From Algibacter amylolyticus (GTDB lineage: Bacteria > Bacteroidota > Bacteroidia > Flavobacteriales > Flavobacteriaceae): DNA of 64,000 nucleotides. Below, piece by piece: positions 1 to 64,000 of this stretch; the first letter of the stretch is position 1; each line of letters opens with the position of its first letter. A model generated the notes under the pieces. The model was not told the origin of the DNA. It did no database searches and saw only the letters and a program-made list of their open reading frames with translations. Made by a program: the position numbers and the translations under genes. The stretch spans positions 124,001-188,000 of the forward strand of contig NZ_JACHGE010000002.1 in NCBI RefSeq assembly GCF_014202225.1, written 5' to 3'.

Positions 1-1
1 A

Positions 2-478
2 CCCAACGAGAAACTTTATGATTATATGGAGGATAAAAATCTAACTTGGTTGGATGATCTTCCTACGGTTAATACCACTATTTTAAAGTTGCTTAGAAAG
101 GTTAAAGAAACATCGGCAGAGAACCATTTTACTCCAAAATTATATAAGGATATTGAGGACAAACAATTTGCTATTGATTTGTTTAAGAAAACCCTTTTAA
201 AAAGTACAGCCATAAATAAGGAAATAGATCAGAAAACAAAAAACTGGGATACAGACCGTATTGCAACTGTAGATTTTGTGTTATTGCAAATGGCTATTTG
301 TGAGCTTAATAACTTCCCGTCTATACCAGTTAAAGTAACTATTAATGAGTATTTAGAAATATCTAAAGAATACTCGACACCAAAAAGTAGCATTTTTATA
401 AATGGTATTTTAGATAAGTTGGTAAAAGAGTATGAAGCTAGTGGTGAATTGAATAAAATTGGTCGAGGACTGATGTAA
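2..478 (+). CDS. nusB: Transcription antitermination factor NusB, C-terminal part (truncated by window edge)
   Basis: NusB binds boxA RNA with NusE (ribosomal protein S10) and supports antitermination at rRNA operons. The visible 158 residues are the all-helical NusB domain: the stretch around DRIATVDFVLLQMAICEL, followed by the proline-rich turn FPSIPVKVTINEYLEISKEY and FINGILDKL, is the usual C-terminal NusB core. The reading frame is open to the left edge (PNEKLYDY precedes the Met at 26), so the true start lies outside the window. Bacteroidetes NusB proteins are about 300 residues, so roughly half is missing here. The next gene, a DUF1573 lipoprotein, has its own promoter box. I am confident of the family and certain that the gene is partial. 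Confidence 0.9.
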   Translation, partial: PNEKLYDYMEDKNLTWLDDLPTVNTTILKLLRKVKETSAENHFTPKLYKDIEDKQFAIDLFKKTLLKSTAINKEIDQKTKNWDTDRIATVDFVLLQMAICELNNFPSIPVKVTINEYLEISKEYSTPKSSIFINGILDKLVKEYEASGELNKIGRGLM

Positions 479-544
479 TGCGATTTGAAATTACAAATAT
501 TTGTTAAGAAGAATACAAAACTTTTTAATCCTTTAAATAATTGC

Positions 545-552
545 TATTTTTG
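545..552 (+). promoter_or_regulatory. Bacteroidetes -7 promoter box (TATTTTTG) for the DUF1573-yajC pair
   Basis: TATTTTTG matches the TANNTTTG -7 element used by the main sigma factor of Bacteroidetes. It lies in the 103-nt nusB-DUF1573 gap, 30 nt before the start codon at 582. No convincing -33 TTTG is visible. This is an inference from the motif and its position only. Confidence 0.5.
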
Positions 553-581
553 CACATCTTAAATTTTAAAACAAACCTATA

Positions 582-1055
582 ATGAAAAAAATAATATTTG
601 GTCTTGGTGCCTTGTGTTTAGTTGCATTTACTTCTTGTAAAGATAATGCTGCTCAAAAAATTGATGAAGCTAATGTTGCTGTTGCAGCAGAAAGAGATGC
701 TGTTGCATCTAAATTTCCTGTATTAGCTTTTGATAAAACTGAGCATGATTTTGGCGAAATTGAAGCTAAAACAGCTGTTGAAACTACTTTTAACTACACT
801 AATAAAGGTGATGCACCTTTAGTTATTACAGATATTAAGAGTTCTTGTGGATGTACTGTACCTCAAGATTGGAGTAGAGAGCCTTTATTACCTGGAGATT
901 CTGGTAAGTTTTCTGTGAAATTTAACGGTAGTGGATCAAACAAAATAACTAAAACTATAACAGTTACTGCTAACACGGAAAAAGGTTCTGAACTTGTAAA
1001 AATTACAGCGTTTGTAAAACCAGATCCTAATAAAGCAGTACCAGCTAAAAGCTAA
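582..1055 (+). CDS. DUF1573 family lipoprotein
   Basis: A 157-residue secreted lipoprotein. The N-terminus MKKIIFGLGALCLVAFTSC is a lipoprotein signal peptide with lipobox FTSC. The mature part holds one DUF1573 domain, an Ig-like beta sandwich, with the recognisable sequence FDKTEHDFGEI and then ITDIKSSCGCT. The SSCGC motif is typical of the family. The function is unknown; DUF1573 proteins are abundant in Bacteroidetes envelopes. The gene sits between nusB and yajC, an order common in Flavobacteria, and a TATTTTTG box lies just upstream. The family is secure and the role is not. Confidence 0.9.
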   Translation: MKKIIFGLGALCLVAFTSCKDNAAQKIDEANVAVAAERDAVASKFPVLAFDKTEHDFGEIEAKTAVETTFNYTNKGDAPLVITDIKSSCGCTVPQDWSREPLLPGDSGKFSVKFNGSGSNKITKTITVTANTEKGSELVKITAFVKPDPNKAVPAKS

Positions 1056-1067
1056 ATAAACTATATA

Positions 1068-1361
1068 ATGGGAGAAGGAATTGGGCAATTTTTGCCATTC
1101 ATTTTAATGTTCGTTGTTGTGTATTTCTTTATGATTGCACCACAAATGAAACGAGCAAAAAAAGAAAAGAAATTTGCAGCCGAATTAAAACGCGGCGATA
1201 AAGTAATTACTAAAAGTGGTTTACACGGTAAAATTGCCGAGTTAAATGATAAAGATAACAGTTGTGTTATTGAAACCATGGCCGGAAAATTAAAGTTTGA
1301 TAGATCTGCCATTTCTATGGAAATGAGTTCTAAACTTAATGCGCCTGTAACGGTTAAGTAA
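1068..1361 (+). CDS. yajC: Preprotein translocase subunit YajC
   Basis: A 97-residue inner-membrane accessory protein of the SecDF-YajC complex that assists Sec-dependent export. It has one N-terminal membrane segment (about residues 5-25, FLPFILMFVVVYFFMIAP) followed by the basic motif PQMKRAKKEKKF and the cytoplasmic core with GDKVITKSGLHGKIAEL, the diagnostic YajC signature. Length matches the family (85-115 residues). It begins 12 nt after the DUF1573 stop, so the two are probably cotranscribed, and an intrinsic terminator follows within 27 nt of the stop. Confidence 0.95.
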   Translation: MGEGIGQFLPFILMFVVVYFFMIAPQMKRAKKEKKFAAELKRGDKVITKSGLHGKIAELNDKDNSCVIETMAGKLKFDRSAISMEMSSKLNAPVTVK

Positions 1362-1387
1362 TTTTACTTTTTATATTTTTATAAAGA

Positions 1388-1414
1388 AAGCTTCCTTTTA
1401 AGGAGGCTTTTTTT
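1388..1414 (+). terminator. Intrinsic terminator after yajC
   Basis: Eight-base-pair stem AAGCTTCC/GGAGGCTT (one G-U pair) with a TTTTAA loop, running into a T tract at 1408-1414. It is placed 26 nt after the yajC stop and closes the nusB-DUF1573-yajC group. Confidence 0.8.
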
Positions 1415-1511
1415 ATGCTTATAATTGAAGGGAACTAACTGTTTTGTCATTATTTTATTTTGTTTTATTTCGAATTTTAGTAGGGTAAAACACTTATGGG
1501 TTGTCTTATAA

Positions 1512-1985
1512 ATGAATTGTGTATTAATTTATAATTTATTTATCATGGATTTACTTTTAACCTGCGTAGTAATTTTAAGCTTAACTAATATTTTGTTAAT
1601 TGCCTTTAAGCAAAAAACAATCATAATACATTTGGTAACTTTTTTAAAGAAAAAAACAACCAACGTTGGCTTTAAAAGTAACCTTGTTATAATAAATAGA
1701 ACGAATAGTCAGACTAATACTATACTTAACTTTGTGAGTAGCTCCAGAACCGACTCTAATAACTTTGAAGCAAAGCGCATGCGCGATTTGGCTTTAGAGC
1801 AGGAGCAATTAAGTAATAAACTTAAAATGTTAGAATACTTATCGGTTTTTGAGCTGTATTTAAACCAGCATAAGGCCAATAATTATAAAATGTGCGAAAT
1901 AAATGAGTTTAGAGCCCTAAAACTATCCACGCAAAAAAGCATTTTAGAATCTACCAAGAAGGTATCTTATTTAAGTGTGGCATAG
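1512..1985 (+). CDS. Hypothetical protein with one N-terminal membrane segment
   Basis: I do not recognise this 157-residue protein. The first 30-35 residues are hydrophobic and form one likely membrane anchor. The rest is a charged, Asn-rich, mostly helical region ending with a helical stretch (LEQEQLSNKLKMLEYLSVFE onwards) that could be a short coiled coil. A start at 1545 (MDLLLTCVV) is equally plausible, since neither start has a clear ribosome-binding site, as is normal in Bacteroidetes. The gene lies alone between the yajC terminator and a convergent gene whose stop is 18 nt away. Function cannot be inferred. Confidence 0.5.
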   Translation: MNCVLIYNLFIMDLLLTCVVILSLTNILLIAFKQKTIIIHLVTFLKKKTTNVGFKSNLVIINRTNSQTNTILNFVSSSRTDSNNFEAKRMRDLALEQEQLSNKLKMLEYLSVFELYLNQHKANNYKMCEINEFRALKLSTQKSILESTKKVSYLSVA

Positions 1986-2003
1986 CGCTACAACACTTAA
2001 ATT

Positions 2004-2606
2004 TTAGCAATTTTTGTACTTATCGTGCAAGCCCTTATTATTTAAAATCATGGGTTTTATTTTTTCTAATCGGGTTTGCTTAGTGGCCTCTCGTTTTGCA
2101 GTATCTATATACGCGCAGTACTCGCGCTGTTTGCCTGGTGTTAGGGTATTAAAAGCATCGTTTAGTGCAGGATTAGCGTTTAATTCTGTTTTGAGTTCTA
2201 ATGGGATGGTAATATCTTTTTTAGTAGTTCTGGTAGCTTTTAATTCTTTTCCTAACTTTTGGTTTTCTATGGCTTCTTTTACATAAGCCAAAACTTTGTT
2301 TTTGTCAATAGCCTTTATACTATCAAAACGCATTTGCCTTAGCGCTTTGGTTTTGTTCTCTTGGGCGTTAACTAATAAGTTGTGTGTGTCTTTCAAAAAA
2401 ACACCATTAAAAAACCAAATACCGAAATGGTTTTTAAAAGCGCTTAAGCCTAAAACATTCTTGCCATTAACCATATAAGTGGGCGCATTCCATTTTATGG
2501 CTTCGTCAACCTCGGTAGTTAATATAAGCGTTCTTAATAGCGTTAATGCCTCACTAAAATTACTGTGTTCCTCTATGTACTCTTCAACCGAATAAATTTT
2601 TTTCAT
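2004..2606 (-). CDS. YdeI/OmdA-family protein (DUF1801 plus OmdA-type C-terminus)
   Basis: About 200 residues. The N-terminal DUF1801-like fold (about residues 10-110) contains EAIKWNAPTYMVNGKNVLG and FKNHFGIWFFNG, characteristic of the YdeI family. The C-terminal quarter (NPALNDAFNTLTPGKQREY, then TKQTRLEKI) is the OmdA/YdeI tail, sometimes called bacteriocin-protection in annotations. The molecular role is not established. The start chosen (2606, MKKIYSVEEY) matches the usual N-terminus; an in-frame ATG at 2618 would overlap the upstream pentapeptide gene by 8 nt. The two are probably translationally coupled. Confidence 0.8.
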   Translation of the reverse strand: MKKIYSVEEYIEEHSNFSEALTLLRTLILTTEVDEAIKWNAPTYMVNGKNVLGLSAFKNHFGIWFFNGVFLKDTHNLLVNAQENKTKALRQMRFDSIKAIDKNKVLAYVKEAIENQKLGKELKATRTTKKDITIPLELKTELNANPALNDAFNTLTPGKQREYCAYIDTAKREATKQTRLEKIKPMILNNKGLHDKYKNC

Positions 2607-2610
2607 AACC

Positions 2611-3183
2611 TCATTCAATTTTTATTTGATATTTACTTAAAAGTCCTTCTATAGTCTTTAACGAAAATTTAGCACCTTTTAAACGGTTGTTTTCCGGGTC
2701 TATTTTAAAATTCTCGGAGGTTTTAAAGTTCGTGTTTTCTAAATTCGTGTTAAAAAAAGTTACGTTTATTAAATTACATTCATCAAAAACAGCATTACTT
2801 AAATTACATTCTGTAAAATCGACACCCTCTAATTTAGAGTCTTTAAATAGTGTTTTTTTAAGATTCATTTTATAAAAAGAGGCATGGTTTAGTTGGCATT
2901 GCTCCACTTTAATGGTAAAAGCAAAATCACTACATTTTTCAAAATCTAAACCAAGTAGCTTACATCCTTTAAAATACACATCTTGAAAACTAGTATCGAA
3001 AATATTAGCAGAGCTTAAATTACAATCATGAAACTCGCACTCTATAAACCGTGTGTGCGATAAATTGGCATTTAAAAAAACACAGTTTATAAAGGTGCAT
3101 AATTCGTAATCGCCTTTTTCAAATTCATTTTCGGTAAAGGTTTTATTTTTAAAAGTTTGCTCGTCTATAAAATTATGCTGCAT
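2611..3183 (-). CDS. Pentapeptide-repeat protein (Qnr/McbG-like fold)
   Basis: 190 residues dominated by A(D/N)LxX-type repeats (CVFLNANLSHTRF, CNLSSANIFDTSF, LEGVDFTECNLSNAVF), which form a right-handed quadrilateral beta helix. The C-terminal segment ENNRLKGAKFSLKTIEGLL is shared with small Qnr/McbG-like proteins. Some members mimic DNA and protect gyrase; whether this one does is unknown. It has no signal peptide, so it is cytoplasmic. It is immediately upstream of the YdeI-like gene. No sequence feature demonstrates antibiotic resistance, so only the fold is called. Confidence 0.85.
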   Translation of the reverse strand: MQHNFIDEQTFKNKTFTENEFEKGDYELCTFINCVFLNANLSHTRFIECEFHDCNLSSANIFDTSFQDVYFKGCKLLGLDFEKCSDFAFTIKVEQCQLNHASFYKMNLKKTLFKDSKLEGVDFTECNLSNAVFDECNLINVTFFNTNLENTNFKTSENFKIDPENNRLKGAKFSLKTIEGLLSKYQIKIE

Positions 3184-3281
3184 TATTGTATTGGTTTACT
3201 GTAAATATAATTAATCTGCTATAAAAGACTATTAGCTTAACATTTTTAAGCTCAAGTAAAAAGACTTTAAAATATAAGTTT

Positions 3282-3364
3282 GGGCGTTACCACAAGGGTC
3301 GCGCTTTCACTACTCGCTCCTCCTTAGGTCGGGAGCTCAAACAGGCCGTTCAATCGCTAACGCA
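3282..3364 (+). repeat. Interspersed structured repeat, copy 1 (type A)
   Basis: Begins GGGCGTTACC and ends CGCTAACGCA. Terminal inverted repeat GCGTTA/TAACGC, an inner hairpin ACC..GGT next to GGTCGCG, and a second hairpin GCTCC..GGAGC followed by GAGCTCAAACAGGCCGTTCA. It lies in the 258-nt gap between two minus-strand genes. Closely related to copies at 30221 and 39987, and more distantly to those at 20281, 26311, 51244 and 57663. Confidence 0.85.
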
Positions 3365-3441
3365 GGTGTTTGCTATCACTTTTGCTTTGGTTAAAGGGAT
3401 GGCTTGTTTGCGGTTTTATGTTATAATATTAAAAGAGATTC

Positions 3442-4587
3442 TTAGCTTAATTTTCTTTTTAAAACCTTAGCTGCTCTTGTATAACCACTACTACCGCCAT
3501 CAACAAAATGGATGTGTTTAGCATTTCTATTTTGTACATAACACGACATAATGCTTCGGTTACTAACATGAATGCCATAAACAATGTGCTTGTTTTTTTC
3601 TAAACCATCAAGAAAGGTGGTTAGCAATTTTCTTTGTTTAGATGTTCCAGAAATTACCATATTTATTCGCCCATCTATAACAAGAATATCCGATAGTTGC
3701 GTTAGCTCTTTTAAATACTTTCTACCGGTTTTATTGGGTAAGTAATAAAAGTTGCCAATAAGTCCAGTAAGCCAAACCTTTAAAAAGTTTCTAACTCCAA
3801 ACTTTTTATTGCTTGCCTTTAGTTCGGTCTTTATTTTTTTATAATTAAAATTCAGTTTTAATTTTGGTACAGAAATGGGATTTCTGTTTTTTAAAGGGCC
3901 ATAAAGTTCATCTGTTTTTTCTAATATGCTTTTAAAAATAGGAGCTTGGTCGGGTTCGTTTGTAGCACTAATTAACAACGACACCACTTCGTTGGAGTTT
4001 TCTGGTGGCGGAATTTTATTCCAGCGACATTCCATACCATCTAAATCTAATACGTCTGTTTGCTTGTTTAAATTATCAACTACAGCGTCTTTAGATTTTA
4101 TAAGGTTTTCGGCAAAATGTAAACCGTTGCCTAGTACAACAGGAATAGTAAGTAATCTGTTAATGCTTGCCTTGGTTATTTTTAATTCCTGATTGTTTTG
4201 GTAAACTTGAGATATAGGAACATGCCCAACTCTTAAATAAATATCAAATTCTTTTTTAATGTTTTCTTGGTGCAAAATTAAAGCCTCCATAATGTCATGT
4301 AGTAAAACAGTAGGGATTAATAATGTTGCACCATCGCCACCAAAGAAAAAAGGAATATCTATGGATTGTTTTTTTGCAATGTTTAATGCGGCAACAATAC
4401 TACCGGTTGCTATTAGGTTTACTAGTTCCGATAGGCCTTTTTGAACCGACACCGTGGAGCCTTTTATATCGGTAATAACAATAGACCAATTATTAGGAAT
4501 TTGTTTAAAAAGCTCTGGTTTTGAAAGTAATTTTGTTACAGGTTCTTTATAATTTGTAAGATTGGTATAAAAAAAAGTATCTTCCAT
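3442..4587 (-). CDS. DUF3095 family protein (class III cyclase-like)
   Basis: 381 residues matching DUF3095: ITDIKGSTVSVQKG near residue 40 and the signature PFFFGGDGATLLIP near residue 100, followed by VGHVPISQVY. The N-terminal half resembles the class III nucleotide-cyclase fold (DIKGST is the position of the metal-binding Asp), but catalytic activity has not been established for the family. There is no signal peptide or membrane segment. It may be the last member of the light-stress island, being 145 nt downstream of phrB on the same strand, but an independent promoter is possible. Family call confident, function open. Confidence 0.85.
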   Translation of the reverse strand: MEDTFFYTNLTNYKEPVTKLLSKPELFKQIPNNWSIVITDIKGSTVSVQKGLSELVNLIATGSIVAALNIAKKQSIDIPFFFGGDGATLLIPTVLLHDIMEALILHQENIKKEFDIYLRVGHVPISQVYQNNQELKITKASINRLLTIPVVLGNGLHFAENLIKSKDAVVDNLNKQTDVLDLDGMECRWNKIPPPENSNEVVSLLISATNEPDQAPIFKSILEKTDELYGPLKNRNPISVPKLKLNFNYKKIKTELKASNKKFGVRNFLKVWLTGLIGNFYYLPNKTGRKYLKELTQLSDILVIDGRINMVISGTSKQRKLLTTFLDGLEKNKHIVYGIHVSNRSIMSCYVQNRNAKHIHFVDGGSSGYTRAAKVLKRKLS

Positions 4588-4732
4588 ATTAGCCTTATTT
4601 CAAAACCATTTTAATTTGTAAATTAATTTGACGTCATGAGTTTTTCAAAATAATTAATTTTCGGTTTTTGTTTCATTAACGCTGCAACGAAGTACGGCAT
4701 TTTTTATAACAAACTAAATATTAAGTGGAAAC

Positions 4733-6037
4733 TTAATTTAATGCAGCTTTATAAGTATCTAAACAACGTTCTCTGGCAAATTTATGCTCCACAATTGGTT
4801 TTGGGTAGGCTAATTCTTGAAAATCTGGTACCCATTGTTTTATGTAATTAAGGTCTTTATCAAACTTTTGAATTTGGGTTGTTGGATTAAATATCCTAAA
4901 ATATGGCGAAGCATCAACACCGCTGCCAGCAACCCATTGCCAATTACCAACGTTACTTGCCATGTCGTAGTCGTGCAGTTTTTCGGCAAAATAAGCTTCG
5001 CCCCAGCGCCAATCTATAAGTAAGTGTTTGCAAAGAAAACTACCAACTAGCATTCTTACTCTATTATGCATAAAACCGGTTTGGTTAAGTTGGCGCATAC
5101 CAGCATCAACAAGAGGATAGCCTGTTTTACCTTCGCACCACGCTTTAAATTCGGTTTCGTTGTTGCGCCATTCAATACGATCATATTTGGGTTTAAAACT
5201 ATCTGTTTTAGTATGTGGAAAGTGCCAAAGGATTTGCGTAAAAAATTCACGCCAAATCAGTTCTTGCCAAAATATTTCGTTTTTTTCTGCTATGGCTTTC
5301 TTTACCATTTTCCTAACACTTACTGTTCCGAAACGTAAATGCGGACCAAGTCTAGACGTGCTGTCTTGGGCAGGAAAATTACGCGTGTTTTCGTACTCTT
5401 GAATAAGTGTTGGTGTTACCGTATATGGTGCTATGTCCTGACTGGATTTTTTAAAACCAATATCCGATAAACTTAGGTTTGGTAACCTAGAGTGTTTTAT
5501 CAAATTATCCAGATATGATTTTGTATAATAAATTTCTAAATCTTTAGGGTTGAACGTCTGTTTCCAGAGCTTCATGTATGGTGTGTAAACCATGTAAGGA
5601 TCGCCATCTTTTTTAACAATCTCATCTTTTTCAAAAATAACTTGATCTTTAAAGGTTTTAAATGCAATGTTATGTTTGGCTAAAAATGTTTCTATTTGTT
5701 CATCACGCTCTTTGGCATATGGCTCATAATCGTGGTTAGTATAAACAGTTTCAATACTGTATTCTTCAGCTAAATCTTTATAAATATCTATGGGTTTGCC
5801 ATGATATATTGCTACACTACTGTTATGATCGTCTTGCAAAGTAGAGCGCATGTCTTGCAACGTGTCATGTATAAAGGTTACTCTAGCATCATCTTCCGGT
5901 AGTTTATCCAGGATTTCTGAATCGAAAATAAAAATTGGTAGTACAGGGTTATTAGATTTTAGGGCTTCAAAAAAGCCCACATTGTCATCCAATCTTAAAT
6001 CGCGCCTAAACCAGAAAATATTTACTTTTTTACTCAT
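4733..6037 (-). CDS. phrB: Deoxyribodipyrimidine photolyase (class I CPD photolyase)
   Basis: 434 residues. Repairs cyclobutane pyrimidine dimers using blue light and FAD. The N-terminal photolyase alpha/beta domain starts with NIFWFRRDLRLDDN and the C-terminal FAD-binding domain holds GYPLVDAGMRQL, HNRVRMLVGSFL, IDWRWGE and DYDMASNVGNWQWVAGSG. The two Trp of NWQW/DWRW and the Asn of ASNVGNW occupy the expected electron-transfer and flavin-N5 positions of class I enzymes. Length is slightly short for the class (about 470) but all motifs are intact. It lies 111 nt downstream of the SRPBCC gene, the last close-packed gene of the island. Confidence 0.93.
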   Translation of the reverse strand: MSKKVNIFWFRRDLRLDDNVGFFEALKSNNPVLPIFIFDSEILDKLPEDDARVTFIHDTLQDMRSTLQDDHNSSVAIYHGKPIDIYKDLAEEYSIETVYTNHDYEPYAKERDEQIETFLAKHNIAFKTFKDQVIFEKDEIVKKDGDPYMVYTPYMKLWKQTFNPKDLEIYYTKSYLDNLIKHSRLPNLSLSDIGFKKSSQDIAPYTVTPTLIQEYENTRNFPAQDSTSRLGPHLRFGTVSVRKMVKKAIAEKNEIFWQELIWREFFTQILWHFPHTKTDSFKPKYDRIEWRNNETEFKAWCEGKTGYPLVDAGMRQLNQTGFMHNRVRMLVGSFLCKHLLIDWRWGEAYFAEKLHDYDMASNVGNWQWVAGSGVDASPYFRIFNPTTQIQKFDKDLNYIKQWVPDFQELAYPKPIVEHKFARERCLDTYKAALN

Positions 6038-6148
6038 TAAATGTTTTAATTTTTATGTTTTTTGCTGCAACGGGTTATTTTGTTTTAAAGACTTTATTGC
6101 GGTGCCGTTACAATTAAAATGCTATTTTAACTAGGGGTTCTCGGTTAC

Positions 6149-6610
6149 CTAGTATTTTCCAAATAATTCTTCCAGTTTTGTTGTTCTGTAACTAAAAATC
6201 TCTTCTAATTTCGGTTTAACTAAAATTGGGTGCACCAATTGCCCAAGTAATCCAAAGGGTACTTTATAATCTATAATGTCTTCCATTTCTACACCACCAT
6301 CAATTTCTTTAATAAAATGTTTATGGTGCCATAGTGCATAGGGACCAAAACGTTGCTCGTCAACAAAATAATGCTTGTCTACGCTGTGTGTAATTTCGGT
6401 TACCCATTTTGTTTTTATGCCTAAAACAGGTGTAACAATGTATTGTATTATTTGGCCAGCAAACATGGGTCTATCGGCTCCAGTTAAGATATGAAATCCC
6501 ATATAATCTGGTGTTATAGTTTTTAAATTTTTTGGGTTGGATAAAAACTCCCAAGCTGTATCAATACTTATTGGTAGGTTTTGTTTTTTATGTAGTCTGT
6601 ATATTTTCAT
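6149..6610 (-). CDS. SRPBCC-family (START/cyclase-like) protein
   Basis: 153 residues with the SRPBCC ligand-binding fold: LPISIDTAWEFLSNPKNLK at the N-terminus, ITPDYMGFHIL, and GGVEMEDIIDYKVPFGLLG followed by a C-terminal helix ending REEIFSYR-like (LEEIFSYRTTKLEELFG). Such proteins commonly bind hydrophobic ligands and are recurrent neighbours of photolyase genes in Bacteroidetes and Proteobacteria. It begins 3 nt after the tspO stop, so the two are cotranscribed. The substrate is unknown. Confidence 0.85.
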   Translation of the reverse strand: MKIYRLHKKQNLPISIDTAWEFLSNPKNLKTITPDYMGFHILTGADRPMFAGQIIQYIVTPVLGIKTKWVTEITHSVDKHYFVDEQRFGPYALWHHKHFIKEIDGGVEMEDIIDYKVPFGLLGQLVHPILVKPKLEEIFSYRTTKLEELFGKY

Positions 6611-6613
6611 TTC

Positions 6614-7075
6614 TTAATTATTTAATAATATATAGCCATTTAGAGATGTGGCAATACAAATCCAAATTAAATAGGGGATTATTAAAAGTGTTTTAGCACC
6701 TAAATCTTTTTTGTAAATTATAGTGAAGCTGATAATAACTAAAGTAAGCGCTATTATGGTAATAAAGCCAACCAACACAAAATGTTGTGCGAAAAAAATA
6801 TAGTTCCATATAATATTTAAGACGAGCTGAATAGCGAAAAGCGCAAGTGTATTTACATGCGGGAATTGTTTATATAAATAGGCCATATAAACCGAAAAAC
6901 AGATCATTATGGTTGTCCAAGCTACACCAAAAACCCAGCCTGGTGGTGTCCAAGGTGCTTGGTTTAAATTTGTATACCAATCGGATTTTGGTCCATTGCC
7001 CATTAACCAACTGCCTATTGCTAGTGCACCAAAATTAATAATTAAGTATATTATAAAATATTTAAGCAGCTTCAT
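6614..7075 (-). CDS. tspO: TspO/MBR family tryptophan-rich sensory protein
   Basis: 153 residues and five predicted membrane helices. The hallmark segment NQAPWTPPGWVFGVAW is present, as are the aromatic-rich helices and NIIWNYIFF. TspO proteins bind porphyrins and, in bacteria such as Rhodobacter, affect responses to light and oxygen. Placement among photolyase and GTP cyclohydrolase genes fits a light/tetrapyrrole role here (inference). Its 5' end overlaps the Lacal_2735 gene by 14 nt and its stop is 3 nt before the SRPBCC start, so it is inside a close-packed operon. Confidence 0.92.
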   Translation of the reverse strand: MKLLKYFIIYLIINFGALAIGSWLMGNGPKSDWYTNLNQAPWTPPGWVFGVAWTTIMICFSVYMAYLYKQFPHVNTLALFAIQLVLNIIWNYIFFAQHFVLVGFITIIALTLVIISFTIIYKKDLGAKTLLIIPYLIWICIATSLNGYILLNN

Positions 7076-7238
7076 TTTTGAGCAGGTTTATTTGTTTAGC
7101 AATTTCCTGAGCTTCAGCATATTTATCATCACTAGCAGACCTGTTTATTGATGATAATGAGTGCCACTCTTTCATCAGCTTTTTAAATTTGTCTTCTAAT
7201 TTCTCCTTTTTTGATTTCTTTTTGAATAATCCGAACAT
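7062..7238 (-). CDS. Lacal_2735 family small protein
   Basis: A 58-residue protein read from the ATG at 7238. The sequence MFGLFKKKSKKEKLEDKF and then SSINRSASDDKYAEAQEI matches the short helical Lacal_2735 family of Flavobacteria. It has a basic, probably helical N-terminus and no Cys. The function is unknown. It overlaps the tspO start by 14 nt and follows glutathione peroxidase by 5 nt, which supports it as a real operon member. It is too short for most automatic ORF cut-offs. Confidence 0.8.
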   Translation of the reverse strand: MFGLFKKKSKKEKLEDKFKKLMKEWHSLSSINRSASDDKYAEAQEIAKQINLLKNEAA

Positions 7239-7243
7239 AGTTT

Positions 7244-7780
7244 TTATTTTAAGTGTTTAGTAATTTTAGAGCTTAATGGGTTTATGGTTGGTAAAAAATA
7301 GTCTATTAAATCGCCATTTGGACCTACTAAATATTTTTGGAAATTCCATTTCACCGACGAGCTATTAACACCATTATTAATCACTTTAGTTAACCAACCA
7401 TATAGCGGGTGTTTGTTTTTTCCTTTTACCTTAATTTTTTCTGTTATTAAAAAAGAAACCCCATAATTAGTTTCGCAAAAAGACTTTATTTCTTCTTCAC
7501 TGTTAGGTTCTTGGTTTCCAAATTGATTACAAGGAACACCAATTATTTCCAGTTGGTCTTTGTATTTGTTATATAGGGTCTGTAAATCTTTATACTGGGG
7601 AGTAAAACCACACTTAGAGGCAACATTTACAAATAAAATATGTTTATCCTTAAAATGTAATAAGTTGATTGGTTTTGAATTTATGGCATTAATTTTAATA
7701 TCATAAATGGAATCAATCTTCATTTTTGTGGGTTTAGCTTTAATACAAAATGTCGCTAAAAATGCTTTGAGCGTATTCAT
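7244..7780 (-). CDS. Glutathione peroxidase family thiol peroxidase
   Basis: 178 residues. Reduces peroxides, in bacteria usually with thioredoxin as donor. Active-site motif VNVASKCGFTPQY has a Cys (about residue 57) in place of selenocysteine, then GVPCNQFGNQEP and VKWNFQKYLVGPNG with the catalytic-tetrad Gln/Trp/Asn. The resolving Cys is probably in SFCETNYG or PCNQFG. The first 20 residues lie before the conserved fold; an internal Met (MKIDSIYDI, at 7723) is an alternative start, while 7780 leaves 3 nt to the upstream SDR stop. Consistent with oxidative-stress defence in the light island. Confidence 0.92.
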   Translation of the reverse strand: MNTLKAFLATFCIKAKPTKMKIDSIYDIKINAINSKPINLLHFKDKHILFVNVASKCGFTPQYKDLQTLYNKYKDQLEIIGVPCNQFGNQEPNSEEEIKSFCETNYGVSFLITEKIKVKGKNKHPLYGWLTKVINNGVNSSSVKWNFQKYLVGPNGDLIDYFLPTINPLSSKITKHLK

Positions 7781-7783
7781 AAG

Positions 7784-8467
7784 TTATATTTTAAAACTAA
7801 CAATACCACAGTCCATTTGAAATATTTGACCAGAAATAGAAGCACAACTATCTGATAAAAGAAACACTGCCATTTCTGCCACTTCTTCTGGATTTAAAAA
7901 CTTTTTAAGAGGATGACGTTCTGTGATATTTTCAATCATCTTGTCGTTTCGTAAAAGTTTAGAGGCTAGTTCCGTATTAGTTACTGTTGGTGCAATGGCG
8001 TTAATACGAATGGTTGGTGCTAACTCTGCGCCTAAGGATTTAACTAAACCCTCAACACCCGATTTAGCAACTGCTATACTCGCGTGATAGGGCATACCTA
8101 ATTTTGCCGCAACTGTGCTAAAAAGTACGATAGAAGGTTGGTTGCCATTTTTTAAAATGGGAAGATACTTTTGAATAACTTTTACAGCACCAAGTACATT
8201 GATTTCAAAATCGCTTTTAAAATCATCAATACTTAATCTTGAAATAGGTTTTAAATTGATGCTACCAGGACAATACACAAGTCCGTCGGCTTGTTCAATA
8301 TTGGGTAATTCATCATTTATTACATCGCACGAATGGTGAGTTAAGTGGTTGTGCGATATTTCGGGAGTACTTCTGCTAATGTTTATAACACGGCAGGATA
8401 TTAATAGTTTATCTATTAAAGCTTTTCCAATGCCCTTGCTTCCACCAATTACAATTATTGTTTTCAT
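7784..8467 (-). CDS. SDR-family protein lacking the catalytic tyrosine
   Basis: 227 residues, Rossmann fold: GGSKGIGKAL at the N-terminus (cofactor glycine motif), a truncated NAG-type region (LVYCPGSINL) and IRINAIAPTVTNTELA. In place of the YxxxK active site it reads SIAVAK, so the residue four before the Lys is Ile. A Tyr occurs only eight residues before the Lys. SDRs in photolyase clusters often carry HAS(V/I)AAAK-like motifs, so this may be a family trait. Oxidoreductase chemistry is doubtful; a nucleotide-binding or non-classical role is possible. It lies between small paralogue 2 and glutathione peroxidase in the island. Confidence 0.88.
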   Translation of the reverse strand: MKTIIVIGGSKGIGKALIDKLLISCRVINISRSTPEISHNHLTHHSCDVINDELPNIEQADGLVYCPGSINLKPISRLSIDDFKSDFEINVLGAVKVIQKYLPILKNGNQPSIVLFSTVAAKLGMPYHASIAVAKSGVEGLVKSLGAELAPTIRINAIAPTVTNTELASKLLRNDKMIENITERHPLKKFLNPEEVAEMAVFLLSDSCASISGQIFQMDCGIVSFKI

Positions 8468-8489
8468 GGTTTTCAGGGCATTTTATTTG

Positions 8490-8705
8490 CTATGGCCTGC
8501 CCTTTAGCCTTTTTTCAATTTTTTGTTTTATAACAGTCAATCGCTTCATTAGGTCCATTATTTCAGGATCTTTTTTCTCCTTATAAATGTCGTTTAATCC
8601 TAATATTAAGCTTTTTACTTCTCTAGATGATTCGATGCGCTCACTTGTAGTTTTAAAAGTGTGTCTTCGTTGCTCAAATTCTAAAGCTTTATCAATAATC
8701 TCCAT
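8490..8705 (-). CDS. Small helical protein, tandem paralogue 2
   Basis: 71 residues, unrecognised family. The pattern MEIIDKALEFEQRRHTF, SREVKSLILGLNDIYKEKKD and LMKRLTVIKQKIEKRLKG predicts two or three amphipathic helices with a strongly basic C-terminus. It is about 65% identical by eye to the gene at 8859-9077, so the pair arose by tandem duplication. The basic tail could contact nucleic acid, but nothing demonstrates that. It is 22 nt upstream of the SDR gene and probably cotranscribed. Confidence 0.7.
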   Translation of the reverse strand: MEIIDKALEFEQRRHTFKTTSERIESSREVKSLILGLNDIYKEKKDPEIMDLMKRLTVIKQKIEKRLKGRP

Positions 8706-8858
8706 AATTCTTTTTTAATCTTTAATCTTTTCTAATTGGTAGTATTGGATTACCAATTTTGCCAATATAGTAAATTATGGTAGATTAACTATTTTTATAT
8801 AGAATTATTAGAAAAATTTTAATACTTATTTGCAAATTATATATGAAATCTTTACTTT

Positions 8859-9077
8859 TTATAAAAGTTTACCTTTAAGTCGGCGTTCAATCTTTCTTTT
8901 TATTACGGTTAAACGTTTCATGATATCCATAATTTTATCGTCTTTTTTTACCTTATAAATTTCATTTAAATCTAAAATTAAGGCTTTCGCTTCTCTAGAA
9001 AGTTTTACACGATCGCTGGTAGATAAAGATCTCATTTTTCGTTGTTCAAATTCTATTGCTCTGTCTATTAATTCCAT
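8859..9077 (-). CDS. Small helical protein, tandem paralogue 1
   Basis: 72 residues, sister of the 8490-8705 gene: MELIDRAIEFEQRKMRSL, SREAKALILDLNEIYKVKKD, IMKRLTVIKRKIERRLKG. The two copies are colinear without gaps, diverging mainly around residues 14-25. It starts 4 nt after the folE stop, so it is in the folE transcript. The 153-nt gap before paralogue 2 contains an ATTGGTA/TACCAAT stem-loop but no T tract. Function unknown. Retention of two copies in a photolyase cluster suggests a light-stress role (inference). Confidence 0.7.
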   Translation of the reverse strand: MELIDRAIEFEQRKMRSLSTSDRVKLSREAKALILDLNEIYKVKKDDKIMDIMKRLTVIKRKIERRLKGKLL

Positions 9078-9081
9078 GTTT

Positions 9082-9777
9082 TTAGCTGTTTATATGGTTT
9101 TGAAATTCTGTGATTTTTTCGGGGGTATTAAATGTTCCGCCATAAAAAGCGGTTACCGTAGATGATGTATCATCTTTTATGCCTCTAGACGACACGCACA
9201 AATGTTTTGCTGAAATAATTACGGCCACATTGTTAGTCTCTAGAATGGTTTTTAATTCGTTTGCAATTTGATTTGTTAAACGTTCTTGTACTTGCGGACG
9301 TTTAGCATAATATTGTACGATTCTATTTAGTTTTGATAAGCCAATAACCTTTCCTGATGAGATGTAAGCAACATGCGCTTTTCCAATAATAGGTACAAAA
9401 TGATGCTCGCAATTGGAATAAAATGTAATATCTCGTTCCACTAGCATTTGATTGTATTGATATTTGTTATCAAATAATGCTATTTTAGGTTTATTTTCCG
9501 GATTTAAACCAGAAAAAATTTCGTCAATGTACATTTTGGCAACTCTTTGTGGTGTGCCTTTTAGGGAATCATCAGTTAAATCTAAGCCCATAACATCCAT
9601 AATTTCTTCAAATAAAATGGAAATGCGTTCTTTTTTTTCGGAATCAGAAAGTTTAAAGGCATCTCGCTTCATGGGGGTTTCTAACCTAGTAAATAAGTGG
9701 TCGTCTCCAATGTCTTTTAAAGTAAAACCATTTAAGTTATTACCATTTTTTGTTATTATTAGCTTTTCTGCTTCCAT
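9082..9777 (-). CDS. folE: GTP cyclohydrolase I
   Basis: 231 residues. Converts GTP to 7,8-dihydroneopterin triphosphate, the first step of tetrahydropterin and folate synthesis. Zinc ligands are visible in FYSNCEHHFVPI (Cys123, His125/126) and KHLCVSSRGI (Cys194), with GTPQRVAKMY and PQVQERLTNQIA also canonical. The first 45 residues are an extension seen in other family members. Within a photolyase island its product could supply a pterin (MTHF-type) antenna, as folE paralogues do in other light-inducible clusters (inference). Whether the genome has a second folE for housekeeping cannot be seen here. Confidence 0.95.
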   Translation of the reverse strand: MEAEKLIITKNGNNLNGFTLKDIGDDHLFTRLETPMKRDAFKLSDSEKKERISILFEEIMDVMGLDLTDDSLKGTPQRVAKMYIDEIFSGLNPENKPKIALFDNKYQYNQMLVERDITFYSNCEHHFVPIIGKAHVAYISSGKVIGLSKLNRIVQYYAKRPQVQERLTNQIANELKTILETNNVAVIISAKHLCVSSRGIKDDTSSTVTAFYGGTFNTPEKITEFQNHINS

Positions 9778-9829
9778 AAGTTCTTTTTTATGTGCTGTTT
9801 TGAGGTGATTAAATCAAACAAAGCACTAT

Positions 9830-10102
9830 TTAACGTTTTGAAATTTTATTATTCGAAATTTGTTTTTGTCTACTGCATTTAAAACGTCCTTTTTCAAAGA
9901 CTCTTAATTTTTCATGTTTGGTTTGTCTACCTTGAACACGTTTTCGCCAAAGTTTGAAACTCTTTGGTTTCATTTCTTTGCGCATGAGCTTTATTACTTC
10001 TTGTTCAGATATATTGAATTGATATTTTATGGCTTCGAAGGTTGTGCGGTCTTCCCACGCCATTTCAATTATTCTATCTATGTCTTGAATTTCTAAACTC
10101 AT
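9830..10102 (-). CDS. TIGR03643/DUF2805 family protein
   Basis: 90 residues; the family is named for its association with photolyase genes. IQDIDRIIEMAWEDRTTFEA followed by QFNISEQEVIKLMRKEMKP is a predicted helix-turn-helix-like region, and SFKLWRKRVQGRQTKH is the diagnostic C-terminal motif. The strongly basic tail is low in complexity. The function is unknown; DNA binding is plausible from the fold but unproven. Its start overlaps the stop of the upstream 142-residue gene by 4 nt, so the two are translationally coupled. Confidence 0.9.
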   Translation of the reverse strand: MSLEIQDIDRIIEMAWEDRTTFEAIKYQFNISEQEVIKLMRKEMKPKSFKLWRKRVQGRQTKHEKLRVFEKGRFKCSRQKQISNNKISKR

Positions 10103-10527
10103 TGGTTTAAAAAATTATGTTGTTCATCAAAATTTATTTTTTCATCAAGCATTTTCGTGAAAAATTGTTTGTTCTCTTTAAACATTTTATTGTTTTTAAA
10201 ATGAATGAATTTTCCTTGGGCATGAATACTAATGCCGTTGGTTCGGTAAATAACTAACTGATAGTAGGGAATAGACCATGTGAAATTTTTAAGTCCTTGA
10301 TTAATATAAATTAGAATTCCTTGTTTACGTAGCTCTATATTGGCGTAATTGATATCTGAAACAGCGTTCATATACACTTTTAAATTTGGACTAACATCCT
10401 CAATAACCATACGTTTAGAACCGATACCGTTCATTCTAAGAGACTCTAAAAAAGAGAATGGTTTACCAACCAAATCATTCAAGATTTCTTTCTGTTTTTT
10501 GTTATAACGTGTAGAATTGAGTATCAT
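10099..10527 (-). CDS. Conserved-looking hypothetical protein in the photolyase island
   Basis: 142 residues, not recognised. An N-terminal helical region (TRYNKKQKEILNDLVGKPFS) is followed by a mixed alpha/beta core with several aromatic strands (GLKNFTWSIPYYQLVIYRTN) and a charged C-terminus. No signal peptide or membrane segment. It is the first gene after promoter box P2 and overlaps the DUF2805 start by 4 nt, so it heads the second transcription unit of the island. That position makes a light-stress role likely, but no biochemical function can be proposed. Confidence 0.75.
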   Translation of the reverse strand: MILNSTRYNKKQKEILNDLVGKPFSFLESLRMNGIGSKRMVIEDVSPNLKVYMNAVSDINYANIELRKQGILIYINQGLKNFTWSIPYYQLVIYRTNGISIHAQGKFIHFKNNKMFKENKQFFTKMLDEKINFDEQHNFLNQ

Positions 10528-10545
10528 TTTATATTCTTATTCTTT

Positions 10546-10588
10546 CAAATGTACAAAATGTTTATCTTTTTAACAAAAAGATTAAACA
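10546..10588 (-). promoter_or_regulatory. Promoter P2 of the photolyase island with 30-bp inverted-repeat operator
   Basis: On the minus strand a TACATTTG -7 box (plus 10546-10553) is preceded by five bases and then a 30-bp operator-like inverted repeat (plus 10559-10588). Plus-strand half-sites are TGTTTATC and ATTAAACA, and inside them TCTTTTT/AAAAAGA also pairs. The arrangement is the same as at P1 (19165-19207): TACAAAATGTTTA and TTAAACAAAA are identical and equally spaced. It drives the 142-residue gene and the units below. Confidence 0.65.
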
Positions 10589-10659
10589 AAAGTATTCGTA
10601 ATGCTATAAGAATTATTTGCCGATAGCGTGTAACTATCTGTTATGTAGTGTTTTGTGTT

Positions 10660-12132
10660 TTATTTTGATTTCTTTAAAGTGTGCTTTTTTAGTATGCGTT
10701 CACTTTCATTAAGCACTTTTTTGTTTTTTCGAAGATTCCAAAGGACGTCTGATGCTTTTTTTCGTGTAGAATCTAGCTCAACAATAGGGTAGGGATAATC
10801 TACTCCAAGTTTAAAATTTAAAAACTGTTCTTCAAGAGGTGTCATTAAGTAGGGTTGGTGGGCAAATGGAGTTTCAATATTTTTTAGTTCTGGCAACCAT
10901 TTTTTTATAAAACGAGCATCAGGATCATGTTCTAAACTATTTTTAATGGGGTTGTAAATGCGTAACATATTAATACCTGTTTCTCCGGCTTGCATTTGTA
11001 ATTGTGGAAAATGTATACCTGGTTCAAAATCAAGAAACATTTGCGATAAATGCGTGGTAGCTTCTTGCCAAGGTTGCCATAAATTATGAGTTAAAAAAGA
11101 AACCACTAGGGCTCGCATTCTAAAATTTAAATAACCAGTTTCGTTTAAACAACGCATGCATGCATCAATTATGGGATAGCCTGTTGTACCAGTTTTCCAA
11201 GCTTTTAAATAGTCTTTAGAAATACTTTTTTTAAGTTTATGAAACCCTTTATTTATACTAGCTTCTTCCATGGTATGTTCCATTTCAAATTTTTGTATAA
11301 AATGAGATTGCCATCGTAAACGAGACATAAAGGCTTCCAGGGCTTTTTTATGTTTTGATGTTTTTTTAAGATGAAATGCTTGAGCGTACACTTCTCTAAT
11401 GGATAAATTACCCCAAGCTATATAGGGAGATATACGGCTACAACTCGACCTAGATAATTCTGGTTTCGAAATGTGCTGCATATAATTCGGGTAGCGTTCT
11501 TTAAAAAAAGAGTTTAGGTACTTTAAACCCATGGTGCGTCCGCCTTTCTGGAATATGGCGTTGCTTGGTGTGGTTAAATCAGGGATTTTAAAATGAGCTT
11601 CAATGGCTTCAATTTCGGGTATGCTTAATAATTGATTGGTATTAGGAGCGAAGTTTAATGGCGTAATTTCAAAATACGAATTGCATAACGCCATCCAATT
11701 GTCTCGATTTTTTAGACCTCGCTGTACGCCGTTATTAATGTTTTCCACCCAAGTAATAAGATTATTTTTGCAGAAACGTTCAAAATTCTTATCACGCTCA
11801 TAAGTTACTAAAATGCCTGTTTCTTGATGCGAAAAAACCTTAGTGATGCGGTATTTTGAAAGTAACTGATTAAAAACAGCAATAATGTTAGATTGTGCAA
11901 TAAATACTTTGGAGTTGTAAGGCTTAAGGTTGTGGTTAATATCTACTAACGATTCTTTTATAAAGTTCCAGTGGCGTTCACTGTAGTGCGGATCGTTAAG
12001 TAATAAAGGCTCAAAACTATATAAAATTAAAACCTGTTTGCCTGTAGCAAGGGCATTATAAATAGCTTCGTTATCCTGTAAACGCAAATCGCGTTTTAGC
12101 CAAACAACATGTAATTCGGGTTTAGTATTCAT
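10660..12132 (-). CDS. Divergent cryptochrome/photolyase family protein
   Basis: 490 residues with both photolyase domains: ELHVVWLKRDLRLQDNEA at the N-terminus and GYPIIDACMRCL, FRMRALVVSFLTHNLWQPWQ in the FAD domain. The flavin-proximal motif differs from class I: where phrB has DYDMASNVGNWQW this reads DFEPGIHFPQLQM (about residues 366-380), so the proximal Trp and the Asn beside flavin N5 are replaced, followed by QAGETGINMLRIYNP. This belongs to a separate subgroup whose activity I cannot assign (repair or sensing). Its start overlaps the FeS-BCP stop region by 11 nt. Confidence 0.85.
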   Translation of the reverse strand: MNTKPELHVVWLKRDLRLQDNEAIYNALATGKQVLILYSFEPLLLNDPHYSERHWNFIKESLVDINHNLKPYNSKVFIAQSNIIAVFNQLLSKYRITKVFSHQETGILVTYERDKNFERFCKNNLITWVENINNGVQRGLKNRDNWMALCNSYFEITPLNFAPNTNQLLSIPEIEAIEAHFKIPDLTTPSNAIFQKGGRTMGLKYLNSFFKERYPNYMQHISKPELSRSSCSRISPYIAWGNLSIREVYAQAFHLKKTSKHKKALEAFMSRLRWQSHFIQKFEMEHTMEEASINKGFHKLKKSISKDYLKAWKTGTTGYPIIDACMRCLNETGYLNFRMRALVVSFLTHNLWQPWQEATTHLSQMFLDFEPGIHFPQLQMQAGETGINMLRIYNPIKNSLEHDPDARFIKKWLPELKNIETPFAHQPYLMTPLEEQFLNFKLGVDYPYPIVELDSTRKKASDVLWNLRKNKKVLNESERILKKHTLKKSK

Positions 12133-13654
12133 CTTGATGGGCTATTATATGTTGGGCTCTTTCTTTTAATTTGGCTAAGTCTGGAGCTTTCATTTTATCT
12201 AAAACGCTGTACATCATTTTCATTCTAAAATTATTTTGTAACTCTGGTCTTTTAGAATCTAGAAAATTCCAGTATAAACTATTAAAAGGGCAGGCGTTGT
12301 ATTCTGTTTTTTTGCTTTTATTATAATGGCAATTATCGCAATAATTACTCATTTTACTAATGTAAGACGCAGAAGATACATAGGGTTTTGTTGCTATTTT
12401 ACCACCATCGGAAAATTGGCTCATGCCTCTCGTATTGGTAATTTGAACCCATTCCACAGCATCCACATAAATACCTAAGTACCATTTATCCACCTCGTCG
12501 GGATGTGTTTCTGTTAACAGTGCATAATTACCAGTAATCATTAAACGCTGTATGTGGTGGGCATAACCATTATCTAGCGAGTTTGTAATGGCTTGTTTTA
12601 GGCAATTCATTTTGGTGTTTCCTGTCCAGAAGAAATCGGGTAACTTATTTTTGTTATTTAGTTGGTTTTCATTTTTAAAACCTGGCATTAAAGCCCAATA
12701 CATACCACGCATGTATTCTCGCCACCCAATAACTTGTCTTATAAAACCTTCTACCTGAGAAATACTAATATCTTCACCATGTTTGCGGTAGTAATTAAGT
12801 ACCGTTTTTACCACATCTTTAGCCGAAATGAGTTTTACATTCATGGCAAAAGATAAACGTGAATGGAAAAGGTAGACTTCATCGGTATGCATGGCATCTT
12901 GATAATCTCCAAAATGAATTAAAAGTGCTTCGCAGAAATACTTTAGTTGCTCTAAAGCTTGTTTTCTAGTAATTGGGTAGGAAAAGGTTTTGGTATCAAA
13001 CTTTCCAATGGTTTTTATTTTAGATTGTTCAATGTCAAGTATAACAGCATCCACATTATTTTTAAATAACTTGTAGGTAGGTATATCAACATCGCCTTTC
13101 CATCTGTTTCTATTACTTTTATCGTAGTTCCATTTACCGCCTTCGGGTTGTCCCGCATGCATTAAAATATCATGTTTTTTACGCATATCGCGATAAAAAT
13201 TTTCCATGAGGTATTGCTTTTTACCCTTAAAAAAGGTTTTTAAATCATTGCGATTGGTGTAAAAATGTTCGGTAGAGGAGACGCTATGTTGTATATCGAT
13301 AGTTTTGCAGAACTCTATTAATTGTTGGTGTAAGCGGTATTCGTCTGGTTCTAGATATTCAAAGGTTTCTATGTTGTGTTTTTCTAGGACCTTTAAAAGG
13401 TTATCGGTTAAACTTTGGGTATTTTCCGAATTGTTTATTTTGTAATAAACAACGTGGTGCCCTTTATCTTTTAAGTCTTCTGAAAATTGACGCATCGCCC
13501 CGAAAAAACCAATAACTTTTTGAATATGATGGGTAACATAATCTGTTTCTTGGCGCATTTCAAATAAGCAATACACAACATTATCGTTAGGTTCTTTAAA
13601 CCACGAGTGTTTTATGTTGAGTTGATCGCCTAGTATAAGTCTTAGAATTTTCAT
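12122..13654 (-). CDS. FeS-BCP-type cryptochrome/photolyase ((6-4) photolyase family)
   Basis: 510 residues. It begins MKILRLILGDQLN, the hallmark of the iron-sulfur bacterial cryptochrome/photolyase (PhrB-type) group, which repairs (6-4) photoproducts and carries FAD, a 6,7-dimethyl-8-ribityllumazine antenna and a [4Fe-4S] cluster. Cluster ligands are visible: MNCLKQAI (first Cys) and then CDNCHYNK with ACPFNSLYW, spaced C-x2-C-x12-C as in the Agrobacterium enzyme. MITGNYALL and FSDGGKIATKPY are further family motifs. It abuts cry-DASH (start directly after that stop). Confidence 0.92.
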   Translation of the reverse strand: MKILRLILGDQLNIKHSWFKEPNDNVVYCLFEMRQETDYVTHHIQKVIGFFGAMRQFSEDLKDKGHHVVYYKINNSENTQSLTDNLLKVLEKHNIETFEYLEPDEYRLHQQLIEFCKTIDIQHSVSSTEHFYTNRNDLKTFFKGKKQYLMENFYRDMRKKHDILMHAGQPEGGKWNYDKSNRNRWKGDVDIPTYKLFKNNVDAVILDIEQSKIKTIGKFDTKTFSYPITRKQALEQLKYFCEALLIHFGDYQDAMHTDEVYLFHSRLSFAMNVKLISAKDVVKTVLNYYRKHGEDISISQVEGFIRQVIGWREYMRGMYWALMPGFKNENQLNNKNKLPDFFWTGNTKMNCLKQAITNSLDNGYAHHIQRLMITGNYALLTETHPDEVDKWYLGIYVDAVEWVQITNTRGMSQFSDGGKIATKPYVSSASYISKMSNYCDNCHYNKSKKTEYNACPFNSLYWNFLDSKRPELQNNFRMKMMYSVLDKMKAPDLAKLKERAQHIIAHQDEY

Positions 13655-14962
13655 TTAAAAAAGAGTTTCTTGTAACCAAAGGTTTTGAAATTTTCCGTTG
13701 GCATCGTAACGTTCGGCTTGGAGTTGTACATTAAATTTTCGGTCTCTAGGATCGTTGCCTACACCCGATACATACATCCAATTGCCATAGTTACTGTGCA
13801 CATCGTAATCTAGTAGCATAGATTCAAAATATGCAGCACCAATTCTCCAATCTAACATGAGTTCTTTTGAAAAATATGATGCCACATTCTGCCTACCTCT
13901 ATTGCTCATCCATCCTGTTTTTTTTAATTCTATCATGTTTGCATTAACAAATGGAGATGCCGTTGTTCCATTTATCCAATGGTTTATGTTTGTCTTATTA
14001 GTATTCCAATGGTAGTTTTTGTTAAGAATGCCGCCAATTTTAAAAATACTACTGTTATGTTTTAGTGAAACATATTTAAAATAATCGCGCCAAATCAATT
14101 CGAAAATAAGCCAATATGTAGAATCATTTTTAAAATGTTCTGTTTCAAACTTTTTAACCTCCCAATAAATTGTTCTGGGAGAAAGGCTACCATTTGCTAA
14201 CCAAGGCGAAAATTTTGAACTAAAATCTGTACCAATTAAGCCGTTTCTTGTTTTCTTATAAAAGCCTAATTTTTTTGTTTCGAAAAAGTAATGGTTTAAA
14301 CGCTTTAAGGCGGCAGTTTCTCCACCTTTAAAAGGAAAAGCGCTATTTCTGTTTTTTTCGAAATTTTCAAAACCAAGGTCGGTAAGTTTTGATATTTTAG
14401 TTTCGTTGTTTTTTTGTAGATTTTCCTTAGCATGTATATAAGACGTAGAAGGTCTTACACGACTTTCTTTTTCAACTTTTTTTCTGAAGTTTGTAAACAC
14501 TTGCGGTATATTTTCAAGGTTTAAATTGATATCCTCCGGATGAAATAAAAATTGATTAAACAGCTCGTGCCATATCACCTTATTAGGAATTAAATCTTTT
14601 ACTTTTTTAATACTATGCTTCTCCTCACTGGTCCATTCCTTTTGAAGGTAAATGTTTTTAATATTATATTCTGAAACCAGTTTTGAAATTGCTTGTTCTG
14701 GTTTATTGTGAAACACTAAAAGCTCAATGTTTAAAGATTTAAGATTTTCCTTTAAATTAGAAACACTTTCAATTAAGAATTGAGCACGGAATTTTTCGGT
14801 TTTTTTAAAACCAAATGTATCTGTATTAAAAAGATCTGGGTTAAAACAAAAAACGGCTATAACAGCGTTGTTATTTTCTATTGCGCTATTTAAAACGATA
14901 TTATCATGTACACGCAGGTCGTTTTTAAACCATACTAATCCTGTGTTTTGTTGCGTCTGCAT
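13655..14962 (-). CDS. DASH-family cryptochrome
   Basis: 435 residues. Cry-DASH proteins bind FAD and usually MTHF, and repair CPDs in single-stranded [17 protein letters not shown] at the N-terminus, FTNFRKKVE (the DASH-specific FTxFRKxVE motif, about residue 165) and the C-terminal [20 protein letters not shown] followed by QAERYD are diagnostic. It overlaps the DUF2256 gene by 28 nt and ends against FeS-BCP, in the same close-packed operon. Subfamily call is strong. Confidence 0.95.
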
Positions 14963-15081
14963 TTTTCACTACAATATTTAACGTTACTCCAATTCTTTTC
15001 CCATTTTTTACGCCAAGTAAAAGGCCTTTGGCATACTACACACGTTTTTTGAGGTAAGTCGCCCTTTTTACGCTTCAACAT
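14935..15081 (-). CDS. DUF2256 family small zinc-ribbon protein
   Basis: 48 residues read from the ATG at 15081: [14 protein letters not shown], then [17 protein letters not shown] and [11 protein letters not shown]. Two CxxC/CxxxC knuckles give a four-Cys zinc-ribbon. DUF2256 genes recur next to cryptochromes and photolyases across bacteria; the role is unknown. It overlaps the SDR-DUF2867 gene by 14 nt at its start and cry-DASH by 28 nt at its end, in different frames. Such overlap on both sides in a compact operon, plus the exact motif match, makes it a real gene despite its size. Confidence 0.9.
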
Positions 15082-16498
15082 TAACGAGTTTGTTAATCAT
15101 GCCACTAAAGATAAATCCATGAAAAGGCAATACACTATACCAGTAGAGCCTGCCCCAAAGTCCGCGCGGTCTAAAGGTTGCAGTTTGTTTTAGTAAGCCC
15201 TCTTCAATTTTAAATTCTAGCCATGCTTCACCGGGTAAACGCATTTCGGCATAAAGCAGTAGTTTTTGTTGTTTTTTATCGGCAAAAATAACGCGCCAAA
15301 AATCTAGAGCATCGCCAGCATCTAATTCTGTTGGGCTTGTACGGCCTCGTCTTAATCCAATGCCACCAAATAATTTGTCTATATAGCCGCGTAATCGCCA
15401 TAAAATGGTGCCGTAATACCAACCCGTTTTTCCTCCAATAGCCCAAATTTTGTTTACGGTTTTTTCAGCATCTTGCACTTGTCGTTCTTTATAATCGGTA
15501 AAACAGCCGTATTTAGGTACGTTTACATATTTGTGCAATTGGTTTCTTAATCTGCCACTACTTACCATCGAGTCTTTCCAGCTAGAAACTATACTGTTTT
15601 GTTCTATTTTTTCGAAAGCTAAAGCCACTGCTTCCTTATAGGTAAGTGGTGTAACCCCAAGCATTTTATTGATATTACTTGGTTTTCCTATAATTTGAAC
15701 ACCCATACTATCCACTAAGGAAGAGGCCAGTTTGTACGATGTGGATGTTACAAAATAAAGCCAATACGACGATAATTTTGGTGTCATTACTGGTACGGTA
15801 AGTATGTATCGCTTAAGTTCTCTTACCTCGGCAAACTGCAGTAACATTTCTTTATAGGTAATAACTTCTGGTCCAAAAACATCGTAACTATTATTAAATA
15901 GTTTTTCGTTTCCTGCAGCTTTAGATAAAAAGGCTAGAACATCTCTTACCGCCAGAGGTTGTGTTTTAGTATTTAGCCATTTGGGAGCAATCATAAAGGG
16001 GAGTTTTTCAACCAAATCTCTTATGATTTCAAACGATGAACTTCCAGATCCAACAATAATGCCCGCCTTAAAAATGGTAAGCGCATAGGTTTTAGACTCT
16101 AATAGGCTTTCAACATTTTTTCTAGACTGCAAATGTTTCGATAATTCTTTCTCGTTAGTTATACCGCTTAAGTAAATTACTTGTTTAACCTCGGTGGTTT
16201 CAATGTAGTTTTTAAAGTTTGTAGCACAACGGGCTTCAAGCGATTCAAAATCTTTTGACGAGTTGGACATGGAGTGGATTAAATAGTAAGCCACATCAAT
16301 TTTAATAGGAATGTTTTCTAAAGTTTCAGGTTTTAAAAAATCGCCTTCAATAACATAAATATTTTCGTCTTCGGCATAACTTTTATCGGCTCTAAGTCGG
16401 TCTCTAACAACACATACCACTTTATGCCCTTCATTTAGTAAAAAGGGTATAAGTCGTTTGCCAATATAGCCTGTGGCTCCAGTTACAAGAATATTCAT
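15068..16498 (-). CDS. SDR family NAD(P)-binding protein with DUF2867 domain
   Basis: 476 residues. The first 300 form an extended/atypical SDR Rossmann domain ([43 protein letters not shown]). The last 170 are DUF2867 ([57 protein letters not shown]), a SRPBCC-like domain. The pairing is standard for this family, often annotated as a nucleoside-diphosphate-sugar epimerase-like protein, and it is a frequent member of light-responsive clusters. The substrate is unknown. 42 nt separate it from the flavin reductase gene. Confidence 0.9.
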
Positions 16499-16540
16499 GT
16501 GTTAGTATAAAGTTTAGCACTGTTAAAAATTTAGTGGTAA

Positions 16541-17173
16541 TCAGCTTTTTGCATTCAGTACTTTTGGGCGCTGATACCCATAGCGCTTATTTGTGTTGGG
16601 AATGCCATAAGCGTCTAATCCATTTATTGTAGCGACTTCGGCTTTAGCAAGGTTAATAAAACCATCGTCTTCTAGAAAAGTGTCATCCACATACAATCCA
16701 ACTATCTTTCCTATTACTAATATAGTTTTATTAGCCTGTATACCATATTCTTCTACGTATTCCATGGCTAATTGTATAGGCGAATTTTTTACAAATGGTG
16801 CAAAAAAATCGGCTTTGTACTCTGGCGTTAATTCGGTAACATCAAACTCCGAAATGTCTTTAGCATATTTGGCAGATGTATGGTGCGCATCTTTGGTTAT
16901 GCTATTATGAATATGGTTTATAGTAAAACAACCTGTTTCCTTTATGTTTTCATAGGTGTTTCTAATTACTGTGGTTGGTCTTAAAAAAAAACCTAACATA
17001 GCTGGACTCGAACCAATATGAGTAACCGAACTAAAAACGGCTAAGTTTTCGTTGCCTTCTTTAGATTTTGTTCCTAAAAGATTGGCAGATTTATATCCAG
17101 AACAACTATTTATTAAGTTGATTTTATATAAATGCTCTAAGTTTTTAATATGGGTTTCGTTAAAGTACGCCAT
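16541..17173 (-). CDS. Flavin reductase family protein
   Basis: 210 residues with the FMN-binding split-barrel fold: NLAVFSSVTHIGSSPAMLGF, then TYENIKETGCFTINHI (the typical TxxNIxxxGxFxIN motif) and HHTSAKY. Enzymes of this family reduce FMN or FAD with NAD(P)H or supply flavin to partners. In this island it could maintain reduced flavin for the cryptochromes (inference). Its start codon touches the ABC1-kinase stop (shared base at 17173), so it is translationally coupled. Confidence 0.9.
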   Translation of the reverse strand: MAYFNETHIKNLEHLYKINLINSCSGYKSANLLGTKSKEGNENLAVFSSVTHIGSSPAMLGFFLRPTTVIRNTYENIKETGCFTINHIHNSITKDAHHTSAKYAKDISEFDVTELTPEYKADFFAPFVKNSPIQLAMEYVEEYGIQANKTILVIGKIVGLYVDDTFLEDDGFINLAKAEVATINGLDAYGIPNTNKRYGYQRPKVLNAKS

Positions 17174-18483
17174 TATAAGTTTAAATAATTATTTATTTTA
17201 ATGTTTTGTGCTTTTAAATCGAACATGAGGTTATAAAGTCCAAAAAAGGTTCTGTTTATGTATATAAAATGTTTGGAACCACGATTACCATTCATCTTTT
17301 TTAAATCGGTGCTTTTAGAGTAGCGTTCCCCTAATTCGGCAATTTTCCCAAAGAAAGTAGCATCCGAAAAATCAAAGGTATCTTGGTGGAATGGTTGGGT
17401 AAATAGACTTAACATATCATGAAACATTTCTGTAAAAAAGGCTATTTCTTCTTTACTATCGTCTTCTCTAAGTATTTCTAGTTCGTATAATTTTGAAACA
17501 AAATAGTCTTTATTGTTAATGTTTTCTGCCTTTGCTAATTCGAAATAAGGTGTATAAAATTCCATAGGTATGGTTTTCATACACCCAAAATCGAGCGCTA
17601 TTAATTCACCTTCTTTATTTACTAAAAAGTTTCCAGGATGTGGATCTGCATGTACTTTTTTCAAATTATGGATTTGAAACATGTAAAAGTCCCATAGTGC
17701 CTGACCTATTTTATTTGATTTTTCTTGATTCGTATTACTGGCATTAAATTCTGAAAGATGCTCACCTTTCATATAATCCATAGTTATAATACGTTCAGAG
17801 GAGTAAGCCTCATAATAATTAGGAAACAAAAGGTTTGGAATATGCGCACAATTTTTAGCAATTTCCTTGCTTTGTTGCATCTCTAAAACATAATTGGTTT
17901 CCTCTGTTAATTTGTTTTCAACTTCTTTAAAATATTTATCGGAGTCTTTTCCTTTTATATTAAACATGCTCATAGCTATTGGTTTTACCATAGCTAAATC
18001 TGAAGCAATACTTTCCGCAACTCCTGGATATTGGATTTTCACAGCAAGTTTTTTCCCATTCTTTGTTGCAATGTGCACCTGACCGATGCTTGCAGCGTTT
18101 ACAGAAGTTGCGTTGAAAGTATCAAATAAGTCATTTGGATGTTTTCCAAAATATTTTTTAAATGTTTTTATTACTAGGGGCGGCGATAATGGCGGTACCG
18201 AAAATTGTGCTAGCGAGAATTTTTCCACATAAGCCTGTGGTAAAATGCTTTTCTCCATACTTAACATTTGCGCTACTTTAAGTGCACTGCCTTTTAATTG
18301 CTTTAAGCCGTCGTAAATATCGGTAGCATTACTTTTATCTAGGCGCGCCTTCGCATCTTCGGGGGTGTTAACTATTTTATCGCCGTAATATTTTAAGTAA
18401 TTTACGCCTACTTTGGCGCCTGTAGCTACTAGTTTAGTCGCCCTTTGTATTTTCGATGTTGGTATATTGTCTATAGTTTTCAT
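17173..18483 (-). CDS. ABC1/UbiB-family atypical kinase
   Basis: 436 residues of the AarF/UbiB/ADCK family. The family-specific KxGQ-like region is represented by LKGSALKVAQMLSMEKSILP (about residue 65). The A-rich loop ASIGQVHIA and the VAIK-type lysine LAVKIQYPG follow, then the catalytic region KVHADPHPGNFLV and LDFGCMK. Bacterial members assist ubiquinone synthesis, but Flavobacteria use menaquinone, so the role here is unclear. Members also appear with light- and lipid-related genes. It starts 6 nt after the TetR-like gene. Confidence 0.92.
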   Translation of the reverse strand: MKTIDNIPTSKIQRATKLVATGAKVGVNYLKYYGDKIVNTPEDAKARLDKSNATDIYDGLKQLKGSALKVAQMLSMEKSILPQAYVEKFSLAQFSVPPLSPPLVIKTFKKYFGKHPNDLFDTFNATSVNAASIGQVHIATKNGKKLAVKIQYPGVAESIASDLAMVKPIAMSMFNIKGKDSDKYFKEVENKLTEETNYVLEMQQSKEIAKNCAHIPNLLFPNYYEAYSSERIITMDYMKGEHLSEFNASNTNQEKSNKIGQALWDFYMFQIHNLKKVHADPHPGNFLVNKEGELIALDFGCMKTIPMEFYTPYFELAKAENINNKDYFVSKLYELEILREDDSKEEIAFFTEMFHDMLSLFTQPFHQDTFDFSDATFFGKIAELGERYSKSTDLKKMNGNRGSKHFIYINRTFFGLYNLMFDLKAQNIKINNYLNL

Positions 18484-18489
18484 GGGCTA

Positions 18490-19146
18490 TTAATTCATTT
18501 GAAATTTTTCTTTAAATAAAAACTTACCTAAGTCTATAACACTTTTTAAAGGCGCAACGTCAATCACATCAAAAGTGGTGTTTACAGATTTCTCAATATA
18601 TATGTCTGTTTTTTCAAAAGAGGCCGATGTGTCTTCCAACCAAAACTTCATGGTTAGTATAAGTTGTAACCAAGCCGATTCTTTTAGTGCTCTGTCTTGA
18701 ATTTTTTCCACCTGTTCCTGTTTAATATCTAACATTTGTATGCCCAATTCGCAAATAAATTGCGTAAAATGTGCTTTTAAACCCGTAAGCATTTTTAAAC
18801 CTTTAAAGTCGGTTTTATACTTGTCCAACACATGTTTAACATAACTTCTGTTGGCCGTTAAATTCTCGAAAAAAGTGTAATAGAAACTTAATAGCTTGTT
18901 TCTGGCATCAAAAATTTTGTAATCTTCACTTTTATCTAAAACGGCTATTGTATTTGTAAAAAAAACTTCAAAAATACCTTTCTCTACAGCCTCAAAAGAT
19001 GCAAAGTGCTCGTAAAATTTAGCTTCTTCAAAATTATTCATTTTGGAAAAGGCAAATACTGTTTTAGGATTCTCGTCATGTTCCAACACGTAATCCATGT
19101 AATAAGTGATAATATCGTTTTTCGAAACTGTTTTTTTCTTTGCCAT
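18490..19146 (-). CDS. TetR-family-like transcriptional regulator heading the photolyase island
   Basis: 218 residues, all helical. The first 50 residues (SKNDIITYYMDYVLEHD, FAFSKMNNFEEAKFYEHFAS) have the TetR-type HTH layout with the FYxHF recognition-helix end; the rest is a divergent ligand domain. It is the promoter-proximal gene of the minus-strand operon and lies directly behind inverted-repeat operator P1, so autoregulation and control of P2 are plausible (inference). The HTH is weaker than in textbook TetR proteins, so a non-DNA-binding role cannot be excluded. Confidence 0.75.
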   Translation of the reverse strand: MAKKKTVSKNDIITYYMDYVLEHDENPKTVFAFSKMNNFEEAKFYEHFASFEAVEKGIFEVFFTNTIAVLDKSEDYKIFDARNKLLSFYYTFFENLTANRSYVKHVLDKYKTDFKGLKMLTGLKAHFTQFICELGIQMLDIKQEQVEKIQDRALKESAWLQLILTMKFWLEDTSASFEKTDIYIEKSVNTTFDVIDVAPLKSVIDLGKFLFKEKFQMN

Positions 19147-19164
19147 GATTTCTATTATTTACAT

Positions 19165-19207
19165 CAAAAATACAAAATGTTTAACAAATATCATTAAAAG
19201 TTAAACA
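19165..19207 (-). promoter_or_regulatory. Promoter P1 of the photolyase island with 30-bp inverted-repeat operator
   Basis: On the minus strand a TATTTTTG -7 box (plus 19165-19172) lies 19 nt before the TetR-like start. Upstream, after five bases, is a perfect 8-bp inverted repeat, plus TGTTTAAC (19178-19185) and GTTAAACA (19200-19207), with a 14-nt spacer. The same layout recurs at P2 (10546-10588). No good -33 TTTG is seen, so activator or repressor control through the repeat is likely. Confidence 0.65.
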
Positions 19208-19366
19208 AAAATTGCAATAGCAGTATAGTTTAAATCTATTGTGTTAATTTTTAAGGGGTTATAAAGAGGTCTTGTACGATTTTTATTTTAAGCTTTTGTT
19301 AACAGTTAGCCATGTAATTATCATTAATTTTATGCAGTATTAAACCAAATATAAAGAACTGAGAAA

Positions 19367-20215
19367 ATGAAAAAATTACTATTATTATTCATGTCGTGTG
19401 CCACCTTTTATGGTGTTAACGCACAAATTGCAACGCCACAACCTAGTCCTTTCTCTAAGTTAGAGCAAAAAGTAGGAGTTACAGATGTTACTATCGAGTA
19501 TTCAAGACCAGGTGTTAAGGATCGTACTATTTTTGGCGATTTAGTACCTTACGGTAAAATTTGGAGAACAGGAGCTAATGCGAGAACAAAAATTACGTTT
19601 AGTACAGATGCTGTAATAGACGGCCAAACCTTAAAAGCAGGTTCTTATTCTATTTTTACTATACCAAATGCCGATGCTTGGGATGTTATTTTTTATAACG
19701 ACGGCGAAACATCTGGAACACCAAAAGATTTAGATGGTAAGTACGTAGCAGCAAAAACAAGTGTAGAGGCTCACGAAATTCCTTTTAATGTAGAATCCTT
19801 TACAATAGATATAAACAACCTAAGTAGCACAGGTGCTAGATTAGAGTTTATTTGGGAAAAAACATGGGTAGGATTAGATTTTACAGTACCTACAGATGCG
19901 CAAGTTACTGCAAGTATAGATGGTGCCATGAATGGACCTAGTCTAGAAGTTTACTACGCTTCTGCAACCTATTACCTAGAAAACGACAAGGATATCAATA
20001 AAGCCAAAGTTTGGATAGATAAAGCCATCGAAATGACAAAAGATAACCCACGTTTTTGGTACCTAAGAAAACAAGCCTTAATACACGCTAAGGCAGGAAG
20101 CACAAAAACGGCTATTGCAGCGGCAAAAGCGTCGTTAGACTTAGCTAAAAAAGCAGATAACGCAGCTTATGTAAAAATGAACACCGAGTCTTTAAAAGCT
20201 TGGGGTGGTATGTAA
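19367..20215 (+). CDS. DUF2911 domain-containing secreted protein
   Basis: 282 residues. A Sec signal peptide (cleavage likely after VNAQ) precedes the DUF2911 domain (about residues 25-185), recognised by VTIEYSRPGVKDRTIFGDLV, PYGKIWRTGANARTKI and LKAGSYSIFTIP. The C-terminal 90 residues look like a degenerate TPR-type helical pair (INKAKVWIDKAIEMTKDNPR, TKTAIAAAKASLDLAKK). The function is unknown, and the family is common in Bacteroidetes. It is a single-gene unit on the plus strand with a strong terminator. It diverges from the photolyase island, with a 220-nt shared control region. Confidence 0.9.
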   Translation: MKKLLLLFMSCATFYGVNAQIATPQPSPFSKLEQKVGVTDVTIEYSRPGVKDRTIFGDLVPYGKIWRTGANARTKITFSTDAVIDGQTLKAGSYSIFTIPNADAWDVIFYNDGETSGTPKDLDGKYVAAKTSVEAHEIPFNVESFTIDINNLSSTGARLEFIWEKTWVGLDFTVPTDAQVTASIDGAMNGPSLEVYYASATYYLENDKDINKAKVWIDKAIEMTKDNPRFWYLRKQALIHAKAGSTKTAIAAAKASLDLAKKADNAAYVKMNTESLKAWGGM

Positions 20216-20233
20216 GCCATAACCTATATCAAT

Positions 20234-20269
20234 AAAAAAACGCAATCTATTAAGGTTGCGTTTTTTTTT
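20234..20269 (+). terminator. Intrinsic terminator after the DUF2911 gene
   Basis: An A-rich left arm with ACGCAA pairs with TTGCGT followed by a nine-base T tract; the loop is about 10 nt. The A/T-flanked stem could terminate in both directions between convergent genes. Confidence 0.85.
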
Positions 20270-20280
20270 GTTCATTATTT

Positions 20281-20383
20281 GGGCGCTACCACGAGGGTCG
20301 GGCGTTCGGCAGTCGCTTTTTTGTGTTGCATATGTGCAACAACACAAAAAGAGCTTCAACAAATGCCTCAATCCCTAGCGCAC
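20281..20383 (+). repeat. Interspersed structured repeat, copy 2 (long-hairpin variant)
   Basis: Begins GGGCGCTACCACGAGGGTCG and ends ATCCCTAGCGCACC. The terminal pairing GCGCTA/TAGCGC carries a compensatory change relative to GCGTTA/TAACGC. The central hairpin of type A copies is replaced by a longer one (TTTTTGTGTT..TGCA/TGCA..AACACAAAAA, plus 20325-20352). Located between two convergent genes. Confidence 0.85.
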
Positions 20384-20407
20384 CTATCAGCTAGAGTTCT
20401 TTTACAA

Positions 20408-21379
20408 TTAATACTCTAGGTTTATTTTTGTTCTAACCGCATCTAAGGTTTTAATAAGCTGCTCGCTAAAGGCAAAAGTCATCACATCACTTTCTGTTTT
20501 TCCTGCTCTAAGTAACTCATTAAAATGTATGGTTTCGTAGTTGTAACCAATTGTTTTGTAATTAAAATCTATAGTTTCTGGTTTGCCACCTTTAGGAATT
20601 AACGTTACCGTAGTTGGCATATGGAACATGGTATTTATTTTAATAGTTCCATTTTCACAATAAAAAATAGCTTCTGTAGGAGTATTTTCAAGTAAGGTAC
20701 TTTTTAGCAGCGCTTTAGTATCATCATAATCAAAAAGCATGGTGCACGATGAGTCTGCTCCATTTTCAAAATAAGTAGCCTGCGCGTTTATAGTTTTAGG
20801 TATTCCTAAAGTCGATAAAGCAGCAAAAATAGGGTAGATGCCAATATCTAACAAACTACCACCGCCTAAGGACTTATTAAATAATCTTGTAGAATCATCA
20901 AAGTCTCTATGAAAACCAAAATCGGCTTCAAGTTTAACTAAGTTACCAAAAACTTTATCCTCTAATGCTTTTAAAACATATTGATAATGCGGTAAAAAGT
21001 ACGTCCAAAGTGCTTCCATAAGTAGCACATTTTCCGCTTTAGCTTTAGCTATCATTTCGGCAACTTCATCGGCATTCATAGCAAAAGGCTTCTCGCATAA
21101 AACCGCTATACCGTGTTGTAAGCATAATGACGTGTTTTCCTTGTGTAAAGCGTGTGGTGTTGCAATATAAATGGCATCGATGTTTTTATCCTCAACCATA
21201 GCTTCATAACTACCAAAAGCCTTAGTTGCATTATATTTTGCAGCAAATGCATCTGCTTTATCTTGGTTTCTAGACGCTACGGCATATAGTTTAGCACCTT
21301 CAATAGTTAATAAATCTGTTGCGAATTTATTGGCAATACTTCCTAAGCCAATAATACCCCAATTAATAGTTTTAAGCAT
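20408..21379 (-). CDS. Gfo/Idh/MocA family oxidoreductase
   Basis: 323 residues, NAD(P)-dependent sugar-type dehydrogenase family. Rossmann motif INWGIIGLGSIANKFA at the N-terminus, DAIYIATPHALH, and the conserved EKPFAMN (CEKPFAMNADEVAE), then GGGSLLDIGIYPI. It is the last gene of a minus-strand operon with a PIG-L deacetylase and an SSS symporter, and overlaps the symporter stop by 8 nt. Together these suggest uptake and processing of an N-acetylated or otherwise modified sugar (inference). The substrate is not evident. Confidence 0.93.
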   Translation of the reverse strand: MLKTINWGIIGLGSIANKFATDLLTIEGAKLYAVASRNQDKADAFAAKYNATKAFGSYEAMVEDKNIDAIYIATPHALHKENTSLCLQHGIAVLCEKPFAMNADEVAEMIAKAKAENVLLMEALWTYFLPHYQYVLKALEDKVFGNLVKLEADFGFHRDFDDSTRLFNKSLGGGSLLDIGIYPIFAALSTLGIPKTINAQATYFENGADSSCTMLFDYDDTKALLKSTLLENTPTEAIFYCENGTIKINTMFHMPTTVTLIPKGGKPETIDFNYKTIGYNYETIHFNELLRAGKTESDVMTFAFSEQLIKTLDAVRTKINLEY

Positions 21380-23081
21380 TTATTTTAGTTTTTGGTGTTA
21401 TAAATTGAATTATGCAGGCAATAGCCATTACTATCATACAGCCAATAAAGTTTAACCATAAAAAAGGTAGGTTTATATACTCGTATAAATCTAATAGATA
21501 CAAGGCAATAACTAATACTTGAGTAATTAAAGCGCCAATAAAAACGGCATTTCCCTTAACAAATTTAAAGAAAAACGCCAACAAGAAAATACCCAAAACA
21601 TTGCCGTAAAATATGGAACCGATAATATTTACCAACTGAATTAAATTTTCGGCAAGATTAGCAATACAGGCAACACCAATGGCAATAACACCCCAAAGGA
21701 ATGTAAACCAACGCGATGCTTTTACTTTTTCTTCTTCGGTTTTTTCTCCGGTATTTCTAATGTATAAATCTATAGTTGTAGTACTTCCTAAAGCATTAAG
21801 CTCACTTGCTGTACTAGACATGGCAGCACTTAAAATTACGGCTAATAATAAACCAATTAAACCACGCGGTAAATTGTTTAAAATAAAATGTATAAATACA
21901 TAATCCTTATCGTTGCTTTCTACCTTAATATCTTGGCTATCGGAAACTTTATCAATTAAATCTCGAGCTTCTTTTCGTAATTCATCATTGGCAGCATTTG
22001 CGGCAGCAATATATTTTACGGTTTCAGGATTGTCAGAAGCGGTGTAGGCTTCAATAATTTTCTGTTTATCTCTAAATATTTGTTTTTGTTCTGCTTGCAA
22101 TGCTTTAAAATCATCGGCATATTCAGAATTTAACACCAACTCGGTAGCGGTAGGATTAAAGTTTACAGGTGCTTCATTAAACTGATAAAACACAAAAACC
22201 ATAACACCAACTAACAGAATAAAGAACTGCATAGGTATCTTTAAAAGGCCGTTAAAAACCAAACCAAGCTGCATTTCTTTAACCGATTTACCCGAAAGGT
22301 AACGTTGCACCTGGCTTTGGTCGGTTCCAAAATAAGAAAGCATTAAAAACGTACCGCCTATAATACCACTCCAAAATGTGTAGCGATTATTTAAGTTAAA
22401 GGAGAAATCTAAAACTTCCATTTTTCCGCTGGCTCCGGCAATATCTAAGGCTTTACTAAATGTGATATCTTCAGGTAATTTATCTACAATTAATAAAAAG
22501 GCGATAAGCATACCAATAAAAATAACTACCATTTGGTGTTTTTGCGTTACGTTTACGGCTCTTGTACCACCAGAAACGGTGTAGATAATAACCAAACATC
22601 CTATAACGATGTTTAGCGTTAATAAATCCCATCCTAGTACCACCGATAATATTATGGCAGGTGCAAAAATGGTAATACCAGCAGCTAATCCGCGTTGTAT
22701 TAAAAATAAAATAGCCGCTAAAGTTCTGGTTTTTAAATCGAATCTGTTTTCTAAAAACTCGTAGGCGGTATATACTTTTAGGCGGTGATACAAGGGTATA
22801 AACACCATGCAAATAACAATCATGGCAATAGGTAAGCCAAAGTAAAATTGAACGAACCCCATGCCATCATTAAAGGCTTGCCCTGGCGTAGATAAAAATG
22901 TTATCGCACTGGCTTGTGTAGCCATAACCGATAGACCAATAGTCCACCATTTGGATGTGTTTCCACCTCTTAAATAATCTTTTACATTTTTGCTGCCTCG
23001 TGTTTGCCACGTACCATAACTTACAATAGCAATTAGGGTTATGCCAAGTACCAACCAGTCAATCCAATTTAATGTCTGCAT
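21372..23081 (-). CDS. Sodium:solute symporter (SSS family)
   Basis: 569 residues, about 13 membrane helices, SLC5-type fold. WLVLGITLIAIVSYGTWQTRG opens TM1; SVMATQASAITFLSTPGQAF and SGGTRAVNVT are family motifs. There is a long hydrophilic insertion around residues 310-395 (FKALQAEQKQIFRDKQ onwards, coiled-coil-like), longer than in typical members. AAMSSTASELNALGSTTTID is the conserved Na-site region. It lies 3 nt after a 35-residue membrane peptide gene and 8-nt-overlaps the Gfo/Idh/MocA gene. The substrate is probably a sugar or amino sugar from context, but is not certain. Confidence 0.93.
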   Translation of the reverse strand: MQTLNWIDWLVLGITLIAIVSYGTWQTRGSKNVKDYLRGGNTSKWWTIGLSVMATQASAITFLSTPGQAFNDGMGFVQFYFGLPIAMIVICMVFIPLYHRLKVYTAYEFLENRFDLKTRTLAAILFLIQRGLAAGITIFAPAIILSVVLGWDLLTLNIVIGCLVIIYTVSGGTRAVNVTQKHQMVVIFIGMLIAFLLIVDKLPEDITFSKALDIAGASGKMEVLDFSFNLNNRYTFWSGIIGGTFLMLSYFGTDQSQVQRYLSGKSVKEMQLGLVFNGLLKIPMQFFILLVGVMVFVFYQFNEAPVNFNPTATELVLNSEYADDFKALQAEQKQIFRDKQKIIEAYTASDNPETVKYIAAANAANDELRKEARDLIDKVSDSQDIKVESNDKDYVFIHFILNNLPRGLIGLLLAVILSAAMSSTASELNALGSTTTIDLYIRNTGEKTEEEKVKASRWFTFLWGVIAIGVACIANLAENLIQLVNIIGSIFYGNVLGIFLLAFFFKFVKGNAVFIGALITQVLVIALYLLDLYEYINLPFLWLNFIGCMIVMAIACIIQFITPKTKINA

Positions 23082-23084
23082 CGT

Positions 23085-23192
23085 TTAAAAGGATTTAGTA
23101 ATGAGGTAAAATATTATAAAATATATGGCATTAGCCACCAAAACTAAGGTGTAAAGCGAATGCCATTTTTGTTTAGGTGCGTCTTCGTTCAT
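23085..23192 (-). CDS. 35-residue single-pass membrane peptide between PIG-L and SSS genes
   Basis: MNEDAPKQKWHSLYTLVLVA and NAIYFIIFYLITKSF: a charged 10-residue N-terminus then one membrane helix. It begins 2 nt after the PIG-L stop and ends 3 nt before the symporter start. That exact fit into the operon, with no wasted bases, argues for a real gene. It may be a small accessory subunit of the symporter (inference); I know no named family. Shorter than usual annotation cut-offs. Confidence 0.7.
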   Translation of the reverse strand: MNEDAPKQKWHSLYTLVLVANAIYFIIFYLITKSF

Positions 23193-23194
23193 GA

Positions 23195-25720
23195 TTAATC
23201 ATTCAGTTTTACTGGCTGTGGTATATCTTCTTTTCCTAAGGAAAGTATGTTTGCAAATAGGCGATAAGCACCCGAAACACCCGCAGGAAACTCTCTAAAA
23301 AAGCTTAAACCTGTATACGTGTAATAGCCTTTACCATGTTTTGCCACAAGTAAACTACCATGTTTTGCAGATTCTCCTTTATCGTGCATGGATAGGATAG
23401 GCGTAAACGCTTTATCCCAACTATCAGGAAAATACAAACCGCGTTCTTGAGTCCATCCTTCAAAATCCTTTGGTGTGATTTTATTAGGAAAATTTAAAAC
23501 CTCATGGTCCGGATTTAAAAATTTAACTTTGGCGTTTTCGTCGGTTACTCTATCGCGCGATAATGTTAAATTATAGGGCCCTATAGCGTCTACTTTTACA
23601 CGGTGGCTGGTATTGTATTGTACCACCATGTTGCCGCCATTGGCAACAAAATCGAATAACAATTGCTGTTTAAAATTTAAATCTTCAACCGTGTTATAAG
23701 CTCTAATGCCAACAACAACAGCATCAAAATTACTTAATGTTTCAGGAGTAATATCCTCAGGCGATATAATCCTAACGTTATAACCAATCTGCTCTAAACT
23801 TTCAGGAACCACATCACCAGCACCTTGAATATACGCAATATTATTACCTCGTTTTTTTATATCTAATCGCACAATTTTACTTTCGCTAGGCAGCAATACC
23901 GTTTGGAAAGGGATATGCTCGTAATCTATATCAATAAGCTCTTTGGTATAACTTTTATCACCAACATGAACAATAGGACCAATAAAGCCTTCACTCTGTT
24001 CTTTAGGCGGGATTACTGTAAACGTAAGTAATTGTTCTTCACCTTTATGAGCTATAGATACCTTTTGCTTTTTTGGTAAAATACTCCAACCGTTAGGATG
24101 GCAAACTTCAACATCGCCTTCAAGATTATCTCTTCCAGCCTTAACAACTACGGTGATGTCTCGTTGTTGGTCATTATCCAAAATAATTACCTTCTCTGTA
24201 ATTTTTGCCGAAACTTCAGGGATAATTTCAAACGGACGATACAATTCACCTTTATCGGGTTTTGCGAAGCGTTGTATAACAGGTTTTGTAAAGGTTATTG
24301 GTGTATTGTTAATTAATAGATTAAAATCGATATTATAAACTCGTGGCGTTTCTGGTTTTCCAATAAGTGATTTATCGTCCACTTTATACATGCCTAAAGA
24401 TCCTTTTTCGTTTAGCCAATAAGGCGTAGTAGGTTCTGCGTTATTGGAGACTTTTAAAACCTCACTAAAATCATATTTTACATTGTTTTTAAGCGTAATA
24501 CCTTTAGCTATGTTTAAATCGCTGGCATTGTTTAGGCTTTCTAAAACTATGGGTAAGTCGCTTCTGTTAAGTACTTCAATATTTAGTTTTATGGTTTCGT
24601 TTTGGGTTGCCCAATTCGTTTCGGCCGATGCTTCTAAATACAATCCAGCGCACATTTCAATAATAGCCTTAAGCTCCTTAGTTTTTTGAGTTTTCCAATG
24701 TTTGTTATCTATGTTTTGAAGTAATTTGTATGCTTCAACTAACCCAGGAATATGTACCGCTGGATTTTTAAAGTTAAAGTTAGCTTCAATAGTATTTAAA
24801 ATATCACCTATAGCGCCTCCACCTTTTACGCGGTTCCAAGTGGTATCAATACCTTCAAAAATATTATTCGAGCCATTTAAAGGTTCTCCTTTTAAAAAGT
24901 CGATGTACTCAATGTCCGAGCCACGTTGTGATAAACGACCAAAACCTTGACATAAATGTTGGCTACGAGCCAAATCTGCCAATTCGTTATTACTTAAACC
25001 TTTTGTAGGGTAGTAGGTACCAATATCGAAGGTTAGCATGTTGCTTTTATCAACCTTATCAAAAGCTTCTTGACCGCCATATCGCCACGAACTTGTGTTG
25101 TAAAATAAACGCTTTGGTTGCCAAAGTTCCGTTTGGTTTAATTGAGATGTGTAGGCCTTATCATTGTTAGCTAAATCGAATGCCTCGATACTTAGAATAG
25201 CCGAAGTTGTATGATGTCCGTGTGTTTTACCGGCTCTTTTTTCATCGAATCTATTAATTATAATATCGGGTTTAAATTGGCGTATGGCCAAAACAACATC
25301 GCTTAATACTTGGTCTTTATCCCAAATATCTAGAGTTTCATTTGGGTGCTTAGAATAGCCAAAATCGTTGGCTCTAGTAAACAGCTGTTCGCCACCATCT
25401 ACACGTCTTGCAGCCAATAATTCTTGAGTTCTAATAACGCCTAAAAGTTCTCTTATTTCGGGGCCAATTAGGTTTTGCCCGCCATCGCCACGTGTTAACG
25501 ATAAGTATGCCGTTCTTGCCTTTACTTGGTTAGACATGTATGCAATTAAACGCGTGTTTTCGTCGTCTGGATGTGCTGCTACATATAAAACAGAACCTAA
25601 AAAGTTTAGCTTTTGTAGGGATTCATAAATCTCTGATGATGATGGTGCTTTGGGCTTCTGTGCTTGAGTAAATGATACTGCCAAAAGGCATACCAATAAT
25701 CTAAGTAATTGTTTCTGCAT
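23195..25720 (-). CDS. PIG-L family deacetylase (LmbE-like), multidomain secreted
   Basis: 841 residues. Signal peptide (to about residue 20, SFTQAQ), then a LmbE/PIG-L deacetylase domain with the zinc motif VAAHPDDENTRLIAYMSN and RGDGGQNLIGPE; GKTHGHHTTSAIL supplies the further His. The middle third contains NEW3/Ig-like beta modules (ITFTVIPPKEQ, VVKAGRDN) and the C-terminal 250 residues resemble a class-I-glutamine-amidotransferase-like fold (AVVVGIRAYNTVED, GGNMVVQYNTSH). It is probably periplasmic and acts on N-acetylated glycans. First gene of the four-gene operon, with a TATATTTG box 22 nt upstream. Confidence 0.92.
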   Translation of the reverse strand: MQKQLLRLLVCLLAVSFTQAQKPKAPSSSEIYESLQKLNFLGSVLYVAAHPDDENTRLIAYMSNQVKARTAYLSLTRGDGGQNLIGPEIRELLGVIRTQELLAARRVDGGEQLFTRANDFGYSKHPNETLDIWDKDQVLSDVVLAIRQFKPDIIINRFDEKRAGKTHGHHTTSAILSIEAFDLANNDKAYTSQLNQTELWQPKRLFYNTSSWRYGGQEAFDKVDKSNMLTFDIGTYYPTKGLSNNELADLARSQHLCQGFGRLSQRGSDIEYIDFLKGEPLNGSNNIFEGIDTTWNRVKGGGAIGDILNTIEANFNFKNPAVHIPGLVEAYKLLQNIDNKHWKTQKTKELKAIIEMCAGLYLEASAETNWATQNETIKLNIEVLNRSDLPIVLESLNNASDLNIAKGITLKNNVKYDFSEVLKVSNNAEPTTPYWLNEKGSLGMYKVDDKSLIGKPETPRVYNIDFNLLINNTPITFTKPVIQRFAKPDKGELYRPFEIIPEVSAKITEKVIILDNDQQRDITVVVKAGRDNLEGDVEVCHPNGWSILPKKQKVSIAHKGEEQLLTFTVIPPKEQSEGFIGPIVHVGDKSYTKELIDIDYEHIPFQTVLLPSESKIVRLDIKKRGNNIAYIQGAGDVVPESLEQIGYNVRIISPEDITPETLSNFDAVVVGIRAYNTVEDLNFKQQLLFDFVANGGNMVVQYNTSHRVKVDAIGPYNLTLSRDRVTDENAKVKFLNPDHEVLNFPNKITPKDFEGWTQERGLYFPDSWDKAFTPILSMHDKGESAKHGSLLVAKHGKGYYTYTGLSFFREFPAGVSGAYRLFANILSLGKEDIPQPVKLND

Positions 25721-25741
25721 GGTTTATTATTAGCTGAACCC

Positions 25742-25749
25742 CAAATATA
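25742..25749 (-). promoter_or_regulatory. Bacteroidetes -7 box (TATATTTG) for the PIG-L operon
   Basis: Read on the minus strand, TATATTTG matches TANNTTTG and lies 21 nt before the start at 25720. No clear -33 element is seen. Motif- and position-based inference. Confidence 0.45.
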
Positions 25750-26310
25750 AAAAACATAACAGCGATAGGGTTGGTTTTAGTTTTTATTTAACGCTTGTTA
25801 ACATTAGTGTTTTGTCTTATACAAGTGTTAAATCGGCTCCACTTACTATATCTTTTTAAAATCCATAACCATAGCATTAAACTATGCGATTTACAGAGGT
25901 TAAGCTTTTAATTTGCTATTACTTGAATATTAGAGGTGTAATGGTGTTTTATAAGGTATCTTTGGTGTAAAATTATTTGTTTGTACATATTAATTCATGT
26001 TTTCGCAATACTTCCGTGAAAAGCAAAGACTTAACACATGAGTCCGAATTTATATTTCAAACCCTAGTGGCCAACTTAATGCCTGATTGCTAGATAATAC
26101 TTATTTAATAGTAATCTTTCGCACTGCTTATGTCATTACTTCGCATGGCGTGTCAATCTAAAAATCATGGCTTTTAAAAAACGTCTTGGGCTTATACTAA
26201 ATCAATTTATTTTCAACAAAGGTTTGTGCATTTCCATTAAGGCAACTTCCAATTATCACACAACATAAATTAAAGAGGATTTAAAGTAGCTAGTACTGGA
26301 TTCCAGTTTT
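25750..26310. other. Intergenic stretch without recognisable genes
   Basis: About 560 nt between the PIG-L promoter and repeat copy 3 on the way to the divergent methyltransferase. I see no open frame with coding character, no tRNA-like fold and no repeat of the families listed elsewhere. The base composition is ordinary for the window. It may be a decayed region. Confidence 0.5.
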
Positions 26311-26401
26311 GGGCGTGCCCCTTTGGGTCGGGCTTTACATTACAATTCCTCGCACTTCCTTCCAGTCAGGCTGTGGGATTTTCATTGCAATCCCTCACGC
26401 A
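26311..26401 (+). repeat. Interspersed structured repeat, copy 3 (type B)
   Basis: Begins GGGCGTGCCC and ends AATCCCTCACGCA. Terminal pairs GCGTG/CACGC show a compensatory change at the fifth pair compared with GCGTT/AACGC. First hairpin CCC..GGG. Middle part (TCCTCGCAC..GGCTGTGGG) matches copies at 51244 (reverse) and 57663. It ends 17 nt before the methyltransferase start, so it is inside that gene's leader. Confidence 0.85.
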
Positions 26402-26417
26402 CTAAATAGAAACTATC

Positions 26418-27482
26418 ATGTTAGATATTACAATAAACAAACCAACACCTTTTATTTTTAAGCAACCCTTAAAAGTGTTTAATGGCAGTACCGATGTTAA
26501 GCAGGCCATAAAAACCTTAGAAGCCGGTAAACCCTTATTAATTACAGCCTTTTATAGCAATGGTTTGCTGCTTCTTAAAGCACTCGATGTTCATTTAAAA
26601 AGCACATGGCCACATACTACTTTTAAAGAGCAACGCGCATATAGATCTGCGTATCATAAGCTTTCAAATCTTATATTAATAGAGGTTACAGACCATCAAT
26701 TAACTGTAAAAAAAGCACCAGCTATTGGGTGGTTAAAAGCGCTGTATCCAGAAACTAGTAGTTTTATATTAACATTTGTTCAAATACAAGGTCTAAATAG
26801 TTCCTGGCAATGGTATAGCAAAGGAGTGGTAATTCCGGTTTTACGGAATAAAATCCATCCGTATTACGGTGCTTATTTCCCCACACGTTTTGATCATTTA
26901 ATACTATTCGATAGATGGTTAACACGCTATAAAGGCCCTAAAAAATCGGCTATCGATGTAGGAGTGGGTAGTGGCGTGTTATCTTTTCAAATACTTAAAC
27001 ATGGTTTTCAAAACGTTTTTGCCACCGATACTAATCCTAATGCTATTATAGGTTTAACTGAATCTATAAAAGATACCAAACTCTCTAGAAAAATAGAGTT
27101 GGAGTACGCATCGCTATTTGGTAAATGGGATAAGCAAACCGAATTAATTGTATTTAATCCACCTTGGTTACCAACATCAAAGGATATACAAAATATTGAT
27201 GAAGCCATGTATTATAACGCAACCTTGTTTCCTGAGTTTTTCGAACAAGCCAAAAAGCGCTTGTTGCCAAATGGTAAATTGGTAATACTATTTTCAAACC
27301 TAGCGCAAATAGCAGAATTAACAACAGAGCATCCTATTGAAAAAGAATTGGCCGAAGGGGGAAGATTTCAACTAAGTAATTGTTATAAAAAATCAGTAAA
27401 ATTGGCTTCAAAAAACACGAAACGTCAGCAAAATTGGCGTGCTCTAGAAATGGTAGAACTTTGGGAGCTTACAGGTAATTAA
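26418..27482 (+). CDS. Class I SAM-dependent methyltransferase (HemK/RsmC-like)
   Basis: 354 residues. The C-terminal half has the Rossmann methyltransferase core: SAIDVGVGSGVLSFQIL (motif I), FATDTNPNAIIGL (motif II) and the catalytic-type LIVFNPPWLP (NPPW, as in N-methyltransferases of the HemK/RsmC group). The N-terminal 160 residues form an unrecognised domain. The substrate could be rRNA, tRNA or protein glutamine; it cannot be fixed from sequence. The leader contains a structured repeat (copy 3). Transcribed alone, followed by a strong bidirectional terminator. Confidence 0.88.
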   Translation: MLDITINKPTPFIFKQPLKVFNGSTDVKQAIKTLEAGKPLLITAFYSNGLLLLKALDVHLKSTWPHTTFKEQRAYRSAYHKLSNLILIEVTDHQLTVKKAPAIGWLKALYPETSSFILTFVQIQGLNSSWQWYSKGVVIPVLRNKIHPYYGAYFPTRFDHLILFDRWLTRYKGPKKSAIDVGVGSGVLSFQILKHGFQNVFATDTNPNAIIGLTESIKDTKLSRKIELEYASLFGKWDKQTELIVFNPPWLPTSKDIQNIDEAMYYNATLFPEFFEQAKKRLLPNGKLVILFSNLAQIAELTTEHPIEKELAEGGRFQLSNCYKKSVKLASKNTKRQQNWRALEMVELWELTGN

Positions 27483-27487
27483 GATTT

Positions 27488-27533
27488 AAAAAAAAAACAA
27501 AAACCAGTGTGAATGCTGGTTTTTGTTTTTTTT
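27488..27533. terminator. Bidirectional terminator between convergent genes
   Basis: Perfect stem CAAAAACCAG/CTGGTTTTTG (27498-27507 and 27516-27525), flanked by an A-run on the left and a T-run on the right. It serves the methyltransferase gene (+) and the lipoprotein gene at 27541 (-). Confidence 0.9.
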
Positions 27534-27540
27534 AAACACT

Positions 27541-28023
27541 TTAAATTTGTTTAAAGTTTATGTGTTCGGTTTTGGGTTTTTTATTTTCTGGTTCCGCAGG
27601 AATAATAGGTCTGGATTGCTGATTAAAAAATAATTGCTGAATAGAATCCATGCGGCGCATCATGTGTTCAATTTGTTGATTATGATTCATGAAACCATCA
27701 TGAAAAAAGTTTTCTGAATGAAACTGTTTCGAGTCAGAATCACGACCAAAAAAATCATTAAAAAACGAATCATTAAAAAAGCTATGACTATTAAAATGCT
27801 TCTGAAATTCCATTTTTAAACTATCGTTTACTTTTCCGTTACTAGAATAACTGTAGGAGTAAATGGAATCGTAGCGCGTTAAATTACCATTTTCATCATA
27901 TTCTTTATTAACCGTAATATTTTCGTCTGGTTTTAGGGCTAGAGGCTCGCTTTGTTGTTTGTCTTGTCCTGAACAATTAAAAAACAACAAACAAAACAAA
28001 GGGATTAAATTCAATGTTTTCAT
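27541..28023 (-). CDS. Hypothetical Phe/His/Asp-rich lipoprotein
   Basis: 160 residues. Signal peptide MKTLNLIPLFCLLFFNCSG with lipobox FFNC. The middle (about residues 75-120) is rich in Phe, His, Asp and Asn (SFFNDSFFNDFFGRDSDS, FFHDGFMNHNQQ), giving a low-complexity aromatic surface segment. No domain recognised. The pattern resembles short envelope lipoproteins of Flavobacteria of unknown role. It is close to the bidirectional terminator and stands alone on the minus strand. Confidence 0.75.
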   Translation of the reverse strand: MKTLNLIPLFCLLFFNCSGQDKQQSEPLALKPDENITVNKEYDENGNLTRYDSIYSYSYSSNGKVNDSLKMEFQKHFNSHSFFNDSFFNDFFGRDSDSKQFHSENFFHDGFMNHNQQIEHMMRRMDSIQQLFFNQQSRPIIPAEPENKKPKTEHINFKQI

Positions 28024-28240
28024 AGGTATATATTTTAAAATTAAACAATAACTAACGATTATTATTTTTCAAAAAATGTGCCGAAATAATTCATCGAAAT
28101 ATATGCTTGTTTTTCAATGTCAAATTGACAGCGCTCTAAAACAAGGGCATGTAGATGTCTGCAAGTATTTTAAGCCTATCGAAAATATTACCATAAGTTA
28201 AATTTAAGCTTTATGTTTTTTTATTAAACTGTTTGTATAA

Positions 28241-28272
28241 AAAAACCACCTTGTTTTCACAAGATGGCTTTT
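28241..28272 (-). terminator. Terminator downstream of the FKBP gene
   Basis: Read on the minus strand: CCATCTTGT, a GAAA loop, ACAAGGTGG with one G-U pair, then a run of seven T. Lies 22 nt after the FKBP stop. Confidence 0.8.
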
Positions 28273-28293
28273 AAATATTATTAAAAATATACT

Positions 28294-29127
28294 TTAATTA
28301 ACGGATAGTAAAGTGATGTCATAAATAAGGACAGAACCTCCTTCAATTCCTGCGGCTCCTGTATTTCCGTAAGTTAAATGTGCTGGAATATAGAGTGTGC
28401 CGCTTCCGCCTTCATTAAAATAGGTTATACCTTCAGCTAGTCCTGAAAGTATTGAGTTTAACTGTACGTCTGTAGCTGTTGTGCTTTCAAAAAACACTTC
28501 TCCATCTGTAAAATAGCCTTTAATCGTAAATGTTACATTATCTGTTAATGTAGGTTGCTCTCCATCTCCAGGTTCATCAATCGTGAAAAATAAACCGGTA
28601 CCAGATTGTTGCGCTGTTAACTCGTTTTCTATTAAATAATTTTGAATTTCTGCTTCATTTTCCGTTTTGTAATTAACATAAATAAGTTCGATATCGAAAA
28701 TAATTACAGAACCAGCAGGAATACTTCCGTTAGCGCTACTTCCATAGGCTAAATGTGCTGGGATAATAAGAGTACCACTTCCGCCTTCTTTAAAATAAGT
28801 TATACCTTCACTAAAACCAGGTATTAAACTGTTTAAAAAAGTAAAGGAAACGCCTTCTTCAGGGCTTTCATCAAACACAGTACCGTCTGTTAAATAGCCC
28901 TTGTATGCTACTTTAACTCTATCGGTTGTTAATGGGGTAACACCAGTTCCTGGGTTATCTATTATGTAATATAAGCCACTGTTACTAGATTGTACAGTTA
29001 AATTATTAGTGGCAATATATGCCTGAATTTCTTGTTCGTTTTCGCTAGTGTAGTCTTTTGGGGCATCGTCAGAACTACAAGCTGTAAATAAAATTACAGC
29101 AAGTACCATACATAGTTTTTTCATCAT
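28294..29127 (-). CDS. Secreted lipoprotein with two FKBP-type peptidyl-prolyl isomerase domains
   Basis: 277 residues. Lipoprotein signal with lipobox FTACSS (start at 29127 or at the next Met, 29124). Domain 1 (about residues 60-150) is canonical: VAYKGYLTDGTVFDES and PAHLAYG carry the active-site Tyr, Phe-Asp and Tyr. Domain 2 (about residues 185-275) aligns with TIKGYFTDGEVFFES and PAHLTYG. The Tyr of the YKGY position is Ile and the Asp of FDES is Phe, so it is probably inactive for isomerisation. It would fold proteins in the periplasm or outer envelope. Single gene with its own terminator. Confidence 0.92.
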   Translation of the reverse strand: MMKKLCMVLAVILFTACSSDDAPKDYTSENEQEIQAYIATNNLTVQSSNSGLYYIIDNPGTGVTPLTTDRVKVAYKGYLTDGTVFDESPEEGVSFTFLNSLIPGFSEGITYFKEGGSGTLIIPAHLAYGSSANGSIPAGSVIIFDIELIYVNYKTENEAEIQNYLIENELTAQQSGTGLFFTIDEPGDGEQPTLTDNVTFTIKGYFTDGEVFFESTTATDVQLNSILSGLAEGITYFNEGGSGTLYIPAHLTYGNTGAAGIEGGSVLIYDITLLSVN

Positions 29128-29215
29128 ATTAAATTTTTTGGTAAATATATAAGCAATAGCCTTATTTATTAAGGTTTTTAACGTTTCTTTTAAAGATTTT
29201 GTGCTATTTAAAACG

Positions 29216-30175
29216 TTACCTAGATAACTTTTGTTCGTTATTCAAAATAAGCTTAACGGCCTGCTTGTACTTAAACGGGTTGGTCGCTTTTTTTATTGCC
29301 TTGTACGTTTTTTGAGGGTTGGAACACGATTGCGAAAAGAACTCCCAAAACCCTAGCATTTTCATTTTTATAGGTGTTGGTCCCGAAAGGTATTCGTCGT
29401 ACTGCTGGTAAATAGTATTATGGAATTCTTCAAAAATGTCCCAGCGGTTTTCAGGATATTCTGTGGTGTCATTTTTTATCATTTGTGGTAAAAACGGGTC
29501 GGCAATTAAGCCACGACCAATCATAAAATGATCTAAGCTAGGAAAACGATTTTGCATCGCTTTAAAACTGGCCACACTTGTAATATCGCCGTTGTAATAC
29601 AGCTTATGTTTCGTACTGCTTATACAACGCTCAAAAGCATCAAGATCTACAGGACCTTTATAAAGTTGTTTGCCTATTCTGGCATGAATGGCAATGTTTT
29701 TTAGTGGATATTGATCTAAAATAGGGAAGACCTCTAATATTTCTTCAGCATGTTCATAACCCATTCGCATTTTCATCGATACCAAAATATCCGTTTCCTT
29801 ATGGGCACGTTCTAAAATAGTATTTATTTTTTCAGGATTACAAATTAACCCAGAACCCATTCCAGATTTAGCAACCATAGGGTATGGGCAACCCAAATTC
29901 CAATTTAACTCTTTGTAACCTAAACTTTGCACATATTTGGCAACAAACAAAAAATCTTCGGCATCGTTAGTTATAATTTGCGGTATAACCTCTAATGTTG
30001 TATTGTTTTCTAGCAATAAATCGTTTTGATAAGACGATTTTATTTTAAACTTTCCGTTAAGCCTTATGTAAGGCGAATAAAAGGTGTCTATACCTCCAAA
30101 ATAATGATGAAACGCATTACGGAATCTAAAATCTGTAAACCCTTGTAATGGAGAAGAAAGTAATGTAAAAGCCAT
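29216..30175 (-). CDS. tRNA-dihydrouridine synthase
   Basis: 319 residues, FMN-dependent TIM barrel of the Dus family. LSSPLQGFTDFRFRNAF at the start, LNWNLGCPYPMVAKSGMGSGL (catalytic Cys in the NxGCP motif, about residue 100), VSMKMRMGYE, IAIHARIGKQLYKG and MIGRGLIADPFL are the expected segments. It reduces uridine to dihydrouridine in tRNA D-loops. The sub-type (DusA/B/C) cannot be fixed; the length is close to DusC. A TATCTTTG box lies 18 nt upstream. Confidence 0.92.
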   Translation of the reverse strand: MAFTLLSSPLQGFTDFRFRNAFHHYFGGIDTFYSPYIRLNGKFKIKSSYQNDLLLENNTTLEVIPQIITNDAEDFLFVAKYVQSLGYKELNWNLGCPYPMVAKSGMGSGLICNPEKINTILERAHKETDILVSMKMRMGYEHAEEILEVFPILDQYPLKNIAIHARIGKQLYKGPVDLDAFERCISSTKHKLYYNGDITSVASFKAMQNRFPSLDHFMIGRGLIADPFLPQMIKNDTTEYPENRWDIFEEFHNTIYQQYDEYLSGPTPIKMKMLGFWEFFSQSCSNPQKTYKAIKKATNPFKYKQAVKLILNNEQKLSR

Positions 30176-30192
30176 TTATAATTTATGTGGCG

Positions 30193-30200
30193 CAAAGATA
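30193..30200 (-). promoter_or_regulatory. Bacteroidetes -7 box (TATCTTTG) upstream of the dus gene
   Basis: Minus-strand TATCTTTG matches TANNTTTG and ends 17 nt before the start codon at 30175. It lies just before repeat copy 4. Motif-based inference. Confidence 0.45.
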
Positions 30201-30220
30201 GGTATAACTTTGTTTTATTT

Positions 30221-30300
30221 GGGCGTTTTAACACGCTTTCACTACTCGCTCCCTCCAAAAAAGTCGGGGAGCTCAAACAGGCCGTTCAATCGTTAACGCA
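30221..30300 (+). repeat. Interspersed structured repeat, copy 4 (type A, first hairpin missing)
   Basis: Begins GGGCGTTTTAACAC and ends ATCGTTAACGCA. Terminal GCGTT/AACGC. Hairpin 1 (ACC..GGT) seen in other copies is deleted. Hairpin 2 has six perfect pairs (GCTCCC/GGGAGC). The tail GAGCTCAAACAGGCCGTTCA is identical to copy 1. Sits between two minus-strand genes. Confidence 0.85.
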
Positions 30301-30342
30301 CCTATCAACTAAGTTTTGTAATGCACCCAAAATATAGTTTAT

Positions 30343-30960
30343 TTAGTTTTTTAACCAACCCGCAATACTTTGTCTTTCTCGGGTGTGCGAAGCATGAACT
30401 TCGTGTTCCATTTCATCACTTCTAAAAAATACCATTCGGCCTCCTAAAGGCGAAATATTTATTTGGTTTCCATATTTTGGATATAACGAGAGTAGTCCGC
30501 CATCAGTATCTTTCCAGTCGTTATTAAGATATAACACGATTGAAAATTTGCGACCCTTTTCATTCTTAAATTGGTCGATATGCCGTTTGTAAAAACTATC
30601 CTTTTCGTAGCTCGAATAATGACTTTCATAACGTTTAATAGCAGTAAAGCAAGTTTTATTTAAGTACTTAATAAAATGCTCAACCTTTTGTAAATAAACC
30701 AGTTCAAAAGGATTTAAACTTTGCGCTTCAATCCAGTTAATTTTATCACCTCTAATTAGTTTGTTTTCATGAAAATCAGTTTTATTTCCAATTCCAGAAA
30801 AGGTCATATTTCCGGCATCACTAAAAAACTGAATATTTGCTTTTAGGCCATTTACAGTTTGTGGTAGAATAAAATTATCGCAGCAGCCATAATTGTTTTT
30901 TATAAGCCCATTAATAAGGCCTTCAAATTGGTTGTTCTCGAAAACATCTGCGTTTGCCAT
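30343..30960 (-). CDS. 2-oxoglutarate/Fe(II)-dependent oxygenase (prolyl 4-hydroxylase-like)
   Basis: 205 residues, double-stranded beta-helix dioxygenase. Iron ligands are visible in YKRHIDQFKN (His-x-Asp, about residue 125) and the distal His in MEHEVHASHTRERQSIAGWL, whose Arg is the expected 2-oxoglutarate ligand. YLNNDWKDTDGGLLSLY and GRMVFFRSDE are typical of the P4Hc group. Substrate not known. Stands alone, between a repeat copy and the lpxD terminator. Confidence 0.92.
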   Translation of the reverse strand: MANADVFENNQFEGLINGLIKNNYGCCDNFILPQTVNGLKANIQFFSDAGNMTFSGIGNKTDFHENKLIRGDKINWIEAQSLNPFELVYLQKVEHFIKYLNKTCFTAIKRYESHYSSYEKDSFYKRHIDQFKNEKGRKFSIVLYLNNDWKDTDGGLLSLYPKYGNQINISPLGGRMVFFRSDEMEHEVHASHTRERQSIAGWLKN

Positions 30961-31065
30961 AGGTTTAATTTTTAATTTTACCTAGGTGTAACTGTACAGA
31001 CAGGAGTAATCAAAGAACGTTGTTTTTATTGTCTTATCAAGCTTAAATTTTATAAATAAATAAAG

Positions 31066-31095
31066 AAGCCACTCCGTTTTTACAAAGTGGCTTTT
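31066..31095 (-). terminator. Terminator downstream of lpxD
   Basis: Eight-base stem AAGCCACT/AGTGGCTT around a 12-nt loop. The minus strand continues into CTTTATTT. It lies 110 nt after the lpxD stop and could also act on plus-strand transcripts. Confidence 0.6.
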
Positions 31096-31206
31096 CTTAA
31101 TTCCGCGAAAGCGAAAAGAGTATTTATTTAATTAGTCTTTTTGAGAAGTTTTTGGTTTCTAATAGCTTGTGAATTTTAAACGATAAACAATTCGTTAAAG
31201 TCTATC

Positions 31207-32199
31207 TTATTTTTTAACAAGTCTTCGCATGGCTACCCATTGTTTAAGCATAGCCTTAGCATCTTGAGCAGGATATCCTAAAACGGTTTCGCCAGCTTTA
31301 ACGTTATTCATAACACCAGAACCGGCACCAACTGTTGCACCAGATTCTATTGTGGTATGGTCTTTTATAGAAGCAGAACCACCAATAATAACGCCATCGC
31401 CTAAAGTTACAGAACCCGCAAGACCACTATGGCCAGCCATAATACACGAGCGTCCCATAACGCTATTGTGCGCTATTTGTACTAGGTTATCAATTTTACA
31501 GCCATCTCCAATAATGGTGCTGCTAAATTTAGCTCTATCAACACATGAGTTTGCTCCAATTTCAACATGATGACCAATAATTACATTTCCTATTTGTGGT
31601 ATTTTGGTAAGACCTCTACCATCATCACTTGGGCGATATCCAAAACCATCGGCACCTATACTTACATTGGTATGAAAAATACAATGATTACCAATAACAC
31701 AACGTTCTCTTATAACCGTTCCAGACCATACGGTGGTTTGATCGCCTATAGTAGTTTCATCAAAAACGCAAACGTTAGGGTAAAGTGTTACCCCAGATCC
31801 TAAAACTACATTTTTGCCTACATAGCAATTGGCTCCAATTTTACAGCCATTTCCAATTGTAGCGGTATCATGAACTACGGCGGTAGGATGAATGTCGGTT
31901 TCAAACTCTGGTGCTGGCGGATTAAATAATTCTAAAACTCTAGCCATCGCCAAATCGGCATTTTTAACTTTTATAATAGCACGATTGTCTCCAGGTTCTA
32001 GCGTTAAGTTATCATTTAACAACACAGCAGAAGCTTTAGAATCATTCCATAATTTTAAGTATTTACTACTACCAATGAATGTAATGTGATGTTTTTTAGC
32101 ATGGTTTAATTGCTCTGGGCCTTCAATACGTTGCGTGGTGTTTCCTATTAATTCACCTTTTAACAAGTCATTAATTTCCTCAATCGTGTAAGTTTGCAT
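31207..32199 (-). CDS. lpxD: UDP-3-O-(3-hydroxyacyl)glucosamine N-acyltransferase LpxD
   Basis: 330 residues. Transfers the N-linked acyl chain in lipid A synthesis. N-terminal uridine-binding domain (TYTIEEINDLLKGELIGN, HHITFIGSSKYLKLWNDS), then a left-handed beta helix of hexapeptide repeats (VVHDTATIGNGCKIGANCYVG, IGDGCKIDNLVQIAHNSVMG) with the catalytic His in the AHNSVMG region, and a C-terminal helix. Length fits. It may be a second copy outside the main lpxD-lpxC-fabZ-lpxA group, since those neighbours are absent here. Confidence 0.95.
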   Translation of the reverse strand: MQTYTIEEINDLLKGELIGNTTQRIEGPEQLNHAKKHHITFIGSSKYLKLWNDSKASAVLLNDNLTLEPGDNRAIIKVKNADLAMARVLELFNPPAPEFETDIHPTAVVHDTATIGNGCKIGANCYVGKNVVLGSGVTLYPNVCVFDETTIGDQTTVWSGTVIRERCVIGNHCIFHTNVSIGADGFGYRPSDDGRGLTKIPQIGNVIIGHHVEIGANSCVDRAKFSSTIIGDGCKIDNLVQIAHNSVMGRSCIMAGHSGLAGSVTLGDGVIIGGSASIKDHTTIESGATVGAGSGVMNNVKAGETVLGYPAQDAKAMLKQWVAMRRLVKK

Positions 32200-32260
32200 G
32201 TAATTTTAGTTGGTTAGTGTGCTTGTAAAGCTAATGGAAAAAAACTAAAATTATAGTGTT

Positions 32261-33433
32261 TTAGTCTTCAATCCTGTTTTCATCGAAAGCCGATGGCAAT
32301 AATTTTGGAATAAACTTTACAACTAAAGGCAACAATAAAGCGCCACCTGGTAACAAAAATATAGCTAAACTAGGTATAGACTTAAATATATCTAGGAGTT
32401 GCTCTTGTACTTTTTTCTGTTCCTCTTTATTTAAATCTCTAATAGTAGATTGTGTTAGCAAAACCATAAGCTCCTTGCTATCCTTTAACTCTTGGTACAA
32501 GCGTTTACTATTTCTAGTAATTAGTTTGTTAACCATTTTACTAGAGTTATTGTAAAAACTTTGTACGACGTTTTTCGAGCTTAAAAGCGCAATATTATCC
32601 TTATTTATGGTGTAGAATTTATTAACAGCCTTTATAGAGTAATGTATTTTAGAGAGTCCTAGATTAAGGTCGTTACCTAGTTTTTCTAGAAAATGCTGTT
32701 CTTCTACGTCAATCATTTGGTCGCTCCAGGTCGCCATACATGCTAAGTCTAAAACGTAATGTTTTTCAAGGTTTGTGTTAATATTGCTAACCGCCTTATT
32801 GTAGTCTATATATGGGTTTTCCTGATAACGTAACGAAGCATCAAATAATTTTATTAAACTATCGTCATATTTGTTTTTGGTTTCTTTAGAATTTAAAACA
32901 TTTAAAGAAATAGAAGTAATGGAAGCTTCCATGTCTTTTAAATAATCTTTAGATATTCTGTGTTGCTCCAAATAGGTTTTATACGCTAATACATCTACAA
33001 ACAAAAGTGCATTAATAATAAAGTAGTTAAAGTTTTTGGTTAGTACATTGGCATCAATTTGAATGCGCCTGTGTATTATTTTTTCAAGCTGATCACTAGA
33101 CTTTTTACCACTTAATAAATCGCTAAAAAAGGAGGTTTTAATTTCATCAATATCTGTATAAAACCCAATAACGCTGTCTATAAAAGAGATTTCTGAATTT
33201 GAATTGGCATGAATGTAATATAAGGAGAGGCATAAATTGGTTTTACAAAGCTCTTCTTCTGTTAGGTTTTTATCTATAATTACCTGACTTACAACTTCTA
33301 GATTGCTACCATAAATAAATCCGCACAGCCTTAAAGACTCATAAAAGGATGCCTCGTCAAATTTTAAAAAGAGATTGTTGCTTTCTATCTCTTTCATCAA
33401 CTTTTTAATCCAACCTGCAGATGATGGGTTCAT
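32261..33433 (-). CDS. LETM1-related biofilm-associated family protein
   Basis: 390 residues. The C-terminal segment (about residues 355-380, LAIFLLPGGALLLPLVVKFI and then PKLLPSAF) is the LETM1 signature for a membrane-associated ion-homeostasis protein. The first 340 residues are helical and charged and lack other known domains. In Flavobacteria this class is annotated as LETM1-related biofilm-associated protein. The precise function is unknown. One hydrophobic segment at the C-terminus suggests inner-membrane anchoring. Confidence 0.85.
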   Translation of the reverse strand: MNPSSAGWIKKLMKEIESNNLFLKFDEASFYESLRLCGFIYGSNLEVVSQVIIDKNLTEEELCKTNLCLSLYYIHANSNSEISFIDSVIGFYTDIDEIKTSFFSDLLSGKKSSDQLEKIIHRRIQIDANVLTKNFNYFIINALLFVDVLAYKTYLEQHRISKDYLKDMEASITSISLNVLNSKETKNKYDDSLIKLFDASLRYQENPYIDYNKAVSNINTNLEKHYVLDLACMATWSDQMIDVEEQHFLEKLGNDLNLGLSKIHYSIKAVNKFYTINKDNIALLSSKNVVQSFYNNSSKMVNKLITRNSKRLYQELKDSKELMVLLTQSTIRDLNKEEQKKVQEQLLDIFKSIPSLAIFLLPGGALLLPLVVKFIPKLLPSAFDENRIED

Positions 33434-33584
33434 AATTCAATTTTCAAATAGATTGTAAAAGTAAACTTTTAACTGAATATCTGCACGGTTTTTTCTTTAA
33501 CATAACTTTAACAAAACCGCTATTTCTTTTTTTTCGTAGGTATGGCAGAGAGTGAAATTAATAATAACAAAAAATCTCAAAAAC

Positions 33585-34265
33585 ATGAAAAATTTAAAAC
33601 GAGTATTAGGAATTGGAGTAGTAGCGGTAGCTAGTTGCTTTGTAATTGCGGCCGATCATATTGACGCGCCAGAAGTATCTGGAGGGAATAGTGATATTAC
33701 CGATTTTTATGCCTTTCAAGCTGAAAATGAAGATAATTTAGTTTTGGTAGCTAACATTCAAGGATTAATAAGTCCTGCAAACACAGCTGCTGCATCATTT
33801 AGTGAAAATGTAATGGTTGAGTTTAACATTGATACCAACCAAGATAATGTTGAAGATTTAGTTATTCAAGCCATTCCTAGAGATGGTAAAATGTATTTCT
33901 TTGGTCCTGTTGCGCCTTCTCAAACTGGCTTAAATAGTATTATTGAAACGACTTCTACAGCTGGTGGAAGTGTAGCAATTTCAAGCTACGGAGGTGCGGC
34001 AGTAACTGCTAGTAATGGTGGTATGTCCTTTTTTGCAGGTCCTAGAGACGATCCATTCTTTATGGATTTTGCACGATTCACTCAAATTTTAACACCTGGT
34101 GATGATGATGGCGATGGCGAGGAAGAAACTGCTTTTTTACCTGCAGGTTCTGCATCTGATACGTTTGCCGGAACTAACGTAATGTCTATTGTTGTTGAGG
34201 TACCTAAATCTATGATTGGTGGTTCTGGGAAAATTAACACATGGGTAGAGTCTAAAAGAAAATAA
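33585..34265 (+). CDS. DUF4331 family protein, N-terminal half
   Basis: 226 residues from the ATG at 33585 (an in-frame start at 33552 adds 11 residues that are not signal-like). Signal peptide MKNLKRVLGIGVVAVASC..AIAA, then ADHIDAPEVSGGNSDITDFY, AFQAENEDNLVLVANIQG and MFFFGPRD-type motifs, which are the DUF4331 start; VMSIVVEVPKSMIGG ends the protein. The family's usual second half is in the next gene. Function unknown, predicted periplasmic. Confidence 0.88.
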   Translation: MKNLKRVLGIGVVAVASCFVIAADHIDAPEVSGGNSDITDFYAFQAENEDNLVLVANIQGLISPANTAAASFSENVMVEFNIDTNQDNVEDLVIQAIPRDGKMYFFGPVAPSQTGLNSIIETTSTAGGSVAISSYGGAAVTASNGGMSFFAGPRDDPFFMDFARFTQILTPGDDDGDGEEETAFLPAGSASDTFAGTNVMSIVVEVPKSMIGGSGKINTWVESKRK

Positions 34266-34298
34266 TAAAACAAAATAACCTTATTAAAATATCAAATT

Positions 34299-34862
34299 AT
34301 GAAAAATATAAAAATATTAACCTTAGCGTTAACTGTATCGTTAATAGCATTTAACTGCTCTAACGACGATGATAATAATATGAGTATGGAGGAGCCTGTT
34401 TTAGATTTCTCTGGAACCTACTCACAAGAAGACCAAATGGGTAGACCAGCCGTAAATACGGTATTTAATGCGAGTGCAGATAAAGATGCATTTAACGTTA
34501 CTACACCAACAGCTCAAAGTGCAGCATTTCAAAGTAAATTTGAAGCTAATTTATTAGCCTTAAGTCCTGCTTATGCCGATGGCGGAATGAATGCCCTTGG
34601 ACAAGATGCCGCAGCATTTACTGGTTTATTAGCTACCGATGTTTTAAACGTATCGTTAGATGGAACAACTACATTTTATGATGGCGAACCAGCAAATACA
34701 CTTTCTGGACGTGCTTTAGCTGACGATGTTATTACTGTTGAGTTATTATTAATTTTTGGAGGTGAAGATTTCACTGAAAACCCTGGCTTATCTAACGATA
34801 ATGTTAGCGAAAATGATAAAACCTTTTTGACCTCATTTCCTTACCTAGCATCTCCTCACTAG
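34299..34862 (+). CDS. DUF4331 family lipoprotein, C-terminal half
   Basis: 187 residues, 33 nt after the previous gene. It has its own lipoprotein signal (IAFNCSND). Its mature part contains DQMGRPAVNTVF, ALGQDAAAFTGLL and the final FPYLASPH, which are the C-terminal motifs of full-length DUF4331 proteins. Because each gene has its own signal and start, this is a true split rather than a frameshift. The two secreted halves probably assemble (inference). Followed by a strong terminator. Confidence 0.88.
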   Translation: MKNIKILTLALTVSLIAFNCSNDDDNNMSMEEPVLDFSGTYSQEDQMGRPAVNTVFNASADKDAFNVTTPTAQSAAFQSKFEANLLALSPAYADGGMNALGQDAAAFTGLLATDVLNVSLDGTTTFYDGEPANTLSGRALADDVITVELLLIFGGEDFTENPGLSNDNVSENDKTFLTSFPYLASPH

Positions 34863-34873
34863 GATATATTACT

Positions 34874-34912
34874 TCTAGAACATGGTGGTAATTACCATGT
34901 TCTAGATTTTTT
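34874..34912 (+). terminator. Intrinsic terminator after the DUF4331 pair
   Basis: Perfect 13-bp stem (arms TCTAGAACATGGT and ACCATGTTCTAGA, 34874-34886 and 34894-34906), seven-nt loop, then six T. Confidence 0.9.
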
Positions 34913-34949
34913 ACCTACACAAAAAACACAAACACAAACACTCATTAAT

Positions 34950-36242
34950 ATGAAAACTACAAATCAATTAACATTTATTTTTTTGTTACTGCTTATGGTA
35001 AGTTGTAACGAAAACACAAAAAAAATAACAAATACTAAGGATTATGTTGGGTATTTAGAAGCATCAGATAAAGAGGTGTTGCAATTAGTAAAAGAGGATT
35101 TTAATTTCTGGGAAAAAAAGCTAGAAAAAGAACCAAATCAATTTCCCTACTTGGCTAAGGCTGCAGCATCTCAATCTGTGATTTTTAATAAAACAGGAAA
35201 TATTGACGCTTTAATTAAAGCAGAAACATTTTTAGTTAAGGCAAATCAAGCAACAAATTATAATAACGCTGGTTATTTAAGAGCCTTGTCAAGAAACTAT
35301 ATCTCTCAGCATCGTTTTAAAGAAGCTTTACTTTTACTTATCAAGGCCGAAGATAACGGAGAAGGTTTAAAAGGAACGCAAAAAATGCTTTTCGATGTGC
35401 ATTTAGAATTAGGTAATTATGATGCTGCGAAAACATACTTAGATGGAATTAAGAAAAAAAATGATTTCGATTATTTAATAAGACTTTCAAAATGGTCCGA
35501 CCATCGTGGTAATTTGGATGCTGCCATAAAATATATGGAACAAGCCAAAACTATTGCAGAAAGTACAAATTTGGCATCTACAAAACAATGGGTGTATACC
35601 AATTTAGCTGATTATTATGGGCACGCAGGACGTATTGAAGCTTCTTACAACCATTATTTAAAAGCTTTAGAGTTAGATCCTAACGATGCGTATGCTAAAA
35701 AGGGAATTGCTTGGATTGTTTATTCTTATGAAAAAAATCCTGACGAAGCACTTCGTATTTTAAATGAAGTTACGAAAACTTATAACGCTCCAGATTATCA
35801 TTTACTAAAGGCAGAAATTGCAGAATATAATGGTAATAATGACTTAAAAGAAGAGCAATTAAAGTTATATGCTAATGCCGTTGAAAATTCGTTTTATGGC
35901 GATATGTATAATAAGTACAACGCTTTGTTATATGCTGAAAGCGAAAAAGATACAGCAAAAGCTTTAGAGATTGCTTATGTTGAAATTAAAAATAGACCTA
36001 CGCCACAATCGTATGATTTGTTAGCATGGACACTCTATAATCATGGAGAGGTAAAAGAAGCGATGGAAATTTTAGAACAACATGTAATTGGTAAAACCTC
36101 TGAACCCGATGTGCTATTTCATATAGCTAAAATTTATAAAGCTAATAGAGAAATAGAAAAGGCTAATGCATTAAAAAAAGAGCTTTTAGAAAGCGTTTTT
36201 GAACTTGGTCCTATTATGGAAAACGAAATAAAAAATATATAA
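34950..36242 (+). CDS. TPR-repeat lipoprotein
   Basis: 430 residues. Lipoprotein signal with lipobox LLMVSC (MKTTNQLTFIFLLLLMVSC). At least six tetratricopeptide-like repeats follow from about residue 100, for example WVYTNLADYYGHAGRIEASY and NHYLKALELDPNDAYAKKGI. It is probably a surface- or periplasm-facing scaffold. It lies directly downstream of the DUF4331 pair but after that pair's terminator, so it may have its own promoter or readthrough expression. TPR/DUF4331 pairing occurs in other Bacteroidetes (family-level knowledge). Confidence 0.85.
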   Translation: MKTTNQLTFIFLLLLMVSCNENTKKITNTKDYVGYLEASDKEVLQLVKEDFNFWEKKLEKEPNQFPYLAKAAASQSVIFNKTGNIDALIKAETFLVKANQATNYNNAGYLRALSRNYISQHRFKEALLLLIKAEDNGEGLKGTQKMLFDVHLELGNYDAAKTYLDGIKKKNDFDYLIRLSKWSDHRGNLDAAIKYMEQAKTIAESTNLASTKQWVYTNLADYYGHAGRIEASYNHYLKALELDPNDAYAKKGIAWIVYSYEKNPDEALRILNEVTKTYNAPDYHLLKAEIAEYNGNNDLKEEQLKLYANAVENSFYGDMYNKYNALLYAESEKDTAKALEIAYVEIKNRPTPQSYDLLAWTLYNHGEVKEAMEILEQHVIGKTSEPDVLFHIAKIYKANREIEKANALKKELLESVFELGPIMENEIKNI

Positions 36243-36302
36243 ATTTAGTTTGATTTGTTATGTGTATGATAATTTTTGTGAAAACTTAATTATCATAAAG
36301 AG

Positions 36303-36334
36303 ACCTTAATGATGTGTTTAATCTAAGGTTTTTT
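36303..36334 (+). terminator. First terminator after the TPR gene
   Basis: ACCTTA (36303-36308) pairs with TAAGGT (36324-36329); loop 15 nt, then six T. A weak-to-moderate hairpin 61 nt after the stop. Confidence 0.6.
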
Positions 36335-36341
36335 GTTAGGT

Positions 36342-36385
36342 GAAAGTGTCTAGTTACTTAGTTGTAATTAGGCACTTTCTTTTTT
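36342..36385. terminator. Second, stronger bidirectional terminator
   Basis: Sixteen-pair stem with two G-U pairs (36342-36357 GAAAGTGTCTAGTTAC; 36364-36379 GTAATTAGGCACTTTC) and a six-nt loop, followed by T6. It serves both the TPR gene and the convergent AmiE-like gene, whose stop lies at its right edge. Confidence 0.85.
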
Positions 36386-37451
36386 AATTAATAAAAAGGG
36401 CCTCGAGCTTTTTTGCGAAATCATCCATTTTTACTCCCGATTTATTGGTTAAAACTGAGATGACAATCTGTTCTTTTGGGTATATTAATAAAACGGTAGA
36501 CGCGCCAACACCACCACCAGTATGGTAATATTTTGGAGTGTTGTTTGTCGTGCATTCAGAGGAAAACCCAATACCATACCCCGTAATTTTACCCGATTTT
36601 AGTTTTTGAGAAGTTGTCATTTCTAGCAAAGCTTCGGCAGATACTGTTTTAGGCGAAATAATTTCTTCTCCAAATTTTATTAAATCTTCTGAAGTAGATA
36701 AAAAACCACCACCAGCAACCTTGTACTCATTAGCGACAGGAGTAGAAAGTACCCTTTTTTTTCGGTAGAAATTAGTTTTATTGGGTAGGTTTATTTCTGA
36801 ATCTTCCACCAAAGTATTTGTCATCCCTAAAGGATTAAAAACCGTTTGTTTTACTAATTCATTAAAATCGGTTTGGGATGCTTTTTGCATAATTTCACTA
36901 AGTAAAACAAAGCCAAATGTATTGTATGAAAATTGTGTTGAAGGTTCAAATAAAAGTGAGTCGTTTTTAAAGATATTTACACCTTCGGTAATGGATGTTT
37001 TTTTATTCCATAGAAACTCATTGCCCTTGTAATGCCTAATTCCTGCAAGGTGTCCGCCTAATTCTTTAATGTTAAAATCGTAAGCTTTTTTAGGATAATT
37101 GGGCAAGTAACTGTAAATGCTTTTGTTTAAATCAATTTGTTTCTTATCCACTAAATGTGCCAGTGCTAGGGCCGTAATAGATTTAGATATACTGGCAATT
37201 CTAAACAATGTTTTATTAGGGTCTACTTTTACTTTAGGTTTTCTATTGGCATACCCAAAACCTTCAGACCAAATAAGTTTACCATGTTGAGATACCGATA
37301 TAGACATTCCAGGAATGCCTTGTTGGCGCATAAATTGTTTAGCACGTTTTTTAGCAGTTTTTATTCTGTAGTCAGATGTAGTGTCATGTTCTGCTGAATT
37401 AAATCCTACAGAAGTAAAAAAGAAAAATATTGAGGCTAATATGTTTTTCAA
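36384..37451 (-). CDS. Serine hydrolase, beta-lactamase fold (AmiE/class C-like)
   Basis: 355 residues. Signal peptide, then the beta-lactamase/transpeptidase-like fold: SISK at IASISKSITALALAHL (catalytic Ser-x-x-Lys, about residue 90), FSYNTFGFVLL (Tyr-x-Asn region) and YYHTGGGVGAS (KTG-like HTGG). Gene order next to NamZ mirrors the Bacillus amiE (ybbE)-nagZ-namZ (ybbC) cell-wall recycling cluster, so an N-acetylmuramoyl-L-alanine amidase role is more likely than antibiotic hydrolysis (inference). Its start overlaps the NamZ stop by 4 nt. Confidence 0.85.
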   Translation of the reverse strand: MKNILASIFFFFTSVGFNSAEHDTTSDYRIKTAKKRAKQFMRQQGIPGMSISVSQHGKLIWSEGFGYANRKPKVKVDPNKTLFRIASISKSITALALAHLVDKKQIDLNKSIYSYLPNYPKKAYDFNIKELGGHLAGIRHYKGNEFLWNKKTSITEGVNIFKNDSLLFEPSTQFSYNTFGFVLLSEIMQKASQTDFNELVKQTVFNPLGMTNTLVEDSEINLPNKTNFYRKKRVLSTPVANEYKVAGGGFLSTSEDLIKFGEEIISPKTVSAEALLEMTTSQKLKSGKITGYGIGFSSECTTNNTPKYYHTGGGVGASTVLLIYPKEQIVISVLTNKSGVKMDDFAKKLEALFIN

Positions 37452-38731
37452 GGGTATAGTAAATAGTTTTTTCTCGTTTTATTAAAACGTTGTAATCCTT
37501 CTTTCCAAGTGGCTTTAATTGCTTTTTCAGACATTCCAGATTCAATTTGCTGCTGTAACGTTTTTGTGCCTGCCAATTTTGTAAAAAAGCTATTAAAAAA
37601 CTCAGCTTTATTATTGGTATTCTTGTAAGAATCAATAAGCCAATTTAGTTTTAAAGTATTTATAGTCTCAGCTTTAGTTAAATCCTTACCATAACATGTT
37701 TTGTTTTGGTGTTTTGGGTACTTAGAACCTTCGTTGGGTTGAGGTTTAAATTGAAAACGATATACATCAGGATTTAAAAACGGACTTCCAAATATTTGAA
37801 ATTGGGTTTCTGTCCCTCGGCCTGCGCTTACATTGGTACCTTCAAAAAAGCAAATACTAGGGTATAGGTTAATGGCTTGGTCGTTTGGTAAATTTGGACT
37901 TGGTTTTATTGGTAAGCTATATTTTAGTTTGTGGTTGTAATGTTTCATGGCAATAACCTTTAAGTCGCATTGTATGCCATTAGCTAGCCATTTTTCGCCA
38001 TTAATCATTGTGGCATATTCTCCAATAGTCATACCATGAACCACAGGAATAGGGTGCATGCCAACAAAACTAGTGTGCTCCATTTCTAAAATAGGACCAT
38101 CAATATAATTACCATTTGGGTTGGGCCTATCAAAAACAATTACAGGAATTCCGGCTTCTGCGCAAGCTTCCATAACGTAATGTAAGGACGAAATGTAAGT
38201 GTAAAAACGAGCACCAACATCTTGTATATCAAAAATAACAACATCCAAATTTTCTAGTTGTGCTTCCGATGGTTTTTTGTTTTTTCCGTAAAGCGATACA
38301 ATAGGTAAATTAGTTTTAGTATCTATCCCATCCTTAACAACCTCGCCGGCATCAGCCTTTCCTCTAAAACCATGTTCTGGAGCAAACACTTTTTTAATAT
38401 CCACATGTAGGGCAAGAAGCGAATCTACTACGTGTGTATATGTTATAGCATCCAATGGCTGAGTTGCACTTTTAGTAAAAAACACAGAGGTTTGGTTGGC
38501 CACAATACCAATTCGCTTTCCTTTTAATAACGGCAGGTAAACGTTGGTTTGGTTTACTCCAAGAACTATAGACGTGTCTTTTTCTACTTTTGTAATTTCG
38601 TCTTCTTGATTATTAATTTTAACCTGAGATATTGAAATATCGCTCTTGGATTTGCTTCCACAAGAAATCATTACTAAAACTAGCCCAATAATTATTGGGA
38701 AAACTGTATTTTTGAAATCACTAAACCTCAT
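37448..38731 (-). CDS. namZ: Exo-beta-N-acetylmuramidase NamZ-type protein (DUF1343)
   Basis: 428 residues from the ATG at 38731. MRFSDFKNTVFPIIIGLVLV is a lipoprotein signal with lipobox VMISC. The DUF1343 core includes GKRIGIVANQTSVF, VFAPEHGFRGKADAG, LDVVIFDIQDVGARFYTY and SLHYVMEACAEAGIPVIVFD, then RGTETQFQIFGSPF. NamZ removes MurNAc from the non-reducing end of peptidoglycan fragments. Coupled with the AmiE-like gene by a 4-nt overlap. Only 9 nt separate its start from that of the divergent permease gene. Confidence 0.9.
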   Translation of the reverse strand: MRFSDFKNTVFPIIIGLVLVMISCGSKSKSDISISQVKINNQEDEITKVEKDTSIVLGVNQTNVYLPLLKGKRIGIVANQTSVFFTKSATQPLDAITYTHVVDSLLALHVDIKKVFAPEHGFRGKADAGEVVKDGIDTKTNLPIVSLYGKNKKPSEAQLENLDVVIFDIQDVGARFYTYISSLHYVMEACAEAGIPVIVFDRPNPNGNYIDGPILEMEHTSFVGMHPIPVVHGMTIGEYATMINGEKWLANGIQCDLKVIAMKHYNHKLKYSLPIKPSPNLPNDQAINLYPSICFFEGTNVSAGRGTETQFQIFGSPFLNPDVYRFQFKPQPNEGSKYPKHQNKTCYGKDLTKAETINTLKLNWLIDSYKNTNNKAEFFNSFFTKLAGTKTLQQQIESGMSEKAIKATWKEGLQRFNKTRKNYLLYP

Positions 38732-38740
38732 TTTTATCTT

Positions 38741-39976
38741 TTGAATTACGAGTTCTTTATAGCAAAACGCATTATTGGTAGTAAAGCGTATAAAAGTAGC
38801 ATATCGGCGCCAATAATAAAAATTGGAATCGCTGCAATTGCTATTGGTATGGTTGTAATGATGGTTACCGTAGCAATAAGTATAGGGTTGCAACAAAAAA
38901 TACGCGATAAAGTTATTGCGTTTAATGGCCATGTAACCATTACAAATTACGATTCCAATAACTCCCAAGAAAGCGTATTTCCTATTACAATAAATCAAGA
39001 TTTTTATCCAGATTTTAAAGCAGTACAAGGCATTAAGCATGTACAAGGTGTAGCAACAAAATTTGGTGTAATACGCACCGAAACCGATTTTGAAGGGTTG
39101 TACTTAAAAGGCGTTGGTGCCGATTATAATTGGGATTATTTTAAAGAATTTTTAGTAGAAGGCGGATTACCAGATTACACGCAAAAACGAAATGAAAATG
39201 TTTTAATATCGCAATATCTAGCCAATAGAATGCATTTTAAAGCCGGTGACACCTTTCAAATGTTTTTTGCAAAGGACGATCTCGAAAAATTACCAAACAT
39301 AATAACATACACCATATCTGGTATTTTTAATTCTGGGTTTCAAGATTTGGACGCTCAATATATTATTGGCGATATACGCCACTTACAACGTATAAATAGA
39401 TGGGAAAGCGATCAAATTGGCAATTTTGAGGTATTTATAGATAATTACGATGCCTTAGAAGAAAAAGGCGCCGAAATACATCAAAACATTTCCTCCTTAC
39501 TAGATTCGCAAACCATTACAGATCGTTATTATTCTATTTTCGAGTGGATTAAAATTTTCGATAAAAACACCTACGGCATAATAGGCATAATGGTACTTAT
39601 TGCCGGTTTTAACATGGTAACGGCCTTACTTGTTTTAATACTAGAGCGCACCAGAATGATAGGCGTTTTAAAAACCTTAGGTAGCAGTAATTGGAGCATT
39701 CGTAAACTCTTCCTTTATAATGCATCTTACCTCATTTTATTAGGTGTATTTTGGGGTAATATTTTAGGTTTAGGCATTTTGTTTACGCAAAAATATTTTA
39801 GCCTTTTTCCGTTAGATCCAAGTGTGTATTACGTATCCGAAGCACCAGTATATATCAATTTAGGCTATATTCTAGCACTAAACATAGGTACATTAGTGCT
39901 GTGCTTACTCATGCTACTGGTTCCGTCTTATCTAATTACAAAAATATCGCCAGTAAAAGCCATTCGTTTTAGTTAA
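38741..39976 (+). CDS. LolC/LolE-like ABC transporter permease (FtsX fold), TTG start
   Basis: 411 residues; four membrane helices and a periplasmic domain between TM1 and TM2, as in LolC/E and MacB-type permeases. MNYEFFIAKRIIGSKAYKSS begins the protein; SISAPIIKIGIAAIAIGMVV is TM1 and LERTRMIGVLKTLGSSNWSI the FtsX motif. The only reasonable start is TTG at 38741; no ATG occurs nearby upstream. It probably extracts lipoproteins from the inner membrane. The cognate ATPase is not in this window. Its promoter must lie inside the NamZ coding region. Confidence 0.88.
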   Translation: MNYEFFIAKRIIGSKAYKSSISAPIIKIGIAAIAIGMVVMMVTVAISIGLQQKIRDKVIAFNGHVTITNYDSNNSQESVFPITINQDFYPDFKAVQGIKHVQGVATKFGVIRTETDFEGLYLKGVGADYNWDYFKEFLVEGGLPDYTQKRNENVLISQYLANRMHFKAGDTFQMFFAKDDLEKLPNIITYTISGIFNSGFQDLDAQYIIGDIRHLQRINRWESDQIGNFEVFIDNYDALEEKGAEIHQNISSLLDSQTITDRYYSIFEWIKIFDKNTYGIIGIMVLIAGFNMVTALLVLILERTRMIGVLKTLGSSNWSIRKLFLYNASYLILLGVFWGNILGLGILFTQKYFSLFPLDPSVYYVSEAPVYINLGYILALNIGTLVLCLLMLLVPSYLITKISPVKAIRFS

Positions 39977-39986
39977 ACAGTAATTT

Positions 39987-40073
39987 GGGCGCTACCACAA
40001 GGGTCGGGCTTTTACTACTCGCTCCTTCCTAAAAAGTCAGGGAGCTCAAACATACCGTTCAATCCCTAGCGCG
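39987..40073 (+). repeat. Interspersed structured repeat, copy 5 (type A)
   Basis: Begins GGGCGCTACCACAAGGGTCG and ends ATCCCTAGCGCG. Terminal GCGCTA/TAGCGC is the same compensatory variant as copy 2. Hairpin 1 ACC..GGT; hairpin 2 GCTCC..GGAGC. Between two convergent genes (the permease stop is 10 nt away). Confidence 0.85.
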
Positions 40074-40097
40074 GGCATACTTGCACATGTTCGTGTT

Positions 40098-40580
40098 TTA
40101 CTTTAAAGAGATGTTGCCTATCTCTAAATTAAAGGCTTCAGCTTTTTTGTTACCTATTAAAAAGGCAATCATTTCAATTTGGTTACCTTCAAAATTTGGT
40201 AGCTCAAGTTTTTTACCTCTAAAGTTAGCGTACATTTCTTTAAAAGGGATTTCTATAGTTTCCCAGCCATTTGTGGTTTTAAATGGATAAATGTAAGCAT
40301 GTTTGTCGCTCTCAAAAGTCTTTACTCTAAACTGGTATGTCTTGCCATCGCCTTTTAAAGTGATTCGAAATTTAGAATAAGATGCTGTTTTTAAAGTGTC
40401 AATAGGGTATTTAACCATCGAGAAACCACCGTTATTTTCTAAAGATACTTCGCCGTAAAACAAGCCATTGCCATTAGCGTTTATTTTAAACGCACCTTCA
40501 GATTTTCCACCCATTACATTATCATCCACCGTTTTCCAGTTGGAACTATCACTTTCTGCAGTAAAATTAATTAAGGTCAT
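40098..40580 (-). CDS. CIA30 family (NDUFAF1-like) protein
   Basis: 160 residues, cytoplasmic, beta-sandwich of the CIA30 domain: DSSNWKTVDDNVMGGKSEGA at the N-terminus and GWETIEIPFKEMYANFRGK near the C-terminus are diagnostic. Eukaryotic homologues assist complex I assembly; the bacterial role is unknown. No signal peptide. It lies alone between the repeat copy and the terminator of the anti-sigma operon. Confidence 0.88.
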   Translation of the reverse strand: MTLINFTAESDSSNWKTVDDNVMGGKSEGAFKINANGNGLFYGEVSLENNGGFSMVKYPIDTLKTASYSKFRITLKGDGKTYQFRVKTFESDKHAYIYPFKTTNGWETIEIPFKEMYANFRGKKLELPNFEGNQIEMIAFLIGNKKAEAFNLEIGNISLK

Positions 40581-40673
40581 GGTTTTATGGTGTTATATTT
40601 AGTTTAGGCTTTGTATAAATATATAAATGTTTATTAGCGTTTTGCTAAGGGGTTTTAATTTTATTATCGCATA

Positions 40674-40711
40674 AAAAAATGCACTACTATATTAATTGGT
40701 AGCGCATTTTT
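40674..40711 (-). terminator. Terminator downstream of the sigma/anti-sigma operon
   Basis: AAAAATGC and CTAC (left, one mismatch between) pair with GTAG and GCATTTTT. The stem is flanked by A and T runs, so it may work in both directions. 37 nt beyond the anti-sigma stop. Confidence 0.75.
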
Positions 40712-40748
40712 AATATTTAAAACTATTTAATACTGCTTGTTTACTTTG

Positions 40749-41555
40749 TTAGCTGGCACTCACTACACCCAAAGTATATAATTGGTCCATAGTAGGCGAT
40801 GCACTACCACCTGCAGGCTCTAGAGTAATACCAAAGGCCTCACTTTTGTTAGCATTTTTAATTTCGAAAATTTTATTGGCATCAGCTGTAAAACTATCAA
40901 TAGTTCCTAAACTCGTAGGTGTTAACGGTGTTAATGTTAAAGACCAAACTTGATAAACTTTCCCTTCTGGTGGGTCTGGTAAACCCTGAGCATCTAAAAA
41001 TATACGCTCGGAATCTTTATCCCAATATACCTTAGCAAAAGTATTAGCAAAATTCCCTTGTCCTGCTAATGGTACTTTTGTAATATTTTCATCGCGTAAC
41101 ACACTAATTAATACATTAGCGTCTTCTAAGCTGTTTTTAGAATTAGCTATTTGGGTTTCTAATAAAGATTGTTGTGTTTCTGCTATTTGAATATCAGATT
41201 GTAATTGTTTGTTCTGGTTTACTGTCCATAATAATCCAGCAGCCAAAAGAATAGAAGCTGCCCAACCTGTATAAGTAATCCAGTTGTATTTAGGTTTAGC
41301 AATAGAGATTACTTTGGTATCCTTATCACTACCAAAACCTAATGTTTGCTTAATACGTTGTAAAATATGGTCGCTATCGCGTTGCGATGTCGAAGCGGTT
41401 AATTTAACAATGGCTGCTTCAATTTCTAAAACTTCTTGCAAAACCTCTGGGTGTTTTTGCATAAGCTCATAAACCTCCTCATTTTCTTTTTCAGAAAGGG
41501 TTCCGGCTACGTATAGCTCTAGTATTCCAGATTCTATGTATGCTTTTATATCCAT
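40749..41555 (-). CDS. Anti-sigma factor (RskA-like)
   Basis: 268 residues. The N-terminal 60 residues (IESGILELYVAGTLSEKENE) are the sigma-binding zinc-less anti-sigma domain; one membrane segment (WITYTGWAASILLAAGLLW, about residue 90) is followed by a periplasmic RskA domain (VYWDKDSERIFLDAQGLP, KVYQVWSLTLTPLTPTSLG). Such proteins hold an ECF sigma factor inactive at the membrane until a signal arrives. The sigma gene directly precedes it with a 1-nt gap, so the two are one operon. Confidence 0.92.
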   Translation of the reverse strand: MDIKAYIESGILELYVAGTLSEKENEEVYELMQKHPEVLQEVLEIEAAIVKLTASTSQRDSDHILQRIKQTLGFGSDKDTKVISIAKPKYNWITYTGWAASILLAAGLLWTVNQNKQLQSDIQIAETQQSLLETQIANSKNSLEDANVLISVLRDENITKVPLAGQGNFANTFAKVYWDKDSERIFLDAQGLPDPPEGKVYQVWSLTLTPLTPTSLGTIDSFTADANKIFEIKNANKSEAFGITLEPAGGSASPTMDQLYTLGVVSAS

Positions 41556-41556
41556 T

Positions 41557-42087
41557 TTAGTTTAATACCATGTTTCTCAATTCCTGAATGCAATTTCTAT
41601 TTCTTGTTTTAATAGTACCAATTGGCATATCAAGAGCTTCAGACGCTTCACTTTGTGTGTAACCTTTAAAGTAAAGTAGTTCAATTACCGCTTTACATTT
41701 TTCGGCTAGTTTACCAACAAATTTTTTAATGCCGATAGCATCCGTTTTATCATCAAGGTTTTCATTGCCTTCAATTATATCTACGAAAAAATCTGAGTTG
41801 AGGTTTTGTTTTGAGTTTTTAAAGGCTTTAGACCGCGTTTTATCTATGGCTGCGTTTCTAGCAATATTTAAAATCCATGTAAAAAATCTACCTTTTTTTG
41901 ACGAATAGCTATCTGCTTTATGCCATGCTTTTATAAAAACATCTTGCATAACTTCTTGAGCAATATCATGGTCTCTTACAATATTGTAAATAACACCATG
42001 CATGCTATCGCTGTACATATTGTACAGTTTCTCGAATGCTTTTTCGTCTTTTTGTTTAAATTTTTCTACCAGCTGGTCTAATTCCAT
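41557..42087 (-). CDS. ECF sigma factor (RNA polymerase sigma-70 family, SigK-like)
   Basis: 176 residues. Sigma region 2 (KAFEKLYNMYSDSMHGVIYN, DHDIAQEVMQDVFIKAW) and region 4 (ELLYFKGYTQSEASEALDMP, GTIKTRNRNCIQEL) are intact; regions 1 and 3 are absent as in all ECF factors. It is followed by its cognate RskA-type anti-sigma and preceded by the yceI gene 44 nt upstream on the same strand, so it may be coexpressed with YceI. The regulon is unknown; see the shared yceI/SOD promoter block. Confidence 0.93.
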   Translation of the reverse strand: MELDQLVEKFKQKDEKAFEKLYNMYSDSMHGVIYNIVRDHDIAQEVMQDVFIKAWHKADSYSSKKGRFFTWILNIARNAAIDKTRSKAFKNSKQNLNSDFFVDIIEGNENLDDKTDAIGIKKFVGKLAEKCKAVIELLYFKGYTQSEASEALDMPIGTIKTRNRNCIQELRNMVLN

Positions 42088-42131
42088 ATAAGTTTTTTAG
42101 TGATTAAAATAATACTAATACTATATATGGT

Positions 42132-42755
42132 TTAGTTTTCGCGAAGGTAAGTTTCAACTTCAATGGCTACATCTTCCCAAGTTTTACTTACACCATCTGC
42201 TCCTTTATGTAAATCAAAACATACTTTATTTAAAGAGGCTAAAGCATCTAATGCATTCCAGTCTTTAAGATTCATGGTTCCTGTTAAGGTTACACGTCTT
42301 TCGTCAGTAATTTTAACATATAATGGTAAATTATTTGTTTCTCCATTCATGGTAATAGAAGCTACATAAGCATTATTAGCATATTTAATAGTACCTTTTA
42401 AAAATTCGGTATCTAACATAGCACCAAAAAATGAATTTATAATTTTACCATCGCGGGTGTTTGTAGCATCGTTTGTAAAAACGCTACTAACAGGTATAGA
42501 AAAGCTTAAATTATTTAATGCCTCTTGTGGTGTAGCTCCAGATTTATTTTCGAAATCTAGAAGTTTAAATTTTCCACCAACAGGTAGTTTGTCTGTTGTT
42601 TTGTAGGCCGTCCATTTTACGGTTGTACCTTCTGGTTTAACTACGTATTCCTCTGTTGTTTCAGCTTCCGTTTGCGTTTCTTTTTTTTCGTTTTTACATG
42701 ATACTATACTTAGGGCTAAGGCAATAAATAGGATGCTTATTTTTTTCATTTTCAT
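42132..42755 (-). CDS. YceI family lipoprotein
   Basis: 207 residues. Lipoprotein signal MKMKKISILFIALALSIVSC. The YceI beta-barrel domain begins EGTTVKWTAYKTTDKLPVGG and shows NNLSFSIPVSSVFTND, DGKIINSFFGAM and VTLTGTMNLKDWNALDAL. The family binds isoprenoid-like ligands and some members respond to stress. Upstream lies the ungapped promoter block shared with the Cu/Zn SOD gene. Divergent from hemN with a 116-nt shared intergenic region. Role in this species not known. Confidence 0.92.
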   Translation of the reverse strand: MKMKKISILFIALALSIVSCKNEKKETQTEAETTEEYVVKPEGTTVKWTAYKTTDKLPVGGKFKLLDFENKSGATPQEALNNLSFSIPVSSVFTNDATNTRDGKIINSFFGAMLDTEFLKGTIKYANNAYVASITMNGETNNLPLYVKITDERRVTLTGTMNLKDWNALDALASLNKVCFDLHKGADGVSKTWEDVAIEVETYLREN

Positions 42756-42772
42756 GTTTTTTTATTAACCCG

Positions 42773-42802
42773 AAAGTTAAGTCAATAATAATTCAATTGC
42801 AA
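42773..42802 (-). promoter_or_regulatory. yceI promoter block shared with the SOD gene
   Basis: Minus strand: TTGCAATT, 14 nt, TTAACTTT (plus 42795-42802 and 42773-42780), then an A/T-rich leader ending AATAAAAAAAC. The same elements at identical spacing precede the SOD gene (45847-45876). TAACTTT with TTG 20 nt before fits a degenerate -7/-33 pair. Confidence 0.55.
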
Positions 42803-42811
42803 GATTTAGTA

Positions 42812-42854
42812 TGATATATGTCATTTTATAACTTAAGCTGTTCCTATACTTTTG
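42812..42854 (+). promoter_or_regulatory. Fnr-type site and -7 box of the hemN promoter
   Basis: TGATATATGTCA (42812-42823) is a Crp/Fnr-type palindrome (TGA-N6-TCA). Exactly 23 nt later comes TACTTTTG (42847-42854), a TANNTTTG box, 17 nt before the hemN start. Identical geometry precedes the cbb3 operon (57602-57644) and ccoI (60246-60288), giving an activator site near -41.5. Confidence 0.75.
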
Positions 42855-42871
42855 AAGTATAAACGTTAGGT

Positions 42872-44236
42872 ATGTTAAAATCATTAGTAAATAAGTATAA
42901 TATTGCGGGTCCTCGTTATACGAGTTATCCAACGGTTCCGTATTGGAACCAAGAAACATTTTTATTAAAAAAATGGAAATCGTCATTAGTTCAATCTTTT
43001 AAAGAAAGCAATTCTGATGAAGGTATAAGCTTGTACATTCATTTACCATTTTGCGAAAGTTTATGTACGTTTTGCGGCTGTAATAAGCGCATTACCAAAC
43101 AGCATAGTGTAGAGTCTCCATATATAAATGCAGTTTTAAAAGAATGGCATTTGTATTTAGAATTGTTTGACGAAAAACCTATTATAAAAGAGTTGCATTT
43201 AGGTGGCGGGACACCAACATTTTTTAGTCCAGAAAACTTAAAACGGCTTATTACGGGTATTTTAAACACGTCAAAATTAGCACCGCAACATGAGTTTAGT
43301 TTTGAAGGTCACCCTAATAACACCACTCGCGAGCATTTACAAGCGCTTTACGATGTGGGATTTAGACGCGTAAGTTACGGTGTGCAAGATTATAACCCAA
43401 CGGTACAAAAGGCGATTCATAGAATTCAACCTTTTGAAAACGTAAAGAAAGCCACCGAATTGGCCAGAGAAATTGGATACACATCTGTCGGGCATGATAT
43501 TATTTTTGGATTGCCTTTTCAAACCTTACAACACGTTGAGGAAACCATTTTAAAAACTAAAGCTTTGCTTCCAGACCGACTAGCTTTTTACAGCTATGCA
43601 CATGTACCTTGGATTAAAGGAAACGGACAACGAGGCTTTGATGATGCCGATTTACCAAGTGCTGATTTAAAACGCAAGCAGTACGAACTAGGAAAGAAAT
43701 TACTAGCCGAAGTTGGCTATAAGGAAATAGGAATGGACCATTTTGCGTTAACTACGGATTCCTTATATACATCCATGATTAATGGTGATTTACATCGTAA
43801 TTTCATGGGATATACCGCCTCAAAAACACAAGCAATGATTGGGTTGGGTGTATCCTCGATAAGTGATAGCTGGTATGGTTTTTCTCAAAATGTAAAAGGA
43901 GTAGAAAGCTATTATAACCTGCTAAAAGATAATATTATTCCGGTTTATAGAGGGCATATTTTAAATGACGAAGATTTAGTAATTAGAAAACATATTTTAA
44001 ATTTAATGTGCCAGTTTGAAACCTCATGGACAGACGAAAAACTTTATTTTAATGACTTACCGGACACTTTAATTAAACTAAAGGAAATGGAAAAAGATGG
44101 CTTACTAAATATATATTCTAATAAAATAGAAGTCACCCAAAAAGGACAACCGTTTGTTAGAAATATATGTATGGCTTTTGATGTGCTACTGCAACGTAAA
44201 AAGCCAGATACACAACTATTTTCTATGACTGTTTAA
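42872..44236 (+). CDS. hemN: Oxygen-independent coproporphyrinogen III oxidase (HemN)
   Basis: 454 residues, radical SAM enzyme converting coproporphyrinogen III to protoporphyrinogen IX under low oxygen. IAGPRYTSYPTVPYW is the HemN N-terminal motif; HLPFCESLCTFCGC gives the CxxxCxC cluster ligands (about residue 62). ELHLGGGTPTFFSPENL and SYGVQDYNPTVQKAIHRIQP are further HemN signatures, distinguishing it from HemW. The upstream Fnr-type site links it to anaerobic/micro-oxic control, as in other bacteria where Fnr activates hemN. Confidence 0.95.
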   Translation: MLKSLVNKYNIAGPRYTSYPTVPYWNQETFLLKKWKSSLVQSFKESNSDEGISLYIHLPFCESLCTFCGCNKRITKQHSVESPYINAVLKEWHLYLELFDEKPIIKELHLGGGTPTFFSPENLKRLITGILNTSKLAPQHEFSFEGHPNNTTREHLQALYDVGFRRVSYGVQDYNPTVQKAIHRIQPFENVKKATELAREIGYTSVGHDIIFGLPFQTLQHVEETILKTKALLPDRLAFYSYAHVPWIKGNGQRGFDDADLPSADLKRKQYELGKKLLAEVGYKEIGMDHFALTTDSLYTSMINGDLHRNFMGYTASKTQAMIGLGVSSISDSWYGFSQNVKGVESYYNLLKDNIIPVYRGHILNDEDLVIRKHILNLMCQFETSWTDEKLYFNDLPDTLIKLKEMEKDGLLNIYSNKIEVTQKGQPFVRNICMAFDVLLQRKKPDTQLFSMTV

Positions 44237-44320
44237 TACCAAGTCATTTTAAAATCAAGTATTAAAACATTCAATTTTAACTGTTTTTGCTTTATAGCAA
44301 GAACCTAAAACTTAAAGACC

Positions 44321-45154
44321 ATGAAAAAAATAATTATACCAATAGATTTCTCAGAACATTCAGAATATGCATTAAAAACGGCAGCTAAACTAGCCAAAAA
44401 ACATGATGCGGAATTATTGGCCCTTCATATGCTAGAAATGTCCGATATTATGTTATCGACTACCGATGGTATTCAAAACCAGAAAACCATGTTTTTTCTG
44501 CAATTAGCAGAGCAAAAATTTAAAAAATTTTTAAGTAAAGACTATCTAAACGATGTAAAAGTAACGCCTATAATAAAGCATTTTAAAGTGTTTAGTGAGG
44601 TAAACGACGTGGCTAAAAAATATGATGCCGATATAATTGTAATGGGCTCTCATGGTGCAAATGGCTTTACCGAGTATTTTGTGGGTTCCAATACGGAGCG
44701 TGTTGTGCGCAACTCGAACATACCGGTTTTAGTGGTTAAAAACGATATGTTGGATGTCGATTTTGACGTGGTTGCCTTTGCCTGCGATTTTAGCGAAGAG
44801 TCTATAAAATCGTATTTAAGCGCCCAAGAAATGTTTAGTAAACAAGGTGCAAAACTATATTTAATACATGTTAATTTACCTAACGAAAGGTTTAAAAGTA
44901 GTTTAGAAATCGAGAAAAAAGTCGTTAATTTCTTTACCAAAGCCGAGGGTAATTTAGATAAAATGGAAGATGTCTTTTACGTATCTGATTATACCATAGA
45001 AAACGGCGTTTTAAATTGCGCAAATAAAATTGGAGCCGATTTAATATTAGTACCAACACATGGCCGAAAAGGTTTAGCGCACTTTTTTCAAGGCAGTATT
45101 GGCGAAGATGTAGTAAACCACGCCACGTTACCAGTTATGACTTTTAAGATTTAA
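44321..45154 (+). CDS. Universal stress protein, tandem UspA domains
   Basis: 277 residues, two UspA domains (about residues 1-145 and 150-277). Domain 1 has KKIIIPIDFSEHSEYALKTA and the ATP-loop IIVMGSHGANGFTEYFVGSN. Domain 2 starts FACDFSEESIKSYLSAQEMF and has LILVPTHGRKGLAHFFQGSI, with the GxxG-(9)-G(S/N)-type nucleotide motif in both. It is probably an ATP-binding stress protein. It lies 84 nt downstream of hemN on the same strand; coexpression is possible. Followed by a strong terminator. Confidence 0.93.
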   Translation: MKKIIIPIDFSEHSEYALKTAAKLAKKHDAELLALHMLEMSDIMLSTTDGIQNQKTMFFLQLAEQKFKKFLSKDYLNDVKVTPIIKHFKVFSEVNDVAKKYDADIIVMGSHGANGFTEYFVGSNTERVVRNSNIPVLVVKNDMLDVDFDVVAFACDFSEESIKSYLSAQEMFSKQGAKLYLIHVNLPNERFKSSLEIEKKVVNFFTKAEGNLDKMEDVFYVSDYTIENGVLNCANKIGADLILVPTHGRKGLAHFFQGSIGEDVVNHATLPVMTFKI

Positions 45155-45169
45155 GCCAATAAAAAAAAG

Positions 45170-45198
45170 CCTCCCTTTTTTGCTAAGGGAGGATTTTT
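45170..45198 (+). terminator. Intrinsic terminator after the usp gene
   Basis: Eight-base stem CCTCCCTT/AAGGGAGG with a seven-nt loop, preceded by A8 and followed by ATTTTT. Sits between convergent genes. Confidence 0.85.
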
Positions 45199-45250
45199 AT
45201 TTACATACACCATTATAGGCGGTATAATAGTAAATTCAACTCTAATAAAA

Positions 45251-45829
45251 TTATTGAATAATACCAGCACAACTAACGCGTGCGCCAGCAGCTCCAGAAG
45301 GTTGCGATGTTAAGTCATCTTCACCAGCGTGAACTATCACAGCTTTTCCTAGAATATCTTTAGTAGCATCGCCACAGCCAATACACCACTCGTCTGTAGA
45401 AAAAGAAATGGTACCGTTTCCGTTATCATCGGCAGTAAAATTGCCAATATCACCTTTATGGTAACCCTTTGCGTCTCCCCATTTACCATGTGGTTGCGAT
45501 GTTGGATTCCAATGTCCACCGGCCGATTTGCCATCGGTAGAAGAGCAATCGGCAGATTCATGAATATGTATAGCATGTTTACCAGCGGTTAAACCACTTA
45601 TAATAGCCGTCATGCTTACGCTACCATCAGTTTCTTTAAAAACGACATTGCCGGAAACATTGCTATCGCTTTTAGCGCTTAATGCAATTTTAACCTTTTT
45701 AGGTGCAACGTTTGCCGTTTCAGTTTCAATAGTTTCTACAGATTTCACTTCTGTTTTTTCATTTTTACAAGATGTAAAACTTATAATTATAGCAATACAG
45801 ATTAAGCTTAATTTTTTCATTTTTTTCAA
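45251..45829 (-). CDS. Superoxide dismutase family protein (Cu/Zn type), lipoprotein
   Basis: 192 residues. Lipoprotein signal (MKKLSLICIAIIISFTSC). The SodC domain is seen in KHAIHIHESADCSS (copper His pair), GGHWNPTSQPHG, GYHKGDIGNF (zinc/copper His) and ILGKAVIVHAGEDDLTSQPS (His and Asp ligands), with AGARVSCAGII carrying the disulfide Cys. It detoxifies extracytoplasmic superoxide. Shares a promoter block with yceI. Start at 45829 or 45820 (MKKLSL) are both possible. Confidence 0.92.
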   Translation of the reverse strand: MKKMKKLSLICIAIIISFTSCKNEKTEVKSVETIETETANVAPKKVKIALSAKSDSNVSGNVVFKETDGSVSMTAIISGLTAGKHAIHIHESADCSSTDGKSAGGHWNPTSQPHGKWGDAKGYHKGDIGNFTADDNGNGTISFSTDEWCIGCGDATKDILGKAVIVHAGEDDLTSQPSGAAGARVSCAGIIQ

Positions 45830-45846
45830 GTTTTTTTATTTATTCT

Positions 45847-45876
45847 AAAGTTAACACTTCTATAAATAAATTGCAA
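45847..45876 (-). promoter_or_regulatory. SOD promoter block, matches the yceI promoter
   Basis: Minus strand: TTGCAATT (plus 45869-45876), 14 nt, TTAACTTT (plus 45847-45854), followed by an A-rich leader AATAAAAAAAC. Element sequence and spacing are identical to the block upstream of yceI (42773-42802). Confidence 0.55.
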
Positions 45877-45963
45877 GGATTAGCAGGGTTCAATTGTTCT
45901 AAAAAGCATGTCATTAAACTCCGTTCAACACAAAAAAAAGCAACACAATTGTTTCAATAAAAA

Positions 45964-47367
45964 TTAGTTAACCTCTACTTCAGAAAGGGCTAAAACATTA
46001 AATAAAGTCGCCTTAGTTTTAAAGAAACTATTTTCAAGATCAATAGCTTTTAGTTTGGCATCAATAAGTTTTGATTCTCGCGAGTTTACTAAAAACAGAG
46101 AGCTTTCACCTAAAAAGAACTTACGCTCTTCGGCTGTTAGCATTACAGAATAATCATTTACAATAGTATTGGTATAATCATTTTGGATTAGGTAAGACTC
46201 TAATTCTAGATTTATAGCATTAATTTTATTTTTAAGACTTACTTGTGTATTTTTAATATCGAACGTCGTGTTTTGCAGCTTTATTTTTGCCAATTTTAAG
46301 TCGCTTCGTTCTTTTCTTAAAAACAAAGGAATACTAATATTCACTCCACTTTTATAGGCCGATGTACTAAACGATCGTGCCACCTCGGGAGTTTCGGATA
46401 AGAAATTATACTGCAAATCTATTTGCGGTAAAAGGTTGTTTAACTTCAGTCGTTTTTCAATTTCTAAACTTTGAAATTTATAATCTAAAGATTGCAGTTT
46501 TGGGTGATTGTTTATATCGTAGCTTTCAACATCCAATCCGGAGGTGTTCAAGGTTAAATCGATAGTTGCAACCGTATGAATGTCTGGTATAATTTGATCT
46601 TTAATTTCAACTGGTGTATTATCATTAAGCCATAAATAATTAGAAAGTTCTAGAGAAGCCTTTATAAATTTAATTCTAGATTTTTCTAAGTTAAGTTTGC
46701 GGTTGTTTAACGCTATTCTAGCTTCTAGAGTATCAATGGCGGGTTTATCGCCAACTTCAAAACTTTTTTTAATACCATTAAAACGTATTTCGGCATTGGC
46801 TAAAAAATCTTGGTAAACCCGTTTTTCATTATAGGTTTTTAACCAGTTAAAATAGCTTAATGTTGCATTATACAAAATGTCGTTAACCAATAATTGTCTA
46901 TCGGCTTGGGCTTGTTTTACATATAGTTTGGACTGTCTTAACATGGCCATACGACTATTTGTAAGCAACCCTTTAGCAACAGGAATAGAAACACCTGCAC
47001 TGTATAATCCATCGTCGGGGACGTAATATTCTGGGTTTAAATAGTCGCCAGTGTTTTCTTCATAGTTTCCTTTTAATTCTATGCCAAACCAAGTTGGTAT
47101 TTTAAACGATGCATTTAGTTTATCGTAATACTCTGTGGCTTTAAATTTTTTTCTAGCATAATCTACTTCAAACTTAGGGTCGAAAGCACCTCTGGCTTTC
47201 ATAAGTTTAGCTTCACTTTCGTTTAGGGTTAAATTGGCCTGCTTAACAATAGGATGAAACGATTTAACATAACCCAAATATTCTGATAGTGCCATAACCG
47301 ATGTGCTATCTTGTGCAGAAACCACGCAGCTAAAACCTAAAAGAATACTATATATAAATGCTTTCAT
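45964..47367 (-). CDS. TolC-family outer-membrane efflux protein
   Basis: 467 residues. Signal peptide, then the TolC repeat structure (two about-200-residue coiled-coil halves). LTLNESEAKLMKARGAFDPK and NDILYNATLSYFNWLKTYNE in the first half, LKLNNLLPQIDLQYNF in the second. It forms the outer-membrane exit duct of the export system encoded immediately upstream. Its start overlaps the HlyD-type stop by 1 nt. The order TetR-ABC-HlyD-TolC makes one operon. Confidence 0.9.
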   Translation of the reverse strand: MKAFIYSILLGFSCVVSAQDSTSVMALSEYLGYVKSFHPIVKQANLTLNESEAKLMKARGAFDPKFEVDYARKKFKATEYYDKLNASFKIPTWFGIELKGNYEENTGDYLNPEYYVPDDGLYSAGVSIPVAKGLLTNSRMAMLRQSKLYVKQAQADRQLLVNDILYNATLSYFNWLKTYNEKRVYQDFLANAEIRFNGIKKSFEVGDKPAIDTLEARIALNNRKLNLEKSRIKFIKASLELSNYLWLNDNTPVEIKDQIIPDIHTVATIDLTLNTSGLDVESYDINNHPKLQSLDYKFQSLEIEKRLKLNNLLPQIDLQYNFLSETPEVARSFSTSAYKSGVNISIPLFLRKERSDLKLAKIKLQNTTFDIKNTQVSLKNKINAINLELESYLIQNDYTNTIVNDYSVMLTAEERKFFLGESSLFLVNSRESKLIDAKLKAIDLENSFFKTKATLFNVLALSEVEVN

Positions 47368-48722
47368 TATTTATCTTTTTTTAACACGGTTTTACTGTCT
47401 TCGGGTTGGTAATAGTTAGGAGGGAAGCTGTTAATTTGGCGCCATAACTCGAACCAGATTGGTACATCTTCAAGTAGGGCAATGGTTTTTGCGCCAGAGC
47501 CAACACGTATGGCTTCAGGCCAATTATACTCTGTATTATCTGGAGCCAGTAACACACGGTATTTCCCGTTACTACTTATAAAGCGTTCTATAGCCACCAC
47601 TTTTGCGCCGTAAGTACCGTAAGATACATTAGGCCATCCGCTAAATACAATCGCTGGCCAGCCATCAAACTGTACACGTACTTTTTCGCCAATGTGTAGT
47701 AATGGCAAGTCTATTGGACGCACAAAAGTTTCTACAGCTAAATCGTATTGCGATGGCATAATACCAACGAGTTGTTCTCCTTCTTTAAATGTAACCCCAA
47801 TACCGCCTGTTAGTACTTTGTTTATAAAGCCATCTTGGGGTGCGGTTACATACAATAAGCTATTTCGCTTTTTGTAATTACTATAGGCGTTTTCAAGTTT
47901 TTTAACTTGAGCTTCTGTATCGAACCCGCTAGATTGCGCAGTATACATATCGCTTTGCGCTTTCGATATTTTATCGGTAAACACAGCGTTGGTTCTAGAT
48001 AGCTCTAGTTGTGCGTTTATAACTTCGTTTTTACTGGCTAAATATTTGTTTTCTTGAGAAATGAATTTAGCTTGAGTTTCTTGAAGTTTTAAGCGCTTTT
48101 CTTCTACATCTTTTACTGCTTTTAAGCCTTCTTCTTGCAATGTTTGAATACGATTAAACTGTGTTTCGGCAATTTTTAAATTGGTTTTGGCAGCCTCCAA
48201 ATCTATACTATCGCTTTTTACTTTTAATCGCGATTGTAACAGTTTATTGCGCGTTTGTTCTAGCTTTAATTTTTGTTCGTTTCTTAAGGCAGAAATTTGA
48301 CGGTTTAAGGCATCTACCTTACCACTATAAGCGGTTACAGACGATGATTTTGCTTGAATTTGATCGTTAGTACGCTCCATAAGTCTATCGTCGAAATAGT
48401 CGCTTTTTACTTCGGATATTCTTAAGATTGTATCGCCTTTTTTTACTTCGTCGCCTTCTTGCACATACCATTCCTCAATACGTCCTGGTATTTGCGATTG
48501 AATATGTTGTGGGCGTTGGTTAGGTTTTAAAGTTGTTACTGTACCTTGACTGGTAATGTTTTGGGTCCAAGGTAAAAACAGTACAATTAATAAAATAATT
48601 GCTGCGGCTAATAAAAACCGGTTAAAGTATTTGTAATACTTAATATTCATTATTTTTTTACCAGACTTAAAGTCTGCCAAATCAATTTTTTTATTCAATT
48701 GGTTATTGGATATATTGAGCAT
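47367..48722 (-). CDS. HlyD-family membrane-fusion (periplasmic adaptor) protein
   Basis: 451 residues. One N-terminal membrane helix (FNRFLLAAAIILLIVLFLPW, about residue 40), lipoyl half-motif (PGRIEEWYVQEGDEVKKGDT), a long central coiled coil (about residues 120-290), then the second lipoyl/beta-barrel part (YVTAPQDGFINKVLTGGIGV). It connects the ABC exporter to TolC. It lies 3 nt after the ABC gene. No cargo gene is obvious nearby, so the substrate is unknown. Confidence 0.92.
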   Translation of the reverse strand: MLNISNNQLNKKIDLADFKSGKKIMNIKYYKYFNRFLLAAAIILLIVLFLPWTQNITSQGTVTTLKPNQRPQHIQSQIPGRIEEWYVQEGDEVKKGDTILRISEVKSDYFDDRLMERTNDQIQAKSSSVTAYSGKVDALNRQISALRNEQKLKLEQTRNKLLQSRLKVKSDSIDLEAAKTNLKIAETQFNRIQTLQEEGLKAVKDVEEKRLKLQETQAKFISQENKYLASKNEVINAQLELSRTNAVFTDKISKAQSDMYTAQSSGFDTEAQVKKLENAYSNYKKRNSLLYVTAPQDGFINKVLTGGIGVTFKEGEQLVGIMPSQYDLAVETFVRPIDLPLLHIGEKVRVQFDGWPAIVFSGWPNVSYGTYGAKVVAIERFISSNGKYRVLLAPDNTEYNWPEAIRVGSGAKTIALLEDVPIWFELWRQINSFPPNYYQPEDSKTVLKKDK

Positions 48723-48725
48723 AAC

Positions 48726-50393
48726 CTAGTCTTTTTTAGATTTTATTTTACCTTTACTTAATGTGATAATTTCGGTGCATTTATCGGTCCATACCGAACT
48801 AAAACTAACCACAATTAGTGCCCATGGTCGGTCTGGGTGCGATAAATAATCTACAATAGCTTTAGTTTCTTTTCTATTAAATCGATCTAAGGCATCTTCT
48901 AGAATGAGTATTTTAGGGTTCTTTAAAATAGCTCGTGCTAAGACTAATTTTTTAGATATGGAGTACGACATTTGCCTACCATCTGGATATAGCACGGTAT
49001 TTAAACCTTCTGGTTGCGATTTAATAAAGGATTTTAAACCTACAATATTTAGAATCTCATAAATTTTCTCGTCTGAAATGGTTTTGTTAGAGAAGGTAAG
49101 GTTCTCTCTAATGGTGCCTTCAAACGGGGTTTCGTCAGATAAGGATAAGCCTAATTGCGAACGGTAGAAATTTAAGTGAATACTTTTAATAGACATATCG
49201 TTAACGTAAACATGACCGCTTGTAGCTTCAATGACACCGGCAATTAAACGGAGTAAAGTCGATTTTCCAGAACCACTTTCTCCTTTAATTAAAATTCTAC
49301 TTTTAGAATTTATGGTTAACGAGATATTTTTTAATATGTGAGCATCTCTGTTATCTACCTCAAAGCCAACATTGTCTAATTCAACTTGCAAACCTCTGTT
49401 AAATTGTGGGGTCTCGCCTTCTTGACTTTCTAAATCTTTATCAACTATTTGACCAATTTTTTCTAAGGATGTAAGGGTGTCGTAAAACGCCTCTAAGCCT
49501 ATAATTAGTTTTTCTACTGAAGCGATTACCAATAAAATAATAATTTCGGCGGCTACAAATTGCCCAATATTCATTTCTTGGTTTAAAACTAAAGCACCTC
49601 CAATAAGTAGTAAACTAGCGGTTACAATTACTTTAAAACTTATCATTTGGATAAATTGAAGCATTAAAACTTTAAAGTGACTCTCTCGCGCTTTTAGGTA
49701 ATTGTTCACCAAATCGTCATTTTTATTAATACCCAAGCTTGTGCTACCTGATAGTTTAAAGCTAATAACCGAACGGGCAATTTCTTGAATCCAATGGGCT
49801 ACTTTGTATTTGTTTTTAGACTCGTATAAACTGGTGGATAAGCCTTTTCGTGCTGTGAATTTAAAAACCACAAAAATAAGTACTAGCAATAAAAGTCCAA
49901 ATACTATAAAAAACGGATGGTAAAACGATAGTAGAATTAAAGCAAATACAATTTGTAAAACCGCTGCTGGAACATCGATTAAAATTTTAGATAAACCCTT
50001 TTGAATGGTTAAGGTATCGAAAAATCGATTTGCTAATTCTGGCGGGTAATAATCGCGTAATTCGGCCATTTTAATTTTTGGAAATCGATACGCTAACTCA
50101 AACGATGATCGCGTAAATATACGTTGCTGTATGGTTTCTATAATTCTTAGTTGCATAAGTTGTAAGGCGCCAGAAAAGGCAACGCCTAGGGTTACTATAA
50201 TAACTAAAACCACCCACGATGTAGATATTTGAGCGCCTTGTAGTAGGTTAATAATAGCTTGAATACCAAGAGGAAGTGATAAGGCTACAACTCCGGCAAA
50301 AATGGCATAGTAAAAAATTTGAAGAATATCTCTTTTTTCTAATTGTAGCATGCCTATTAAACGTTGCCACGGCGTCATTTGTTTGTGTTTCAT
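48726..50393 (-). CDS. ABC exporter (permease plus non-canonical ATPase domain)
   Basis: 555 residues. Six membrane helices (about residues 20-310), then an ATPase domain. Walker A is intact (GESGSGKSTLLRLIAG, about residue 375). The LSGGQ signature is replaced by SYSISKKLVLARA, Walker B reads LILEDALDRF (Asp and Glu exchanged), and the H-loop His is Ser (LIVVSFSSVW). It lacks a peptidase domain. ATP hydrolysis may be weak or need a partner; no second NBD is encoded here. Forms a type I export system with the HlyD and TolC genes downstream, 2 nt after the TetR gene. Confidence 0.88.
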   Translation of the reverse strand: MKHKQMTPWQRLIGMLQLEKRDILQIFYYAIFAGVVALSLPLGIQAIINLLQGAQISTSWVVLVIIVTLGVAFSGALQLMQLRIIETIQQRIFTRSSFELAYRFPKIKMAELRDYYPPELANRFFDTLTIQKGLSKILIDVPAAVLQIVFALILLSFYHPFFIVFGLLLLVLIFVVFKFTARKGLSTSLYESKNKYKVAHWIQEIARSVISFKLSGSTSLGINKNDDLVNNYLKARESHFKVLMLQFIQMISFKVIVTASLLLIGGALVLNQEMNIGQFVAAEIIILLVIASVEKLIIGLEAFYDTLTSLEKIGQIVDKDLESQEGETPQFNRGLQVELDNVGFEVDNRDAHILKNISLTINSKSRILIKGESGSGKSTLLRLIAGVIEATSGHVYVNDMSIKSIHLNFYRSQLGLSLSDETPFEGTIRENLTFSNKTISDEKIYEILNIVGLKSFIKSQPEGLNTVLYPDGRQMSYSISKKLVLARAILKNPKILILEDALDRFNRKETKAIVDYLSHPDRPWALIVVSFSSVWTDKCTEIITLSKGKIKSKKD

Positions 50394-50395
50394 AT

Positions 50396-51067
50396 TTAAG
50401 ACTTGAGCGTGTTAAGTACTAGGTTTTTTATAAAGGACGTTGGGGTAATACTAGCATTACAATCTGTAATGGTTTTAAAATGGTCTTTTAAAAAGTGCTG
50501 ATGCAAACCACTTTCTAGAATTGTGCTACCTAGGCTAGACGCGAATTTATAATCGGGGTTTATTGCAATTATCATATCGCGTAAGCGGTGTACAATGCGT
50601 TTGTAAATAATAAAAAAACCTTCTTTGTTTTCTTGGTCTACCTCTTTAGTTAAAAACGATTTAGAGTTTTCGTTAACTATAATCTTATTTAAAATGGTTT
50701 CGTTTATATGCGAGAATTTCGAATCTACTTTTATGCTTCGGGTTACAATTTCGATTGCTTTTTCTAGTTTTTCTGATGGGTTTAAACTGTGGGTTTCGAA
50801 CACCAATTGGTATTCTATCCATGCCCAATACCAAGACGATAAATAAAGTAATAGGTTATGCTTGCTCTCAAAGTATCTGTAAATAGAACTTTCATTAGAG
50901 CCTATTAATTGTCCTAATTTTTTAAAGGTGAAACTATCAAAACCAATGTCGTCTATTAAAAGGATACTATGCTCTATAATGCGTTTTCCTAAGGTAGAAG
51001 ATTCTGGGTCTTTTACATAGATTTTTTCGGGTACAGAAATTTTTAAATTTGACAGTAATGAATCCAT
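50396..51067 (-). CDS. TetR/AcrR-family transcriptional regulator
   Basis: 223 residues from the ATG at 51067 (MDSLLSNL); a longer frame reaching 51121 would be translated from the promoter/operator and is rejected. The HTH is seen in FDSFTFKKLGQLIGSNESSI with the terminal YRYFESKHNLLLYL, typical of TetR. First gene of the export operon. A 29-bp palindrome with 12-bp perfect arms overlaps its -7 box, so autorepression is likely, with the exporter genes in the same transcript. Confidence 0.9.
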   Translation of the reverse strand: MDSLLSNLKISVPEKIYVKDPESSTLGKRIIEHSILLIDDIGFDSFTFKKLGQLIGSNESSIYRYFESKHNLLLYLSSWYWAWIEYQLVFETHSLNPSEKLEKAIEIVTRSIKVDSKFSHINETILNKIIVNENSKSFLTKEVDQENKEGFFIIYKRIVHRLRDMIIAINPDYKFASSLGSTILESGLHQHFLKDHFKTITDCNASITPTSFIKNLVLNTLKS

Positions 51068-51085
51068 AATTAATAAATTTAAATG

Positions 51086-51114
51086 CAAATATAATAGTAT
51101 TGCTATTATATTTG
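51086..51114 (-). promoter_or_regulatory. Palindromic operator over the TetR promoter
   Basis: Perfect inverted repeat: CAAATATAATAG (51086-51097), TATTG spacer, CTATTATATTTG (51103-51114). On the minus strand the distal arm ends in TATATTTG, the -7 box of the TetR gene. An identical box sits on the other strand by symmetry. Classic position for repressor control. Confidence 0.75.
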
Positions 51115-51243
51115 AAAACAAAACTATTGTTTTTCTTTATGCGGGATTGAAAAATACTATTATAGGAAAGTTAGCAATCCGTAGTCAAGCTCCTTTAGAT
51201 ATAAGCAGAATGTATGTATTGATAACTTACTTTGGCGGATAAG

Positions 51244-51333
51244 TGGGTTAGGGATTGCAGTGGAAAACCCACAGCGAGGTACGAAGCGAGGACTTGAAGC
51301 GTAAAGCCCGACCCGAGGTACGAGGGTAACCCC
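51244..51333 (-). repeat. Interspersed structured repeat, copy 6 (type B, reverse orientation)
   Basis: Minus strand begins GGGGTTACCCTCG and ends GCAATCCCTAACCC. Terminal GGGTTA/TAACCC shows a compensatory change at the second pair (C-G to G-C). Hairpin 1 ACCC..GGGT. Middle CCTCGCTTCG..GCTGTGGG matches copies 3 and 7. The only copy on the minus strand; lies between two minus-strand genes, so it is in a transcribed orientation. Confidence 0.85.
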
Positions 51334-51350
51334 AAAATTAAACTAAAAAA

Positions 51351-52052
51351 TTAATGACAATCGATACCGTTAGTAATCATATTGTAAACCGGAGCAGGAG
51401 AGAGGAAGGGAATTCCAAGACCTAAACCCCGAATTATAAATAGTGCACCTATTATAACTACAAAAACTGGTATTATGTTTTGTATGCGTTGTCTTGCTTT
51501 ACCTTTTAAAAAGTGGCTAAAGTAAATTGCAGTGGTCATTAAAGGGACGGTACCAAGGCCAAAAACACTCATGTATAAACTACCGTTTAAGGCATTACCG
51601 CCAGCAATGGCTGCAAATACCGCCATGTAAACTAAACCACAAGGGAGAAAGCCATTTAAAAAACCAATGGTTAAAAAGGTGTCCATTGTTTTTTTCTTTA
51701 AAGCAGAACCTAAAGCAGATTTTACTTTAGATATTAGGTTGTAAATAGGTTTAGAAAAGTTGTATTTGTTAAATGCTTTTTGCGGTATTAGTACTACTAA
51801 AATCATTAAAACCCCTATAATAATAGAGAGTTGTTGTTGGAAACCAAATATAAAAAGCCCTTTGCCAATTAGCCCGAAAATTAAACCTATTAGGCTGTAG
51901 GCTAGTAATCTGCCAAAATGGTAAATGGTAATTTGCGATACTTTTTTTAACTCGTTTGTGCGATCTACTGGCAACATAAAAGCTATGGGGCCGCACATAC
52001 CTACGCAGTGAAAACTTCCTAATAGCCCTAATATAAACGCCGAAAGTAGCAT
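51351..52052 (-). CDS. Sulfite exporter TauE/SafE-like (CcoA/DsbD-like) membrane protein
   Basis: 233 residues, six predicted membrane helices. The N-terminus GLLGSFHCVGMCGPIAFMLP carries an HCVGMCGP metal-binding-like motif, as in cbb3-associated SafE/UreH-like proteins. Last gene of the cbb3 oxidase operon in this window, 1 nt after fixH. Members of this family next to cco genes are thought to deliver copper for oxidase assembly (family knowledge; not shown here). Good family call, activity uncertain. Confidence 0.85.
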   Translation of the reverse strand: MLLSAFILGLLGSFHCVGMCGPIAFMLPVDRTNELKKVSQITIYHFGRLLAYSLIGLIFGLIGKGLFIFGFQQQLSIIIGVLMILVVLIPQKAFNKYNFSKPIYNLISKVKSALGSALKKKTMDTFLTIGFLNGFLPCGLVYMAVFAAIAGGNALNGSLYMSVFGLGTVPLMTTAIYFSHFLKGKARQRIQNIIPVFVVIIGALFIIRGLGLGIPFLSPAPVYNMITNGIDCH

Positions 52053-52053
52053 A

Positions 52054-52500
52054 CTAATAATTTATAGATTCTTTAAAAAGATAAGATTTTCCGTTATATT
52101 GCCAATCTATTTTAATGTTCCAACGACCATCTACCAAACGATTGTCAGGTATGAGCAAATTTGAATTAGACAAAGAGATAGCAGTCTCAAAGTCTAGTTG
52201 TTTGTTAGATGGTCTATATAGGAACAATTTTCCTTTAATATTTTTGTAATCGAAGGTATCGGGAAATTGTATTACCAAGCCCTCGTTTGTTTTCTTATAA
52301 CTAATATTTTCGTTTAAAGTTTTAGCGGTTTCTAGTTTATTTATATCGTCTTGAAATTGTAATTCTTCGGCGTAATAATCTTCGCTAACCAAATCATGGT
52401 TGTATTTGCTATTTACACTCATGTTTATAACAAAGTACATTATAAACGAAATAAAGGCTATAAAAGCAATAACAATTCCGGTTCCCCAATTAATTTTCAT
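52054..52500 (-). CDS. fixH: FixH family protein
   Basis: 148 residues. One N-terminal membrane helix (GIVIAFIAFISFIMYFVINM), then SKYNHDLVSEDYYAEELQFQ, the FixH signature (DLVxxxYYxxE), and a beta domain. FixH assists cbb3 oxidase maturation, probably copper handling with CcoI. It lies 62 nt downstream of ccoG and 1 nt before the TauE/SafE gene. Length typical. Confidence 0.9.
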   Translation of the reverse strand: MKINWGTGIVIAFIAFISFIMYFVINMSVNSKYNHDLVSEDYYAEELQFQDDINKLETAKTLNENISYKKTNEGLVIQFPDTFDYKNIKGKLFLYRPSNKQLDFETAISLSNSNLLIPDNRLVDGRWNIKIDWQYNGKSYLFKESINY

Positions 52501-52561
52501 AATTTTCTTTTTTAGTAATTTGTTTTTTGTTGCTGGTTATTTGTCTCTAATTAACCATTAA

Positions 52562-53986
52562 CTATTTAAAACTCCGTGGGCCTAAAAAGTTAGCCGTAGT
52601 GGTTTCAATTAACTTATCGCCTTTGTAAACGCCAATTTTTATTTTATTTCTATCGCCAGATAATGCCGAATTATTAATTTCAATAAACAAGGTGCCTTCT
52701 GCCATACCTTGACTTGGTACAATAAAATCGTTACCAGTAGATACTAATTTTAATTCGCCTTTATGCGACATGAGTTTAAAGCTCACATCTTCAATGTCTT
52801 TAGATGTTTTATTTACTAATTTATAGGTGAAAACGTTACTTATAATGTTGTTCTCTTTATGCTCATATAGTTGCCCAGGAAGTCTTAAAACATTAGCTTC
52901 CACATCGTTTCTTAAAAATAACATACCAACCAATAGACCAGTTAAAATAGCTAAAACCGCTATATAACCTTTAATTCTAGGTGTTAATTTAAAAGGTGTT
53001 TTGTTTTCTATGTTTTCTTCACTAGCATAACGAATTAAACCTTTTGGTAAATTAATGCTTTCCATAATATGGTCGCACTCATCAATACAAGCTGTACAGT
53101 TTACACATTCTAATTGTGTACCGTTTCTAATATCAATGCCAGTAGGGCAAACGTGTACACATTGCATACAATCTATACAATCGCCATGACCTAAAGCGTC
53201 TCGGTCTTCATTTTTTCTAAACTTTTTTCTACCATTTTCAGCTTCACCGCGTTTATGATCGTAAGCAACAACTATCGATTTTGTATCTAAAAGTGCACCT
53301 TGTAACCTTCCGTAAGGACAAGCTATAATACAAACCTGTTCTCTAAACCAAGCAAATACAAAGTAGAATACCGCTGTAAAAATTAGTAACGATATTAAGG
53401 TGCTTATGTTATTAAGAGGACCTTCAGAAATGTATTGAATTAATTTATCGCTACTAATTAAATAAGCCAGAAAAACGTTAGCAATAATAAAGGAGATTAA
53501 AACAAATATGACTGTTTTTAGTCCTTTTTTTCTAATCTTTTCGGCATCCCATTTTTGTTTGTCTAGTTTACGTTGTTTGTTTCTGTCGCCTTCAATCCAG
53601 TATTCTATTCGTCTAAAAACCATTTCCATAAAAATGGTTTGCGGGCAAATCCACCCGCAAAAAATACGTCCGAATGCTACCGTAAAAAGGGCTATAAAAA
53701 TAACACCAATTAACATGGATATTACAAACAAATGAAAATCTTGTGGCCAGAAAGGAAACCCGAAAATATTAAAACGGCGTTCCAAAACATTAAACATTAA
53801 AAACTGATTTCCATTTATTTTTACAAATGGCGCAAGTAGTAAAAATGCTAGTAAAATATAACTTACATATTTTCTATACTCGTAAAATTTACCACTTGGT
53901 TTTTTAGGAAATACCCAAGCGCGTTTACCTTCTTCGGTAATTGTACCAATCGAGTCTCTAAAGGTTTCGTTTTCTGGAGTTTCCAT
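52562..53986 (-). CDS. ccoG: cbb3 oxidase accessory protein CcoG (FixG-like ferredoxin)
   Basis: 474 residues. Four to five membrane helices at the N-terminus, the polyferredoxin motif GHGDCIDCMQCVHVCPTGID and TQLECVNCTACIDECDHI (two 4Fe-4S sites, about residue 265-300), then a C-terminal Ig-like domain (VSFKLMSHKGELKLVSTG). CcoG reduces Cu(II) for oxidase copper loading in other bacteria. Encoded between ccoP and fixH in operon order. Confidence 0.93.
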   Translation of the reverse strand: METPENETFRDSIGTITEEGKRAWVFPKKPSGKFYEYRKYVSYILLAFLLLAPFVKINGNQFLMFNVLERRFNIFGFPFWPQDFHLFVISMLIGVIFIALFTVAFGRIFCGWICPQTIFMEMVFRRIEYWIEGDRNKQRKLDKQKWDAEKIRKKGLKTVIFVLISFIIANVFLAYLISSDKLIQYISEGPLNNISTLISLLIFTAVFYFVFAWFREQVCIIACPYGRLQGALLDTKSIVVAYDHKRGEAENGRKKFRKNEDRDALGHGDCIDCMQCVHVCPTGIDIRNGTQLECVNCTACIDECDHIMESINLPKGLIRYASEENIENKTPFKLTPRIKGYIAVLAILTGLLVGMLFLRNDVEANVLRLPGQLYEHKENNIISNVFTYKLVNKTSKDIEDVSFKLMSHKGELKLVSTGNDFIVPSQGMAEGTLFIEINNSALSGDRNKIKIGVYKGDKLIETTTANFLGPRSFK

Positions 53987-54043
53987 GTTTTTTTATTATG
54001 CTACAAGATTATAAAAGGTTGCAGGTATTGTTTATTAAATCTA

Positions 54044-54988
54044 TTATTCTACAGTAATAATATTTTCTGTTTTAGTTTCCATAGCCTCTGTAGGTACTTC
54101 GCTTGCAGGAGCATTTTCATCTACCCAAATATCGCCTTCGGCAGGTTTAGGATTTGCTGGTATAGTGCCTTGCAATGTTAATACGTAACTTGCCACTTGT
54201 GCCATTTGTGCAGGTTTTAATTGTGCTTTCCACGCAATCATACCTTTACCAGAACGTCCACCTTCAGATATGGTTTTAAAAACATTTTTAATACCACCAC
54301 CTAATAACCAATGATCGTCTGTTAGGTTTGGTCCAATACCACCTCCACCATCTGCCATGTGACAAGCAACACAATTACTTTGGAAAATGGCTTGTCCAGC
54401 TTTTACATCGGCAGCATCAGTTAACACGGTTACCGTATTAAAATCTACTAAATCTTTAGCTGTTTTTTTATACGCTTCTAAAGCAATTCTAGCGTCGGCT
54501 AATTCTGTTTCTAATTCGTCTATTTGTGTATAGCCATCAAATACGTGGAATCTCAATAAATAAACGGCAGCAAAAATTATAGAAATGTAAAAAGAATACA
54601 CCCACCATGGTGGTAAGTTATTATCTAGCTCTTTAATACCATCGTAATTATGATCTAGGATAATTTCCGTTTCTTCTTCTATTGGTTTCTGACCAAGAAG
54701 TTTTTGGTACGTCTCTTTTAACCAAGTAAATTTAATGGTATTTTCTTTTTCTGCTAAAAAACGAGCTTTACCAGCTTCATCTAATTTATGAAGCATCACA
54801 TTTTCTAAAGCACCAATAATAGCTTCGATAGCAATTAATATTAATAATACTAAAAGCAGAAAGAGTAAAACTGCTGGATACTCAACAAATGCTGGCTTGT
54901 CTCCTGAATCTATAAAGAATTCTACGGCTCCAAAAATAATAAAGAATGCTACTGGAACACGAATCCAGGATGGAACTAATTGTCTCAT
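54044..54988 (-). CDS. ccoP: cbb3 oxidase subunit III CcoP with a single haem c motif
   Basis: 314 residues. N-terminal membrane helices (FLLLVLLILIAIEAIIGALE and VYSFYISIIFAAVYLLRF) and one c-type haem site, FQSNCVACHMADGGGGIG (CxxCH about residue 205), with distal Met in SGKGMIAWK. Proteobacterial CcoP has two haems; the single-haem form is common in Bacteroidetes. It transfers electrons from donor cytochromes to CcoN. Overlaps ccoQ by 4 nt. Confidence 0.93.
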   Translation of the reverse strand: MRQLVPSWIRVPVAFFIIFGAVEFFIDSGDKPAFVEYPAVLLFLLLVLLILIAIEAIIGALENVMLHKLDEAGKARFLAEKENTIKFTWLKETYQKLLGQKPIEEETEIILDHNYDGIKELDNNLPPWWVYSFYISIIFAAVYLLRFHVFDGYTQIDELETELADARIALEAYKKTAKDLVDFNTVTVLTDAADVKAGQAIFQSNCVACHMADGGGGIGPNLTDDHWLLGGGIKNVFKTISEGGRSGKGMIAWKAQLKPAQMAQVASYVLTLQGTIPANPKPAEGDIWVDENAPASEVPTEAMETKTENIITVE

Positions 54989-55170
54989 AATATATCGTCG
55001 TTTTGGTTGTCTAATGGCATGTTACTTACCTTGTCTATATAATCTTTTTTAGCGGTTATTACCCACCAAAATAGAACTACAAAAAAGGTGAAAAAGATAA
55101 TTAAAGAAATCACTGGGTAAATCTCGATTCCTGCAATACTATCCATATGGTTTTTTACAAATTTCAACAT
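54985..55170 (-). CDS. ccoQ: cbb3 oxidase subunit CcoQ
   Basis: 61 residues: one membrane helix (VISLIIFFTFFVVLFWWVIT) followed by a polar tail, the CcoQ/FixQ layout. It stabilises the oxidase in other species. Located between ccoNO and ccoP with a 4-nt overlap on the ccoP side and 21 nt from ccoNO. No further motif can be seen, so the assignment rests on size, topology and place. Confidence 0.85.
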   Translation of the reverse strand: MLKFVKNHMDSIAGIEIYPVISLIIFFTFFVVLFWWVITAKKDYIDKVSNMPLDNQNDDIL

Positions 55171-55191
55171 GACTTTTAAAATTTTAGTTGA

Positions 55192-57384
55192 TTAATTTTG
55201 TGCTGTTTCTCCTTTAATATCTGTTCCTAAGCGTTGTAAATACGCTATAAGAGCTACAATTTCTCGGTTTTTCATTTCTATAAATGGTTCACCGTTATCC
55301 GAAGCGTATTTTTTATCCGCTTCATATGTTTTTGTAAAATCAGGATCGGCATGAAGGTTCTCTTCAATTTTAGCACCTTGCTCTAACATACTTTGTTGTG
55401 CATTGGCTATTTCGTCATCTGTATAAGGAACACCAAGAGTAACCATAGCTTCCATTTTTTTCTCGGTCATCGATTTATCTAACTCACTGCTAGAACCTGT
55501 AATTAACCAAGGGTAACGTGGCATTATAGAACCCGATGATGTACTTTGCGGATCGTACATATGGTTAAAGTGCCAGTTATCTGAGTACTTACCACCAATT
55601 CTGTGTAAATCTGGTCCAGTACGTTTACTACCCCAAAGGAATGGATGGTCGTAAACAAACTCGCCGGCTTTACTGTACTCGCCGTAACGTTCTACCTCAC
55701 TTCTAAATGGGCGAATCATTTGCGAATGGCAACCTACACAGCCTTCACGGATATAAATATCTCGACCTTCTAACTCTAAAGGAGAATATGGTTTTACACT
55801 TGCTATAGTTGGTATATTAGATTTTACAACAATAGTCGGTACAATTTGTACAAGACCACCAATTAAAATAGCTATAGTAGCGCCTATAGTTAATTGTATT
55901 GGTTTACGCTCAATCCACGTGTGCCAACCTTCATTTGCAGTACGTTTTTTAGATACGCGCTCTAAGGCTGCAGCTTCAGCTAATTCGTCTTCAACTTTGC
56001 TTCCTTTTTTAATAGTAGCAATAACGTTAAATACTAAAATTAGCATACCGGTTAAGTATAAGGTACCACCAATAGCACGCATCCAATACATTGGCATAAT
56101 TTCGGTTACGGTTTCTAAAAAGTTACCATATGTTAAAGTACCATCTGGATTAAATTGTTTCCACATACTAGCTTGTGTAAATCCGGCAACATACATAGGT
56201 AAAGCATACATAATAATACCTAAAGTACCTATCCAAAAGTGTAAGTTAGCAAGTGCTAAAGAGTGTAGTTTGGTTTTAAATAATCTTGGTACTAAATAGT
56301 AAATCATACCAAAGGTTAAAAACCCATTCCAAGCTAAGGCACCAACGTGCACGTGTGCAATAATCCAATCGGTAAAGTGCGCAATAGCGTTTACATTTTT
56401 AAGCGAAAGCATTGGCCCCTCAAACGTTGCCATACCGTAACCTGTAATTGCTACAACCATAAATTTTAAAACGGGATCTGTACGTACTTTATCCCAAGCA
56501 CCACGTAGGGTTAATAATCCGTTTATCATACCACCCCACGATGGCATTAATAACATTATAGAGAAGGCAACACCTAAATTTTGTGCCCATTCTGGTAAAG
56601 CTGTGTATAATAAGTGATGTGGTCCTGCCCAGATATAAATAAATATTAACGACCAGAAATGCACAATAGATAATCTATAAGAATACACAGGTCTGTTAGC
56701 TGCCTTAGGAACAAAGTAATACATAAGTCCTAAAAACGGCGTCGTTAAAAAGAAGGCTACCGCATTGTGTCCGTACCACCATTGTACTAAAGCATCTTGA
56801 ACCCCAGCGTAAACCGAGTAACTTTTCATGGCGCTAACAGGAAGCTCCAAACTATTAAAGATATGAAGTACAGCAACAGTTACAAACGTAGCAATGTAAA
56901 ACCAAATGGCCACATATAAATGGCGCTGTCTTCTTTTAAGCATGGTACCTATTAAATTCCATCCAAAAATTACCCAAACTAAAGCAATAGCAATATCAAA
57001 AGGCCATTCTAGTTCGGCATATTCTTTAGAGCTTGTATACCCTAAAGGAAGTGTAATAGCGGCTCCTACAATAATAAGTTGCCAACCCCAAAAATTTAAT
57101 TTACTTAAAAGGTCGCTAAACATTCTGGCCTTTAGTAAACGCTGTGTGGAGTAATACACACCTGCAAAAATAGCGTTACCAACAAAGGCAAAAATAACAG
57201 CATTGGTGTGTAGCGGTCTTAATCTGCCAAAACTTAACCACGAAATACCATCTGTTAAGTTTGGGAAAAGAAACATAAACGCCAATAGCAATCCTACAAG
57301 CATACCCACAACGCCCCAAAGCATGGTGGCGTAAATGAAGTTTTTAACGATTTTATTATCGTAATGAAATTGTTGCATTTTCAT
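55192..57384 (-). CDS. ccoNO: cbb3 oxidase subunits I and II fused (CcoNO)
   Basis: 730 residues (start 57384 or 57378). Residues to about 480 are CcoN with 12-14 membrane helices and the haem/copper-binding His (PLHTNAVIFAFVGNAIFAGV, QWWYGHNAVAFFLTTPFLGL, HFTDWIIAHVHVGALAWNGF). The rest is CcoO, anchored by another helix, with haem c site REGCVGCHSQMIRPFRSE (about residue 548). The fused form is typical of Bacteroidetes. Terminal oxidase with high oxygen affinity; operon driven from an Fnr-type promoter 5' of ccoS. Confidence 0.95.
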   Translation of the reverse strand: MKMQQFHYDNKIVKNFIYATMLWGVVGMLVGLLLAFMFLFPNLTDGISWLSFGRLRPLHTNAVIFAFVGNAIFAGVYYSTQRLLKARMFSDLLSKLNFWGWQLIIVGAAITLPLGYTSSKEYAELEWPFDIAIALVWVIFGWNLIGTMLKRRQRHLYVAIWFYIATFVTVAVLHIFNSLELPVSAMKSYSVYAGVQDALVQWWYGHNAVAFFLTTPFLGLMYYFVPKAANRPVYSYRLSIVHFWSLIFIYIWAGPHHLLYTALPEWAQNLGVAFSIMLLMPSWGGMINGLLTLRGAWDKVRTDPVLKFMVVAITGYGMATFEGPMLSLKNVNAIAHFTDWIIAHVHVGALAWNGFLTFGMIYYLVPRLFKTKLHSLALANLHFWIGTLGIIMYALPMYVAGFTQASMWKQFNPDGTLTYGNFLETVTEIMPMYWMRAIGGTLYLTGMLILVFNVIATIKKGSKVEDELAEAAALERVSKKRTANEGWHTWIERKPIQLTIGATIAILIGGLVQIVPTIVVKSNIPTIASVKPYSPLELEGRDIYIREGCVGCHSQMIRPFRSEVERYGEYSKAGEFVYDHPFLWGSKRTGPDLHRIGGKYSDNWHFNHMYDPQSTSSGSIMPRYPWLITGSSSELDKSMTEKKMEAMVTLGVPYTDDEIANAQQSMLEQGAKIEENLHADPDFTKTYEADKKYASDNGEPFIEMKNREIVALIAYLQRLGTDIKGETAQN

Positions 57385-57395
57385 AATTATAATTA

Positions 57396-57581
57396 TTAAT
57401 CTTTTTTGGTTAGTATTGTTTTTTCTGTTTTGTTTTTAATTAATTCGTCTTCAAATAACATGCGTACAGAGGGCGTGTAACTATCGTCAAATTGTCCTTT
57501 TTTAACAGCAATTATAAAGGCTATAAAAAAACATATGGCCACTACAATGCTTACCGCAAGTAAAATATATATAACACTCAT
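57396..57581 (-). CDS. ccoS: cbb3 oxidase maturation protein CcoS
   Basis: 61 residues. One membrane helix (SVIYILLAVSIVVAICFFIAF) then AVKKGQFDDSYTPSVRMLFE, the CcoS signature (GQFDDxxTPxxRMLxED). Needed for cofactor insertion into cbb3 oxidase. First gene behind the Fnr-type promoter; 11 nt before ccoNO. Small but unmistakable. Confidence 0.93.
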   Translation of the reverse strand: MSVIYILLAVSIVVAICFFIAFIIAVKKGQFDDSYTPSVRMLFEDELIKNKTEKTILTKKD

Positions 57582-57601
57582 ACCTATTAGAAGTTATGGT
57601 T

Positions 57602-57644
57602 CAAAAGTACTTTTATACTGTTTTTTAAAAGATGATATTTATCA
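57602..57644 (-). promoter_or_regulatory. Fnr-type site and -7 box of the ccoS-ccoNOQP operon
   Basis: Minus strand: TGATAAATATCA (plus 57633-57644), 23 nt, TACTTTTG (plus 57602-57609), the same -7 box sequence and spacing as at hemN. The start codon of ccoS follows 20 nt later. Site and box geometry indicate activation from about -41.5. Confidence 0.8.
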
Positions 57645-57662
57645 TGTTTCATCATTTTATTT

Positions 57663-57756
57663 GGGCGTTACCTCAAAAAAGAGGTCGGGCTTTCCGTTAC
57701 AAGTCCTCGCACCTCCTGCGTCGGGCTGTGGGCTTTCCTCTTCAATCCCTAACGCA
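57663..57756 (+). repeat. Interspersed structured repeat, copy 7 (type B)
   Basis: Begins GGGCGTTACCTC and ends CAATCCCTAACGCA. Terminal GCGTTA/TAACGC, hairpin 1 of five pairs (ACCTC/GAGGT), second hairpin CGCA/TGCG, then GGGCTGTGGGCTTTCC as in copies 3 and 6. Located between ccoS promoter and ccoI; antisense to both genes. Confidence 0.85.
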
Positions 57757-57760
57757 AAAA

Positions 57761-57862
57761 GCCGCACTTAGCCCCATAGGGGAGGAAATTGATACGTTCT
57801 TACTCATGTAAATCGTTTTTAGACTTTGCGTGTTCCTCTCCTATGGGGAGGCTAGGTGGGGC
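57761..57862 (-). repeat. Imperfect inverted repeat covering the 3' end of ccoI
   Basis: Left arm 57761-57787 and right arm 57833-57862 pair at about 24 of 27 positions with a 3-nt bulge. Each arm is itself a hairpin (CCTCTCC/GGGGAGG). The loop of about 45 nt holds the ccoI stop codon. The right arm encodes the end of the ATPase (VAPPSLPIGEE). It abuts repeat copy 7. Resembles a second class of mobile palindromic units. Confidence 0.7.
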
Positions 57863-60220
57863 AACTATATTGGTGCAAATCGTTGTAAAAACCACAATGC
57901 TTATAGAACTTAAAGGCATTAATATGGCTGCAATTACAGGTGCTAATTGACCAGTAACAGCAAAATATAATCCAATGATATTATAAATAAATGAAAATAC
58001 AAAGCTCCATTTAATAATTTTTATAGCCGATTTAGAGGCCTTAATAAAATGATATAATTTATTAAACTTAGTAGCGTCTAAAATAGCATCACATGCAGGC
58101 GAAAACACATTAACATTCTCCGAAATGGCAATGCCAACATTACTTTGTGCCAAAGCACCCGCATCATTCAATCCATCTCCAATCATTAATACCTTAGCAC
58201 CAGAATTTTGGTGGTGTTTTATGTATTCTAATTTATCATCAGGCTTTTGGTTAAAAAGCAGTTTTGTTTTGGCTGGTAAAAGCTTAGTTAAATTCTCCTT
58301 TTCTCCGGCATTATCGCCCGATAAAATAACCAGGTCGAAATCCTTTTTTAAAGTTTTAAATAACTTCGATAGGCCTTTTCTGTATTTGTTATAAAACGTA
58401 AATTTCCCTTTGTATTGGTTGTTCGTGCTAATATGTACAGCGGTATTTAAAGTTGCCGTTTCAAGAGCGTGTCCCACATAAGATGCAGATCCTATTTTTA
58501 TGTAATTTTGCTTATGTTTTGCAGAAATTCCTTGGCCAATATGCTCTTCATAATCATCAACAGGTACAATGTTGTTTTCTTCTAAAATGGCATACAACGA
58601 CCGGCTTAATGGATGGTTAGAGTTCCGTAAAGTACTTTTTAATAAAGATTCTTCGGTACCAGAAAGTTCAAAACCATCATATTCAATTGTAGTTTGCTTA
58701 TTAGCCGTAATGGTTCCTGTTTTATCAAAAATAATGGTATCGATAGCTGCTAATTGTTCAATTACCGAAGCGTTTTTAGCATAGAACTTTTGCTTTCCAA
58801 AAATACGTAGCATATTGCCAAAAGTAAACGGTGCTGCCAAAGCAATGGCACAAGGACAAGCAATAATAAGTACCGCTGTAAACACATTTAGTGCTTTTGT
58901 GGAGTCGTTAAATAACCAAAATCCTGTGGCAAGAAATGCTATAGATAATATGGCAATGGTAAACTTTTTGCTAATAGCGTTGGTTAAGTTTGTAAAACTA
59001 TCTTCCTTGTTTTTGTTAAAAACATCATTACTCCATAATTGGGTTAAATAACTTTGCTCTACAGTTTTTAAAACGTCTACCTCAATGCTACCGTTTAGTT
59101 GTTTTCCTCCTGCAAAAAGCTTGTCGCCCGATTGTTTGGATACCGTTTCAGATTCGCCAGTAACAAAACTATAATCAATTTTTGCTTTTCCTTTAATTAA
59201 AATACAATCTACAGGTATTAGCTCTTCATTTCTAATTAAAAGGCGGTCGCTTTTTTTAATATCATAAACTTGAATGGATGTCTCCGAATTATCAGAAGAA
59301 ATCTTAGTGATTCCAATCGGGAAATATGATTTGTAATCCCTTTCAAAAGACAAAAAGTTATAGGTTTTCTGTTGAAAAAATTTACCGAGTAATAAAAAGA
59401 AAACAAGGCCAGCTAAACTATCAAAAAAACCGGTACCTATATCTAAAACTATTTCGGCAGTACTTCTTAAAAATAAAACCGTAACACCTAAGGCTATGGG
59501 TACATCAATATTTAAAATTTTAGATTTTAAACCTTTGTAGGCAGAAATAAAATAATCTTGAGCACAATAAAAAACAACGGGAAGCGAAAATGAAAACATG
59601 AGCCATCTAAATAATGGCTTGTATTGTTCCAACCAATATTCTGTAGATTCAAAATACTCCGGAAACGACAAAAACATAATATTACCAAAAGCAAATCCAG
59701 CAACGCCAAGTTTATAAATAAGCGATCGGTCTACATTTTTCTTACCAACACTATAGTCGTCTAAACTTATAAAAGGTTCGTAGCCAATACTGCTTAAAAG
59801 TTTTACTAAAGCCTTAATGCTAAAGTTGTTGGTATGGTAGTTTACACGTACGGTTTTCTTTCCAAAATTTACAATAGATGAGCTTATGGAAGGATGAAGT
59901 TTGTTTAAGTTTTCGAGTACCCAAATGCAAGAGCTACAATGAATATGCGGAATGTATAGTGTAACTATTTGAGTGTTCTCGTCGTTAAATTCTAATAAAT
60001 TTTCAACAATTTTAGCATTGTCTAGAAAATTATATTTACCCTCAATTTCTTTTGGGGTAGCACCTGGAGCATTTTGTAAATCGTAGTAGCACGTTAAATC
60101 GTTTACCGAGAATATCTCGTACACCGTTTTACAGCCGTTACAACAAAACGATTTATTATCATATATAATTTCTGAAGTTGTAGAATCTAATCCACAATGG
60201 TAACATGTTTTATGCTCCAT
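57800..60220 (-). CDS. ccoI: Heavy-metal P-type ATPase CcoI/FixI (copper exporter for cbb3 assembly)
   Basis: 806 residues. N-terminal Cys cluster CYHCGLDSTTSEIIYDNKSF..CCNGC, HMA-like domain with HIHCSSCIWVL (about residue 93), eight membrane helices, CPC copper motif IIACPCAIALAAPF (about 454), phosphorylation site FDKTGTITANKQT (about 498) and GDGLNDAGALAQSNV. It exports copper to the periplasm for oxidase assembly. The last 20 residues come from a palindromic repeat and are unlike the usual end of this family. Separate transcript from ccoS, with its own Fnr-type promoter. Confidence 0.93.
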   Translation of the reverse strand: MEHKTCYHCGLDSTTSEIIYDNKSFCCNGCKTVYEIFSVNDLTCYYDLQNAPGATPKEIEGKYNFLDNAKIVENLLEFNDENTQIVTLYIPHIHCSSCIWVLENLNKLHPSISSSIVNFGKKTVRVNYHTNNFSIKALVKLLSSIGYEPFISLDDYSVGKKNVDRSLIYKLGVAGFAFGNIMFLSFPEYFESTEYWLEQYKPLFRWLMFSFSLPVVFYCAQDYFISAYKGLKSKILNIDVPIALGVTVLFLRSTAEIVLDIGTGFFDSLAGLVFFLLLGKFFQQKTYNFLSFERDYKSYFPIGITKISSDNSETSIQVYDIKKSDRLLIRNEELIPVDCILIKGKAKIDYSFVTGESETVSKQSGDKLFAGGKQLNGSIEVDVLKTVEQSYLTQLWSNDVFNKNKEDSFTNLTNAISKKFTIAILSIAFLATGFWLFNDSTKALNVFTAVLIIACPCAIALAAPFTFGNMLRIFGKQKFYAKNASVIEQLAAIDTIIFDKTGTITANKQTTIEYDGFELSGTEESLLKSTLRNSNHPLSRSLYAILEENNIVPVDDYEEHIGQGISAKHKQNYIKIGSASYVGHALETATLNTAVHISTNNQYKGKFTFYNKYRKGLSKLFKTLKKDFDLVILSGDNAGEKENLTKLLPAKTKLLFNQKPDDKLEYIKHHQNSGAKVLMIGDGLNDAGALAQSNVGIAISENVNVFSPACDAILDATKFNKLYHFIKASKSAIKIIKWSFVFSFIYNIIGLYFAVTGQLAPVIAAILMPLSSISIVVFTTICTNIVAPPSLPIGEEHAKSKNDLHE

Positions 60221-60245
60221 AATATTTGCTCATTTATACCTATGG

Positions 60246-60288
60246 CAAAGGTTACTATTAAGCAAAAAATAAAATATGATATTAGTCA
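60246..60288 (-). promoter_or_regulatory. Fnr-type site and -7 box of the ccoI promoter
   Basis: Minus strand: TGACTAATATCA (plus 60277-60288), 23 nt, then AACCTTTG (plus 60246-60253), one mismatch to TANNTTTG. Same 23-nt spacing as hemN and ccoS. It also lies 45 nt upstream of the divergent fnr gene's start codon, so the regulator may control both directions. Confidence 0.7.
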
Positions 60289-60332
60289 TGATTTATTTAT
60301 TTTTACAGAACTTTCAAAATTATAAAAGAGGT

Positions 60333-61010
60333 ATGAGTAAGTGCGAACAGTGTATTATTAAGCAATTTAATTCTTTAAAATCGTTAACCAAAGAAGAGTT
60401 GGTTCGTATTTCTTCTTGTAAAACCTCTAAAGTTATAAAAAAAGGAGAAGTTATTTTTGAAGAAGGCGATACCTTAAATGGTGTTTATTGTGTTAAGGAT
60501 GGAGTTTGTAAACTATCTAAACTTAGCGAAAATGGTAAAGATCAAATTGTAAAAATGGTTGTTAAAGGGCAATTATTAGGGCAACGTTCTTTAATTAGCG
60601 ACGAGAGCTCAAATTTGCAAGCTGTTGCCTTAAACGATATGGAAGTTTGTTTTATACCCAAAAGTGAAATTATTGCAGACCTTCAAAAAAATCCTAAATT
60701 CTCGTTTGATGTGTTACAAGATATGGCTAACGATTTAAAGGAAGCCGACGATATTATTGTAAATATGGCTCAAAAGTCTGTAAAACAACGTTTGGCCGAA
60801 GCCTTAATTTATATAAATGATAGTTTTGGAGTAAATCCAGATGGTACTTTAAGTGTGCTTTTATCGCGCGAGGATTATGCAAGTATAGTTGGTACAGCCA
60901 CAGAGTCTGCAATTCGCGTGCTTTCTCAATTCAAAAAGGAAGGTTTAATTACTACCGTTGGTAAATTTATTAAGATTGAAGATCTTAATGGTTTAAGACG
61001 GGTAGAATAA
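60333..61010 (+). CDS. Crp/Fnr-family regulator, Fnr-like Cys motif
   Basis: 225 residues from the ATG at 60333 (MSKCEQCII). A longer frame from 60276 is rejected because it would cover the Fnr-type site. N-terminal Cys pair CEQC (residues 4 and 7) with further Cys at 29, 53 and 59 could bind an Fe-S cluster, although the spacing differs from E. coli Fnr. cNMP-type beta roll, then an HTH with TESAIRVLSQFK, whose Glu and Arg fit TGA-half-site recognition. It probably regulates hemN and the cco operon (inference). Confidence 0.9.
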   Translation: MSKCEQCIIKQFNSLKSLTKEELVRISSCKTSKVIKKGEVIFEEGDTLNGVYCVKDGVCKLSKLSENGKDQIVKMVVKGQLLGQRSLISDESSNLQAVALNDMEVCFIPKSEIIADLQKNPKFSFDVLQDMANDLKEADDIIVNMAQKSVKQRLAEALIYINDSFGVNPDGTLSVLLSREDYASIVGTATESAIRVLSQFKKEGLITTVGKFIKIEDLNGLRRVE

Positions 61011-61042
61011 CTGTTCTACTTAATTCTTGTTAAAGTATATAT

Positions 61043-61088
61043 AAAACTAAATTTAGTTTTTAATGTCCTCTAAAAATATAGTATTTTT
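61043..61088. promoter_or_regulatory. Two perfect palindromes upstream of the VWA gene
   Basis: 61043-61060 is an 18-bp perfect palindrome (AAAACTAAATTTAGTTTT). 61072-61088 is a 7-bp inverted repeat (AAAAATA, TAG, TATTTTT). Both lie between fnr and the VWA gene start at 61097. They may be operator or terminator/attenuator; low complexity makes chance pairing possible. Confidence 0.4.
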
Positions 61089-61096
61089 ATAGGGCT

Positions 61097-62224
61097 ATGA
61101 AAAACAATATAAATTACAGAAAAGGTTTCGTGTTTAAAAAATATGAAGCGCCTTTCCAATCGCCGTTCGATAAACTTTTTGAAATTTTCAAAGAGTTAAT
61201 TACACATACTTCTGGCGATTTTGATGAAGCTATCGATTGGCTTCGCGAATTGGATAAAGAATATAAGCTTACCACACCAGAGTATACAATCGACGATTTT
61301 ATTGAAGATTTAAAACTAAAAGGCTATTTACGTGAAGAAATTGATCCTGATGGAAATGGAGCGTTGGCTATAACTGCCAAAACAGAACGCGCCATTAGGC
61401 AACAAGCTTTAGATCATATTTTCGGTAAAATTAAACGCAGCGGACAAGGAAATCATAAAAGTAAAGGACAAGGTATTGGTGATGAGCATACAGGCGATTT
61501 TAGAAATTATCAGTTTGGTGATGCTTTAGATAAAGTATCTATGACCGAAAGTTTAAAAAATGCCCAAATTAATCATGGTATTGGCGATTTTACATTATCT
61601 GAAGACGATTTGGTTGTAGAAGAAACGCTTCATAAATCGCAAATGAGTACCGTGTTAATGATCGATATTAGCCATAGTATGATTCTTTACGGCGAAGATA
61701 GAATTACACCAGCTAAAAAAGTAGCTATGGCTTTGGCCGAATTAATAACCACAAGATACCCGAAAGATACCTTAGAAATTTTAGTTTTCGGTAACGATGC
61801 GTGGCAAATAGAAATAAAAGATTTACCTTATTTAAAAGTAGGGCCTTATCATACTAATACAGTCGCTGGTTTGCAATTAGCAATGGATTTGTTACGTAGA
61901 AAACGAAATACAAACAAGCAAATTTTTATGATTACCGATGGTAAACCTAGTTGTTTAAGGTTGCCAGACGGACAATATTATAAAAACAGTAATGGTTTAG
62001 ATTCTCATATAGTAAACAAGTGCTACATGATGGCACAACAGGCTAGAAAACTGCACATTCCTATTACAACATTTATGATAGCACAAGATAGTTACTTAAT
62101 GCAATTTGTAAGGGAGTTTACCTATGCCAACCAAGGGAAAGCATTTTATACAGGGCTTAAAGGATTAGGAGAAATGATTTTTGAAGATTACGAAACGAAT
62201 AGGAAAAAGAGAATTAAGGGGTAA
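61097..62224 (+). CDS. VWA-domain protein
   Basis: 375 residues. The C-terminal half has a von Willebrand A domain with the MIDAS motif MIDISHSMILYGED (DxSxS, about residue 193) and TDGKPSCLRL. The N-terminal half is helical (EIFKELITHTSGDFDEAIDW) and not recognised. It is paired with the MoxR/Mg-chelatase-like ATPase downstream (83 nt gap). Such pairs act as AAA+/VWA chaperones or metal-insertion systems; the partner protein is unknown. Confidence 0.9.
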   Translation: MKNNINYRKGFVFKKYEAPFQSPFDKLFEIFKELITHTSGDFDEAIDWLRELDKEYKLTTPEYTIDDFIEDLKLKGYLREEIDPDGNGALAITAKTERAIRQQALDHIFGKIKRSGQGNHKSKGQGIGDEHTGDFRNYQFGDALDKVSMTESLKNAQINHGIGDFTLSEDDLVVEETLHKSQMSTVLMIDISHSMILYGEDRITPAKKVAMALAELITTRYPKDTLEILVFGNDAWQIEIKDLPYLKVGPYHTNTVAGLQLAMDLLRRKRNTNKQIFMITDGKPSCLRLPDGQYYKNSNGLDSHIVNKCYMMAQQARKLHIPITTFMIAQDSYLMQFVREFTYANQGKAFYTGLKGLGEMIFEDYETNRKKRIKG

Positions 62225-62307
62225 AAAAGATAAAGGAATAAAGAATTTAGATAAAAGAGCTAAAAGAAGAATTTAAAGTCTTTTTTCTCTGGTTTTAAAA
62301 ATATAAT

Positions 62308-63774
62308 ATGAAAACAGAAAATATTAAAACACTAGGCGAATTAAAAGCAACGGGTTATCAATCAAAATCTATAAAAGATGAATTAAGAGATAATCTAATT
62401 ACTAAAATAAAGAATAAAGAAACTACGTTTGAAGGTGTTCATGGTTACGAAAATACGGTAATTCCAGAGTTGGAACGTGCTATTTTATCTAGGCACAATA
62501 TTAACTTGTTAGGTTTAAGAGGTCAGGCAAAAACTCGTTTAGCTCGTTTAATGCTAAATTTATTAGATGAATATATTCCTGTTGTAGCAGGTTCCGAGAT
62601 AAATGACGATCCTTTAAAACCTATTTCTCGATATGCCGTTGAATTAATTAAGGACAAAGGTGATGACACCCCAATAACATGGTTACACCGTAGTGAGCGT
62701 TTTGCCGAAAAATTGGCAACCCCAGATGTAACTGTAGCCGATATTATTGGAGATGTAGATCCTATTAAAGCTGCCAATTTAAAGCTAAGTTATGCCGATG
62801 ATCGTGTTATTCATTACGGTATGATTCCTAGAGCAAATCGATGCATCTTTGTTATTAATGAATTGCCAGATTTACAGGCTAGAATTCAAGTAGCGCTTTT
62901 TAATATTTTACAAGAAGGCGATATTCAAATTAGAGGTTTTAAGTTGAGGTTACCTTTAGATATGCAATTTTTATTTACTGCAAATCCAGAAGATTATACG
63001 AATAGAGGAAGTATTGTAACACCTTTAAAAGATAGAATTGGTTCTCAAATTCTAACACATTATCCAGAGGATATTGAAACTGCAAGACGCATTACCCTAC
63101 AAGAAGCAAAAATAGTAGAAGGTCAAAATAAAACAGTTAAAGTTCCAGATTTAGCAAGAGATTTACTTGAGCAAATTGTGTTTGAAGCTAGAGAGAGCGA
63201 GTTTATCGATGCCAAAAGTGGTGTAAGTGCACGATTAAGTATAACCGCTTTAGAAAACTTATTGAGTACAGCAGAAAGGCGCGCTTTAATAAATGGAGAT
63301 GATACTACAACATTAAGACTATCCGATTTTGTGGGTATAATTCCTGCTATTACAGGAAAAGTAGAGTTGGTTTACGAAGGCGAGCAGGAGGGAGCAGCTT
63401 CGGTAGCATATAATTTAATAGGAGAAGCTGTAAAAAGTTTGTTTGAAGATCTTTTCCCTAAAATTGGAAAGCTTCAAAAACAAGAAGAAGAAAGCCCGTA
63501 TGATGATATTGTATCTTGGTTTTTTAATTTAAAAGAAGGCTTTGAGTTGTTAGACGAATTACGTGATAAAGAGTATGAGGCTTTATTAAATGGTATTTCT
63601 CCTTTAGATGATCTTATTGCCGAATTTCAACCAAACATAGCAAAAGAAGATGCTTACTTTGTTAAAGAGTTTGTGCTTTGGGCATTGGTGGAATATAAAT
63701 TATTAAGTAAACATAGATTTACCGAAGGCATTCAATTTAAAGATCCTTATGGTAGTTTTATAAGTGGTATTTAA
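62308..63774 (+). CDS. AAA+ ATPase of the Mg-chelatase/MoxR type
   Basis: 488 residues. Walker A LLGLRGQAKTRLAR (about residue 75), Walker B IFVINELPDLQ, the sensor loop LFTANPEDYTNRGSIVTPLK with the arginine finger DRIG, and SGVSARLSITALENLLS of the lid domain are all visible. Its C-terminal 100 residues are unique. It works with the VWA protein encoded just upstream. No chlorophyll genes are around, so Mg chelatase itself is unlikely; a MoxR-type protein-remodelling role is more probable. Confidence 0.9.
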   Translation: MKTENIKTLGELKATGYQSKSIKDELRDNLITKIKNKETTFEGVHGYENTVIPELERAILSRHNINLLGLRGQAKTRLARLMLNLLDEYIPVVAGSEINDDPLKPISRYAVELIKDKGDDTPITWLHRSERFAEKLATPDVTVADIIGDVDPIKAANLKLSYADDRVIHYGMIPRANRCIFVINELPDLQARIQVALFNILQEGDIQIRGFKLRLPLDMQFLFTANPEDYTNRGSIVTPLKDRIGSQILTHYPEDIETARRITLQEAKIVEGQNKTVKVPDLARDLLEQIVFEARESEFIDAKSGVSARLSITALENLLSTAERRALINGDDTTTLRLSDFVGIIPAITGKVELVYEGEQEGAASVAYNLIGEAVKSLFEDLFPKIGKLQKQEEESPYDDIVSWFFNLKEGFELLDELRDKEYEALLNGISPLDDLIAEFQPNIAKEDAYFVKEFVLWALVEYKLLSKHRFTEGIQFKDPYGSFISGI

Positions 63775-63800
63775 TCACTAAAGACATATACTAAAATTTT

Positions 63801-63843
63801 AAAGTGCTGTAATAGAACTATTGTTTTCTATTACAGCATTTTA
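63801..63843 (+). terminator. Terminator after the AAA+ gene
   Basis: Perfect 13-bp stem TGCTGTAATAGAA/TTCTATTACAGCA, eight-nt loop, then TTTT. 31 nt after the stop. Confidence 0.85.
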
Positions 63844-64000
63844 GTTTTAAGCTCATTATCATATACTCAAAATGATTTAGTCTATTTTTCATAATTCTTA
63901 AAGTAAGGCTTGCTAATTAACACAATTAGAATATTGTCTAAAATCAGCCGGTTTTTCTTGTTTTTACGGCAAAAATCTATTAATTTCTACCAAAATGAAG
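63844..64000. other. Right-hand edge: no gene recognised, possible start of the next gene
   Basis: 157 nt of AT-rich sequence after the terminator. An ATG AAG at 63995 could be the first two codons of a plus-strand gene cut by the window edge, but nothing else supports this. Confidence 0.3.

Follow-up and report, generated by a model that had tools for sequence, protein, structure and literature searches.

The repeat studied here is a modular unit in which fixed ends, consisting of an outer stem, a side hairpin, a triplet helix and a short tail, are combined with an inner hairpin that comes in at least five types, a count that takes core types T2 and T4 as one. On balance, we regard it as probably a non-autonomous mobile DNA element of about 80 to 150 nt, of which the Rfam family Flavo-1 (RF01705) is one version, and which acts as a hairpin in single-stranded DNA and spreads partly by replacement of its inner hairpin, or core.

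A modular repeat with interchangeable cores

Seven copies are found in the window, the whole 64,000-nt stretch of DNA from the marine bacterium Algibacter amylolyticus that was analyzed. A sequence-only reading had located them to within about one base, and all seven are intergenic as it described, without overlap with any open reading frame of at least 80 amino acids. The copies are listed below with the strand of the Flavo-1 family, which is probably the folded one.

Copy 1, 3282..3363, folded (Flavo-1) strand minus, sequence-only reading on plus: core T2, triplet GCG/CGC, outer stem GCGTTA/TAACGC
Copy 2, 20281..20381, minus: core T4, outer stem GCGCTA/TAGCGC
Copy 3, 26311..26400, minus: core T3, outer stem GCGTG/CACGC; Flavo-1 match at 26322-26407, minus strand, 35.3 bits (gathering score 42)
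Copy 4, 30221..30299, minus: core T2, no side hairpin
Copy 5, 39987..40072, minus: core T2
Copy 6, 51245..51335, plus (sequence-only reading on minus): core T3, outer stem GGGTTA/TAACCC; Flavo-1 match, 24.7 bits
Copy 7, 57663..57755, minus: core T3; Flavo-1 match, 32.8 bits
Site without the element in this genome and its sister species, 52501..52561, no strand

The predicted fold on the Flavo-1 strand would be a three-way junction of the outer stem, a short side hairpin and a long arm. The outer stem would be GCGTTA/TAACGC or one of its compensated variants and the side hairpin ACC..GGT, while the long arm would begin with a GGG/CCC-type triplet and pass through conserved internal loops into the core hairpin. 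The outer-stem pairings first read from the letters held up, with two-sided changes at pair 2 in copy 6, at pair 4 in copies 2 and 5, and at pair 5 in copy 3. The coordinated variation of the side hairpin was also as described, except in copy 4, which has no side hairpin. What had been taken for a single unit, however, is a set of interchangeable modules, and palindromes were found nested in the loops of elements.

The proposal that base pairing is maintained was borne out in 60 copies of the T3 core, where 97.7% of cells pair (91.9% in shuffles) and two-sided changes occur in 58 cells, compared with 10.8 in shuffles and 2 to 7 in slid controls. The seven top scorers among 820 column pairs were base pairs. 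No single covarying pair passed a simple and crude tree-based null alone (E of 0.08 to 2.8), and some rows of this single-pair test mix core types, as 8 of the 21 copies in the T6 class are T2-like. Single-sequence folding was weak: only copy 2 stood out on the Flavo-1 strand (z of -3.0; others -0.6 to -1.8), and copies 2 and 7 on the opposite strand (z of -2.7 and -2.2). The evidence for the structure is comparative.

About 70 copies of all core types were found in 1.2 Mb of the same genome, which extrapolates to about 250 copies per genome. A motif-based scanner returned 30 matches scoring at least 10 in 400 kb, two of which were subsequently excluded as false, with a body above 150 nt and none of the known cores, whereas five Markov simulations averaged 0.4 such matches; it recovered all window copies but copy 2 (six of seven). 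The element is also present in other Bacteroidota. Its subfamilies are restricted to particular lineages: a T3 29-mer gave 12 to 77 matches per Algibacter genome and 8 across 30 genomes of other genera, with none for the control. Carriage by phages was rejected: a 15-mer was common to 23 viral contigs, in none of which the scanner found the element. The orientation of copies showed no significant bias relative to GC skew or replication strand (p = 0.18).

Different cores at orthologous sites

We compared the window's genome (G000) with those of the sister species (G002) and other Algibacter. More than one core was present, on related ends, at 9 of the 10 orthologous sites compared; 3 of the 10 were picked from a burst family (T1-short), and without them 6 of 7 sites differ in core. 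The 3' end and tail were about as similar in core-swapped orthologs (9.66, n = 16) as in same-core orthologs (9.82, n = 11), compared with 3.27 in non-orthologs (n = 324; 0 of 5,000 permutations).

Copies 1 (T2) and 2 (T4) have the same core in G002, and copy 4 lies within a stretch of about 2 kb that is not aligned there. The copy 5 site has a 49-nt nested insert in G002 and a T3 core in G007. At the copy 6 site, G007 carries a T2 core with the same unusual TAACCC end, and no element was seen in G004, G006 or G009. The copy 7 site has T3 in G002, G004 and G009 and T2 in G008, with the core lost in G006 and a truncation in G007. At 52501..52561, the core is T1 in G006, G007 and G008 and T2 in G004, and the G009 sequence reads as a remnant.

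The T1-short loop, searched with up to two mismatches, has 26 places in G000 (27 matches), 20 in G002 and 3 in eight other Algibacter genomes together, and a reversed-pattern control gave none. A comparison of core with ends inside this family is left out of account, as its copies had been selected by apical sequence. At the three burst-family sites checked, G000 and G002 have T1-short and congeners have other cores: T4 (G006, G008 and G009), a T2/T4-like core (G006) and, at site S10, T6 in G006 and T3 in G008. The narrow distribution of T1-short suggests that it replaced other cores and not the reverse.

Such swaps could be conversion tracts between old, largely immobile repeats, in which case RecA-type gene conversion would spread subfamilies without any special mechanism. 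Consistent with this, 14 of 15 comparable copies are common to G000 and G002, indicating that insertion is slow, and the ends stay in place through swaps. Furthermore, CTATCC is common to many of the T3 copies listed for G007, the G000 copies having mostly CTTT. However, only about 13 nt, short for homologous recombination, are shared on the 3' side (CAATCCCTAACGC), and the flank beyond them is unrelated. Swapped elements also kept site-specific end variants (sites S1 and S2), and the element is present at some orthologous sites and absent at others, so that insertion or loss does occur. We consider gene conversion an unlikely explanation for the repeat as a whole.

Flavo-1 and the probable folded strand

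The sequence-only reading knew of no named family, but three of the seven window copies match Flavo-1, on the strand opposite to the one read. These matches (35.3, 32.8 and 24.7 bits, all T3) are the best in the window and do not reach the gathering cut-off of 42 bits; for the T2 and T4 copies (4 of 7), no Flavo-1 match was reported even at E ≤ 5. Elsewhere in the same genome Flavo-1 exceeds its gathering score at 41 places, and it does so in congeners as well; at E ≤ 1e-3 there are at least 77 matches, with 150 of 1,053 candidates scored. Among 13 additional loci submitted to Rfam, 9 matched above the gathering score, all 9 opposite the strand first read. Flavo-1 and the repeat share strand, the T1 core and helices. 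The Rfam model has 76 positions and fits that core, whereas the outer stem, the side hairpin and the core exchange lie outside it.

The intermediates of pair changes also point to the Flavo-1 strand. In T1 and T3 cores, the inner pairs as first read include 18 A·C and no G·T, and these A·C pairs are wobbles on the Flavo-1 strand; the count draws on loci of few lineages, namely, besides Algibacter, a single Aquimarina assembly and one Flavobacterium. The outer pairs include 6 A·C and no G·T. Read on the Flavo-1 strand, such intermediates become G·U, so that this strand is probably the folded one, and the strand on which the copies were first read probably is not. Three observations count against this assignment: the T6 core intermediates divide 3:3, unchanged without the T2-like copies; the triplet has 3 G·T and 2 A·C; and a constant T3 position (columns 24/61 of alignment A3) is G·T on the strand first read, which is C·A on the opposite, Flavo-1 one.

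A strand-specific fold would also be expected of a functional structured RNA, either a small RNA or an mRNA-end element, which is how Rfam files Flavo-1; the copies would then be RNA genes or 3'-UTR elements. Flavo-1 is listed as a probable RNA that is probably not cis-regulatory in the account of Weinberg (2010; PMC2864571); it is filed as an sRNA family with no known role, and a review (PMC9029176) names it among the most abundant. The covarying structure, whose wobbles on one strand are mainly G·U, and the position of copies near stop codons (median distance 43 nt, compared with 106 nt to starts) fit this explanation. On the other hand, copies are oriented at random relative to genes (15 of 36 tandem), which argues against the element as part of an mRNA, and congeners have cores of unrelated sequence at the same site. 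The extrapolated copy number also speaks against it, as do Flavo-1 matches in F. psychrophilum, which, in the data described in PMC9723704, seemingly lie sense or antisense to transcribed regions indistinctly, many of them outside. A functional RNA therefore seems improbable to us.

The element is probably not a strong terminator: the outer stem is not followed by a T-run, and one element lies between an anthranilate synthase I gene and a glutamine amidotransferase gene, on the same strand. These two genes are 1 nt apart in G008 and G009 and have the element between them in G000, G002 and G006, a difference in presence and absence that speaks for mobility.

Proposed mobility of the element and its cores

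Like the repeat, REP elements, which RAYT transposases mobilize, are high-copy intergenic palindromes with a single-strand fold and a position near gene ends (PMC3733652, PMC6006769). RAYT-like domains occur in 8 of 10 Algibacter genomes, and the distance from a Y1 domain to one scanner-found element is about 1.4 kb (locus L047). Yet the other 29 Y1 loci have no such element (1 of 30 overall), and a Flavo-1 match was near none of 20 Y1 loci. In G005 and G007, no Y1_Tnp (PF01797) or NF047646 match was found at E ≤ 0.001, and these genomes have 12 and 69 T3 matches, so RAYT as a requirement for mobilization was rejected. Two RAYT-bearing genes of the genus that were read carry their own in-frame palindromes. 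Moreover, the hairpin foot read from aligned copies lacks the GTAG or CGTC tag, as defined for REP in PMC3733652, and the element is longer than REP and has a three-way junction, and two genomes that carry it yielded no partner transposase. Mobilization by RAYT is thus very improbable.

By description, the element resembles the Streptococcus BOX repeat, a modular short intergenic repeat with ends, exchangeable inner modules and an RNA-like predicted fold (PMC3049150). Constant ends with exchangeable inner modules were found here too: at least five core types have the same ends, and cores differ at orthologous sites. BOX, as described there, varies mainly in the number of tandem boxB units (boxA/boxB/boxC), whereas in this element one hairpin core replaces another of unrelated sequence with pairing kept.

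The element is probably not an integron attC site either. The order in attC is AAC...GTT, and the element ends are the reverse (GTTA...TAAC).

For the non-autonomous mobile element that we favor, the folded species may be single-stranded DNA that becomes exposed at replication, for instance. Cores would be copied from element to element by recombination, by template switching or by a putative enzyme at the hairpin base. New insertions would be rarer than core copying, and effects on neighboring genes would be by-products. A classical MITE would have a target-site duplication and a parental transposon that shares its ends. Among the sites compared, no clean empty site was resolved, and neither a target duplication nor a clean footprint of insertion was defined. 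A search for an autonomous version, with a low-sensitivity 5'-end pattern in stretches of G000, G002, G007, G008 and G009, found no longer ORF-bearing form with end pairs up to 6 kb apart; the one pair reported was two neighboring elements.

More tentatively, cores could be transmissible modules in themselves, homing to ends already in place through a dedicated mechanism that works on the folded single strand, with a new core sweeping many fixed sites without new insertions. If true, dispersed hairpins would be exchanging cassettes, and the element itself would contain no transposase. If Flavo-1 is a version of a core-exchanging mobile hairpin, its sRNA counts and target searches would need rethinking. 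Core replacement at fixed sites would offer both a natural system for hairpin DNA recombination in bacteria and a way to trace lineage-specific sweeps.

The repeat and its relation to Flavo-1

The sequence-only reading had described seven structured intergenic copies and known of no named family for them. All seven were confirmed in the host Algibacter genome (4.35 Mb, 25 contigs; window, C2:124001-188000) as real, intergenic and matching that description. No Rfam family matched within the window at the gathering threshold. At E ≤ 5, RF01705 (Flavo-1) matched three window copies with 35.3, 32.8 and 24.7 bits (cut-off 42), all on the strand opposite to that of the earlier reading, so a named family does match, below its cut-off. 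RF01705 also matched at least 77 places in the rest of the genome at E ≤ 1e-3, at least 41 of them over the cut-off (150 of 1,053 candidates scored), and Flavo-1 was matched in 26 of 40 genomes, the host counted. Since the Flavo-1 model stops near the core-adjacent helix in the Rfam alignments while copies of the window type run on past its end into the outer stem GCGTTA/TAACGC, the repeat is a wider form of Flavo-1.

A scan of 1.2 Mb of the host genome gave 72 matches, of which two were false (without a known core, body >150 nt) and were discarded. The cores, or inner hairpins, of the remaining 70 copies were assigned to types T3 (28), T2 (19), T1 (18) and T4 (4), with one unclassified; the labels follow simple pattern rules, T2 is similar to T4, and its count includes some T4-like cores. 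The flanking genes were tandem for 36 copies, convergent for 21 and divergent for 13, compared with 266, 58 and 110 intergenic gaps of ≥120 bp. This enrichment in convergent gaps (p 0.001) is to be read with gene calls that are simple ORFs, two of which are overlapped by copies, and with elements that themselves lengthen gaps. Flanking stop codons lay at a median of 43 nt from the copies and starts at 106 nt, and the orientation of copies to tandem genes was random (15/36).

For the wider spread, one exact 15-mer of the repeat ends was scanned against genome contigs. At least 118 stretches carried it, 89 of them with Bacteroidota titles by our reading of the matches listed. Among these matches, a filtered scan found the whole element in 80 of the 89, other scans found it in three more Bacteroidota-titled stretches (L161, L170 and L250), and one of 29 stretches with other titles scored (L238, a Leptospiraceae bin). 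Element-bearing titles among the matches listed include Algibacter, Aquimarina, Polaribacter, Tamlana, Mariniflexile, Lutibacter, Flavobacterium, Bizionia, Pedobacter and a Chitinophagaceae bin. Literature searches on Flavo-1, REP/RAYT in Bacteroidetes, intergenic palindromes of Flavobacteriaceae and literal repeat sequences, with thin coverage of subscription journals, found no description of the element as a modular repeat.

Other features were seen along the way. An L19-Flavobacteria ribosomal leader of Rfam lies near a Flavo-1 copy (L019:1355-1382). In a genome from another family of the same order, an Acido-Lenti-1 RNA match of 35.5 bits (cut-off 37; L035:1944-1988) adjoins an IS200-like transposase match. 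The window ORF 28294-29127 contains two 141-nt stretches, 28295-28435 and 28670-28810, which are 71% alike and start 375 nt apart.

Base pairing and the probable folding strand

Maintained base pairing, as the earlier reading had proposed, was borne out in 60 T3 copies. Over 21 pairs on the Flavo-1 strand, 97.7% of cells were paired compared with 91.9% after shuffling, and double-change cells numbered 58 compared with 10.8 (2 to 7 in slid controls). Among 92 distinct rows classed as T1, T3 or T6, the seven best of 820 column pairs were base pairs, of which six had been named in advance and one (b10/e-12) was recognised later. No individual pair was significant by a simple tree null (E 0.08 to 2.8), and mixed core types inflate some scores, because the T6 class of 21 copies includes 8 that are T2-like; the evidence from column pairs lies in the ranking. 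The triplet pairs, which lie inside anchors that did not require pairing, were intact in 164 to 167 of 168 elements. The structure of the repeat is well supported.

On the strand of the earlier reading, A·C occurred 18 times and G·T never among the inner pairs of T1 and T3, which lie outside the anchors. Few independent lineages stand behind this count, since it was drawn from stretches of the window genus and seven further loci (two Algibacter, four from one Aquimarina assembly and one Flavobacterium), and the binomial value of 8e-6 is only a guide because the copies are related. Outer pairs held six A·C and no G·T; two of the six come from the first pair, at which a nested palindrome may give a false reading. 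On the Flavo-1 strand, the T3 alignment held 19 G·U and three A·C, with one doubtful pair (two A·C) left out, and folding energy favored this strand in six of seven window copies by small margins. However, a constant C·A in T3 on that strand (columns 24/61), T6 intermediates (3:3) and the triplet (three G·T, two A·C) run counter to the bias. The strand bias and the random orientation to genes suggested that the repeat may act through single-stranded DNA.

Search for a mobilising enzyme

The host genome has one Y1_Tnp domain, within an Eco57I-like methylase. At this locus (L031, G000:C2:314570-317782) the Y1/RAYT-like domain is in frame, with domains Eco57I, Y1_Tnp and TaqI_C, and translations from four more Algibacter genomes (L040, L038, L041 and L054) resemble it at that place. 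In three congeners (G009, G002 and G008; loci L044, L056 and L047) HemF (coproporphyrinogen III oxidase) carries a fused Y1/RAYT-like domain on its N side (Pfam was applied to L044 alone), and the junction consists of in-frame palindromes translated as GFKNLAG-like peptides.

Two congeners, G005 (assembly 92% complete, 190 contigs) and G007, gave no Y1_Tnp/RAYT match at E ≤ 0.001 with two models. Despite this, a T3 29-mer matched 12 times in G005 and 69 times in G007; across the ten Algibacter genomes its matches numbered 12 to 77 per genome, and 30 genomes of other genera together gave eight. None of 20 Y1 loci had a Flavo-1 match nearby, and the element scanner found an element at one of 30 such loci (L047, ~1.4 kb from the domain). 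Bacteroidetes subclass 2.6 RAYTs, described as having atypical structures (PMC6006769), are a lead for an enzyme outside Algibacter.

Modules and cores at orthologous sites

Most copies share their ends, made up of TTT, the outer stem, a side hairpin ACC..GGT, the triplet helix, CTTT/CAAT and TAACGC. These are followed by ~16 nt of tail that is weakly conserved; past the tail no conservation is seen. Copies of the Rfam-seed type carry other ends, GAAGCTATTTCCCGC..GCGGGGCTA. The cores are unlike in sequence and internal loops, yet each closes as a hairpin, and further palindromes are nested within the loops. Between the host (G000) and its sister species (G002), the core type was identical in 14 of 14 comparable orthologous copies, 7 of which differ, by our reading, in nested palindromes or a replaced loop. 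The modular nature of the repeat is well supported.

Short palindromes, CCTGCCTGCCGGCAGGCAGG and CCCTTCGACTACGCTCAGG, occur in loops of one of these two species and are absent from the other (for example L072-L083 and L321), with no obvious duplication at them. In an orthologous T1 element (C2:253184 and G002:C15:225951) the stem is conserved and the ~70-nt loop is quite different.

Ten orthologous sites were compared: S1 to S3 in the window region, S4 to S7 from the comparison with G007, and S8 to S10 from T1-short, a family with a T1 core. More than one core was found among congeners at nine of the ten sites, or six of seven without S8 to S10, with the S5 core of G007 called T2 in one comparison and left unlabelled in the other. 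At S1 (the site of copy 6) the rare TAACCC end is present in G000, G007 and G008, the core being T2 in G007 and T3 in the other two; no element was seen there in G004, G006 or G009. At S2 (52501..52561) four species have AATGC ends, three with T1 and one with T2, and no element was seen in G000 or G002. The sharing of these rare end variants favors a common ancestry for the ends. In their 3' end and tail, swapped orthologs resemble one another as closely as unswapped orthologs do; because the compared stretch is partly flank, this shows the same site and strand. The outer stems at S4 and S7 differ too, through paired changes. At S3 (copy 7) the core is gone in G006 and half of the element in G007, losses that would fit deletion between short direct repeats in the hairpin.

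With up to two mismatches, the T1-short loop matched 27 times in G000 (two being one palindromic place), 20 times in G002 and once each in G001, G008 and G009; there was no match in the five other congeners or the control. G000 and G002 carry T1-short at S8, S9 and S10. Other congeners have T4 at S8 (G006, G008 and G009), and at S10 T3 in G008, T6 in G006 and none in G009. The S9 core of G006 is labelled T2 and reads as T4-like, and G008 and G009 are empty, with 1 nt from stop to start at the place that in G000, G002 and G006 is filled by the element plus additional sequence. The genes flanking S9, which encode anthranilate synthase I and glutamine amidotransferase domains, are probably trpE and trpG. 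Because congeners hold other cores at S8, S9 and S10, T1-short appears to have spread at least in part by core replacement, in a direction suggested by its narrow distribution. The new point is the presence of unlike cores at fixed sites.
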